A DNA stretch of 41,790 nucleotides. It comes from Bacteroidota bacterium. Its GTDB lineage: Bacteria; Bacteroidota; Bacteroidia; B-17B0; Aurantibacillaceae. A model generated the notes under the pieces. That model was given only the letters and a program-made list of their open reading frames with translations, was not told the origin of the DNA and searched no databases. Below are positions 1 to 41,790 of this stretch, one piece after another; position 1 is the first letter of the stretch, and each line of letters opens with the position of its first letter. Location of the stretch: positions 1 through 41,790 of the forward strand of contig JAJONO010000041.1 of the NCBI GenBank assembly GCA_021323535.1, given 5' to 3'. A program made the translations under genes and the position numbers.

Positions 1-93
<93 letters not shown>

Positions 94-105
94 ATTTTAC
101 AAGTA

Positions 106-140
106 AACCCTGAGTAGTAATACTCGGGGTTTTTTGTTTT
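106..140 (+). terminator. Rho-independent terminator of the rrn operon
   Basis: An 11-bp stem (106-116 pairing with 121-131, one G-U pair) closes a GTAA tetraloop and runs into a T-rich tract. It lies 12 bp past the 5S 3' end. Confidence 0.93.
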
Positions 141-234
141 TATTTTGTCCGTAGGTTAATTCTTCATCCCGACTCCGCTTCCAGATTCCAAAAGTTTTAT
201 TAAATTTACTTATAGCCAACATTAATTTAACCTC

Positions 235-1941
235 ATGAGAGCAAAATTATTTTTTATCCTTTTCTGCTTTTTCCTCACTAACGTCAAATCACAAAACTGG
301 CAATGGGCAATTAAAGCAGGAGGGATTTACAGCGATAAAGCTTCAGATGTAGATGTGGACGCTAATGGTAATGCATATATTTCGGGCTATTATAATGTTG
401 GACAACCCGCCGATATCAGTGTTAACTTCGGAAGCACCTCCCCGGCCACCAATTGGGGAAAAGAAGGTTTTATTGCCAAAGTAAATAAACAAGGTCAATG
501 GCAATGGGTAAGAACAGCCATTGGTGGATACGATGATCGTGTACTTGGAATCCATGTGGATAAAATAAATGGTTTTGTTTACGCCACAGGAACCCAATGG
601 GGCTGGGGTTCACCCAGTAATAATCTCAGCTTTGGCAACTGTAACGATAATTACCCCAACGGAAAAGATGATCAGATCTTCGTTGCTAAATTCGATTTAA
701 ATGGAACTTGTCAATGGCTCATAGGCGCTGGTGGCGATAGCGATGATCATGGTTTTGATCTGACTACCGATAAACTCGGAAACATTTACCTGACAGGATT
801 CATTTCAGATAAAAATATTTTGGGTACCCCTGCTGTTTTTCAAACCTATTCAGTTTACGCACCACCCGGAGATTCTCTAGGGTTCGTAGCAAAAATTTCT
901 CCTTCCGGCGTTTTTCAATGGGTTAAAACATTCGGTGGAACCGATGGGGAACGCGATAACAGAATTGCTGTTGATAGCACCAATAACGTTTATGTGGCCG
1001 GAGGTTTTTATGGAACTAAAACTTTTGGAACAACAACTCTTACGAGCACTAATGGCGGCCTGGATATTTTTGTAGTGAAGTACGATAGTAATGGAAATTT
1101 CCAATGGGTAAAACAAGCAGGAGGAATTCTTGATGATCGCGCCAATGGAATTACGGTAGACCAATGGCAGAAAATTTATATTACAGGCGAGTTCAGAGAT
1201 AAAGCCATTTTTGGAACCGATACGATTAATAACAACGGCGGACCAAACGGCCGCGATATTTTTGTAGCTAAAATGAATGCTTCAGGGGCCTGGAAATGGG
1301 CAAAAAAAGCGGGCTCCAAAGAAGGTGGTGAAAGAGGAAACAGTATCTGTACCAATAAAAAAGGAAATATTTTTATCACCGGACAATTTGCTGACACCGC
1401 TAAGTTTGGAGGCGTTACCATTATTACAACTCCTACTGTTGATGTTTTTGTTGCAGCAATCGATAGCCTGGGCACCTGGCGCTGGGCCATGAAAGGTGGA
1501 GGAATATATGAGGACCGCGGTAATGGAATTGCCTGCGACGACTCCTGTAATCTTTATACCACGGGCTATTACGAAGGCACAGTAACCTTTGGTACAAACA
1601 CATTAGTTACTTATGGAAGCAAAGATATTTTTGCAGCAAGACTCACCAATGCCTGTTTTAATTACATTATATCGGAAGTATCTGAAACCAGAGAAAACTA
1701 TTTTTCCGGAACTGCATTTCCTAATCCTGGGAGTGAGCTCATAAGGATAAAAATGAACGCAGAAATTTCTTCAGAAAAAATACAATACGCTTTCACAGAT
1801 CTTTTAGGACGAAAGATCAATGTTCCCGTAATTTCAGAAAAAGAACTGACATTTGATGTTTCCGGTTTACAGAATGGCGTATATGTTATTTCACTTTCAT
1901 ACGAAGGAAAATCTGCCGCTATCAAATTTGTAAAACAGTAG
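235..1941 (+). CDS. Secreted SBBP-like beta-propeller repeat protein with T9SS sorting domain
   Basis: A 568-residue protein. Residues 1-19 form a signal peptide (KLFFILFCFFLTNVKS, cleavage before QNWQW). The body has about seven or eight degenerate repeats of 50-60 residues. Each carries a block like FVAKxxxxGxWQWVKxAGG, then DDRxxGIxVD, then a YITGxF and FGxxxL pair, typical of SBBP/beta-propeller modules. From about residue 495 there is a type A T9SS C-terminal domain, starting FPNPGSELIRIKM and ending in NGVYVISLSYEGK and a short basic tail. The expected fate is Sec export, then T9SS secretion or surface anchoring. The ligand is unknown. The gene stands alone after the rrn terminator; a weak TAAATTTA box lies about 25 bp upstream of the ATG. 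Confidence 0.88.
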   Translation: MRAKLFFILFCFFLTNVKSQNWQWAIKAGGIYSDKASDVDVDANGNAYISGYYNVGQPADISVNFGSTSPATNWGKEGFIAKVNKQGQWQWVRTAIGGYDDRVLGIHVDKINGFVYATGTQWGWGSPSNNLSFGNCNDNYPNGKDDQIFVAKFDLNGTCQWLIGAGGDSDDHGFDLTTDKLGNIYLTGFISDKNILGTPAVFQTYSVYAPPGDSLGFVAKISPSGVFQWVKTFGGTDGERDNRIAVDSTNNVYVAGGFYGTKTFGTTTLTSTNGGLDIFVVKYDSNGNFQWVKQAGGILDDRANGITVDQWQKIYITGEFRDKAIFGTDTINNNGGPNGRDIFVAKMNASGAWKWAKKAGSKEGGERGNSICTNKKGNIFITGQFADTAKFGGVTIITTPTVDVFVAAIDSLGTWRWAMKGGGIYEDRGNGIACDDSCNLYTTGYYEGTVTFGTNTLVTYGSKDIFAARLTNACFNYIISEVSETRENYFSGTAFPNPGSELIRIKMNAEISSEKIQYAFTDLLGRKINVPVISEKELTFDVSGLQNGVYVISLSYEGKSAAIKFVKQ

Positions 1942-1954
1942 ATAAAACGGGGCC

Positions 1955-2308
1955 TTACAGCTGCGTCTTATCCTCTTCCCCACTCTCCTTATCATCTCCT
2001 CCTAAACTGTAATAATTATTTTCCTCGTCTTCGCTACCCGACTCTTCCATAATATCATCAAGTTCAGAACCCGGAACATCCAGATCATCCCCTGAAATTT
2101 TAAAATAAAGGTCGGTTTCATCAATGTCGATTTCTTCAACAAGATCTCCGGATTCATCCATTGTTTTCAGCTTCTTTGTGTTTTCCGGGTCGACATCTAT
2201 TTCTTCCTTATTCTTCTTATAAATATCTTCTTTCTCTTTATAATGCGGGTAACCGGGAAATCCATTTTTCTCAGCTTTATCTTCAACTTTATTCTTTATC
2301 GTTTTCAT
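1955..2308 (-). CDS. Hypothetical highly acidic protein
   Basis: A 117-residue protein with no recognised domain. A basic, lysine-rich start (MKTIKNKVEDKAEKN) is followed by a body very rich in Glu and Asp, with runs such as GSEDEENNYY and DDKESGEEDK, and ends in KTQL. There is no signal peptide or membrane segment. It is probably cytoplasmic and largely disordered. The ATG has a purine-rich upstream stretch (AAAGGAAAGTT). It is convergent with the T9SS gene, 13 bp away. No function can be assigned from sequence. Confidence 0.7.
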   Translation of the reverse strand: MKTIKNKVEDKAEKNGFPGYPHYKEKEDIYKKNKEEIDVDPENTKKLKTMDESGDLVEEIDIDETDLYFKISGDDLDVPGSELDDIMEESGSEDEENNYYSLGGDDKESGEEDKTQL

Positions 2309-2360
2309 AACTTTCCTTTTAAAACATTCTGAAAAACAAATGCCATTGATCTTCCTTTAC

Positions 2361-2377
2361 CTTTAAATTATTTAAAG
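2361..2377. repeat. 17-bp AT-rich perfect palindrome
   Basis: CTTTAAAT and ATTTAAAG arms flank one central T, between the divergently transcribed acidic-protein gene and obgE. It could be an operator or chance in AT-rich DNA. Confidence 0.35.
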
Positions 2378-2424
2378 CTATGTTAATCTATGCCAATTCA
2401 ATAATACCTTCAGCATTCCAGAGG

Positions 2425-2451
2425 TTTTTCGCCGTTTTAGACGTATATTTG
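2425..2451 (+). promoter_or_regulatory. obgE promoter, Bacteroidota type
   Basis: TATATTTG at 2444-2451 matches the TAnnTTTG -7 consensus. A T-run at 2425-2429 is a poor -33 element. The predicted transcription start is about 2457, only some 3-4 nt before the obgE ATG. Confidence 0.65.
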
Positions 2452-2460
2452 CAGCCTTAA

Positions 2461-3465
2461 ATGGATACCAATTTTGTTGATTATGTAAAGATCTGTTGCC
2501 GCAGCGGAAAAGGTGGTGCAGGATCCATGCATTTTCACCGTGATAAATTTACCGCCATGGGCGGACCCGACGGCGGAAACGGCGGACGAGGAGGACACGT
2601 GATCATTCGCGGAAACAAACAATTATGGACGCTCATCCATTTAAAATATCGTAAACACGTTATTGCCGAAGAAGGACAAAGCGGCTCCAGCGCCAACAGC
2701 AGCGGTAAACAAGGTGGAGATGAAATTCTTGAAGTTCCTCTTGGCACCATTGCAAAAGATGCCGAAACAGGTGAAGTTCATTTTGAAATTACGGAAGACG
2801 GACAGGAAATCATTCTTGTTCCCGGAGGAAGAGGCGGACTGGGAAATGCGAATTTTAAAACAAGTACCGTACAGGCCCCGCGCCACGCACAACCTGGCGA
2901 ACCTGGTAAAATAGAATGGAAAATTCTTGAATTAAAAGTTTTAGCCGATGTTGGTTTGGTTGGTTTTCCTAATGCAGGTAAATCTACATTGCTTTCAGTT
3001 GTAAGTGCGGCTAAACCCGAAATTGCTAATTATCCTTTCACAACTCTGGTTCCAAATCTTGGCATTGTAAAATACCGGGATTTTAAAAGCTTCGTCATGG
3101 CCGATATTCCCGGAATTATTGAAGGCGCACACGAAGGAAAAGGAATTGGCTTACGTTTCTTACGTCACATTGAGCGTAACTCTACCCTACTCTTTATGGT
3201 GGCTTGCGATGCAACCGATATTATTGAGGAATATAAAATCCTACTGAACGAATTAAAACAATTCAATCCTGAACTTCTCGATAAAAAAAGACTTCTTGCT
3301 ATTACCAAATCTGATTTAATGGACGATGAGTTAGAAGAAGAAATGCGTAAAGATCTCAATAAACGTCTGAAAGGAAAAAACAAGGTTCCTTTTATTTTTA
3401 TTTCTTCGGCAACTGGAAAAAATATCATGCAACTGAAAGATATGCTGTGGGAACAATTAAACTGA
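2461..3465 (+). CDS. obgE: GTPase ObgE/CgtA
   Basis: A 334-residue Obg-family GTPase, which binds the 50S subunit in late ribosome assembly and links growth to nucleotide levels. The glycine-rich Obg fold spans about residues 1-157 ([30 protein letters not shown]). The G domain follows: G1 GFPNAGKST at 168-176, G2 YPFTT, G3 [17 protein letters not shown]4 TKSD, and G5 near SSATGK. It ends after the G domain, so the optional C-terminal OCT domain is absent, as is usual in this phylum. No Shine-Dalgarno is visible, and the promoter sits almost on the ATG. It is convergent with the FAD oxidoreductase, 5 bp apart. Confidence 0.97.
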
Positions 3466-3470
3466 TCCCT

Positions 3471-4664
3471 TCACCTTCGAAACCTGTACCATTTTGCTAA
3501 TTCGTTTTGTTTCCCTTCAAGAAGATCGGTAATGATCTCCATTCCCTGAACAGAAAATATAATTCCATTTCCGCCATAGCCAAGAACAAATAAAGCGTTC
3601 TTGTATTCAGGGGAATATCCGATGTAAGGCAGACTGTCTTTTGTACTCCCAAAAACACCGGCCCAGGAAAAATCTTCAATGAAGTTAACCCCAGGTAACC
3701 TGGTATTTAATGCTGCGAGCAGATTTTCGCGATCACGTTCTTTTACTTTAGCAGAATGATTATAGGATGAATCCTCGCCACCAATCAATAACCTTCCATT
3801 TAAATAACGCATATAGAAATAAGGAGAGCCTGTATCCCAAACCAGTGCATCTTTTAATTTTTCAGGAAGACGGATATCGCATTCACTTACGCTGGCGTAA
3901 GTATAAAAAAGATCGGCTGTTTTTTCTTTTAGTAATTCCTTTGATTCGTAACCCGTACAGAAAATTATTTTCTGGCAATTGATCTCACAACCGCTTTCGG
4001 TGTGTACAGTTACAAAGTCTTCTTTCATTTCAAATTTCTTTACTTCTGTCTGATCATACACTTTCATTCCTTTTGAAACATTAAAAGCGATAAGGTCATG
4101 ACAAAGTTTGTATGCATCTACTGTGGCAGCTGCTTCTGAAAGAATGGCTCCATGCGAATTAATTCCGTAATCACTTTTTACCCGTTCGGCATCCAGCCAT
4201 TTTACACCGAGAGCATATTTGTTGCGTATTTCAAATTCCTCATATAGCCATTGAGCATCTTTTTCATTGAGCGAAATATAAAGTGACTTTTTTATTTCAA
4301 ATCCACAGTCGAAATTATTTTCTTTTACAATTTCAGCCAGCTTATTAATGGCGGTAATTCCAGCCTTATAACACGTTACGGCTCCTTCTTCTCCTATTAA
4401 TCCCGATAACCTGTAAAGCGGTATATCTGTTTCGTATTGCAACATGCTTGTTGTTGCTGCTGTGCTTCCGCTACCAATATCTCTTTTATCTACCAGAATA
4501 ACATTATAACCTTTTTTTACAAGAGCGTAACTGATCAATGCTCCGGTAATTCCTCCACCAACCACCGTAATTTCGCAAGTTTCATTTTTATCGTGCAAAG
4601 AAGGATAACTATGGAGGATTCCATTGCTGATTAATCCGAACGATTCAAATGTTCTCAGGCGCAT
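3471..4664 (-). CDS. FAD-dependent oxidoreductase, DAO family
   Basis: A 397-residue D-amino-acid-oxidase/DadA-like flavoprotein. The Rossmann dinucleotide-binding motif VVGGGITGALISYALVKKG begins at residue 34, followed by VILVDKRDIGSGST, the usual FAD-binding start of the DAO fold. Near the C-terminus, GYGGNGIIFSVQG is the conserved second FAD contact. A substrate domain lies between. About 30 residues precede the Rossmann strand. The substrate (amine, amino acid or hydroxy acid) cannot be told from sequence. It is the last gene of a minus-strand trio, 23 bp after the SemiSWEET gene. Confidence 0.85.
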   Translation of the reverse strand: MRLRTFESFGLISNGILHSYPSLHDKNETCEITVVGGGITGALISYALVKKGYNVILVDKRDIGSGSTAATTSMLQYETDIPLYRLSGLIGEEGAVTCYKAGITAINKLAEIVKENNFDCGFEIKKSLYISLNEKDAQWLYEEFEIRNKYALGVKWLDAERVKSDYGINSHGAILSEAAATVDAYKLCHDLIAFNVSKGMKVYDQTEVKKFEMKEDFVTVHTESGCEINCQKIIFCTGYESKELLKEKTADLFYTYASVSECDIRLPEKLKDALVWDTGSPYFYMRYLNGRLLIGGEDSSYNHSAKVKERDRENLLAALNTRLPGVNFIEDFSWAGVFGSTKDSLPYIGYSPEYKNALFVLGYGGNGIIFSVQGMEIITDLLEGKQNELAKWYRFRR

Positions 4665-4687
4665 GTTTTATGTGAGTTAAGAACAGT

Positions 4688-4954
4688 TTATCCGTCTTTT
4701 CTTTTGTATTTTACTGTAAGAACAAGAGTAATTACATTAATGATCAGGGAAGTTAAATTTGCCAGGATAATGATAGGATCCTGCTTTAAAAATCCGTAAC
4801 AGATCCAAAGAACAATGCCTGCGAACAAGACCGCAAGCATTCCGGTTGAAACATCTTCGGCTTTTTTTTCCTTTATTAATTTAAATAACTGAGGAAGAAG
4901 TGATGCCGCGGTGAGCACACTTGCCGTTATTCCTATAATCATGATAATGTCCAT
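4688..4954 (-). CDS. SemiSWEET / PQ-loop sugar transporter
   Basis: An 88-residue protein with three predicted membrane helices and the PQ-loop signature LLPQLFKLIKEKKAEDVS after helix 1, then GMLAVLFAGIVLWICYG for helix 2. This matches the bacterial SemiSWEET family, which dimerises to form one sugar uniporter. The length is the family norm (85-95). It lies between the FAD oxidoreductase (23 bp) and the 85-residue protein (41 bp), probably one transcript. The transported sugar is unknown. Confidence 0.9.
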   Translation of the reverse strand: MDIIMIIGITASVLTAASLLPQLFKLIKEKKAEDVSTGMLAVLFAGIVLWICYGFLKQDPIIILANLTSLIINVITLVLTVKYKRKDG

Positions 4955-4995
4955 TCGAAATTATATTTGTATTTCACCCCTTTTACAGAGAGTGA

Positions 4996-5253
4996 TTATT
5001 TTTTGATCAGTCCCGTTACATCCAGGTTCACATTCTGCAAATACTTATTTAAAACATCGGTATTTTCCTGAACACGTATAGAAGTAATTTCCCTGGTGTT
5101 TTTATCAAGATAAATTTCAACGTAAAAATCATCCATCATAAATAATGATGTAAAATGATCGTTACTTTCAATTTCATTGATTATTTCTCCTGAAGAAATG
5201 AGATAGCCCACTTTGGCTGTCTGACTAAGAGTATTAAAGTTCTGCTTTTCCAT
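4996..5253 (-). CDS. Small hypothetical protein
   Basis: An 85-residue protein (MEKQNFNTLSQ...) with no recognised family. It is predicted alpha/beta, soluble and without a signal peptide; the middle has FTSLFMMDDFYVEIYLDKNTR, a likely beta hairpin. An in-frame TTG extends it to 5274, but that overlaps a promoter-like TATTTTCG, so I prefer the ATG at 5253. It is probably the first gene of the unit leading into SemiSWEET and the oxidoreductase. Confidence 0.65.
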   Translation of the reverse strand: MEKQNFNTLSQTAKVGYLISSGEIINEIESNDHFTSLFMMDDFYVEIYLDKNTREITSIRVQENTDVLNKYLQNVNLDVTGLIKK

Positions 5254-5478
5254 AATACCGAAAATACTTACCAAGACCGTGCCGATGTGCCGATTATCGG
5301 TTGTTAGGACAAAAAACTCTGTGAAATACCGTTAAAATCCGGTGAAAAAAATGATGTGGAAAAAAATCATTCACTCTATGCCTTAAAAATTGCCTCAAAA
5401 CCTATCCGTGATCCGTTTTAACGCCATACGTCGAAAAAATGATCCCGGATAGCAGAAAAAACATAATTTTAGCTTCCC

Positions 5479-7131
5479 ATGAAGCCATCCCCCTTCCGGT
5501 TACTCATAGTTTTATGCCTTTTGGTTTTGTCATCTTCTTCACAGAACAGGATTATTGATTCTTTATCCACGCTTCTTAAAACCGACAAGGAAGACACAAA
5601 CCAAGTGAATCATCTTAATGGAATTTCTTTTGAGTGCAGAGCTACAGATCCTGTAAAAGCTTTTGAGACAGCAAAACAGGCAGAAGCTCTGGCCGGAAAA
5701 TTAAATTATTTAAAAGGAGTTACCACTTCTAATGTGTGGATGGGAACCGCAATTCTGAACCAGGGAAAAACAGAAGAGTCTTTCTCTTACCTGAACAAGG
5801 GAAATGAATTAGCAAAAGAATATAATTTTCCTTCGCTACAATCAAAAGCTCTGATAAGCCTTGCAATAGCGAACAGCAACCTGGGCAATTTTAAAGAAAC
5901 ACTTGCTGGTTTAAATGAATGCATTAAGATATTGGAAGTTTTAAAGGATAAAAAAAACATAGCCAACGTATATACACTAATAGGTAATACCCACAATTCG
6001 CAGGGGAACTATTCTGACGCGCTTACCTACCAATTAAAATCATTGACCCTTAGAAGAGAGTTGAAGGATAAAAACGGAGAAGCGGCTTCTTACAACAACC
6101 TTGGAAATGTATATAAAAGTCTTGGCAACCTTAGTGAAGCATTGGGGTATTATCGTAAAGCCGAAAAACTAAACATTGAAACGGGTAACAAAAGCTGGCT
6201 GGCAAATAATTACGCCAACATCAGTACAGTTTATTACCAGTTGGCACTCGCCACACAATTAACAGAAATAAAAACCCAGGAATCTTATTTTGTGGAGGCC
6301 CGCCAGGCTGCTCAAAAAGCATTAGACACAAAAGCAGGAATTAATGATGCCAATTTTTTCGCGTCGGTTTATCATAACATCGCTTTAATGGATGTATCGC
6401 AGGGAAAATTTGCGAGGCAAAGGGGGGATAAAAAACTGGCCAATGAAAAATTAAACGAGGCCCTGGCCAGTTATAAAAAAGTTTTAGAAATGCGCGAACA
6501 AACTCACAACAAGGACGGGCTTTCTAAAGTACTTGGCAATATAGCCATTGTTTATGGCGAACTTGGCAAATACGATGAAGGAAGAAAGTATTTTTTAGAA
6601 AGCCTAAAAATTTCTGAAGAGATAGGATCGCTTGAACAACAAAAATCGGATTACCGGAACATGGCTACTTTTGATAGCATCCAGGGAAATTATAAAAACG
6701 CTTTTCTGAACTACCAGATGTTTATAAGGTTAAGAGATAGCATGGATAACAAGGAGAATACCGAAAAAATGATCTCGGCTCAACTGAATTATGAATTTGA
6801 AGTAAAACGAACGGCAGATAGTGTAAAAACGATGGAAAGGGAAAACAGTGAGCACTTGAAACACGAACAGGAAATTAAACAACAGAAACTTTATACTTTC
6901 GGTGGGATTATTGGATTTGCTCTTATGATCGTTGTAGCGGCAGTTTCATTTAAAGCTTACAGGCAGAAACAAAAAACAAACGCGATTATTACCGAACAGA
7001 AAATTCGTCTGGAAGTAAAACAAAAAGAAGTAATGGACAGTATTGAATACGCTAAGAGAATTCAAACCTCGCTGATGCCTAATGATAAATACATTCAAAA
7101 AAAATTAGACGATCTGAAAAGGAAAGGTTAA
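5479..7131 (+). CDS. TPR-membrane-coiled-coil protein, SpoIIE-associated type lacking the phosphatase
   Basis: A 550-residue protein. A signal peptide or N-terminal anchor spans residues 1-22 (RLLIVLCLLVLSSSSQN). About seven tetratricopeptide repeats follow to roughly residue 430, clearest at GEAASYNNLGNVYKSLGNLS and GLSKVLGNIAIVYGELGKYD. One membrane helix (GGIIGFALMIVVAAVSF) lies near residue 475. A cytoplasmic coiled coil ends in KQKEVMDSIEYAKRIQTSLM. In Bacteroidota that helix normally leads into a SpoIIE-type PP2C phosphatase or closes short paralogues. Here the protein stops about 20 residues later, so any output must go through a partner. TAATTTTA at 5464-5471, just before the ATG, is a plausible -7 box. 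It is convergent with ybeY, 7 bp apart. Confidence 0.85.
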   Translation: MKPSPFRLLIVLCLLVLSSSSQNRIIDSLSTLLKTDKEDTNQVNHLNGISFECRATDPVKAFETAKQAEALAGKLNYLKGVTTSNVWMGTAILNQGKTEESFSYLNKGNELAKEYNFPSLQSKALISLAIANSNLGNFKETLAGLNECIKILEVLKDKKNIANVYTLIGNTHNSQGNYSDALTYQLKSLTLRRELKDKNGEAASYNNLGNVYKSLGNLSEALGYYRKAEKLNIETGNKSWLANNYANISTVYYQLALATQLTEIKTQESYFVEARQAAQKALDTKAGINDANFFASVYHNIALMDVSQGKFARQRGDKKLANEKLNEALASYKKVLEMREQTHNKDGLSKVLGNIAIVYGELGKYDEGRKYFLESLKISEEIGSLEQQKSDYRNMATFDSIQGNYKNAFLNYQMFIRLRDSMDNKENTEKMISAQLNYEFEVKRTADSVKTMERENSEHLKHEQEIKQQKLYTFGGIIGFALMIVVAAVSFKAYRQKQKTNAIITEQKIRLEVKQKEVMDSIEYAKRIQTSLMPNDKYIQKKLDDLKRKG

Positions 7132-7138
7132 TCACTTA

Positions 7139-7555
7139 TCAACTAAATTTCTTTAGCGCCCAGTTTTCTTTTTTTCGCATTAATTCAGAATCGGCTTTGC
7201 TTTTATCCTTATAACCACATAAATGAAGAATGCCATGTATCATTACACGTTTTAATTCTTCCTGGAACTCAATTCCCAGTTTTTTCGCGTTCTCCTCCAC
7301 TCTCTCGACACTGATCATAATATCGGAGTTAATGGTTTTATCGCTCGTATAATCGAATGTAATAATGTCTGTGTACGTGTTATGTTTAAGAAACTGCTGG
7401 TTCACTTTTAAAAGCTCTTCGTCGGAAGTAAAAACAAAGTTGATGTTACCGGTCTTCTTTTTTTCAAGTTCAATAATTTTTTTGACCCAGGTTTTGATTT
7501 TTGGTCCTTGTTTCAACTTAAAGTCAATATTCTGATTATGAAAAAGAATAGCCAT
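7139..7555 (-). CDS. ybeY: Endoribonuclease YbeY (16S rRNA maturation)
   Basis: A 138-residue YbeY metalloprotein, a zinc-dependent RNase acting in 16S rRNA 3'-end processing and ribosome quality control. The diagnostic metal site HGILHLCGYKDKSKADSELM is near residue 109. The usual third histidine after GYxH is replaced by GYKDKSKAD, a form common in this phylum as I recall. NTYTDIITFDY matches the conserved upstream strand. The start overlaps the preceding lipoprotein stop in a TAATG junction, so the two are probably translationally coupled. Confidence 0.95.
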   Translation of the reverse strand: MAILFHNQNIDFKLKQGPKIKTWVKKIIELEKKKTGNINFVFTSDEELLKVNQQFLKHNTYTDIITFDYTSDKTINSDIMISVERVEENAKKLGIEFQEELKRVMIHGILHLCGYKDKSKADSELMRKKENWALKKFS

Positions 7556-8238
7556 TATAAAGGGATTGAATCTTTGATGACGGTTGGCATCTGTCCGTTA
7601 TTTCTCGACCGTATAAGAGCTTCTACACCGTTTAATGATAATTTAAATTCCTGCAGGTTGGCCGAAAATAATTGCTGCTGACCAAAACTGCTTCTTATCA
7701 GATGTTCGGCCTGCATTTTTTCATCTTTCGCAAACTGCATGAGCTTGTCTTCTTCAATAGAGTTTTGTTTCGCGTCCGTTATCAGTTTCGCTAATTGTGA
7801 ATTGATCAGACTTCCTCTCGCTAAAATAGCTTTTCTGTTCTCAGAAAAGCTGACCAGATTTTTTCCGCTTGTGTAAAATTGCTGAAGATGATCGGCTTCT
7901 TCCTTGTTTACAGTATCATTTATGTTTTGCTGAATAAAGGACCTGTAATTAGAATATTTTGAAATGGCCTTTTGAAGAATAACAGTATCTACCTGTTTTA
8001 GCTCCGATAATTTCTGATTTAAAGCGCCGCTCAGACTATCCAGGGAACGGATTTGTTTTTCGCAGCTTTCGTTGGTGCAGGAGGCAACGGAGAGAGTAAT
8101 TAAAAATGATACTAAAAATTTGCAAGGTATCGCACTACAAAGTTTATTACCACAGAGAAACAGAGAACGCAGAGATGAGAAATTTTGTTTCTCAAAACCT
8201 CCTCTGTATCTCTGTGTCTCTGTGGTTAAACTCATCAT
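7555..8238 (-). CDS. Lipoprotein-like coiled-coil protein with repeat-derived N-terminus
   Basis: A 227-residue frame. Residues from about 43 on look like a lipoprotein: a hydrophobic segment CKFLVSFLITLSVASC with the lipobox ending at Cys, then a helical, coiled-coil-rich body (EKQIRSLDSLSGALNQKLSE and onward). The first 35 or so residues (LTTETQRYRGGF...) are the translation of an inverted repeat at 8149-8226. That places the export signal far inside the protein. No ATG, GTG or TTG exists in frame between the repeat and the lipobox. The ATG at 8238 overlaps the serS stop (TAATG), the same junction as with ybeY, which suggests it is the original start. The gene may be impaired for export or use a non-standard start. 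Confidence 0.7.
   Translation of the reverse strand: MMSLTTETQRYRGGFEKQNFSSLRSLFLCGNKLCSAIPCKFLVSFLITLSVASCTNESCEKQIRSLDSLSGALNQKLSELKQVDTVILQKAISKYSNYRSFIQQNINDTVNKEEADHLQQFYTSGKNLVSFSENRKAILARGSLINSQLAKLITDAKQNSIEEDKLMQFAKDEKMQAEHLIRSSFGQQQLFSANLQEFKLSLNGVEALIRSRNNGQMPTVIKDSIPL
8149..8226. repeat. Interspersed imperfect inverted repeat (CACAGAG type)
   Basis: The outer arms are ACCACAGAGAAACAGAGAAC (from 8149) and, on the far side, the reverse complement of ACCACAGAGACACAGAGATA (ending 8226). Inside is a GAGAAA/TTTCTC hairpin (8177-8193). It would fold as a long hairpin in either strand. This CACAGAG-rich palindrome is known to me as a dispersed intergenic element in several environmental bacteria. 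Only one copy lies in the window, and it sits inside a reading frame. Confidence 0.8.
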
Positions 8239-9512
8239 TAACTGATCATATCAAATCCGCAATACGGCACGAGTACCTTTGGGATTTTGATACCGTTTTC
8301 GGTTTGGTTGTTTTCGAGTAATGCTGCTACAATTCTTGGTAAAGCTAAGGCGCTTCCGTTAAGACTGTGCGCCAATTGTGTTTTTCCGTTGGCATCTTTG
8401 AAACGGCATTTCAGGCGGTTTGTCTGAAAGGTTTCGAAGTTACTTACACTGCTAACCTCTAACCAACGCTGTTGCGCGGCACTCCACACTTCCATATCGT
8501 AAGTAAGTGCGCTTCCAAAGCTCATATCCCCACCACATAATTTCAGAGTACGGAATGGTAATTCTAATTCTTTTAAAAGCCCTGCAACGTATTCACGCAT
8601 TTCTTCAAGTGTGTCGTAACTTTTTTCTGGATGAACAATTTGTACGATCTCTACTTTATCAAACTGGTGAAGACGATTTAATCCACGAACATCTTTTCCA
8701 TAACTTCCCGCTTCTCTTCTGAAACAAGGCGTGTATCCGCAATTCTTAACCGGGAAATCACTTTCCTTTAAAATAACATCACGGTAAATATTCGTTACCG
8801 GAACCTCAGCGGTTGGAATTAAATAAAGATTGTCGATACCAACATGGTACATTTGCCCTTCTTTATCAGGAAGTTGTCCGGTTCCGTAACCACTCTCTTC
8901 GTTCACTACAATTGGCGGTTGAACCTCCTGGTAACCCTGGGCAATTCCTTTATCTAAAAAATAATTGATAAGAGCTCTTTGAAGACGTGCGCCTTTTCCT
9001 TTGTAGACAGGAAATCCTGCGCCGGCAATTTTCACACCGAGTTCAAAATCGATAAGATCATATTTTGTTGTAAGATCCCAATGTGGAACCGCTTTCGCGT
9101 GGAGCGTTGGTTTGGCCCCATGTTCGAAAACAACTTCATTGTCTTCAGGAGTTTTTCCGTTAGGTACTTTAAAGCTTGGCGTATTTGGCACCTGAACAAG
9201 AAGCGCATGCATTTCGTCTTCCAGTTTTTTTAACTGTTCATCAAATTGCTTTTCCTTTGCTTTCATGTCACCGGTCTTTGCCTTGGCCTGTTCGGCTTCG
9301 TCTTTTTTTCCGGCTTTCATGAGCTCACCAATTTGTTTAGCGATCTGGTTAGCTTCGGCTTTAAGATTATCGCTGTCTTTCTGAATATTACGGCGTTCTG
9401 CATCTTTCGCAAGAACAGCGGTGATAATAGTTTCAGCGTCTTTAAAATTTTTAATTGCGAGGCGCTTGAGCACTTCGTCTTTATTTTCGCGTATGTAATT
9501 TAGTTGTAACAT
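8238..9512 (-). CDS. serS: Seryl-tRNA synthetase
   Basis: A 424-residue class II synthetase that charges tRNA-Ser. The N-terminal antiparallel coiled-coil arm covers about residues 25-105 (KDAERRNIQKDSDNLKAEAN, then QFDEQLKKLEDEMHALL) and binds the long variable arm of the tRNA. The catalytic core has motif 2 FRREAGSYGKDVRGLNRLHQ and motif 3 NGSALALPRIVAALLENNQ; TAEVPVTN precedes them. The length is normal. It appears to head an operon with the lipoprotein gene and ybeY, each joined by a TAATG overlap. Confidence 0.98.
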   Translation of the reverse strand: MLQLNYIRENKDEVLKRLAIKNFKDAETIITAVLAKDAERRNIQKDSDNLKAEANQIAKQIGELMKAGKKDEAEQAKAKTGDMKAKEKQFDEQLKKLEDEMHALLVQVPNTPSFKVPNGKTPEDNEVVFEHGAKPTLHAKAVPHWDLTTKYDLIDFELGVKIAGAGFPVYKGKGARLQRALINYFLDKGIAQGYQEVQPPIVVNEESGYGTGQLPDKEGQMYHVGIDNLYLIPTAEVPVTNIYRDVILKESDFPVKNCGYTPCFRREAGSYGKDVRGLNRLHQFDKVEIVQIVHPEKSYDTLEEMREYVAGLLKELELPFRTLKLCGGDMSFGSALTYDMEVWSAAQQRWLEVSSVSNFETFQTNRLKCRFKDANGKTQLAHSLNGSALALPRIVAALLENNQTENGIKIPKVLVPYCGFDMIS

Positions 9513-9535
9513 AAAATATTATTTATTTGAATAAG

Positions 9536-9688
9536 TCATTTCAGATTCATTTTTCTTCGGATTATTTCCTTTGATTCTTTTATAACTTCTTCATGAGAAA
9601 AAATTTTCCTGTTTTTAAGATCGTCCAAACCTTTCTGAATACTTGTTTTTTCTTCTTCTGTTAGAAGATCAAACCAATCTTTACCCAT
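9536..9688 (-). CDS. Small RelB-like antitoxin-type protein, orphan
   Basis: A 50-residue ORF. It begins MGKDWFDLLTEEEKTSIQKG, continues through LDDLKNRKIFSHEEVIKESK and ends in a basic tail. The order W-[F/W]-D-x-L, then I-x-x-G-L, then [F/S]SHEEV matches the C-terminal half of the short antitoxins paired with RelE/ParE toxins in Bacteroidota. An in-frame TAA lies three codons upstream of the ATG, so no N-terminal half is fused. No toxin ORF is adjacent: serS is 23 bp downstream and rpmA is upstream. It may be a remnant, or a solo protein read with serS. Confidence 0.55.
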   Translation of the reverse strand: MGKDWFDLLTEEEKTSIQKGLDDLKNRKIFSHEEVIKESKEIIRRKMNLK

Positions 9689-9730
9689 TAATTTTTGTTA
9701 TCATGTCACACAAATTTAAAAATTTCTGCA

Positions 9731-9763
9731 ACAAAAAAGCCTACCGAATTATCGATAGGCTTT
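9731..9763 (-). terminator. Rho-independent terminator of rplU-rpmA
   Basis: On the minus strand GCCTATCG and CGGTAGGC (9739-9746 with 9753-9760, one mismatch) form a stem flanked by AAA/TTT. It is followed by TTTTTTGT (9731-9738). It lies about 65 bp past the rpmA stop and separates the ribosomal protein operon from the serS unit. Confidence 0.85.
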
Positions 9764-9785
9764 CCATAAAATAATTCGTAATTAC

Positions 9786-9823
9786 TACTTCGCTTCTGGA
9801 TTCAAGCTCCGTAGTACGAAGTA
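9786..9823. repeat. Inverted repeat after rpmA
   Basis: TACTTCG (9786-9792) and CGAAGTA (9817-9823) flank a 24-base loop with a smaller GCTT/AAGC pair. It abuts the rpmA stop and may help stabilise the 3' end of the transcript. Confidence 0.4.
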
Positions 9824-9824
9824 A

Positions 9825-10082
9825 TTAAGCTTGTGGAACAACCGAAACATAGGAACGGTCATCTCTTTTCTTTTTAAATACTACTTTACCGTCGATCAAA
9901 GCATATAAAGTATGGTCTTTACCAATACCTACACCTTCGCCCGGATTATGCTTGGTACCACGCTGACGAACAATAATGTTACCAGCAATGCAATTTTCTC
10001 CACCGAAAATTTTAACGCCTAAGCGCTTACTGTGTGATTCGCGACCGTTTTTTACTTTACCTTCGCCTTTCTTGTGTGCCAT
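9825..10082 (-). CDS. rpmA: 50S ribosomal protein L27
   Basis: An 85-residue bL27, a protein near the peptidyl-transferase centre. It shows the family start [20 protein letters not shown] and the block [20 protein letters not shown], then [20 protein letters not shown]. The N-terminus is already the mature form, with no cleavable extension of the Firmicutes type. It is co-transcribed with rplU, 72 bp upstream, and ends at a strong terminator. Confidence 0.98.
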
Positions 10083-10099
10083 TTTCTATTAGTTTTTAG

Positions 10100-10148
10100 T
10101 TTTGAGTTATTAGTTTTTAATTAAACACTAAGAACTAAACACTCAAAA
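10100..10148. repeat. 20-bp imperfect inverted repeat between rplU and rpmA
   Basis: The left arm (10100-10119) and the complement of the right arm (10129-10148) match at 17 of 20 positions, around a 9-base loop. The arms are AT-rich. It makes a hairpin in the intercistronic mRNA. Confidence 0.55.
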
Positions 10149-10154
10149 TTGTTA

Positions 10155-10649
10155 TTAGTCTTTTTTCTTAGTTGTTTTTTTAGCGGCTGCTTTTTTTGCA
10201 GGAGCTTTTTTAGTTGCGGCTTTTTTTGCTGGTTTTGCTTCTACTACTTCTTCAGCTGCAGGAGCTACTTCCTTCTTTTTACCGAAAACTTTTTTCTCGT
10301 ATTTAGCAACTTCGATTTCATCTTTCAGAGTTTCTCCTTTCCCAAGAACTCCCTGGATAAGGATCTGCGTGAAAGACTGACGGTGGTTGTTCCACTTCTG
10401 AGTTGTTTTACGACGTTTCTTTTTGAAAACGATCACTTTATCACCTTTTAAGTGAGTGATCACTGTGGCTGCTACTTTAGCGCCATCTACGGTAGGGTTT
10501 CCAACTGATACTTTTCCGCCGTTATCAATTAATAACACACGGTCAAATTCAATTTTAGCACCCTCGTTATAGTCTAGGCGGTGAACGTAAACTTTGTTTC
10601 CACGCTCAACCTTAAATTGTTGCCCGGCTATTTCTACAATTGCGTACAT
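10155..10649 (-). CDS. rplU: 50S ribosomal protein L21 with basic C-terminal tail
   Basis: A 164-residue bL21. The family domain occupies about residues 1-105: MYAIVEIAGQQFKVERGNKV at the start, and VIVFKKKRRKTTQKWNNHRQ in the conserved RNA-binding loop. The usual bL21 length is about 103. A further 60 residues follow, ending in alternating Ala/Lys blocks (AKKAATKKAPAKKAAAKKTT), probably a disordered rRNA-binding tail. Such Lys-Ala tails occur on L21 in this phylum. It is first in the rplU-rpmA operon. Confidence 0.97.
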   Translation of the reverse strand: MYAIVEIAGQQFKVERGNKVYVHRLDYNEGAKIEFDRVLLIDNGGKVSVGNPTVDGAKVAATVITHLKGDKVIVFKKKRRKTTQKWNNHRQSFTQILIQGVLGKGETLKDEIEVAKYEKKVFGKKKEVAPAAEEVVEAKPAKKAATKKAPAKKAAAKKTTKKKD

Positions 10650-10694
10650 GCTTTTAAATTTAATTTGTTAATACTATCCCTTTTTAAGGGGACG

Positions 10695-10726
10695 CAAATA
10701 TACGTATTTACTATAAACCTGCCAAA
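10695..10726 (-). promoter_or_regulatory. rplU-rpmA promoter
   Basis: On the minus strand, TTTG (10723-10726), a 20-bp spacer and TATATTTG (10695-10702) give both Bacteroidota promoter elements. The leader to the rplU ATG is about 40 nt and holds a small CCCTT/AAGGG hairpin (10678-10690), a possible site for autoregulation. Confidence 0.8.
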
Positions 10727-10817
10727 TTTTGAGTGCCCAAAACATCTAAACTCTATAATCCAAGAGTAAAGAATCAGGAAACAAGAAGTTTTTTGGTTTT
10801 AACTTTTTGAAATTCAA

Positions 10818-11699
10818 TTATTTAGATGCTTCAATATGTTCTACGTCAACATAACCGTTCGTCATTACCCCGTAAATTCTCACTTTTTGTCCAGGTTTTA
10901 AAATATTGTTTTTGTTGTCATGAAACTTAATATCTGATTTTTTATAGTTCTTAGGAAGGTCCTCCATTTGAGATGCTTTGTTTCCAACAATCACCCTCAG
11001 TTTAACGGGCTCTTTGTTTCCCTTAGATAGAAGATTAATGTTAAACTGATTGCCAATAACGAATCCAAAGCCAGGAACCTCAATTACACCTTCAGAATAA
11101 ATCAGTTTTTTATCGAGGCTCTTGTCCTTTGCGTTAGCCGGCGTTACTTCAATCGCTCCGGCTTTAGTATAATCGTATCCTGTATCTTCTATTTTTTCAA
11201 TTTTAGAACATTTGAAGCGGTGAGTGGCCACGCCGGTAACTTTAACTTTGTCGCCACTCATTATCTTTTGTCCGTTGTTATCCGTAATCACAAGATCAGA
11301 CTCAGCATATTTATCTTTCAATTCCACCATCGTATTATTCTCACCATTTCCTATTTTAATGGAGCCCGAGATATGTTCAGGTGTTCCGCGGATCTGTAAC
11401 GGACGTAACCAGAGATCAAAATACGTTTCCTTTTTCTTATCGCTTGTATAAAATAAGAGCGGTGTTTTTACATACGCTTCAAAAATAACTGTTCTGTTTT
11501 TTAAAGAATCTTCAGTATAATTTTCAAAAGCAATTTCAACAGGAATGCTAAGCTTTACATCTCTCAGAGAGTCTTCAAGATGTTTTTGTTTGTAGGCAGC
11601 TGATTCTCTTACAGAATTTCGTTTTTCAGAAGATCCGCCGCCGCAGGAAACAAGGATCGATGCCAGGATAATGCCCGGGACAAGAATTTTTATTTTCAT
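10818..11699 (-). CDS. Lipoprotein with two OB-fold-like repeats
   Basis: A 293-residue predicted lipoprotein: MKIKILVPGIILASILVSC with a lipobox (LVSC) followed by GGG. Two related segments appear. Around residues 130-155 is SDLVITDNNGQKIMSGDKVK followed by VTGVATHRF. At the C-terminus is SDIKFHDNKNNILKPGQKVR followed by IYGVMTNGY. The spacing and the GDKVKVxGV core resemble OB-fold (tRNA_anti-like) domains of exported bacterial proteins. Function is unknown, and ligand binding at the outer or inner membrane is only a guess. It appears to be a single-gene unit between rplU and the EamA exporter. Confidence 0.7.
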   Translation of the reverse strand: MKIKILVPGIILASILVSCGGGSSEKRNSVRESAAYKQKHLEDSLRDVKLSIPVEIAFENYTEDSLKNRTVIFEAYVKTPLLFYTSDKKKETYFDLWLRPLQIRGTPEHISGSIKIGNGENNTMVELKDKYAESDLVITDNNGQKIMSGDKVKVTGVATHRFKCSKIEKIEDTGYDYTKAGAIEVTPANAKDKSLDKKLIYSEGVIEVPGFGFVIGNQFNINLLSKGNKEPVKLRVIVGNKASQMEDLPKNYKKSDIKFHDNKNNILKPGQKVRIYGVMTNGYVDVEHIEASK

Positions 11700-11726
11700 A
11701 CTTTAATGTTTTGGAACCCAAAATTA

Positions 11727-12614
11727 TTATTTCCCTGATGCTTTTGGGCGATTAATCAGGTAGACGCTAAAAATAATAATTAAGATGCTCAAAAACTGCA
11801 TCCAGTTGACGTTTTCAGAATCAAACAGTCCCCACATAATTGCCACAACCGGTATAAGGTAAGTACACGTGGAAGCGAAGACAGCGCCGGCTTCCCGGAT
11901 TAAAACGTTATATGCAATTACGGATAAAGCGGTGCCTACAACTGCAAGAATTGTGAGGTAGCCAAGCGAAGAAAGGGAGGCGGGATTGTTCTGAAAATGT
12001 TCCGTAAAATCACTGAATCCGAAAAGATAGATCAAACTCACAGGTCCAGTAAATGTAAACGCCCATACAGTAGCCTGCACAGGATTTACATCGTTAAGAT
12101 ATTTTTTAATACCGGTTACTGCAACCGCGTAACAAATTGTGGCCCCTATGATCAATAAACTGTAAAGAGCGTTTTTAGAAGATTCATTATTTGAATCGAA
12201 ATACATTAATGCAGCGGCGGCAATTAATCCCACAATTATCCCTGAAACCTGCATACCATTTGGTTTTAACTTTAACCAGAATGATGCAATGATTATTGTG
12301 AAAAGAGGTGTTAAAGCGTTGAGCATACCCGCGAGGCTGCTGCTGATCTCTGTTTCGGCTTTCGTGAAGAGAAATGCAGGAATGAAATTGCCTGCAAAGC
12401 CCATAATTAAAAGACCGAACCAGTATTTTTTAAGATTAATCTTGTAATGTTTGATAAGCAAGGGCGAAAGAAAAAGAAACGCTATTCCAATACGCAGGGC
12501 CGCCACTTCATTGCTGGAATAAGCCTCAAGTCCCCGTTTCATAAGGATGAATGAACTTCCCCAGATAATTGACAAAATGATAAGTAAAAACCAGGCCTTG
12601 CTTTTATTCTGCAT
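11727..12614 (-). CDS. EamA/DMT-family transporter
   Basis: A 295-residue drug/metabolite transporter-type exporter with about ten membrane helices in two EamA halves. The first starts WFLLIILSIIWGSSFILMKR, with the typical WG(S/T)xF. The second starts at ALYSLLIIGATICYAVAVTG. I chose the ATG at 12614 because it starts at the first helix and TAAATTTG (minus strand, 12624-12631) lies just upstream. The longer frame to 12740 crosses that box and the neighbouring promoter. The substrate is unknown. It is divergent from the CvfB-like gene. Confidence 0.9.
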   Translation of the reverse strand: MQNKSKAWFLLIILSIIWGSSFILMKRGLEAYSSNEVAALRIGIAFLFLSPLLIKHYKINLKKYWFGLLIMGFAGNFIPAFLFTKAETEISSSLAGMLNALTPLFTIIIASFWLKLKPNGMQVSGIIVGLIAAAALMYFDSNNESSKNALYSLLIIGATICYAVAVTGIKKYLNDVNPVQATVWAFTFTGPVSLIYLFGFSDFTEHFQNNPASLSSLGYLTILAVVGTALSVIAYNVLIREAGAVFASTCTYLIPVVAIMWGLFDSENVNWMQFLSILIIIFSVYLINRPKASGK

Positions 12615-12623
12615 AAGAAGCTG

Positions 12624-12631
12624 CAAATTTA
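12624..12631 (-). promoter_or_regulatory. -7 box of the EamA transporter gene
   Basis: TAAATTTG on the minus strand matches TAnnTTTG, with a TTG about 21 bp further upstream. It ends 9 bp before the ATG, so the leader is only a few bases. Confidence 0.65.
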
Positions 12632-12705
12632 ATCGTAATAACCGGCTTTTGGCAATACTTGTGAATTGAAAGTAATAACAAAGAAAAGAACACTGAATTA
12701 AACAG

Positions 12706-12713
12706 TACCTTTG
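12706..12713 (+). promoter_or_regulatory. -7 box of the CvfB-like gene
   Basis: TACCTTTG matches TAnnTTTG. Its last three bases are an in-frame TTG that could be mistaken for the start codon. The -33 region is poor. Confidence 0.6.
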
Positions 12714-12731
12714 CAGCTTAAAAGTCCATTC

Positions 12732-13610
12732 ATGATTCATATAGGAAAAAGTAATGTTCTCACAGTAAAACGCGAAACCGCATCGGGCTGGTATCTTTCG
12801 GACGACCAGAAAAACGAAGTGCTGCTGCCGTTATCGAACACACGCTCACCATTAAAGATCAACGACAGTATTACAGTTTTTATTTATAAAGATTCCGAGA
12901 ACCGTTTAATTGCTACCACTCATATTCCTTATGCCGACATCTACTCCTTTTCTTACCTGCGGGTAACAAGCATGTCGGAAGTGGGCGCTTTTTTGGACTG
13001 GGGCCTTGAGAAAGATCTTTTCATGCCATTTACAGAACAAAGCCCAAACATGCAGGAAGGTGAATCGTATGTAGTTTACATTTACCTGGATGAAGTAACA
13101 GAACGGATTATTGCCTCTTCTAAAATCGCAAAGTTTATCAGCAACGAGCACCTGCAGGTAGAAACAGGAGAGGAAGTTGAACTTATTGTTTTTGAAGAAT
13201 CGCCTCTCGGATACAGTTGTATTATAAATGGTATGCACAGGGGTCTGCTTTACAGAAACGACATTTACAGGCCGGTTGAAATAGGAGACAAGCTTACCGG
13301 CTACATAAAAACAATACGACAGGACACGCTGATTGATCTTACTTTGCAGAAGATAGGATTTAAAAATGTGCTATCCTCTACAGATATTATTCTGGAATAT
13401 CTAAAGAAAAATAATGGATTTCTTAGCCTCACCGATAAAAGTTCACCCGAAGAGATTTCAAAACTATTTGGAATGAGTAAGGCTACATATAAAAAATCAA
13501 TAGGTGTTTTGTACAGGCAACGAAAAGTGTTGATCAAAGACGATGGTGTACACCTTGTTAAAGAAGATTTGAAAACTTCTTCGGTAAACAATGAAGATAC
13601 CGGAGATTAA
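12732..13610 (+). CDS. CvfB-like S1-domain RNA-binding protein
   Basis: A 292-residue protein of the CvfB/YitL family. Tandem S1-like OB domains occupy about residues 1-210: a first GKSNVLTVKRETASGWYLSD block, the S1 signature VTSMSEVGAFLDWGLEKDLF, and IDLTLQKIGF closing the third. A C-terminal winged helix follows (EISKLFGMSKATYKKSIGVL, then RQRKVLIKDDGVHL). Family members bind RNA and affect gene expression and virulence factors in Firmicutes; the target here is unknown. I start at ATG 12732, not the TTG inside the promoter. It is 38 bp before asd, which has its own -7 box. Confidence 0.88.
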   Translation: MIHIGKSNVLTVKRETASGWYLSDDQKNEVLLPLSNTRSPLKINDSITVFIYKDSENRLIATTHIPYADIYSFSYLRVTSMSEVGAFLDWGLEKDLFMPFTEQSPNMQEGESYVVYIYLDEVTERIIASSKIAKFISNEHLQVETGEEVELIVFEESPLGYSCIINGMHRGLLYRNDIYRPVEIGDKLTGYIKTIRQDTLIDLTLQKIGFKNVLSSTDIILEYLKKNNGFLSLTDKSSPEEISKLFGMSKATYKKSIGVLYRQRKVLIKDDGVHLVKEDLKTSSVNNEDTGD

Positions 13611-13624
13611 GGAAGATAAAATAT

Positions 13625-13632
13625 TAATTTTG
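13625..13632 (+). promoter_or_regulatory. -7 box of asd
   Basis: TAATTTTG matches TAnnTTTG and lies 16 bp before the asd ATG, giving a leader of roughly 10 nt. Confidence 0.6.
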
Positions 13633-13648
13633 CCAAAAAATAAATTCA

Positions 13649-14641
13649 ATGAAAATAGCAGTTGTAGGCGCCACTGGCCTCGTAGGAACCAAAATACTGG
13701 AAGTACTTACGGAACGTAATTTTAATGTGACTGAATTAATTCCGGTAGCTTCGGAAAAATCGGTTGGAAAAGAATTAGAGTTCAAGGGAAAGAAGTATAA
13801 GGTTCATTCGATGCAACAGGCTATTGATGCCAAACCTGAAATTGCTTTATTTTCGGCAGGAGGAGGAACTTCACTGGAATGGGCCGATAAATTCGCGGCT
13901 GTTGGAACAACTGTTATTGATAATTCTTCGGCATGGCGAATGGATCCCACAAAAAAACTGGTGGTTCCCGAAGTAAACGCCAATGTACTTCAGAAAACAG
14001 ATAAGATCATTGCTAACCCTAATTGCTCAACCATACAAATGGTAGTGGTTTTAAAACCGCTCCACGAAAAATACAAGATCAAACGCATTGTTGTTTCTAC
14101 TTACCAAAGCGTAACCGGTACCGGTGTTAAAGCTGTGAACCAACTTATGAACGAACGCAAAAACGGGAAGAGCGACGAGATGGCCTACAAATACCAGATC
14201 GATTTAAACGCGATCCCACAAATTGATGTGTTCATGGATAACGGTTACACCAAGGAAGAAATGAAAATGGTGAACGAAACCCAAAAGATCATGGGCGATG
14301 ATTCTATCAAAGTAACCGCTACAACTGTGCGTATTCCTGTAATGGGCGGGCACAGTGAAAGCGTGAACATTGAATTTGAAAAAGATTTTGATGTGAATGA
14401 AGTTATCTCTCTTCTTAAAAATACTCCCGGAATTATTTTACAGGACGATATCAAAAACCAGGTGTATCCAATGCCAATGAACGCTCACAATAAAGATGAA
14501 GTTTTTGTTGGAAGGATACGCAGAGACGAATCACAGGCCAACACCTTAAACATGTGGATCGTTGCCGATAATCTTCGCAAAGGAGCTGCTACAAACGCAG
14601 TGCAGATCGCGGAATACCTCGTAAAATCGGGGTTGATCTAA
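13649..14641 (+). CDS. asd: Aspartate-semialdehyde dehydrogenase
   Basis: A 330-residue enzyme that reduces aspartyl phosphate to aspartate semialdehyde with NADPH, the branch point to lysine/diaminopimelate, threonine and methionine. It has the NADP motif VVGATGLVGTKILEVL at the start, SAGGGTSLEWA, the catalytic cysteine in ANPNCSTIQMVV, and the base histidine in MGGHSESVN. The length is normal. It ends at a strong bidirectional hairpin. No other pathway genes are nearby. Confidence 0.97.
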   Translation: MKIAVVGATGLVGTKILEVLTERNFNVTELIPVASEKSVGKELEFKGKKYKVHSMQQAIDAKPEIALFSAGGGTSLEWADKFAAVGTTVIDNSSAWRMDPTKKLVVPEVNANVLQKTDKIIANPNCSTIQMVVVLKPLHEKYKIKRIVVSTYQSVTGTGVKAVNQLMNERKNGKSDEMAYKYQIDLNAIPQIDVFMDNGYTKEEMKMVNETQKIMGDDSIKVTATTVRIPVMGGHSESVNIEFEKDFDVNEVISLLKNTPGIILQDDIKNQVYPMPMNAHNKDEVFVGRIRRDESQANTLNMWIVADNLRKGAATNAVQIAEYLVKSGLI

Positions 14642-14651
14642 ATTCTATATT

Positions 14652-14688
14652 AAGCCACACGCTGAAGCTTTTAGCGTGTGGCTTTAAA
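14652..14688. terminator. Bidirectional terminator between asd and the T9SS BNR gene
   Basis: A perfect 12-bp stem (AAGCCACACGCT at 14652-14663 with 14673-14684) closes a 9-base loop and is followed by TTTAAAAT. It lies between convergent stop codons. The T tract is short on the plus strand. Confidence 0.85.
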
Positions 14689-14696
14689 ATATGAAA

Positions 14697-16781
14697 TTAT
14701 TGCAGAATTATCTTTTGAATTTTTATACCTGCCGGCGTAATTAGTTTTACGAAGTAAACTCCCCTGGGCTCATCGCTCAAATCAACACTTAGTACATCAC
14801 TGGTAATAAAACTGTCGGAATAAATCAATGCTCCTATCTGGTTATACACGAACATTTGCATATTGTCTCCGCTTTTACTGTTAATGTAAACAAGTCCTGA
14901 GCTTGGATTCGGGAACACTTCCAACTGGGATACAATTTGCTGCTTTTTAATTGCGTTAGCTATCGATGAATAATTATAAACCCCTGCGTCAGTACCTGCA
15001 TATATCTTAACCCCGTCTGCCGATAAATTTCTTACATATAAATTTCCAAGTCCTGAATTAATCAGGCTCCACGATACGCCATTGTCGTTTGATGTGTAAA
15101 CACCGCCACCCCATGCCGATGCATAAAGCACATTGTTCTTCATGCACAGGTCCGTAATATTCATATTGGTTATTCCACTATTTGAAGCAACCCATGCGCC
15201 TCCATTTACAGATTTATAAACTCCCTGTGTTTCGGTGGATACAAAGAGTAGAGTATCTGCGGCTAAAATTGATGTAATTTTTGAAGCAGGCAGGTTCTGG
15301 CTCATGTCCTGCCAACTGCTTCCGTTATTATTTGTTTTAAATAATTCTCCGGTAAAAGTTCCCACATAAATATCCTGATTTTTTAATCCCAACGCGCTCA
15401 TACCTGTAATGGATGAGGTTGCAACAGAGGTCCAGTTAGATCCGTTATTGGTGGTCTGATACACTGCTTGTGGTGTGGCAATGGCGCCTTGTGTTATGGC
15501 AACTACCCTGAATGAATCGCTTTTTAAAACCGACGCTGGTGTTGGCAGGCCAGTGCTTGCGAGGGTCCACGAAGTTCCATTATTATTGGAGCGAAAAACT
15601 TTTTGACCCATAACAGATACATAGGCCCATGAGTTTGTAGTTGTAAGTGCCAATACATTATAGGATGTTAATCCGCTGTTTGAGCGTGTCCATGTTACTC
15701 CTTTGTCTGTAGACGTATATACGCCTGTGCCTTCGCTTCCGGCATAAATAACATTGTTGTTTGCAGTTATGGCGGTAATATCGGTTCCAAGTAATCCGCT
15801 TAACGATTGGGTCCATGATGATGAATTGTTGGCGGAATGATACAAGCCATTTACTGTAGCGGCAAAAACATTGTCGCCATTTGTTTCCAGGGCTTCCACC
15901 GAAGGATAATTATTTGGTAAACCTGTTGGGAAAGGAAGATTTGGGATGCCATTATTGGCGGGTGTCCAACTAGCGCCACTGTTGGTTGACATGTAAATAC
16001 CTTCGGAATATGTTCCTGCAAATACAAATCCGGATTTAATAGTAAAAGACTTTGCCCACATACCCGATGGGAAACCAGTATTTGAAGAGCTCCAGCTCAC
16101 ACCGCCATCTGTTGATTTATACACTCCGGAATTGGTTCCTGCATACAATGTATTACTTTCTGCAGCGACAGCGTAAACAAATGATCCCGCAGGAAATCCA
16201 CCGCCTACCACCGACCAGTTTGCGCCATTATTAATTGTAGAGTATAACCCTATTCCGTTCGTGGCGCCAAACACAGTACCGCCAACGGCTGCAAACGAAT
16301 TAACAGGATAAGTGGCCGGAATACCGTTGTTGGCCAGGGACCAGGACTGACCATTGTCGGATGAAAAATAAACACCAGAAGATGTTCCCGCAAATAACCC
16401 TGATGGAGTGCTTATAAAAGCTGCAACATTCTGATCGGTGAGACCGTTGTTTTTTGGTACCCAGCTTGCTCCGTTATCCTGGGACAGGTAAATGCCATCA
16501 CCATAACTGCCGGCATAAAGGGTGCCACCCGAAGCTGCAAGTGTATTTACTTTTTTCCTTTCCAATCCTGTGTTTACAGGCAGCCAGGTTTGTCCGTTAT
16601 CGGCCGATTTAAACACCCCATTAATGGTTCCGGCAAAAATAGTTCCACTAACGTTTTTTAACGCGTAAGCAGGCCCACCATATGGTCCTTTTGTTTGCCA
16701 TTGTGCCTTACAAGGCAAAATAGTTAAGAGGTTGAAAAAAAATACCGTGCAGCAAATTGTAACTAAGTTTTTCATGTCCAT
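14697..16781 (-). CDS. Secreted BNR/sortilin-like repeat protein with T9SS sorting domain
   Basis: A 694-residue protein. The signal peptide is MKNLVTICCTVFFFNLLTIL followed by PCKAQ; the ATG two codons earlier (16781) is kept, but the one at 16775 is equally possible. The body has about 13 repeats near 45 residues with the Asp-box/BNR pattern, for example VFKSADNGQTWLPVNTGL, IYLSQDNGASWVPKNNGL and VYTSTDKGVTWTRSNSGL. They should build a ten-bladed, Vps10-like beta propeller. From about residue 620 there is a type A T9SS domain, starting VFPNPSSGLVYINS and closing RGVYFVKLITPAGIKIQKII. It is a surface or secreted protein of unknown ligand; Asp boxes here do not imply sialidase activity. Confidence 0.9.
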   Translation of the reverse strand: MDMKNLVTICCTVFFFNLLTILPCKAQWQTKGPYGGPAYALKNVSGTIFAGTINGVFKSADNGQTWLPVNTGLERKKVNTLAASGGTLYAGSYGDGIYLSQDNGASWVPKNNGLTDQNVAAFISTPSGLFAGTSSGVYFSSDNGQSWSLANNGIPATYPVNSFAAVGGTVFGATNGIGLYSTINNGANWSVVGGGFPAGSFVYAVAAESNTLYAGTNSGVYKSTDGGVSWSSSNTGFPSGMWAKSFTIKSGFVFAGTYSEGIYMSTNSGASWTPANNGIPNLPFPTGLPNNYPSVEALETNGDNVFAATVNGLYHSANNSSSWTQSLSGLLGTDITAITANNNVIYAGSEGTGVYTSTDKGVTWTRSNSGLTSYNVLALTTTNSWAYVSVMGQKVFRSNNNGTSWTLASTGLPTPASVLKSDSFRVVAITQGAIATPQAVYQTTNNGSNWTSVATSSITGMSALGLKNQDIYVGTFTGELFKTNNNGSSWQDMSQNLPASKITSILAADTLLFVSTETQGVYKSVNGGAWVASNSGITNMNITDLCMKNNVLYASAWGGGVYTSNDNGVSWSLINSGLGNLYVRNLSADGVKIYAGTDAGVYNYSSIANAIKKQQIVSQLEVFPNPSSGLVYINSKSGDNMQMFVYNQIGALIYSDSFITSDVLSVDLSDEPRGVYFVKLITPAGIKIQKIILQ

Positions 16782-16861
16782 TGTTTTTTAATTGTTAAGT
16801 TTCAGGAATGTCGTCGGGTTACATATGTAAAATGTACGTCTGATTCACTCCGCAGACCTGC

Positions 16862-16869
16862 CAAAAATA
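16862..16869 (-). promoter_or_regulatory. Possible -7 box of the T9SS BNR gene
   Basis: TATTTTTG on the minus strand fits TAnnTTTG and would give a leader of about 75 nt. No clear -33 element is seen. Otherwise the 217-bp gap 16782-16998 holds only AT-rich sequence and a possible TAATTTGG box just before the next ATG. Confidence 0.35.
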
Positions 16870-16998
16870 TTATGCCATATTTGACAGCACAGCAGGAGTA
16901 AAATTTTACGCGAAGGGATTTACTTTCCACATATGATTCATGATTCCGGTTCAATACTTACTTTTGAATTTTCAATTTTTAATTTCTAATTTGGTAGA

Positions 16999-17520
16999 AT
17001 GGTAACACGCCCGTTTAATTTCAAGAAGTGGATCGACGAAAACCGTCATTTACTTAAACCGCCGGTTAATAACAAAGTTGTTTATAAGGATGCTGAATTC
17101 ATTGTGATGGTAGTTGGCGGTCCTAATTCAAGAAAAGATTTTCATTATAATGAAAGTGAAGAATTTTTCTACCAACTGGAAGGTGATATTGTGGTTCAGA
17201 TCCAGGAAGACGGAAAAGCGGTAGATGTTCCGATCAAAGAAGGCGATATTTTTCTTCTTCCGGCAAAAATACCTCATAACCCAAAACGCGGACCCAATAC
17301 AATAGGGCTTGTTATGGAGCGTAAACGCCGCGACGACGAGAAGGACGGCTTAATGTGGTTCTGCGAAAAATGTAATCACAAACTTCACGAAGCTTATTTT
17401 AAACTCACCGATATTCAGACACAATTTCAGACGGAGTTCAAACGTTTTTATGAAAATAAAGACATGAGAACCTGTAAAAATTGCGGACATATAATGGAGC
17501 CGCCTCCTGTTATCAGTTAA
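16999..17520 (+). CDS. nbaC: 3-hydroxyanthranilate 3,4-dioxygenase
   Basis: A 173-residue cupin dioxygenase that opens 3-hydroxyanthranilate to the precursor of quinolinate, in tryptophan breakdown or de novo NAD synthesis. The iron ligands are visible as His49 (in KDFHYNESEEFFYQ), Glu55 and His93 (AKIPHNP). A C-terminal rubredoxin-like metal site is formed by Cys122/Cys125 (CEKC) and Cys159/Cys162 (CKNC), present in the bacterial enzyme type. The length is typical. No other kynurenine genes lie nearby. Confidence 0.95.
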   Translation: MVTRPFNFKKWIDENRHLLKPPVNNKVVYKDAEFIVMVVGGPNSRKDFHYNESEEFFYQLEGDIVVQIQEDGKAVDVPIKEGDIFLLPAKIPHNPKRGPNTIGLVMERKRRDDEKDGLMWFCEKCNHKLHEAYFKLTDIQTQFQTEFKRFYENKDMRTCKNCGHIMEPPPVIS

Positions 17521-17553
17521 CCGAACCAAACAGGAAAATACCTTATCCCCTTT

Positions 17554-18627
17554 ATGAATTACAGGATACAGATTGACGGCTTACGTTTTATTGCTGTATG
17601 TGCAGTTATGATTGGCCATTGGATGGCCTGGGAAGCTTACAATCCGATATTAAAATATACCCCGTGGGGGCACGGTGTGATTCTCTTCTTCGTTATCAGT
17701 GGATTTCTTATTACCAATATTCTGCTTCATCAAAAACAGGATATCGAAGATAAAAAAACAACAATTGGCAAATCGCTGAAAATATTTTACATCCGTCGTT
17801 TCTTCAGAATTTTTCCTATTTACTATTTACTCATCTTTTTCCTTTTCTACATTAACTATCCAAAGACCAGAGAAATTTTTCCGTGGCTCGTTACTTACAC
17901 CACCAATATTTACCAAGGCATAACCAACGAATACATCGGCAACTTTAATCATTTCTGGTCGCTGGCTGTTGAAGAACAGTTCTATATTTTCTGGCCCTTT
18001 CTCATTTTTCTGATTCCAAGAAAACACCTGATGAAATTTTTTGTCATTACCATGATACTGTCGTTCGCCTCAAGGTGTTTCTGTTATGTTTACTTCCCCC
18101 ACAAATGGATGATGGGCGCTTACTTCACACCAAATCTCATGTTACCGCTTGCTTTAGGAGCAGTTCTGGCTTATGTGAAAAAATACAATGTGGTTTTCTT
18201 TTACAATTTTTTCAAACCGGTTTATGCTTACATTGCTTTGGCAGTGTATGCTGTTACATTTTATTATCTGAACCACGTTTATAAGAATGGGATTTTCAAC
18301 GGGATCTTTGACGAATACCTGGTTGCCGGTGTTAGCGCCTTCTTTGTGGCAACCGCTTCTATAAGCGGGTTCAGCGGTCCCACGAACTTTATCCTTACAA
18401 ATAAATTCTCTAATTACATTGGAAAGATCTCTTATGGTGTTTACCTCATTCACCTTTTCATTCCTAAATATTTCTTTGATGTATTTACACATACGGTGGA
18501 TTTATACACTACCAATAAAAAAACGGCCTGGGTGTGTTATTTTGTTCTTTGTTTTGCAGGAGCCGCGCTATCCTATACCATTATTGAAAAACCTATAAAC
18601 TTGTTAAAAAACAGGTTTAAATACTGA
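17554..18627 (+). CDS. Acyltransferase family 3 (OafA/YrhL-type) membrane protein
   Basis: A 357-residue integral membrane acyltransferase with about ten helices. It starts RIQIDGLRFIAVCAVMIGHW, with the family R-x-x-DGLR-x-x-A and the helix-1 histidine. It continues with VISGFLITNILL and FWSLAVEEQFYIFWP, the signature loop. Members move acetyl or other acyl groups onto sugars of O-antigen, peptidoglycan or exported lipids. There is no fused SGNH domain. It is 33 bp after nbaC and may be read with it, although function suggests a link with the glycan locus at 19.4-39 kb. Confidence 0.93.
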   Translation: MNYRIQIDGLRFIAVCAVMIGHWMAWEAYNPILKYTPWGHGVILFFVISGFLITNILLHQKQDIEDKKTTIGKSLKIFYIRRFFRIFPIYYLLIFFLFYINYPKTREIFPWLVTYTTNIYQGITNEYIGNFNHFWSLAVEEQFYIFWPFLIFLIPRKHLMKFFVITMILSFASRCFCYVYFPHKWMMGAYFTPNLMLPLALGAVLAYVKKYNVVFFYNFFKPVYAYIALAVYAVTFYYLNHVYKNGIFNGIFDEYLVAGVSAFFVATASISGFSGPTNFILTNKFSNYIGKISYGVYLIHLFIPKYFFDVFTHTVDLYTTNKKTAWVCYFVLCFAGAALSYTIIEKPINLLKNRFKY

Positions 18628-18658
18628 TAATTCGGAAGCTCTTCTGCCCTAAAATCAC

Positions 18659-18666
18659 TATCTTTG
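18659..18666 (+). promoter_or_regulatory. -7 box of purQ
   Basis: TATCTTTG matches TAnnTTTG, 18 bp before the ATG. Its closing TTG is in frame with purQ and is an unlikely start. Confidence 0.6.
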
Positions 18667-18684
18667 TACCCTAAAATTATTCCG

Positions 18685-19377
18685 ATGAAATTTGGCGTTG
18701 TAGTATTCCCCGGCTCTAATTGCGATGAAGATATGGTGTATGTCCTTAAGAACATTATGGGGCAGGACACAGTAAAATTATGGCACAAAAACACCGACCT
18801 GGAAGGTTGTACCCACATTATTTTACCAGGTGGTTTTTCTTATGGCGATTACCTGAGAAGCGGCGCCATTGCCAGGTTTTCTCCTATAATGGAAAAAGTA
18901 GTTGAGCATGCCAACAAAGGCGGATTTGTTTTTGGGGTATGTAACGGTTTCCAGGTGCTTTGCGAAAGTGGTTTATTACCCGGCGCTTTACTCCATAATG
19001 AAACCCGCAAGTTCATCTGTAAAAATGTTTACATCAAAGCCGAGAACAACTCTACAACAATTACCTCAAAAGTTCCTCTCAACAAGGCATTAAAAATTCC
19101 GATCGCTCATGGTGAAGGGAAATATTACGCTGACGCTAACACAATAAAAAAGCTAACTGAGAATGGACAGATCCTTTTCAGATATTGTGATGAAAACGGA
19201 AATACATCAATAGAAGCTAATCCAAATGGCGCCACCGATAACATCGCAGGAGTTTGTAACGCCGGCAAAAATGTTTTTGGAATGATGCCACATCCTGAAA
19301 GAGCTTCCGATAAAGAATTAGGTAACGAAGATGGAAGGTTTCTGTTCGAAAGTATAATGGAAGCGATACTGGCTTAA
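18685..19377 (+). CDS. purQ: Phosphoribosylformylglycinamidine synthase, glutaminase subunit
   Basis: A 230-residue class I glutamine amidotransferase that supplies ammonia to PurL in purine synthesis. It has [19 protein letters not shown], the nucleophile cysteine in [19 protein letters not shown], and the His/Glu of the triad in [11 protein letters not shown] separate PurQ implies the split PurS/PurQ/PurL form of the enzyme, whereas many Bacteroidota carry a single long PurL. Start is ATG at 18685. The next gene begins 17 bp later. Confidence 0.97.
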
Positions 19378-19394
19378 TTTTATTTTAAGTCTTT

Positions 19395-22127
19395 GTGAAT
19401 TTTGGGAATAAAATAAAAGAACATCTCAAAAATCCTTATTCGCTTTTTTTCTTAGTCAATCTTCTTTTATTTACAATCTTCTTAATTTTAAATTTAACCC
19501 TTCCTTTAGATGATGGAAGGTGGAGGGCCTATCACGATTGCCTTGATTATCTTAGTCTTTCAGGAACCGACCTTAACTATAATTTTATTTTTCCTGTTAA
19601 GAATGGTTACGCTTATCCGCACGGATTTACGGTTCCGCTTTTTTATAAGCTCTGGGGGCCCAATGTAAGTAATATCATAATTGGCCAGAGGATTGTTTAC
19701 ACCATAAGCGTGGCGGTATTTGCATACTGTACACATCATTTATTCAGTAAAAGATATTTAAAATACCTCTGGAGCCTTTCGTGCTACGTTGTTTTATCAA
19801 GCTGGGCCTGCCTCGAATGGAGCCAGTTTCCGCTTTCTGAATCCCTTGGACACAGCCTTACCTTATTGTGGCTGGCCACCCTGATTTATTATGAGAATAA
19901 ACCTTCACGGGTAGTTCTTATCTTAAACCTGCTTATTCTTATTTTCCTGTTCTTTTCAAGAGATAATATTCCGTATATCGTTCTTACAATTTACGTTCTT
20001 ATACTTCTTGTGAAACTCGTGACAAGAAAAAAAATAAGAGCCACACTTATTTCCCTGTGCTTTGCAATTGCCATTTTTTTGGTGCATAATAAATCGGTAA
20101 TAGCCGGAGAAAGACATCGCCTGCCCCTCACCAATACAATTGCGGTGCGTATCGCTTCCAATCCTGATTACCTTGCGTGGTTCAAAAAAGAGGGAATGCC
20201 CATGGCCGACGAAATAGGGAAGAATTTTGTTGGGATAGATCCGGATGGCTGGAACAGAGAAAAAGTTTACAATATGTACGATGATTCGACCTACAAGCCT
20301 TTCTTTAAATGGGTGGTGGAACACGGAAAACCCACTTATGTAAAATTCATGCTCACGCATCCCTCCTATTTATTTCTTTTTCACGAGGACTGGAGTAAAA
20401 TGAATAAAAAACTATTTAACGACAACAACTTTTTCTTTGGCGACATGCAGGGATATACTGCCGTTTTTCCAGCAAAACTTTTCCTTTTTCCTCCAGAGTC
20501 ACTTTTGATCCTTTTTTTACTCAGCCTGCCTCTTATTCTAATCTCGAGACTTCATCTTTACAATTTTGGTGTTTTATTACTATCGCTGCTTGCTATGCTG
20601 CTTATCAATTACAACTCAGATGCGTTTGAAGTAAGCAGGCACATGTATCTCAATTTTTTCATAAGAGAACTTCTGGGTTTCCTGTTTATCTTCTTTATTC
20701 TGGATAATCTTGCAGGATATCAGAAAACAGTAACTTATTTAAAAAATTTAAAAACAAATCCTGAAACAAAAGAACGTTTAAAGAAATTGCTTCCCCTTTT
20801 AGTCAACCTTCTTCTTTTTGTTCTTTTCCTGATTTTTAATCTCAGTATTCCTTATGATGATAATCAATGGAGGTCCTTTCCTGATAGTTATGATTATCTT
20901 TCGCAGACTTCAAAAGACATTAATTATGACTTTTTCTTTCCAGTAAAAAACAGCTTGGCTTTTCCAAGGGGATTTACTGTTCCGCTTCTTTATAAATTCT
21001 TTGGATTATTCGGGCAACATGTAAATAACATCGTCAACTGCCAGATCATTTTATACTCTATAAGCGTGGCCGTATTCGCTTATTGCACCCAACACCTGTT
21101 TAAAAAAACATACCTTAAATATCTCTGGTGCATAGCCTGTTATATTGTTCTTGCGGCATGGTCCAATCTGGGATGGACACAACTGCCAGTTTCAGAATCA
21201 ATTTCCATGAGCCTGTTTTTATTATGGCTGGCCACATATATTTATCTTGAAAATAAAAAATCAACTCTCCTCCTCATTTTTAACCTGTTTGTTCTTACGC
21301 TTTTATTTTTCTCACGTGATAACATGCCATATCTGATACTTTGTATTTATGTTTTGCATCTGGGGATAAAACTTGTACTAAAACAAAAAATTACAAGGAC
21401 CTTCGTTTCATTGTGTTTCGCAATTCTGGTATTTATGGTACATAACAAGTCTGTTACCAATGGAGAACGCCATCGTCTTCCTTTAGTAAACACCATTGTT
21501 GTGCGGATCGTTTCACAACCTGAATATCTCAATTGGTTTAAAGATCAGGGAATGCCAATGGCTGAGATACTCAAAAGAAACTTTCCAAATATTAATCCGG
21601 ATGATGAGAGCCACATCAAAGTTTATAACATGTATCCTGATTCGAGCTACAAGCCTTTTTTTGATTGGGTAAATCGTGACGGTAAATCAAAATACATAAA
21701 ATTTATGCTCACTCACTTTTCTTATCTGCTTCTTTTGGAAGAAGACTGGAGCAAAATGGATAAAAAATTGTTTTTTGACAACAGTTTTTATTTTGGAGAA
21801 ATGCGGGGCTATAGTGCTGTTTTTCCATCTAAATTATTCCTGTTTCCACCCGATTCTTTACTCGTGCTCTTCATACTAGCCATTCCACTTTTGTTTGTCT
21901 CGCGGACCCATCTCCTCAATTTCATTTTGCTTATTTTTTCCCTCGCTGCCATGTTATTGATCAATTATAATTCTGATACTTTTGAGGTTGGAAGGCATAT
22001 GTACCTTAATTTTTTTATAAGAGAACTTCTCGGTTTCTTGTTGATATTCTTTATTCTTGATAATTTAGCCGCATACCCTAAAATTGGAGTGTACTTAAAA
22101 AAACGTTTTCCGAATTTAATTACATAA
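19395..22127 (+). CDS. Tandem-duplicated polytopic membrane protein, GT-C-like
   Basis: A 910-residue protein made of two homologous halves in one frame. The repeat period is about 449-452 residues. PLDDGRW at residues 37-43 recurs as PYDDNQW at 486-492. FPVKN(G)YAYPHGFTVPL recurs as FPVKNSLAFPRGFTVPL; VHNKSVIAGERHRLPL recurs as VHNKSVTNGERHRLPL; HMYLNFFIRELLGFL occurs in both. Each half has about nine or ten helices and an early Asp-Asp in the first loop, as in GT-C glycosyltransferases that use polyprenyl-phosphate sugars. Identity between halves looks near 60% by eye. The start is GTG at 19395; no ATG is available. The target is unknown, and the GT-C assignment is inferred from topology and DD. 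Confidence 0.75.
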   Translation: MNFGNKIKEHLKNPYSLFFLVNLLLFTIFLILNLTLPLDDGRWRAYHDCLDYLSLSGTDLNYNFIFPVKNGYAYPHGFTVPLFYKLWGPNVSNIIIGQRIVYTISVAVFAYCTHHLFSKRYLKYLWSLSCYVVLSSWACLEWSQFPLSESLGHSLTLLWLATLIYYENKPSRVVLILNLLILIFLFFSRDNIPYIVLTIYVLILLVKLVTRKKIRATLISLCFAIAIFLVHNKSVIAGERHRLPLTNTIAVRIASNPDYLAWFKKEGMPMADEIGKNFVGIDPDGWNREKVYNMYDDSTYKPFFKWVVEHGKPTYVKFMLTHPSYLFLFHEDWSKMNKKLFNDNNFFFGDMQGYTAVFPAKLFLFPPESLLILFLLSLPLILISRLHLYNFGVLLLSLLAMLLINYNSDAFEVSRHMYLNFFIRELLGFLFIFFILDNLAGYQKTVTYLKNLKTNPETKERLKKLLPLLVNLLLFVLFLIFNLSIPYDDNQWRSFPDSYDYLSQTSKDINYDFFFPVKNSLAFPRGFTVPLLYKFFGLFGQHVNNIVNCQIILYSISVAVFAYCTQHLFKKTYLKYLWCIACYIVLAAWSNLGWTQLPVSESISMSLFLLWLATYIYLENKKSTLLLIFNLFVLTLLFFSRDNMPYLILCIYVLHLGIKLVLKQKITRTFVSLCFAILVFMVHNKSVTNGERHRLPLVNTIVVRIVSQPEYLNWFKDQGMPMAEILKRNFPNINPDDESHIKVYNMYPDSSYKPFFDWVNRDGKSKYIKFMLTHFSYLLLLEEDWSKMDKKLFFDNSFYFGEMRGYSAVFPSKLFLFPPDSLLVLFILAIPLLFVSRTHLLNFILLIFSLAAMLLINYNSDTFEVGRHMYLNFFIRELLGFLLIFFILDNLAAYPKIGVYLKKRFPNLIT

Positions 22128-22158
22128 AAATCTGACATTATAATTAACCAATAAAAAA

Positions 22159-23721
22159 TTGAAGAAGCTCTTGACATATTTTAAAACGCATTGGTTCGCT
22201 ATCTTAGTGTTAATGGCTGGGCTTCATATTGTCTTTTTTCAGGTGTATGGTTATGATCTGAAAAATATTGCGGGAGATCTGGGAGATTCGCGTTTTATCA
22301 TTGCCATTACCGAATACAACCATCAGTGGTTTACTGGTAATTATGACAATTACTGGGATGGTTTTTTCTTTTTTCCTGAAAAGGAGGGGATAAGTTATTC
22401 GGATAATTTATTAGGGATAACTCCGTTTTATTCTTTAGCCAGATTGTTTAGCGGCGGAAATGTACTCACCGCGTTTCAACTACTTCTTGTACTTTGTCAT
22501 GTACTTAATTTCTGGGCATGTTACTGGACCTTCTCAAAAATTTCAGGGAACCGATTTGGAGCAGCGGCCGGAGCATTCATTTTTGCATTCAGTATTGCTC
22601 TCAATGGCATTCACAATCACCCGCAGTTTACATTCAGGTTCTGTATCCCTTTATTTTTTTATTTCCTGTATTTGTATCTCAGTGATAAAAAACTCAAAAA
22701 CGCGATATATGCTGCTCTTATGCTGCTTTGTCAATTTTACCTGGGCGCATATCTGGGTACTTTCCTTATGGTCATTGGAGGCTTCTTTGCTCTATGTTAT
22801 CTTGTGGTTAATAAAGTAAATCTCAAAGACCTTAAGCGTATTTTTATTCATGGGGTGAGTATCGGGCCCGTTATAATAGCATTAATGGCACCATTGCTCT
22901 ATTTTTATTACAGGCGTGTAAAAATTACTGGCTTCTACGCCACGTACGATCATTTTATGGAAACCGTTCCAAGATTTTCTTCCTATTTTAAATCTTTTCC
23001 AGGATCATTATTATGGGCAGGGCTCGAAAAAACCGATGTTCACAGTATTTTCTCGTGGCAACATTATTTGTTTCCCGGGGTAATAGTCCTCGTGTCAATA
23101 CTTGCCGGGATTTATTTTGCATTCAGAAAAGATAAACTTTACCTCCTTCTCATTGCTACGATTACATTGTTTTTATGTTTTACAATCTGGTATGATGGTC
23201 ACACCATGTACGGGTTTATTATGAAGATTCCGGGAATAAAAACCGCAAGAGTGGTTACACGTTTTATTACTGTATTTATTTTTTTTGCAGCATGGCTCGT
23301 TTGTTTGAACGCCAACAAATTAACACAGTCTTCATCTAAACCGTGGCGCCTGATTGCTGCCATGCTGATTGCTTTTATGATTGCTGCCGATAATTTTTGT
23401 TTTAGTTCGGGATTCAGAACCTTCTCTAAAAAAGACTGTGAAGATCGGGTTAACCTGGTTGTAGACAAAGTAAAGAATGCCCCCGGAAGCCACAGCAAAG
23501 AAGCATTTGCTTACATTCCAGGAATAAAAGAAAACAGTCACTTTTATCACCTCGATGCCATGCTTGCCGCCCTGGAACTTAAGAAAAAAACAGTGAATGG
23601 TTATTCGAGTTCATGCAACAGATATTACGGGCCAGTATGGACCAACATTGATTCGGTTAGTGTTGATTTCTGGTGCCGGCACATGAATTATCCGACAGAT
23701 TCTGTTTTACTTGTAAAATAA
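22159..23721 (+). CDS. Polytopic membrane protein, GT-C/YfhO-like
   Basis: A 520-residue membrane protein with about eleven helices. The first loop holds AGDLGDSRFIIAITEYNHQW with acidic residues in the GT-C catalytic position, and GFFFFPEKEGISYSDNLLGI, seen in GT-C-like and YfhO-like families. A soluble C-terminal domain of about 85 residues follows (ENSHFYHLDAMLAALELKKK, then NGYSSSCNRYYGP). The start appears to be TTG at 22159 after an A-rich stretch. It is 31 bp after the 910-residue gene, probably the same transcript, and converges with the GNAT gene 10 bp away. Confidence 0.7.
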   Translation: MKKLLTYFKTHWFAILVLMAGLHIVFFQVYGYDLKNIAGDLGDSRFIIAITEYNHQWFTGNYDNYWDGFFFFPEKEGISYSDNLLGITPFYSLARLFSGGNVLTAFQLLLVLCHVLNFWACYWTFSKISGNRFGAAAGAFIFAFSIALNGIHNHPQFTFRFCIPLFFYFLYLYLSDKKLKNAIYAALMLLCQFYLGAYLGTFLMVIGGFFALCYLVVNKVNLKDLKRIFIHGVSIGPVIIALMAPLLYFYYRRVKITGFYATYDHFMETVPRFSSYFKSFPGSLLWAGLEKTDVHSIFSWQHYLFPGVIVLVSILAGIYFAFRKDKLYLLLIATITLFLCFTIWYDGHTMYGFIMKIPGIKTARVVTRFITVFIFFAAWLVCLNANKLTQSSSKPWRLIAAMLIAFMIAADNFCFSSGFRTFSKKDCEDRVNLVVDKVKNAPGSHSKEAFAYIPGIKENSHFYHLDAMLAALELKKKTVNGYSSSCNRYYGPVWTNIDSVSVDFWCRHMNYPTDSVLLVK

Positions 23722-23731
23722 AGACAGGGAA

Positions 23732-24559
23732 TTAATACGCGTCAAAATCAGTCAGCTCAAAAAAAGTAGTGTTCTTGTCTACTTTCATTTCGTAGCCACC
23801 CAGCGTTTTAAATATCAGGTTCAGCGGCGATGGTTTCAGTTTATCGGGTAGGCGGAACTTCACTCCCCTTTCAAAATTTTTCATATTTAACCCGATTGCC
23901 ATCTTAAATATGGATCCTTTGTTGCTTAATGCAACTCCGGCAAATTCTTTTCTCTCACTTAAAATGGCATCAATAAAACCAATGTGTGTGCGTGAAGTAA
24001 CGGCCTGCTTATTTTTAAAATATTTTGTCTCGGGATTATTCACCCTCCATTGTACTTTTTTTTCATCCCATGCTTCGCGAAAATAATTTACAGGATCGTT
24101 CGCTGAAGATAACTTTCCCGGAAAAATGTATACATCAAGAGGAGCCACCACTTTAAACCCGAGGCGTTTCAGGTAACCATCGGTAGTATTCTGGTTTGCA
24201 ACACCTGTAACAAATTTGTAACCCAATTCTGCAGCGTAATCATAGGTCATTGCGGCAAGTTTCGTGAAAAGGCCCTTTCCCCTGTGATCATTATGTGTAG
24301 CAACGTTAAGCGCAAGTATTCCTTTTACAATTTGTCCATTATAGAAATACTCTGTAGGAAGTGCCACATAATGCGCGATCAGTTTTCCGTCATAATAAGC
24401 ATCGTATCCAACCACTTTGCCCGAAGGATTCTGATTGTATTGCCAGTCGAGAAAAGCGGGCGTATATTTTTTTGTTTCTGTAAATACTTCTGTCAGCAAC
24501 TCCGAATAAGATTGAATCTTTTCTTTACTGACTTCTGTTTTTGAAAACGTATATTCCAT
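23732..24559 (-). CDS. GNAT-family N-acyltransferase
   Basis: A 275-residue protein. The N-terminal 150 residues are a GNAT fold with the acyl-CoA loop NDHRGKGLFTKLAAMTYDYA, followed by VTGVANQNTTDGYLKRLGFK. The remaining residues form a second, GNAT-like or substrate-binding part. The ATG directly follows the deacetylase stop (TAAATG). With that neighbour it could acylate an amine exposed on a sugar, but acetylation of a small metabolite is also possible. Confidence 0.8.
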   Translation of the reverse strand: MEYTFSKTEVSKEKIQSYSELLTEVFTETKKYTPAFLDWQYNQNPSGKVVGYDAYYDGKLIAHYVALPTEYFYNGQIVKGILALNVATHNDHRGKGLFTKLAAMTYDYAAELGYKFVTGVANQNTTDGYLKRLGFKVVAPLDVYIFPGKLSSANDPVNYFREAWDEKKVQWRVNNPETKYFKNKQAVTSRTHIGFIDAILSERKEFAGVALSNKGSIFKMAIGLNMKNFERGVKFRLPDKLKPSPLNLIFKTLGGYEMKVDKNTTFFELTDFDAY

Positions 24560-25384
24560 TTAAATAGTTTTTAAGTAATCCTGGTATGTCATTATTTTTA
24601 CATCCATCTTTAACAAAGCATCCAGCCTGTTGATCAGGTTTTTCCTGTTATAATACATCAAAAAATTATAGAAGCGGCTGTTATTAATTCCCGCGTGCAT
24701 ATAATGTTCCTGTTCGGTATCAAGATCGTAAGGATGAAAATAACTAAGCACAGGTTCTGAGCTTGCGAATCGTTTTTGAAAAGATTGTCGTATAAAGAAA
24801 AAAGGAAGACAACGGAAATAAACTCCTCCGGCGAACGGAATTGTAAGTGGCCCGAATTTATTGAGTGACATTGGTATTTCAACTATAGAGTTGTTCACCT
24901 GCTTTTTACTTTGTCCGAATTCCTGCCAGCCATACAGTGGATTTTGTGCGGGTAGCACCGAGCTTGAATAGGTAATTCCACAGGCAGCCATCACATCGTA
25001 GGCCCATTGCGTTTCTTTTGTAAGCGAAAATACTGGCGCCCTGAACCCTGTCACAGATGATGCTCCGCACTTATAAAGCGCCTCTATGTTTTTTTCAAGA
25101 TCCTTTTTAAATGATTCAGGATTCTGCTTGTTCAATGGAACATGGTTCCAGGTATGACAGGCAAGCTCATGCCCTTCATCAATGATTTTTCGTATAAGGT
25201 CAGGATATTTTTCCGCGACTTCTCCAACCGTAAAGAACGTGCAATTGAAGCCTGTTTTTTTGAGCCAGTCGAGATAGATTTTCGTATTGGCCACTACCCT
25301 GTCTTTATATTGATGGCCGTTAACTACGCCAACACGGGCGTCTTCAAGATCGATACTAAAAAGAAATATGTTCTTAGCTTTCAA
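24560..25384 (-). CDS. Polysaccharide deacetylase, NodB type
   Basis: A 274-residue NodB-fold carbohydrate de-N-acetylase. FSIDLEDARVG holds the catalytic and metal aspartates, HELACHTWNHVPL holds the metal histidines (HxxxH), and VTGFRAPVFSLT is motif 3. A C-terminal extension (SYFHPYDLDTEQEH) resembles the DUF3473 type found with lipid-linked exopolysaccharides. There is no signal peptide, so it probably acts on the cytoplasmic face on an activated sugar or lipid-linked intermediate. Its start overlaps the DUF2304 gene by 11 bp. Confidence 0.9.
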   Translation of the reverse strand: MKAKNIFLFSIDLEDARVGVVNGHQYKDRVVANTKIYLDWLKKTGFNCTFFTVGEVAEKYPDLIRKIIDEGHELACHTWNHVPLNKQNPESFKKDLEKNIEALYKCGASSVTGFRAPVFSLTKETQWAYDVMAACGITYSSSVLPAQNPLYGWQEFGQSKKQVNNSIVEIPMSLNKFGPLTIPFAGGVYFRCLPFFFIRQSFQKRFASSEPVLSYFHPYDLDTEQEHYMHAGINNSRFYNFLMYYNRKNLINRLDALLKMDVKIMTYQDYLKTI

Positions 25385-25739
25385 GTTTCTTTTTCTCCAG
25401 TTCCAGTTTCATCAGCGCGTGTTCCTGGGTAAGGTCCTTAATTTGTTTTTGAAGTCTTGAATTGGTAACTGATAAATGCACCAGGAAAATAATAATAGCA
25501 AAGATTGCGGCAAGAAAAATAAGTGCGGGAGCGTAATAAATGCCCAGCATTTTAGCTACAATATCAAGGCCGTTCCTCCAGATGGCAAACACCAGTAATA
25601 ACAATGTGCAGGCAATCCATACAATAGAATATTCTTCGCGTAATTTTCCTTTAACGATGAGCCGGAAAATAAAAAACATAAACAGCAGTGAGCCAATGAT
25701 GCTCAGCAATTGTATTTTAAATGGTACGACGTTTTCCAT
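25374..25739 (-). CDS. DUF2304 membrane protein
   Basis: A 121-residue protein with three predicted helices, the DUF2304 block KGKLREEYSIVWIACTLLLL then FAIWRNGLDIVAKMLGIYY, and a C-terminal coiled coil (QKQIKDLTQEHALMKLELEK). The family is found beside DPM-like glycosyltransferases and is thought to anchor or regulate them. It overlaps the GT2 gene by 23 bp in another frame, which fits coupled production of the two proteins. Confidence 0.9.
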   Translation of the reverse strand: MENVVPFKIQLLSIIGSLLFMFFIFRLIVKGKLREEYSIVWIACTLLLLVFAIWRNGLDIVAKMLGIYYAPALIFLAAIFAIIIFLVHLSVTNSRLQKQIKDLTQEHALMKLELEKKKLES

Positions 25740-26463
25740 TTGCTTTTAGTCTTATATAAATAAATAAAATACCTAATGAAACTTTCATCATGTAATAAAT
25801 ACTGGAAAAAGTTCCGATCGAAGATGTGCCGCTTTCTCTTGCTTTCATTACCACCGGAATTTCTTTGATAACAAGCGAGTTCATATGATACAGGATAATG
25901 GCTTCGGGCTCGGGATATGTGTCGGGATAATAATTACATACTACATCAATGGTTTTTTTATCAATGGCCCTGAATCCTGATGTACTGTCGCTGATAGTAA
26001 TACCAAGCAACATTCTGATAACACGGCGAAAGTAATTTATTCCGGACCTTCGAAGGTAAGATGATTGAAATCCTTCTTTAGCAAGAAACCTGGAACCAAT
26101 AACAACATTTGCTTTATCTTCAAGCAGAGGTTTTATTAACTCGTGGATATACTCGACCGGGTGCTGACCATCGCCATCAAACTGCAGAGCCATATCATAC
26201 CCGTTTTTCTTTGCATATTTATATCCTGACTGCACTGCTCCACCAATACCAAGATTCACCGGGAGGTTAACATACAAATGCGTGTGTGATCTTATTTCTT
26301 CAAGCGTATTGTCTTTAGAACAATCATTAACCGGAAGCGCGGTAATTTCAACTCCCGGAATAGACAATTGCGACAAGGCGTTGAGGACCTTACCGATATT
26401 TCCTTGTTCGTTATAACAAGGAATAACGATCAGTAGTTTTTTATTGATCCCTGTCCTCTCCAT
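25717..26463 (-). CDS. GT2 glycosyltransferase, dolichol-phosphate-mannose-synthase-like
   Basis: A 248-residue GT-A enzyme. LLIVIPCYNEQGNIGKVLNA is the nucleotide-binding start, NDCSKDNT follows, FDGDGQHPVEYI carries the DxD, and FRAIDKKTIDVV is the acceptor region. It resembles DPM1-type enzymes that move a sugar from a nucleotide to polyprenyl phosphate on the inner face of the membrane. The sequence has no fused membrane helices; the overlapping DUF2304 protein probably supplies them. The product would serve as donor for the GT-C proteins around it. Confidence 0.92.
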   Translation of the reverse strand: MERTGINKKLLIVIPCYNEQGNIGKVLNALSQLSIPGVEITALPVNDCSKDNTLEEIRSHTHLYVNLPVNLGIGGAVQSGYKYAKKNGYDMALQFDGDGQHPVEYIHELIKPLLEDKANVVIGSRFLAKEGFQSSYLRRSGINYFRRVIRMLLGITISDSTSGFRAIDKKTIDVVCNYYPDTYPEPEAIILYHMNSLVIKEIPVVMKARESGTSSIGTFSSIYYMMKVSLGILFIYIRLKANGKRRTI

Positions 26464-27853
26464 TTTTAAGTTTTTTGTAATCCGGTTCTTTCAGGTCGCG
26501 CCACCATTCACCGTGGCGTTGATCATCGAGATAGTACTTTCCGAACACGCTCCAATATGTTTTTTCGGTCATAGAATTAAAGTGGATATAGTTTTTTGTA
26601 TACTGATAACTTTGTCCAACATTAAGGCATATCCCTGAAAAAACAACTGCAAAAAAAAGTGGTTGCAGAATTCTCAATGATTTTTTAAAGTTACTGCTTT
26701 CAAGGAAAAAATCACACATGGAAGCGATCGGAAAAGCGAGGAAAGCAATGTGCTGGCAAAATCCTCTTGCCCCGAAGCAGCCGCCGAAGAACCAATCCCA
26801 CCAACAACTTAAAATGTAAAGATTAAGCAGTAACACGATTAAAATTCCCCATCTGTATTTTTTCATTTCGCCTCTCATGAAGAAAAAGCCAAGAAATGCA
26901 AGGCTAATTAGCGGCGTGTATGTGATCCAGCCCTTTCTATAACTGAATAAGATGTTCAGTATTTGTGGGTCTCCCCAATAAAAACGCTCACCGAGTGCAG
27001 CATACGATGAGTAAAAGTATAATCCGGTATAATGTTTCCAGAAAAGTAATTGTGGGATCCAGATAACGAAGGCTGCCGCCATCATAACGAGCACAAGTTT
27101 CCAGTGTTTCAGAAACTTTTGTACCTGCAACTTAAATGAAGCTTTGTCGCTTACTCCCCAGAGTATAAAAATAATAACAGTCAGAATTTCGGTTGGACGA
27201 ATAAGACTAATGAAACCAATCAGTATTCCCATCAAAATGGTTTTTCCAAGGGTTGGCGATTTATGCCAATGGTAACCCGTAAGAAGCATGGCGCTGATCA
27301 GGAAGAACAAATATCCATGCGGCATTTCGTTTTCGCCGTACGTATAATAGAAGAGCATGGTACCAAACAGCGTAATGGCAAGTGTAATTGTTACCACGCG
27401 TTCCGAATAAAACTTAATAAGAAGATTTCTCAGGAGAATAAGGCCCAAAAGCCCATAAAAAATACTGCCCCAGTGAATGCAGGTAGCAAAAGGCTGGGAA
27501 AATCCGTCAAGCGGAGCATTTGTATTTGAAGCCACTTTGTAGCCCAATGCAAAAAAAGGTGAGTAAAACACAGCCATGCCATAGGTACCGCGCGACATGC
27601 GTTCGCCATTGGGTCCTATTGCAAGAAAGTGTTTAACATTGTCACCCTGGAATTCGAAAGAGTTGTTGTTACAAAATTTAGCAGGCAGAAAACTATAATA
27701 GTTAGCCACATCCCATACAAAATTATTCTGATCGAAGTGCCACTTTCTCCATAGATCCATTGTAAAAGCCGAGAAGCAGAAACAGAAAATAATGAACAAG
27801 CATGAAGGTTTCATGAGTACAGAAAAATCGACGTTCCAATTAATTTTTTTCAC
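26441..27853 (-). CDS. Polytopic membrane protein, GT-C-like
   Basis: A 470-residue protein with about eleven helices. The first outer loop has VWDVANYYSFLPAKFCNNNS with an Asp in the GT-C catalytic position and GPNGERMSRGTYGMAVFYSP. A second region, WWDWFFGGCFGARGFCQHIA, is aromatic-rich. The arrangement resembles Bacteroidota GT-C relatives of unknown acceptor. It overlaps the GT2 gene by 23 bp and starts 13 bp after the preceding gene, so it is in one operon. Confidence 0.75.
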   Translation of the reverse strand: MKKINWNVDFSVLMKPSCLFIIFCFCFSAFTMDLWRKWHFDQNNFVWDVANYYSFLPAKFCNNNSFEFQGDNVKHFLAIGPNGERMSRGTYGMAVFYSPFFALGYKVASNTNAPLDGFSQPFATCIHWGSIFYGLLGLILLRNLLIKFYSERVVTITLAITLFGTMLFYYTYGENEMPHGYLFFLISAMLLTGYHWHKSPTLGKTILMGILIGFISLIRPTEILTVIIFILWGVSDKASFKLQVQKFLKHWKLVLVMMAAAFVIWIPQLLFWKHYTGLYFYSSYAALGERFYWGDPQILNILFSYRKGWITYTPLISLAFLGFFFMRGEMKKYRWGILIVLLLNLYILSCWWDWFFGGCFGARGFCQHIAFLAFPIASMCDFFLESSNFKKSLRILQPLFFAVVFSGICLNVGQSYQYTKNYIHFNSMTEKTYWSVFGKYYLDDQRHGEWWRDLKEPDYKKLKNGEDRDQ

Positions 27854-27866
27854 TTGAACCTTGCGT

Positions 27867-29471
27867 TTATCTTAGTTTATAAATTATTAATCCCCTGTGA
27901 TAACCAATTATTTTATCACTGAAATTTTTCTGAAACCTTTGGTTGAACTTAGCCGAATCATTAAGAACAAGATATTTGATATCAGGCATCTTCAAAAATT
28001 TTTCTACCGAGTCCCGTGGATCGTCATCGCTGATATTAATTCCCGCCTGATCCATTAAATACATACTGCTAAAATACGTGTTATCGAAAGCATTCATAAC
28101 TCTGTCTGTACGTTTAATACCTTTTGCTCTCATTACCGGTTCAAGATCATGGTAGGGCCTTAGATCGATTCCTGTCAGATATTCGTTTTCGTACAGGTTC
28201 CTGTTATAATAACTGGTCTTGCAATTAATAACCGATTCCTTCATATTAAAAAACAGAACTACCAGAAGAATTAAGGCAACAGGACGAAAATAGTTTATAG
28301 TAAGCCTGTAGGCAATGTCTCCGGCAGTAAGGAACAGGAAAAAAACGCATGGCAACATAGCGATAATGTAATAGTCGTGATGCTCGAACTGATAAGTAAA
28401 AAAATAATAGTAGCAGCCAGATCCAAGCGTATAAAGAACAGTAATACTAAACAGAAGCCTGTTCGCAAACCTGGCGGAGAGTATGATCACAATAAGATAG
28501 GCAGCCATAAGCACATACGTTTCATAAGAAAAATACTGCAGTCCCCAATATTTCACCTGGTTATTCCACACTCTCATCAATGCCTCCCAGCTATCTACCA
28601 TAAGCGGTTTCATGGCAAAGGTTTCGTTACCATGCTTCATGGAGAGATATCGCGCGTAAAAATACCAGGCAAAAACAAACATGAATCCAATGAAAATTCT
28701 CAGCAACACTTTTCGTTTATTCTCAAACAATCTTCCTTTTTCTGTCTTTTTAAAAAACTTCATCGCGTCAAGAACCACCAGGCAGATCACCACCATAAAT
28801 GCCATGAGGGCGACAGATTTGATCAGCGCACCCAGCGTGCCAAATAAGATGAAGAAATTCAAATCCTTGTTCCTTCCTGAACCGAGGTATTGAAAGAAAA
28901 AATACCATGACGCGAGAACAAAACCAAGGCTTGGCGCGTCGGGCAGATAATTAGGCGTGTAATAAAGAAAAACAGGTGAAAGAACTGCGGAGCCAACCAT
29001 AAAAACAGTGAGGATGCTGTTCTGAATATATTTGAGACATAAGCGGTAAAAACAAAATAATCCAAACACAACAATAACCAGACTAATAAGTTTAAGGAAG
29101 ACATCGTTGAATCCGAAAAGCTTATACATCACAGCCGCTGCATAATAAACAATTGGAAATTCAAGACCGGTAACACCATCGCCAATAGAATAACATTGTA
29201 TACGGGGCACGAAAAAATTCATATCGGTTTTATAATAGTTCTGTGCCACCGAAGCGCGAAGGCTCTGACTAAAGGCATGCACGGAAGAAGGGCGGTTCTC
29301 CATGAATTTATAAACGCCGATAGTAACAAATAAAAGATGGAGCGCGGCAAAAAAAACAGCGAACCTGAAAAGCGTGGCCATTTTCTTGTTGCTTATGGAA
29401 AACTTCCCGAATAAGGCGTCCAGCGGCCGGTTCACTTTTCCGGCAAATGATTTAATACGCTCAACAATCAT
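27867..29471 (-). CDS. GT39/ArnT-like glycosyltransferase
   Basis: A 534-residue membrane protein with about twelve helices. After helix 1, DMNFFVPRIQ and GDGVTGLEFPIVYYAAAVMY match the ArnT/PMT (GT39/GT83) pattern of an Asp, an aromatic-rich loop and the EFP(I/L)xxY block. A soluble C-terminal domain of about 100 residues follows the last helix (MRAKGIKRTDRVMNAFDNTY). It should transfer a sugar from polyprenyl phosphate to an outer-face acceptor. Its ATG overlaps the lipoprotein stop in an ATGA junction. Confidence 0.85.
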   Translation of the reverse strand: MIVERIKSFAGKVNRPLDALFGKFSISNKKMATLFRFAVFFAALHLLFVTIGVYKFMENRPSSVHAFSQSLRASVAQNYYKTDMNFFVPRIQCYSIGDGVTGLEFPIVYYAAAVMYKLFGFNDVFLKLISLVIVVFGLFCFYRLCLKYIQNSILTVFMVGSAVLSPVFLYYTPNYLPDAPSLGFVLASWYFFFQYLGSGRNKDLNFFILFGTLGALIKSVALMAFMVVICLVVLDAMKFFKKTEKGRLFENKRKVLLRIFIGFMFVFAWYFYARYLSMKHGNETFAMKPLMVDSWEALMRVWNNQVKYWGLQYFSYETYVLMAAYLIVIILSARFANRLLFSITVLYTLGSGCYYYFFTYQFEHHDYYIIAMLPCVFFLFLTAGDIAYRLTINYFRPVALILLVVLFFNMKESVINCKTSYYNRNLYENEYLTGIDLRPYHDLEPVMRAKGIKRTDRVMNAFDNTYFSSMYLMDQAGINISDDDPRDSVEKFLKMPDIKYLVLNDSAKFNQRFQKNFSDKIIGYHRGLIIYKLR

Positions 29472-30001
29472 ATATAGCTCACTTTTTGCCTCACTGTTAC
29501 TACCAAAGAATCTACATCGAATTTCTCGCCGGCGGAAGGACCAAGAAGTACGAAAGTATTAATGACGTTGTAGGTTTTAAAATCTAATTGAGCAGGAAGG
29601 AAAATCGAATCTTTGAAATGCGACCATGTGTTTACATCGATCAGGTGACTCTTCAGAAAACGGGCCTTCCAGCAAAGTGTTTCATTTTTTTCATTCGATC
29701 CAACAACTGTTATTGTACCGTTAGAATACGGGTAGTTACTTCTTGCCCTGCCTTCAAACACCACCCAGAGTTCCTTTTTAATATTCTCTTCGGGAATATG
29801 GAATGTATTGTAAACACCAAATACACCCGGACTTACTAACCTTGAGAAATAAAACTTTCCAATGCTGTCGAACAATAGAGAATCGTCGTGCAGTTTTCCT
29901 TTTTCAGGTACTGATATTTGCCGGCCCACGGTTTTGTAACTTTCTCCGCAGGACGAGAGTAGCACTCCCAGCAAAAACAGAATAGCTGCGAAATATCTCA
30001 T
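29468..30001 (-). CDS. Lipoprotein of unknown function
   Basis: A 177-residue predicted lipoprotein: MRYFAAILFLLGVLLSSC with lipobox LSSC, followed by GESYKTVGRQ. The rest is beta-rich (KELWVVFEGRARSNYPYSNG, then ITVVGSNEKNETLCWKARFL), with no recognised domain. It is placed between scoB (2 bp) and a GT39 gene (ATGA overlap), so it is likely made with the glycan enzymes and sits in the periplasm or outer membrane. Confidence 0.75.
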   Translation of the reverse strand: MRYFAAILFLLGVLLSSCGESYKTVGRQISVPEKGKLHDDSLLFDSIGKFYFSRLVSPGVFGVYNTFHIPEENIKKELWVVFEGRARSNYPYSNGTITVVGSNEKNETLCWKARFLKSHLIDVNTWSHFKDSIFLPAQLDFKTYNVINTFVLLGPSAGEKFDVDSLVVTVRQKVSYI

Positions 30002-30003
30002 TG

Positions 30004-30660
30004 TTAAATGGTCATTTCTTTTATATCGCCTTCAATGATCAGTTTTCCTGCAGTTGCGTTTTTTATCTGCTCCACAGAAATACCAGGGGCGCGCTCAAGT
30101 AATTTAAATCCTCCTCCGGGAACAATATCATAAACACCAAGTTCTGTAACGATCTTTTTCACGCACTTTACCCCGGTAAGAGGTAATTCGCATTTTGCCA
30201 GAAGCTTTGATTGACCCGCTTTGTTCACCTGCTGCATGGCTACAATAATATCTTTGGCGCTTGCCACAAGATCCATGGCTCCACCCATTCCTTTTACCAT
30301 TTTCCCTGGAATTTTCCAGTTGGCAATATCTCCGTTTTCGCTTACTTCCATTGCTCCCAGAATAGTAAGATCCACTTTCTGCGAGCGGATCATTCCAAAG
30401 CTCATGGCACTATCAAAAATGCTGGAGCCTTTAAGAAGTGTAATGGTTTGTTTGCCGGCGTTAATAAGATCGGCATCTTCTTCGCCTTCATAAGGGAAAG
30501 GACCCATTCCAAGGATTCCATTCTCAGATTGTAATACCACGTCGTAACCATCGGGAATATAATTAGCCACCAACGTAGGGATCCCTATTCCGAGGTTAAC
30601 AAACATTCCGTTTCTTACTTCTTTTGCAATGCGTTTTGCGATTCCATTCTTATCTAACAT
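30004..30660 (-). CDS. scoB: 3-oxoacid CoA-transferase subunit B
   Basis: A 218-residue beta subunit of succinyl-CoA:3-ketoacid CoA-transferase, which exchanges CoA between succinyl-CoA and acetoacetate. MLDKNGIAKRIAKEV is the family start and VLQSENGILGMGPFP carries the catalytic glutamate. GAMEVSENGDIANWKIPGK and GMGGAMDLVASAKDIIVAMQ are typical. I start at ATG 30660 (the in-frame TTG at 30666 overlaps the previous stop). Unusually, scoA lies two genes away, with MBOAT and SGNH genes between. Confidence 0.95.
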   Translation of the reverse strand: MLDKNGIAKRIAKEVRNGMFVNLGIGIPTLVANYIPDGYDVVLQSENGILGMGPFPYEGEEDADLINAGKQTITLLKGSSIFDSAMSFGMIRSQKVDLTILGAMEVSENGDIANWKIPGKMVKGMGGAMDLVASAKDIIVAMQQVNKAGQSKLLAKCELPLTGVKCVKKIVTELGVYDIVPGGGFKLLERAPGISVEQIKNATAGKLIIEGDIKEMTI

Positions 30661-30662
30661 AA

Positions 30663-31706
30663 TCAATAAGCTGCTTTATAATAATTATTAAACTGTGTTC
30701 TTAATCCATTGGCGAGGTTTTTAGCAATCGCCATTCTTCCTTTGTAACTGTAATGCTCGGTGGTCCAGTTCTGATCGGTATATTCTTTCCCCGGAACTGC
30801 CTCCAGATTATCAATCACCTTGCAATTATTCTTATTGTAACGGTTTACTAAAAAGTCTCTGTTTTGCTTCATTAAAAATACTAATTCTTTACCAACCAGA
30901 CTATCGGCATATTGAAGGTTTTCGGCAAGAAGGTTAAAGTAAAGATTTACGTTATTTTTATGACACCAGTCCGCCATAAAATCAAAATCTTTAACACGGG
31001 GATTATTTTCCTTAATGTTGAAGGCGTAGGTTTTCACATAATGGCAGGCCAGCGTTATTTTCTCCGCATCCCACGAACCGTCGGGTTTAGTGTAAGTGCC
31101 CTGGGCCATATGATAATCCCACTCGGTAACCGTTTTATATTTGAATGGAAAAGGAAATTCGAGTTGAGTAGTTTCCCATTCTTTTATCATATCACGTTCT
31201 CTCTGCTGTTCGGTTTTATTATCAAAAGCATTTAATGAAAGCAAAAAACGGTTCAATAGTTTAGGATACGGTTTTAAAAGTACTACTGATTCCTGTAATG
31301 GCGTTTCAAGTTTGGAATGTATCCAGTTGGCGTCGAAAGAGCGCAGGTTCAATGTAATGATAACCGCCTTTGGTTTATTTTCAGTCAGATCGATATGTGT
31401 GAGCCAATGACGATAGATCCCTCCATGAGTAGCAGGTTTGTTTATAGCCGTAATTTTTAATGAAGGATAGAAAAAATTAGTGATCTCTGAAATAGATTGT
31501 TTAATGGAATCATCCTCCCTTACATTAAAGTTCGAAGACTCTGCAAAATAAAAAATATCGGTATCGGGTTGTTTTTTCCTGAGCTCTACTACCTGCTCAC
31601 ATTTTTCTTCAAGATCTTTTTTGTAAAATGTAAAATTATAAATAAGATTAAGCCCGGCGATTATAATCACCAGCGCAAAAATCCTTATTATAATTTTTTT
31701 AAACAT
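30663..31706 (-). CDS. SGNH/AlgJ-DltD-like membrane-anchored protein
   Basis: A 347-residue protein. An N-terminal membrane anchor (MFKKIIIRIFALVIIIAGLN) is followed by a periplasmic domain. FYFAESSNFNVRED is a candidate for the nucleophile Ser, and DQNWTTEHYSYKGRMAIAKN near the C-terminus resembles the DxxH block of SGNH-like AlgJ/AlgX/DltD proteins, which take acyl groups from an MBOAT partner to O-acylate a glycan. Start is ATG 31706, overlapping the MBOAT stop (TGATG); the longer frame to 31763 lies inside MBOAT. The SGNH assignment is moderately supported. Confidence 0.75.
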   Translation of the reverse strand: MFKKIIIRIFALVIIIAGLNLIYNFTFYKKDLEEKCEQVVELRKKQPDTDIFYFAESSNFNVREDDSIKQSISEITNFFYPSLKITAINKPATHGGIYRHWLTHIDLTENKPKAVIITLNLRSFDANWIHSKLETPLQESVVLLKPYPKLLNRFLLSLNAFDNKTEQQRERDMIKEWETTQLEFPFPFKYKTVTEWDYHMAQGTYTKPDGSWDAEKITLACHYVKTYAFNIKENNPRVKDFDFMADWCHKNNVNLYFNLLAENLQYADSLVGKELVFLMKQNRDFLVNRYNKNNCKVIDNLEAVPGKEYTDQNWTTEHYSYKGRMAIAKNLANGLRTQFNNYYKAAY

Positions 31707-33112
31707 CAGAACTGAAAATAAATGAATGTAAATTTTTGCGTGCCCGAAAGCGCCATTAAACAAAATATCAATACAGCGTATACGGCCCAGCGAACAGGTA
31801 TTTTTGTAACGCCAATACGTTTATCGAATCTTGAATTATAAAGAAAAATATCAATGACAATAAGCACTATGCTAAAAACGAAAGCGTATAAGTAAGGGAC
31901 ATCTGTTTTTTCTATCTTCCAGTTTTTCACCATGGCTTTAATGATCAGTTTTGCTTTCGGAAAATCTTCTGCCCTGAAAAAAATCCAGATAAAGGACGCT
32001 ACAATAAATGTTTTAATGGTAAGGAGAACATTAACCACGTTCCATCCTTCTCTTATTTTAAATTTCAGAATTTTTGAAGTGTATCTTTCAGTCAGTATCA
32101 TCAATCCGTGCAGGGCGCCCCACACTACGAATGTCCAGCTGGCACCGTGCCATAAACCACTTACCATAAATACAATTAAAATGTTGATGCTCCATCGTGG
32201 CAAGGTAACCCTGTTTCCTCCAAGGGGAATGTACAGGTAATCTCTGAACCAGGTACTGAGCGAAATGTGCCAGCGCGTCCAGAATTCGGTAATACTTTTT
32301 GAAAGATAAGGCGTGTTAAAATTATCCATGATCTTAATATCGAGCATCCGCGCGCTTCCAAGAGCAATGGTAGAGTATCCAAAAAAATCGGCGTAGATCT
32401 GGAACGAAAATAAAAATACAGCGCCGAGCACCTGCAGCGAATTATATTTCATAGGATCGCTGTAAACCTGGTTCACAAAAGGCGCAATGTTATCGGCTAC
32501 GGCCATTTTGATAAACAAACCGAATAAAATAAGTTTAAATCCGTCGGAAAAATTTTCGTACTTGGGTTTATGCTCCTCCCTTAATTCATTCCCCAGAGTT
32601 TCGTAACGCTCAATTGGGCCCGCCACCATTTGCGGAAAGAACAACACATAGTTCGCGAAATAGCCAAGATGGCGTTCGGCCTTTTGGCGGCCGCGATACA
32701 CCTCAATAGTGTAGCTCATAGACTGGAACGTGTGAAACGATAAACCGATCGGTAAAATAATATCGAGATTTACAGGATGAAATTCTTTCCCGAACCAGCT
32801 GAATACAGTAACAAGATTTTCATTGGCAAAATTAAAATACTTAAAGAAAGCGAGCATTCCTATGTTCGCAATTAAACTCACGACAAGGTAAAACAACCGT
32901 AGTCGTCCTTTTAACTGTTCAATGGTAAGAGCCGCGAGGTAATCGATTAAAATAATAGCGAAGAGGATCAGGATGTACTTTGGCACAAACACCATGTAGA
33001 AGTAACAACTGATAATGAATATCCATATCCACCTTAATTTGTGTGGTATAAGATAGTACATGCCAACAGCAATTGGCAGAAAAAATAAAAAATGTAAAGA
33101 GTTAAATAACAC
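31706..33112 (-). CDS. MBOAT-family O-acyltransferase (AlgI-like)
   Basis: A 468-residue membrane-bound O-acyltransferase of the AlgI/DltB type. FFPQMVAGPIERYETLGNEL is the conserved early block, EFWTRWHISLSTWFRDYLYI carries the first signature with RWH, and SGLWHGASWTFVVWGALHGL holds the catalytic histidine. It has about eleven helices. It should pass acyl groups from CoA across the membrane to the SGNH partner coded next. It is 15 bp downstream of scoA. Confidence 0.95.
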   Translation of the reverse strand: MLFNSLHFLFFLPIAVGMYYLIPHKLRWIWIFIISCYFYMVFVPKYILILFAIILIDYLAALTIEQLKGRLRLFYLVVSLIANIGMLAFFKYFNFANENLVTVFSWFGKEFHPVNLDIILPIGLSFHTFQSMSYTIEVYRGRQKAERHLGYFANYVLFFPQMVAGPIERYETLGNELREEHKPKYENFSDGFKLILFGLFIKMAVADNIAPFVNQVYSDPMKYNSLQVLGAVFLFSFQIYADFFGYSTIALGSARMLDIKIMDNFNTPYLSKSITEFWTRWHISLSTWFRDYLYIPLGGNRVTLPRWSINILIVFMVSGLWHGASWTFVVWGALHGLMILTERYTSKILKFKIREGWNVVNVLLTIKTFIVASFIWIFFRAEDFPKAKLIIKAMVKNWKIEKTDVPYLYAFVFSIVLIVIDIFLYNSRFDKRIGVTKIPVRWAVYAVLIFCLMALSGTQKFTFIYFQF

Positions 33113-33127
33113 GTATTAATCAGCTTA

Positions 33128-33844
33128 CTACGCGGTTTTTTTTCTAACCGTACGTTGCTCAATTCGTTTTTCATATTTTGCCCCCTGGAAAATACGATGT
33201 ACGTAAATTCCCGGTGTATGAATGTGATCGGGATCCAGTTCGCCGGCAGGTACCAGTTCTTCTACCTCAGCAATTGTAATTTTTCCGGCCATGGCCATCA
33301 TTGGATTAAAGTTGCGGGCCGTACTTTTAAAGATCAGGTTTCCGGCGGTATCACCTTTCCAGGCTTTTACGAGAGCGAAATCCGACTCAAAGGCTTTTTC
33401 CATGAGGTACTCTTTTTCCTGGCCATTGAACGTGAATTTTCGCACCTCTTTTCCCTGTGCCACTTCAGTTCCAACACCGGCCGGGGTAAATATCACAGGC
33501 ATGCCATAACCGGCCGCCATACATCGTGTAGCCAGTGTTCCCTGCGGAACCAGCTCTACTTCCAATTCGCCACTCAGCATCTGGCGCTCGAACTCATCAT
33601 TTTCTCCCACATAACTGGAGATCATTTTTTTAATCTGTTTGGTTTGCAATAATAATCCAAGTCCGAAATCGTCGACCCCCGCGTTGTTACTGATGCAGGT
33701 AAGGTTTTTTACACCCATCTTCACCAACTGGGCAATACAGTTTTCAGGAATTCCGCAAAGACCGAACCCACCCACCATTAAGGTCATTCCGTCTTTAATA
33801 TCTTTCGTTGCTTCTTCTACGTTTTTTACTGCTCGGTTAATCAT
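33128..33844 (-). CDS. scoA: 3-oxoacid CoA-transferase subunit A
   Basis: A 238-residue alpha subunit of succinyl-CoA:3-ketoacid CoA-transferase. It shows [20 protein letters not shown], then [37 protein letters not shown], and the closing [13 protein letters not shown]. Both subunits look intact, so the separation from scoB is an arrangement change and not decay. A nearby GT-C gene ends 14 bp upstream. Confidence 0.95.
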
Positions 33845-33858
33845 GGCTGAATTTATAA

Positions 33859-35427
33859 TTATTTTTCTATTAATTTAGGTAGGAATTCTCCTTTTCTGTA
33901 ATAAAATTTTTCTACAATAAGGAACTCATATTTGCTGGTTTTTATTGTATCCTTTATGACAAAATTCTTTTTTATCGCCTCAGGATCAAAAGAACCATTA
34001 ATGACAGGGTTATTGATCAGAAAATCAAATTCCCCTTCGTAGAACCAGTTAATGTTTGAGCCCTGTTCGTAAATATTGCCTTCGGGGAAAGCCGAGAGCA
34101 CCTGGATATTATTTTTGGAAAGCACAGAGACTTTTTTTCCAACCCAATACCTGGATAGTCCGCGTTTAAGATTATGTTTCTGACAAACGCTGTCTGTTAT
34201 TCTGACTTCTTCAGGATAATACGCGAAAAAATCGTTCAGCCTCCTGGGCTCCAGGCTGAACAAGCCCACCAGCAATGTAACTGCAATTATTCCGTAAGGA
34301 AGCACCGATAAAACTTTAATCTGTTTTAATCTTTCCGAAACCCATCCTACGCAGTACAGTAGTATAATACCAAACAAAAAGAACGTGTGAACGCAGTAAC
34401 GCATGGTATCGTAGCCGCCATAACTTCCTCTTAAAACAGGAGCCGCGAAGGCCGCGCCGGTAAAAACCACGAAAAACCAAAGCATAAATAACATGGGACG
34501 AGGAATGGTTCTTCTTCTGAAAAACGCCACAATGGGAATAATCAGAAACGCGGCTAATGTGAAGATGATGGTAATAGCCCGCAGCCCTGGAAGTGTCATG
34601 TAATTAATGAGCTGCGTTTTTAACATGTTAAAAGAGGAAACTACGTATTCAAACCCTTCTAACCTGTAGGGTTCAATGAAGGTGAGATACCTGTTTTCTT
34701 TAATAAAATTATAAAACATAAGGGCAGCAACGGTTCCCGTAATTATTATGACTATGTTTATAAGAGCCTTTACCAACTTTCCTTTTTCAAGAGTAAAAAC
34801 CGAAGCAACAATGAATGGAGCAACGAACATTACAACGAACAAAACATCACTGAAAGTAAACACTAATACGCAGAGAAAAAGCAAAATATATTTTACCCGG
34901 TCCTTTATTCCGGATACACAAAGGGCAATAGCGATGAGGGTGTTAATAAAGGCCCCGCCATGGTAACATGGGTTAGTGAAAAAGAATGCGAAGGAAAAAT
35001 CATGCGTGAAGAAAAAGCTTTCAAAATAAAAAGTAGATAAGAACACCGGGATCAACCATGAATGTTTTACCCATTCAGGCTTTGCTGTTCTTTTAAAAAT
35101 GTAAACCATCAAAAACGCGGCTACGAATAATTGAACCACCTGGTAAACAAATGTAGCAAGAATCACTTTTCCTCCGCAAAGGTAGAGGAACGTGAAATAA
35201 AAAAGATAATCCGGAAAAACACATGGAGCAGCGGCGAATTGCCATCCTTTTATGTCTCCTCCGTCATAAAAAATGTCTTTGTAGATACAATAGGTTCCAA
35301 ACGTATCAGAATTAAAGAGTGTCTCAAACTGCGTGATCGAAAAAAGAGAATAACTGCACAGTACCGTGATTAACAGAACAAGATACGATAACGCGAGAAG
35401 ATGATTTTCTTTTATTTTTTTTAGCAT
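33859..35427 (-). CDS. Polytopic membrane protein, GT-C-like
   Basis: A 522-residue protein with about eleven helices. The first outer loop has [20 protein letters not shown] and [20 protein letters not shown], with an Asp placed as in GT-C enzymes. A soluble C-terminal part of about 110 residues holds [20 protein letters not shown]. No family can be named with certainty. It lies between the 544-residue GT (39 bp) and scoA (14 bp). Confidence 0.7.
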
Positions 35428-35466
35428 AGAAACCGGGCGATCTCTGCGTTTCTTACAACCTGGATC

Positions 35467-37101
35467 TTATTTTGAGTTTACTTGATTTTGTCTTACAAAT
35501 ATATTGATTTTATCCTTTTTGTAGGGAAAGTATCTTTGAAATTCATACTCCTTTAAAAGGTCAAAGCCTTCTTCTTTATCAAACTGAATAATAAATAATT
35601 TATCCTTTGAAAAATAACCGAAAGACATTAAAAAACCCTGGTCTGTCCAACATCCCGTTTCAAAACCTCCATTGATATATTCATGAGGAACTTTATGCTT
35701 CTCGTTAAGAAAACGATAGGCCTCCCATCTTTTTTCGTTCCAGGTAAAATAATCTTTCGTTCCGGCCACCGAAATGTAGGTCATTGCAAGAAGCGGGATC
35801 ATAACAAGAGAATATTGCATCCTGAAGCTCTTTAACATGTAAGCAAAAAGAATAAAAAAAGTGACAATTAACGGAAGATTATACCTGTCGAAATAACTTT
35901 CGGCGATCAACAATAAAAAGATGTAAGACAAAGTAAAACTGATAAGAAAAATAATTACCGGATGAAACACCCTGGGCTTATCATTGCTTCTGAAACGTGT
36001 TATTATCCATAAAAAAAGTGTGGACAATGTTATAACCAACCCTGTGAATTTTACAATTTCCATAATGTCACCAAATGTGTCGGATGTAGCATGATGGCGC
36101 CCTTGAATAGATTGGTAAAGGGTTTCGGGACCAACTTTCATATTCATGAAAATATTCTGAGAAGGGAAGTTTTCGTTCCTGAATAAAAAATAAGCAATGC
36201 CAAAAGATATAATACCAGCGGATACACTCACAATGACTTTATTCCTACGGATAAGATCGACCACAAACAGCAGCGCCACCGGGAATGAATAAACAAGAAT
36301 GTGAAGAACAACAGAGAGAAAACGTTCTTTGAACGCGATGGAAAATTTGTCCCAGAAAACAGGACTGAGTATATCAAGTCCGCTTGAAAATTTATAGGTA
36401 GAATCTTTCGGCAAGATCCTGCTTAAATAGCCTTCATATATTTTAAACAATGTCATAACAGCCGCCAGTACAAGAATTGCCATAAGCACGCTCTGCCATT
36501 TTTTTTCTTTTCTGAACAAACAGGAAACAATAAAACAAACCGGCGCTATAATTCCGAACTGACGAAGCAACACTAACAGAGACGAAAAAAAGAATACAGG
36601 GAACATATACATGAGTCGCCCTGTTTCATGATAACGATAAATGTAATAACAACACAGGATGATGAGCGTACAGAAATTCACATCTGTCATGTATGTATTG
36701 GTAAGATTAAAAAAGATAGGATTGAACAGAAGCACGGCGCAAAGCATAACCGCTGCCATTTTATTTTCATTGATCTTAATTACCAGTTTGTACAGGAACA
36801 AACAGGCAATGATGGCCGAAACCATTGTTGAAATGCGCAGAACAACATGCGAAAAGCCAAATATTTTTGTAAAAAAACTACCCCACAGAATATGAGAACA
36901 GAGGGTCATGGCGGGCCATCTTCCGAAATTGAATTCAGCTTTTTCATTAAAGACCTGAACAGCTTTGGCGTAGGACCAATCATCGTTAAGTGGAAAATCG
37001 CCGAGGGGAGCGATGAGAATTTCGGCGATTATAAATATGATTACTAAAAAAGAAAATTGTTTATGCTCTCTGAAAAGATGTTTCATTTTATTGTAAAGCA
37101 T
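35467..37101 (-). CDS. GT39-like glycosyltransferase (GT-C fold)
   Basis: A 544-residue membrane protein with about twelve helices. The N-terminal loop GDFPLNDDWSYAKAVQVFNE carries the Asp-Asp pair of GT-C/PMT_2 enzymes, followed by FNFGRWPAMTLCSHILWGSF. It has a soluble C-terminal segment (YFTWNEKRWEAYRFLNEKHK). It should use a polyprenyl-phosphate sugar outside the inner membrane. It starts 23 bp after mrcA; ATG 37101 is used, with 37086 as an alternative. Confidence 0.82.
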   Translation of the reverse strand: MLYNKMKHLFREHKQFSFLVIIFIIAEILIAPLGDFPLNDDWSYAKAVQVFNEKAEFNFGRWPAMTLCSHILWGSFFTKIFGFSHVVLRISTMVSAIIACLFLYKLVIKINENKMAAVMLCAVLLFNPIFFNLTNTYMTDVNFCTLIILCCYYIYRYHETGRLMYMFPVFFFSSLLVLLRQFGIIAPVCFIVSCLFRKEKKWQSVLMAILVLAAVMTLFKIYEGYLSRILPKDSTYKFSSGLDILSPVFWDKFSIAFKERFLSVVLHILVYSFPVALLFVVDLIRRNKVIVSVSAGIISFGIAYFLFRNENFPSQNIFMNMKVGPETLYQSIQGRHHATSDTFGDIMEIVKFTGLVITLSTLFLWIITRFRSNDKPRVFHPVIIFLISFTLSYIFLLLIAESYFDRYNLPLIVTFFILFAYMLKSFRMQYSLVMIPLLAMTYISVAGTKDYFTWNEKRWEAYRFLNEKHKVPHEYINGGFETGCWTDQGFLMSFGYFSKDKLFIIQFDKEEGFDLLKEYEFQRYFPYKKDKINIFVRQNQVNSK

Positions 37102-37124
37102 AAATGAAATAGCAGATTTACTTA

Positions 37125-39398
37125 CTACTCAAATTCATTGATATCGAGCGTACCTTCCGTGTCTTGCGAATCGTATACACTACAATCCAGTTCCAGGTTC
37201 GGATCAAGTTGTTTTGGACGTGGGAAATCGCCTTTGCTTACTTTCAAGGTTTTATCGGCATATACTTTACTAAAGAATTTTCCCCAGATCGGGAGCGCCA
37301 TAGAAGCTCCTTGTCCTTCTACCATCGAATTAAAGTGAATGCTGCGATCTTCTCCTCCAACCCATGCGCCACCTACAAGTTCGGGGGTAAGGCCAATGAA
37401 CCAGCCATCAGCATTTTTCTGAGTTGTTCCTGTTTTACCTGCAATCTGGTTCATGAGTTTGTGGCGCGATCTTAAACGACTTCCGGTACCACCATCTACA
37501 ACGCCACGCATAAGCTGTATCATAACGTAAGCTCTTTCTTCGCTGAACACCTCATCGGTTTTTGGAATAAATTCTTCAAGAACTTTTCCGTTCTTGTCTT
37601 CAATGCGTGTAATAAATGTGGGTTCAATGTATTGTCCTTTATTAGCAAAGGTTGAGTTGGCGGCCACCATTTCAAACACGTTTATATCGGCTGTACCAAG
37701 GCAAATAGAAGGCACTTCGGGGATTTCGGAGGTAACACCAAGGCGACGAGTTAACTGTACCACGGCGGTTGGTCCGTATTTTTTCATGATGAATGCCGTT
37801 ACGTAATTCACTGAATTAGCCAGCGCTTTTTTCAATGTAAGCATTTTGCCATCGAGTTTGCTGTTTGGACCGTCGGAGTTATTCGGACACCAGTTTTTTC
37901 CATCAGGTAATTCAATACACGTTTTTACATTGGGCACCTGGTAACAAGGCGAAAGTCCTTCCTGGATGGCGAGCGCATATACAAATGGTTTAAATGTTGA
38001 TCCTACCTGCCTGCGGCTCACTTTTACGTGATCGTATTTAAAGTGTTTGTGATTGATGCCACCTACCCAGGCTTTAACATAACCTGTTTGTGGTTCCATG
38101 GTCATGAACCCGGTTTGTAGAAAACTCTTGTAATACTTAATACTGTCGAAGGGCGTCATGGTTGTATCAATATCTCCGCGAAGACTGTATACCGTCATTT
38201 GAACCGGTTTATTGAATGAAGCCACAATTTCACTTTCGCTCATGCCCGCTCTTTTTGCAGCACGGTAACGGTCGCTTCGTTTAATAGAAGAGTTCATAAT
38301 ATTATCGATCTCCTGTTTATTTACATTCCAGGCAAAAGGATAATTTTTCTTTTTGGCAAGATCTTTATTGAACAATCTCTGAAGATCCTGCATGTGTTCG
38401 TACACAGCTTCTTCGGCGTATTTCTGCATACGCGAATCAATTGTGGTATAGATCCGGAGTCCGTCTTTATAAATGTTATAAGGTTTTCCTGTAGCTGGGT
38501 TGATGTGTTTTTCGCACCACGATTTCATGAAATTATCACGGAGGTATTCCCTGAAGTAAGGCGCAAGTCCATCGTTATGATCTTCGGGATGAAAACTTAA
38601 ACCCAGGGGCAATGTTTTAAGGCTGTCGTATTTTTGTTTTGTGAGATAACCGTATTTCACCATCTGATTTAAAACCACGTTGCGGCGGTGCAAGGTTGTA
38701 TCGGGGTGTCGAATAGGATTAAACAGCGAGGGATTCTTTGCCATACCAATAAGCATAGCGGCCTGTTCAATTTTGAGACTATCCTGTGTCCTTCCAAAAT
38801 AAATCTGTGAAGCAGACTTAACACCAACGGCAAGATTAAGGAAATCAAATTTATTGAGGTAAAGCGTCATGATCTCGTCTTTGGTATACAATTTCTCAAG
38901 ACGCGCGGCAATAACCCATTCCTTCATTTTACGGATAACAAGCGCGGGTTTGCTGAGTTTTTCGTTGCGCGGAAACATCATTTTAGCGAGCTGCTGCGTG
39001 ATGGTACTTCCACCGCCTCTGCTTCCACCAGTAAAAATTCCGGATGCGGAACGGCCAAGCGCTTTAATATCTACGCCGCTGTGCTCATAAAACCGGGCAT
39101 CTTCTGTTGCCACAAGAGCTTTTACAAGATCGCTGTCGAGTTGGGCGTAATTAACGTTCACCCGGTTTTCGCTGTAATATTTACCAAGTATTTTCATGTC
39201 GCCACTATACACAACGGTAGCGAGGCTGTTTTTAGGATTAAGTAGCTCGTCTACTTTAGGAAGAGGGCCGAAAGCGCCGGTAGTGATAAGGATAACAAGA
39301 AGAAAGATGATGAGAACAGGACTGCAAAACAGGATCCACAACCATTTTACGAATTTACTGCCGGGAGTCTTAGTAGTCTTTGGAGCCTTAGTAGACAT
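37125..39398 (-). CDS. mrcA: Penicillin-binding protein 1A (transglycosylase/transpeptidase)
   Basis: A 757-residue class A PBP that polymerises and crosslinks peptidoglycan. One membrane helix covers about residues 17-42. The GT51 domain has the catalytic Glu99 (ATEDARFYEHSGVDIKALG) and GGSTITQQLAKMMFPRNEKL. The transpeptidase domain has the acylated Ser467 in GSTFKPF, the SVN motif at Ser529, and KTGTT at 655. The first gene of a 14-gene minus-strand run. TAAAAATA (39406-39413, plus-strand reading) just upstream is a plausible degenerate -7 box, giving a very short leader. Confidence 0.97.
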   Translation of the reverse strand: MSTKAPKTTKTPGSKFVKWLWILFCSPVLIIFLLVILITTGAFGPLPKVDELLNPKNSLATVVYSGDMKILGKYYSENRVNVNYAQLDSDLVKALVATEDARFYEHSGVDIKALGRSASGIFTGGSRGGGSTITQQLAKMMFPRNEKLSKPALVIRKMKEWVIAARLEKLYTKDEIMTLYLNKFDFLNLAVGVKSASQIYFGRTQDSLKIEQAAMLIGMAKNPSLFNPIRHPDTTLHRRNVVLNQMVKYGYLTKQKYDSLKTLPLGLSFHPEDHNDGLAPYFREYLRDNFMKSWCEKHINPATGKPYNIYKDGLRIYTTIDSRMQKYAEEAVYEHMQDLQRLFNKDLAKKKNYPFAWNVNKQEIDNIMNSSIKRSDRYRAAKRAGMSESEIVASFNKPVQMTVYSLRGDIDTTMTPFDSIKYYKSFLQTGFMTMEPQTGYVKAWVGGINHKHFKYDHVKVSRRQVGSTFKPFVYALAIQEGLSPCYQVPNVKTCIELPDGKNWCPNNSDGPNSKLDGKMLTLKKALANSVNYVTAFIMKKYGPTAVVQLTRRLGVTSEIPEVPSICLGTADINVFEMVAANSTFANKGQYIEPTFITRIEDKNGKVLEEFIPKTDEVFSEERAYVMIQLMRGVVDGGTGSRLRSRHKLMNQIAGKTGTTQKNADGWFIGLTPELVGGAWVGGEDRSIHFNSMVEGQGASMALPIWGKFFSKVYADKTLKVSKGDFPRPKQLDPNLELDCSVYDSQDTEGTLDINEFE

Positions 39399-39405
39399 AT
39401 GGGGG

Positions 39406-39413
39406 TAAAAATA
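39406..39413 (-). promoter_or_regulatory. Possible -7 box of mrcA
   Basis: TATTTTTA on the minus strand differs from TAnnTTTG at the last base and lies 7 bp before the ATG. No -33 element is clear. Confidence 0.3.
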
Positions 39414-39489
39414 CTAAAAAGCCCGACTGGTGAAAGTGAAATAACGCAAAATTTGTAAGCGGGTGGCTGAAAAGATTATTTGGAAACAT

Positions 39490-39502
39490 CTATAATTTGT
39501 AG
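39490..39502. promoter_or_regulatory. Candidate operator 1 of the XRE-S24 regulator
   Basis: CTATAATTTGTAG differs at one base from the perfect 13-bp palindrome of operator 2. The two centres are 23 bp apart, about two helical turns, in front of the regulator gene. Confidence 0.55.
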
Positions 39503-39512
39503 TAATTTTAAA

Positions 39513-39525
39513 CTATAATTTATAG
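39513..39525. promoter_or_regulatory. Candidate operator 2 of the XRE-S24 regulator
   Basis: CTATAATTTATAG is a perfect palindrome around a central T and ends 2 bp before the ATG at 39528. A bound dimer there would block translation start or a promoter over the same bases. Confidence 0.6.
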
Positions 39526-39527
39526 CA

Positions 39528-40295
39528 ATGAGTAAAATAGCACACAATATCCGTTTTTTGCGCCAGATGAAAGGCTTGTCACAAGAGCAACTCGCCGATG
39601 AGTTAAAAGTAACGCGTTCCCGTATCGGAGGGTATGAAGAGGCCCGCAACGAACCGCCGATAGATCTTTTAATACGTTTGTCGGAATTTTTCCATATCGC
39701 TATAGACGCGTTGGTAAGGGGCGATTTACGTAAAACCAATCTCGATGGTTTAATGAAAATAGGAAAGAACAGGATTCTTTTCCCTATTCTTTTAGATAAT
39801 GAAGGAAACGACATGGTTGAGCTTATTCCATTAAAAGCTTCGGCTGGTTACCTGAAGGGTTACGCCGATCCGGAGTATATTGAAAAATTACCACAAATGC
39901 AGCTGCCTTTTCTGCCAACAGGTAAGCACCGCGCTTTTCCTATTAAAGGAGACAGCATGCCGCCAATCAGGGAAGGTTCTTTTGTTATTGCAAAATATCT
40001 TGAGAAGTTTGATGATGTAAAAGTTGGCAGTACATACATTGTGGTTACAAAAGACGATGGCCTTTCTTATAAGCGCATCATGAACTACAATAAAAAAGAT
40101 GCCTCGCTTGAGTTACATTCCGACAATAAAATTTATCAGCCATACAAAGTAAAACTGGAAGAAGTTCTGGAACTCTGGGAATACACCTGCTGCCTGAACA
40201 TGAACCAGTACGATAACGAAGAACTAAATCTCGACAGCATTATGAATATGTTAAGGGGATTGAAAGTGGAGATTGAGCAGATAAAGAGGAAGTAG
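39528..40295 (+). CDS. XRE-family repressor with S24 (LexA-like) peptidase domain
   Basis: A 255-residue regulator. The N-terminal helix-turn-helix of XRE type is at about residues 5-60 (NIRFLRQMKGLSQEQLADEL, then KVTRSRIGGYEEARNEPP). The S24 domain has Ser143 in IKGDSMPP and Lys182 in LSYKRIM, the catalytic dyad. KASAGYLKGY around residues 103-112 offers an Ala-Gly bond like the LexA cleavage site. A C-terminal helix is coiled-coil-like. It is divergent from mrcA. It may repress itself and could respond to DNA damage or another signal; no SOS gene is adjacent. Confidence 0.9.
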   Translation: MSKIAHNIRFLRQMKGLSQEQLADELKVTRSRIGGYEEARNEPPIDLLIRLSEFFHIAIDALVRGDLRKTNLDGLMKIGKNRILFPILLDNEGNDMVELIPLKASAGYLKGYADPEYIEKLPQMQLPFLPTGKHRAFPIKGDSMPPIREGSFVIAKYLEKFDDVKVGSTYIVVTKDDGLSYKRIMNYNKKDASLELHSDNKIYQPYKVKLEEVLELWEYTCCLNMNQYDNEELNLDSIMNMLRGLKVEIEQIKRK

Positions 40296-40305
40296 TTAGT
40301 GGTAA

Positions 40306-40854
40306 GTGAAGGACCAACATTCACCAAGCAAAAATACTTTGGCAGACAATCTTGAGATATTCAGAAACGACTTCTTAGGTGCAAATAGCTGGCCTCAGAG
40401 AAAAGACGGTGTGCCGCTTGAACTCTTGGACAATCTATCTCCCGATGAACTCAAAACAGCGGAACACGAGCTAATTAAGGCTGTGAGTCTTCGCGATGAT
40501 TGGCCAATTATCGGCCTTGGACATATTAAATCAAAAGAGTCGTTACCTATTTTATACAATTTACTTAATAAAAGTAAAGGTGCTATGAAAGTAATAATAG
40601 CGCATTCAATTTTTCAAATATCCCAAGACGAAAAAATGAGAGACCTGGTTCTTGAAGTTATGCCTAAAATAACAAATGAATTTGAACTCATTGATGTTCT
40701 TTATTACCTACCCGATTTCAAAGACAAGAGAATTACGGACCTGCACCATAGTTATTGTAATCATCACAAATATTTAGTTGCTTACAACGCAACGCGCTAT
40801 CTTGGTCTCCCAACAGACGAAGTGGTTAAAAAATTTCGAGAAGAGAAAACATAG
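40306..40854 (+). CDS. HEAT-like helical protein of unknown function
   Basis: A 182-residue protein without signal or membrane segments. Residues 60-150 contain short helical repeats like HEAT repeats (WPIIGLGHIKSKESLPILYN, GAMKVIIAHSIFQISQDEKM, YLVAYNATRYLGLPTDEVVK). The start is GTG at 40306, 10 bp after the regulator stop; the TTG at 40335 (LADNLEIF) is an alternative. It could be an adaptor or an immunity-like protein, but nothing in the sequence decides this. Confidence 0.6.
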   Translation: MKDQHSPSKNTLADNLEIFRNDFLGANSWPQRKDGVPLELLDNLSPDELKTAEHELIKAVSLRDDWPIIGLGHIKSKESLPILYNLLNKSKGAMKVIIAHSIFQISQDEKMRDLVLEVMPKITNEFELIDVLYYLPDFKDKRITDLHHSYCNHHKYLVAYNATRYLGLPTDEVVKKFREEKT

Positions 40855-40900
40855 ACCCTTTTTGAACAAACTATTTGATTAAATAATCGCGATTCGGCCG

Positions 40901-40919
40901 ATACGTCAAATTGACGTAT
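40901..40919. repeat. 19-bp perfect palindrome
   Basis: ATACGTCAA and TTGACGTAT flank one central A. No T tract follows directly, so it looks more like a protein-binding site than a terminator. It lies between the HEAT-like gene and the attC-like element. Confidence 0.6.
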
Positions 40920-40935
40920 TTGGTTGCCTCCAGAT

Positions 40936-41003
40936 ACCTAACACCAAGCAAAGAACCACTTTTTGCGCGTTAATAAACGGACGCCTGCTTGCAACCGCTA
41001 GGC
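40936..41003 (+). other. Degenerate attC-like hairpin
   Basis: The left end ACCTAAC (40936-40942) fits the integron R'' consensus RYYYAAC. The right end GCTAGGC (40997-41003) is one base from GTTRRRY. Inner arms CAAGCA (40945-40950) and TGCTTG (40986-40991) pair. Total length 68 bp is in the attC range, and a start codon follows 8 bp later as in gene cassettes. The right arm lacks the GTT triplet needed for recombination, so it would be a decayed or false site. Confidence 0.3.
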
Positions 41004-41011
41004 ATAATTAC

Positions 41012-41458
41012 ATGAACAAAATAATAGACGAAATAAGCATTGACAGAATTGAAAAATCTCGAAAATTCCTTTTCTATGGGGCAATCGTGACAGCGATTAT
41101 TGCAGTATTGAAAATCTTCATGAATCCCGAAATTTTAACTGGAGGCGGAAAACTGGCTGACTACCTGATTTCCCTTTTACCAATATATTTGTACTTCAGT
41201 TTTCGTAAAAAGACTTCAAGTCGAAAGGGTCAATTTATTAAATGGACAGAGAATTCTGTTGTATTCAAATCAAGAGGTTCCGAAAATCAAATCCTCCTTA
41301 CAGACATTCATAACATTAAAATCACCCTTGACAATATTGATTTACATTTGAAAGACGGTTCAACTAAAACAATAAATATTGAGGACTACTCGGACTACGA
41401 CGACCGAATGCGAATTAAAGGGAACTTCGAAAAACTAACAACTAGACTTAACAGCTAA
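41012..41458 (+). CDS. Small membrane protein with PH-like C-terminal domain
   Basis: A 148-residue protein with two predicted helices (KFLFYGAIVTAIIAVLKIF and LADYLISLLPIYLYFSF) joined by a short loop. A cytoplasmic beta-rich domain follows (KWTENSVVFKSRGSENQILL, then DIHNIKITLDNIDLHLKDGS), similar in layout to small PH-like YcxB/EbsA-type proteins. Function is unknown. It lies alone between the attC-like element and the partial beta-barrel gene. Confidence 0.6.
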   Translation: MNKIIDEISIDRIEKSRKFLFYGAIVTAIIAVLKIFMNPEILTGGGKLADYLISLLPIYLYFSFRKKTSSRKGQFIKWTENSVVFKSRGSENQILLTDIHNIKITLDNIDLHLKDGSTKTINIEDYSDYDDRMRIKGNFEKLTTRLNS

Positions 41459-41485
41459 CTAATACTATCGAGCCGAGAAACAGAA

Positions 41486-41790
41486 TCAATGCATTTTGTA
41501 CGAGACCCCCATTTGCATGATGGGACCTCCTACTCCACCTTCGACGTGAAACGCGATATTTTCACTGAGGAAAAATCGTCCTCCTACCGATACTCTTATG
41601 GCAACCGGAATAATATCATTTAAAAGATTAGAGCTGGAAAGATACCCGTCTTTTGTTTCATAAGTAAATTGCTTAAAACCAAAACCCGCGGTACCATAAG
41701 CATCAAAGCGTTCGCTGATATTAAAATGCATGCCCACTTTTGCGAGGAAACGTACTTTGGTGACTTTGGCAGTAAATATACTGTCTGTTG
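41486..41790 (-). CDS. Outer-membrane beta-barrel protein, 5' end outside window
   Basis: An open frame runs from the right edge to a TGA at 41486, giving at least 100 residues. It shows alternating amphipathic strands: KVRFLAKVGMHFNISERFDA, then YGTAGFGFKQFTYETKDG, IPVAIRVSVGGRFFLSENIA, and VGGPIMQMGVSYKMH. The pattern of turns, and a last strand ending near the C-terminus, fit an 8-stranded OmpW/opacity-type barrel. The signal peptide and the start are to the right of the window. Confidence 0.75.
   Translation of the reverse strand, partial: TDSIFTAKVTKVRFLAKVGMHFNISERFDAYGTAGFGFKQFTYETKDGYLSSSNLLNDIIPVAIRVSVGGRFFLSENIAFHVEGGVGGPIMQMGVSYKMH

Follow-up and report, generated by a model that had tools for sequence, protein, structure and literature searches.

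Envelope-glycan genes of known kinds in a new arrangement on a PBP1A-scoA-scoB string of Bacteroidota

Fourteen genes form a compact run on the minus strand

The window (the whole stretch of 41,790 nucleotides analysed here) holds, according to its ORF listing, 14 minus-strand ORFs at positions 23732-39398. From the head of the run to its end they are:

37125..39398, minus strand: PBP1A, class A PBP, 757 aa (Pfam Transgly 2e-53, Transpeptidase 3.2e-23); backbone gene, head of the run
35467..37101, minus strand: GTC1, PMT_2-type GT-C glycosyltransferase, 544 aa (PF13231 41.9 bits, cut-off 26.1); variable gene
33859..35427, minus strand: GTC2, multi-TM protein, possible GT-C, 522 aa (no Pfam match); variable gene
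33128..33844, minus strand: ScoA, 3-oxoacid CoA-transferase subunit A (TIGR02429 258.2 bits, cut-off 128.5); backbone gene
31706..33112, minus strand: MBOAT acyltransferase, 468 aa (PF03062 95.4 bits; DltB in PDB 8e-32)
30663..31763, minus strand: SGNH-type acyltransferase, DltD-like (AF2 pLDDT 89.6; Foldseek DltD)
30004..30666, minus strand: ScoB, 3-oxoacid CoA-transferase subunit B (TIGR02428 312.3 bits, cut-off 243.55); backbone gene
29468..30001, minus strand: u177, lipoprotein with a CBM-like jelly-roll fold (AF2 pLDDT 89.8; Foldseek)
27867..29471, minus strand: GTC3, PMT_2-type GT-C glycosyltransferase, 534 aa (PF13231 35.2 bits); partner of u177
26441..27853, minus strand: GTC4, GT-C-like membrane protein, 470 aa (hhalign to GTC1 87.0%, to GTC3 85.8%; no Pfam match)
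25717..26463, minus strand: GT2, DPM/GtrB-like polyprenyl-phosphate glycosyltransferase, 248 aa (PF00535 72.9 bits)
25374..25739, minus strand: DUF2304 small membrane protein, GT2 partner (PF10066 98.2 bits; three hydrophobic stretches by eye)
24560..25384, minus strand: NodB/DUF3473 polysaccharide deacetylase, XrtA-type subfamily below cut-off (PF01522, PF11959)
23732..24559, minus strand: GNAT acyltransferase, 275 aa (PF13527 47.6 bits); end of the run

The families recognised are thus GNAT, DUF3473/NodB deacetylase, DUF2304, DPM-like GT2, ScoB, MBOAT, ScoA, two PMT_2 GT-Cs and PBP1A, while SGNH and u177 gave no Pfam match at E 0.01. The junctions range from -58 to +39 bp (in the order from GNAT to PBP1A: 0, -11, -23, -23, 13, -4, 2, -4, -58, 15, 14, 39 and 23 bp). 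This bears out the compact 14-gene minus-strand run described in an earlier note on this DNA, and the gene overlaps named there are all present, including the 4-bp ATGA overlap of u177 and GTC3 at 29468-29471. Gaps of at most 39 bp are compatible with a single transcript, without demonstrating one. Between positions 22500 and 41790, neither terminator-like sites (20 vs 17.3 in shuffles) nor sigma-70-like sites (52 vs 50.8) were in excess. Bacteroidota-type -33/-7 boxes, scanned with the consensus that we assumed for them, numbered 3 on the minus strand vs 7.1 expected (relaxed form, 8 vs 6.1), and upstream of PBP1A neither the sigma-70-like nor the -33/-7 scan recognised a promoter.

PBP1A, scoA and scoB form the backbone of the locus

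PBP1A carries both the transglycosylase and the transpeptidase domain of a class A PBP and, judging by gene order in relatives, heads an old string PBP1A-scoA-scoB. Within the genus it lies upstream of scoA in 32/34 loci; of the two exceptions, L024 and L218, the second is truncated by its contig end. Outside the genus, 37 of 69 sampled Bacteroidia loci from other genera and families have PBP1A at most 3 genes upstream of scoA. In six relatives the string directly follows mreC-mreD-pbp2-rodA, and rod-type genes occur at most 9 genes upstream of scoA in 14/34 genus loci, 10 of them without an intervening opposite-strand gene.

A single CoA-transferase gene had been reported in the earlier note; there are in fact two such ORFs, ScoA and ScoB, which by their family scores are subunits of one 3-oxoacid CoA-transferase. 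Both score above the NCBIfam cut-offs, in line with the known succinyl-CoA:3-ketoacid CoA-transferase, and ScoA is the single match within its own genome. The subunit genes of the known enzyme are adjacent, whereas in the run 2.46 kb, occupied by the two acyltransferase genes MBOAT and SGNH, separates them.

An MBOAT-SGNH pair is nearly fixed between scoA and scoB

SGNH was detected in 31/37 genus genomes and adjoins scoB in 30 of those 31; MBOAT-SGNH-scoB is unbroken in 25/25, and 6/37 genomes have the backbone and lack the pair. Among the sco-type loci, u177 separates SGNH from scoB in L077, and on the short contig of L071 scoB is not seen after SGNH; in genome G002 the contig that bears the pair lacks sco genes. 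On the MBOAT tree the scoA/scoB location is clustered, with 2 changes vs 23.8 in shuffles.

Of the C-terminal FIYFQF shuttle motif of MBOAT, F463, Y465 and F468 are kept in 82/82 full-length SGNH-adjacent MBOATs, as are H282 and H322 (each 82/82), H322 presumably being the catalytic His. In the SGNH protein, Ser77 (90/91 sequences, with one gap) and His337 (91/91) are the predicted catalytic residues. The top 11 Foldseek matches to its AF2 model were all DltD (best E 9.1e-7), at modest TM-scores of 0.33-0.43 and an rmsd of about 15 A, and PatB was absent among the 50 matches listed. The 58-bp overlap of MBOAT and SGNH is the maximum possible: in alignment A1 hardly any sequence departs from M20 of SGNH, so translation probably starts at codon 20, with an overlap of about 1 bp.

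The motif, taken together with the DltD-like model, suggests that the pair probably works like PatAB/DltBD. Like PatA/PatB, the peptidoglycan O-acetyltransferase, it consists of adjacent MBOAT and SGNH genes, with no carrier protein gene in the run, and its MBOAT ends in FXYXXF with an invariant Tyr and an invariant His, a motif taken from the available part of PMC12148441. That part also describes the acyl-shuttle mechanism as demonstrated for PatAB, and MBOAT-SGNH systems without a carrier protein as drawing on acyl-CoA. Unlike PatA/PatB, the pair splits scoA from scoB, and of the solved structures DltD comes nearest to its SGNH model. The teichoic-acid D-alanylation proteins DltB and DltD are found by the MBOAT profile and by the SGNH model, respectively. 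However, MBOAT scores 155.8 of 375 bits on TIGR04091 (DltB equivalog), far under the cut-off, and the shuttle motif sits on MBOAT itself; DltA, DltC and DltX families were absent by Pfam among the 14 ORFs of the run (ORFs of at least 90 aa).

It is possible, though less likely than not, that the pair O-acylates peptidoglycan itself as a functional analogue of PatAB, with PBP1A (in relatives, the rod operon) making the substrate and the glycosyltransferase genes serving another polymer. The pair is near-constant while the glycosyltransferase genes vary, so its acceptor should exist in all these species, and the adjoining PBP1A, the rod-type genes in 14/34 loci and the agreement with the mechanism and motif of PatAB (as given in the available part of PMC12148441) point the same way. 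One other lineage, Crocinitomix (L103), also has the pair beside a rod cluster. Against this, in other orders the pair is usually apart: only 1/51 named loci without sco genes had detected wall genes next to it, so the link of the pair to the pathway of this run may be one of position alone. Moreover, all 13 genus copies of a further GT-C family, GTC5, sit immediately before MBOAT, and the surroundings of the pair in L062-L068 and L074 include GTC5-like genes, which points to a GT-C glycan, and the structural match was to DltD, PatB not being among the 50 listed.

Glycosyltransferases and their accessory proteins

Four GT-C enzymes had been proposed for this run. GTC1, which only some congeners have between PBP1A and scoA, and GTC3 pass Pfam PMT_2, and GTC4 joins them by profile comparison only. 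The case for GTC2 goes no further than about 11 hydrophobic segments and conserved Asp residues (7 sequences share S40-D41 and D51 without exception); its hhalign value to GTC1 is only 17.5%, and a GT-C glycosyltransferase is a possible, unproven assignment. By its model, u177 is a carbohydrate-binding-module-like lipoprotein, with CBM4/CBM15/CBM6/CBM16 among the best Foldseek matches and Cys18 invariant in 13 members; it directly precedes GTC3 in 10/12 copies (counted without loci L042-L121). The gliding lipoprotein GldH was considered for u177 and rejected, as TIGR03511 gave 18.9 of 78.7 bits, in 1/13 members only.

By homology only, GT2 would be a polyprenyl-phosphate GT-A enzyme: its PDB matches are sll0501 (1.5e-12), which we take to be GtrB, DPM synthase (1.1e-9) and an undecaprenyl-phosphate formamido-arabinose transferase (3e-8). 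DUF2304 directly follows GT2 in 11/11 cases, with GTC4 two genes upstream of DUF2304 in 8/11. NodB (H77/H81 invariant in 4 sequences) has the DUF3473 architecture that we assume for XrtA/PEP-CTERM exopolysaccharide deacetylases (TIGR03006); unlike these, it stays below the cut-off at 196.2 of 276.2 bits, and Pfam detected no exosortase among the 14 ORFs. GNAT follows NodB also in L010 and in the sister-genus locus L152, where GTC4-GT2-DUF2304-NodB-GNAT follows scoB.

In its make-up, GTC4-GT2-DUF2304 is similar to three-component systems of transmembrane glycosylation. Much as in Gtr and GacI-GacJ systems, a DPM/GtrB-like GT2, a small membrane protein and a GT-C-like protein (GTC4) share one cassette; GacJ is a three-TM protein beside GacI, as the available part of PMC8035078 states, and u177 parallels the CBMs that some GT-C enzymes bear according to that of PMC11127046. 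Unlike those systems, the run lies in Bacteroidota, embedded in PBP1A-scoAB, and has DUF2304 in place of a GtrA-type flippase; neither a GtrA-type nor a Wzx flippase was found by Pfam among the 14 ORFs.

Glycan genes recur at this site in differing combinations

Same-strand GT2/GT-C genes lie at most 6 kb downstream in 23/37 PBP1A-linked vs 1/32 unlinked loci (Fisher p 1.1e-7), or, counted by family, in 15/24 vs 0/26; the upstream control gave 0/37 and 0/32. These counts come from uneven sampling of non-independent related species, with a linked/unlinked split that partly tracks phylogeny and, in L197 at least, an "unlinked" locus whose contig stops right before scoA. Glycosyltransferase genes occur in 29/31 congeneric loci, in 30 distinct gene strings among the 31, a number inflated by strings cut at contig ends. 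The glycan genes are thus a mosaic that favours the PBP1A-scoAB site. The association with PBP1A proposed in the earlier note is recurrent, and the evidence supports a compact, co-directional envelope-glycan locus that combines parts for transmembrane glycosylation and for O-acylation. The scattering among relatives that the note set against its proposal is not the pattern found, and neither is a fixed set: the genes recur here, their combinations differing.

Chance proximity, that is a neutral insertion region gathering functionally unlinked co-directional genes, would fit the mosaic content, the failure to recognise a promoter, the many different places that the pair occupies in other orders and the unrelated insert between scoA and scoB in L031 (a PF05635 protein); we consider it unlikely in view of the linked-unlinked difference with its empty upstream control, SGNH beside scoB in 30/31 genomes, and the fixed pairs u177-GTC3 and GT2-DUF2304.

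The earlier note saw one dedicated pathway in which all 14 genes make a single decorated surface glycan. Tight gene spacing and the GTC4-GT2-DUF2304-NodB-GNAT order common to the window, L010 and the sister genus favour it, but 14/37 linked PBP1A-scoAB loci have no detected glycosyltransferase gene, DUF2304 is present in only 12/37 genus genomes, nearly every species has a different set and ScoAB is a metabolic enzyme, all of which makes this claim quite improbable. Least probable is that ScoAB feeds MBOAT by raising a local pool of acetoacetyl-, acetyl- or succinyl-CoA, which would account for the position of MBOAT between the subunits and would fit SGNH beside scoB and the acyl-CoA use of carrier-free systems (available part of PMC12148441), since PBP1A-scoAB occurs without the pair in other families and GT-C-type genes also part scoA from scoB in L182 and L189, so that the split need not concern acyl donors.

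A proposed diversification site tied to wall synthesis

Our preferred reading, with a probability of roughly 0.6, is that the conserved PBP1A-scoA-scoB string, of wall synthesis and ketoacid metabolism, received two kinds of envelope-glycan module and became a diversification site tied to wall synthesis. One module would be the acyl-transfer pair, with its almost constant place between scoA and scoB, and the other the exchangeable membrane glycosyltransferases with their accessory proteins. The computation shows the anatomy of the run, the families, motifs and conservation, and an association that is not random; from these we infer the reactions, their order, the polymer and co-expression. In the proposed mechanism, GT2 with its membrane partner DUF2304 would load a sugar onto undecaprenyl phosphate, and the GT-C enzymes would add the lipid-carried sugar to a polymer outside the inner membrane, with u177 binding the acceptor on behalf of GTC3. 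Acyl-CoA would donate its acyl group to Tyr465, in the C-terminal FIYFQF tail of MBOAT, and the SGNH protein, receiving it from there on Ser77, would O-acylate the polymer. Adjusting amino groups would fall to NodB and GNAT. The acceptor polymer may be either peptidoglycan or the GT-C glycan.

A broader form of this reading, which we regard as doubtful, would make PBP1A-scoAB a site common to many Bacteroidia families, where envelope-glycan enzymes were repeatedly inserted and exchanged at every junction (even between the subunits of one enzyme), hard-wiring surface-glycan diversity to peptidoglycan synthesis, and would make the MBOAT-SGNH pair an unrecognised O-acylation system of Bacteroidota for peptidoglycan or a wall-linked glycan.

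The enzyme kinds are known; what is new is their arrangement on a wall-synthesis gene string and its recurrence. It suggests a shared site at which an uncultured Bacteroidota group varies its surface sugars, and offers, for Bacteroidota, a concrete and testable tie of variation in surface glycans to peptidoglycan synthesis. It also puts forward a candidate pair of acyltransferases for which a Tyr-to-Ser acyl shuttle is predicted. As the site recurs, it could help in tracing unknown GT-C enzymes in genomes across Bacteroidota.

A compact run in which one CoA-transferase is split by two acyltransferase genes

The window is a complete contig of a 5.3-Mb genome (G000), and its positions 23732-39398 are filled by 14 minus-strand ORFs separated by gaps of -58 to +39 bp, so the compact run described in the earlier note holds.

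Genes of the run at 23732-39398, in order from its 5' end (families assigned by Pfam and NCBIfam)
PBP1A, minus strand
GTC1, minus strand: PMT_2
GTC2, minus strand: multi-TM protein without a family
ScoA, minus strand: 3-oxoacid CoA-transferase subunit
MBOAT, minus strand: 468 aa
SGNH, minus strand: DltD-like
ScoB, minus strand: 3-oxoacid CoA-transferase subunit
u177, minus strand: lipoprotein
GTC3, minus strand: PMT_2
GTC4, minus strand: GT-C-like by hhalign (86-87%)
GT2, minus strand: DPM-like
DUF2304, minus strand
NodB/DUF3473, minus strand: deacetylase
GNAT, minus strand

The two CoA_trans ORFs passed the NCBIfam cut-offs for both subunits of 3-oxoacid CoA-transferase, and scoA has only one match in this genome; thus, a single enzyme is encoded here by two genes that are split by two acyltransferase genes. 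As five Transgly (PF00912) matches were found in G000, the PBP1A of the run is one of several transglycosylases. Promoter and terminator scans of the run gave nothing informative. A 5S rRNA gene at positions 1-96 is truncated by the contig start; an rRNA operon therefore probably marks this end of the contig.

The PBP1A-scoA-scoB backbone is nearly constant in the genus

We searched for ScoA in 60 relatives, found matches in 53 and read 40 neighbourhoods, then 11 more, with profile matches placed first in the gene finding behind all counts. The genus counts comprise 34 loci, window included, and 37 genomes, own included; like the class counts, they exclude the named loci L042-L121, whose genomes overlap those of L002-L041. 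PBP1A lies upstream of scoA in 32/34 loci, scoB is likewise present in 32/34, and the MBOAT-SGNH pair stands between scoA and scoB in 26/34, MBOAT-SGNH-scoB being unbroken in 25/25. By profile search, SGNH occurs in 31 of the 37 genomes (own included) and adjoins scoB in 30 of these 31, the exception being G002; the six genomes without SGNH are the same six that have no pair at the scoA/scoB junction, one of which (G032) is only 60% complete. Among the named loci, u177 is found between SGNH and scoB in L077, and no scoB is visible in L071.

Rod-type genes (MreC, PBP2 and RodA named by Pfam, MreD by position and size alone) lie at most nine genes upstream of scoA in 14/34 genus loci, four of which (L013, L016, L017, L020) have opposite-strand genes in between, and in another six of the 14 (L007, L009, L011, L015, L023, L028) full mreC-mreD-pbp2-rodA runs lead straight into PBP1A.

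In L014 (G012:C37), the ScoA gene is present twice in tandem between PBP1A and MBOAT; the copies share 93% and 91% identity with that of the window. In L031, a 23S rRNA intervening-sequence protein (PF05635; 11340-11708) is encoded between scoA and scoB, and ORFs of 117-133 aa, similar to it in size, occupy the same junction in L032, L157, L168, L179 and L190. The junction may thus also accept unrelated inserts.

Glycan genes form a mosaic on this backbone

The earlier note had read all 14 genes as one envelope-glycan pathway headed by PBP1A. We reject this reading as unsupported, since the backbone is nearly constant whereas the glycan genes on it vary as a mosaic. Judged by the note's own refuting condition, these genes are not scattered: GT2/GT-C genes do recur at PBP1A-scoAB, but a fixed gene set does not, as 31 genus loci gave 30 distinct gene strings, some of them cut by contig ends. 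A glycosyltransferase gene is present between PBP1A and scoA in 14 of these 31 loci, between scoA and scoB in 12, after scoB in 25, and anywhere in the locus in 29.

Some units are nevertheless fixed. In counts that leave out L042-L121, u177-GTC3 is kept together in 10/12 cases and GT2-DUF2304 in 11/11, with GTC4 preceding the latter in 8/11. GTC5, which the window does not have, stands immediately before MBOAT in 13/13. DUF2304 was found in 12/37 genus genomes, and for 9 of these genomes contig comparison places it within the locus. GTC1, sought in the named genomes, gave no match.

Two loci bear additional acyltransferase sequences. In L003 (G016:C27:3999-4145), the 277-bp gap before u177 contains a second SGNH-like stretch, a short one with one stop that covers profile positions 251-302 and is possibly a remnant of an earlier acyltransferase copy. 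In L010, the closest relative, GNAT is followed at 1955-4521 by a second, different MBOAT and an AlgX-type SGNH protein (PF16822), so that, as predicted from sequence, two O-acylation systems are contained within one run.

GT2, DUF2304 and GTC4 resemble a known arrangement

The solved structures nearest to GT2 are sll0501 (GtrB), DPM synthase and undecaprenyl-phosphate formamido-arabinose transferases. No GtrA flippase is found among the 14 ORFs of the run. GacJ is presumably itself a DUF2304 protein. In systems described in PMC8035078, a GT-A enzyme acts together with a GT-C and a distinct small three-TM partner, as in GacI/GacJ, and GT2-DUF2304-GTC4 is shaped alike. In sequence searches of the PDB, GTC1 and GTC2 had no match, and GTC4 had only one (E 0.63). 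GTC2 is unsupported as a confirmed GT-C.

Carbohydrate-binding modules occur on several GT-C enzymes (PMC11127046). The model of u177 (pLDDT 89.8) adopts a jelly-roll fold whose best matches include CBM4, CBM15, CBM6 and CBM16 modules, and the u177 gene sits before GTC3; judging from this model and this position, u177 may be a detached carbohydrate-binding module. Its structure matches also list capsid, phage-depolymerase and toxin domains, and jelly-roll folds are common. An assignment of u177 as GldH was unsupported.

The MBOAT-SGNH pair is conserved beyond the sco genes

We scanned the named-genome collection with an SGNH alignment, which gave 179 relatives, and kept the best 80. In these best 80 of 179, MBOAT is the direct neighbour of SGNH in 76, the others being L059, L093, L112 and L117, of which L059 and L117 begin at the SGNH gene; the SGNH-adjacent MBOATs end in FIYFQF or FIYFRF. 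When all sequence sets were pooled and identical sequences removed, MBOAT F463, Y465, F468, H282 and H322 were present in 82/82 full-length SGNH-adjacent MBOATs, SGNH S77 in 90/91 (one gap) and SGNH E336/H337 in 91/91. SGNH had no match in a sequence search of the PDB; the first 11 PDB matches of its structure model (pLDDT 89.6) were all DltD chains (E 9.1e-7 to 1e-4, TM 0.33-0.43, rmsd about 15 A). The MBOAT profile found DltB at 8e-32, and MBOAT itself scored under the DltB equivalog cut-off.

On an MBOAT tree of 78 rows (named loci, window and L219-L222; one pair of rows identical, some forks open), the scoA/scoB location requires 2 changes vs 23.8 in shuffles, which fits one gain in the lineage and one move. 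Sco genes are nearby in 29 of the 80 named loci kept. For the 51 without them, BLAST with genus queries, which may miss remote genes, detected rod or PBP1A genes close to the pair in one, L103; there, in Crocinitomix catalasitica, MBOAT-SGNH is near a RodA-PBP2-MreD-MreC cluster on the opposite strand. A GTC5-like gene flanks the pair on the opposite strand in L062-L068 and lies two genes past it in L074. Gene sizes had suggested a rod operon beside the pair in rumen Bacteroidales, but this was refuted when Pfam identified mannose-6-phosphate isomerase, thioredoxin-like, DUF6029 and Omp28 proteins in L100. Three genus genomes carry a second, distant pair away from sco genes (L219 in G025, L220 in G007, L221 in G003), which forms a separate branch on the tree.

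Wall synthesis and glycan genes are associated across Bacteroidia

The enzyme kinds of the run are already known. In the open-licence literature, titles and abstract beginnings disclosed no paper that evidently describes the gene set, or its arrangement and the way this recurs at a single site in different families of Bacteroidia.

The ScoA search in 197 class genomes, part of them seen before, gave 163 matches; 60 of these loci and 9 from the first set form a class sample of 69, hand-picked for family spread rather than random, with several members from some families. PBP1A lies at most three genes upstream of scoA ("linked") in 37/69. Among all 69, a same-strand GT2 or GT-C gene occurs within 6 kb downstream in 23/37 linked vs 1/32 unlinked loci (Fisher p 1.1e-7, with related genomes non-independent, linked and unlinked loci partly from different clades, and a contig end truncating at least one of the unlinked loci, L197). 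In an unbroken run the numbers are 20/37 vs 1/32, and counted by family 15/24 vs 0/26; since the genus supplied the sequences for the profiles, remote glycosyltransferases are under-counted. Upstream of scoA, which served as a control, such genes were found in 0/37 linked and 0/32 unlinked loci.

Membrane GT-type genes split scoA from scoB also in L182 (GTC4 profile match 1.2e-75, no Pfam family) and L189 (two PMT_2 proteins). In L176, GTC4 and GT2 follow scoA, with scoB about 10 kb beyond, and in the sister genus (L152) scoB is followed by u177, an oxidoreductase-like gene, GTC9, GTC4, GT2, DUF2304, NodB and GNAT. In another family, a thiolase gene, an expected metabolic neighbour, lies between scoA and scoB (L185:9824-11002). 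The link that the earlier note drew, on a single contig, between wall synthesis and glycan genes reaches further than could be known from that contig, as it recurs across Bacteroidia families.
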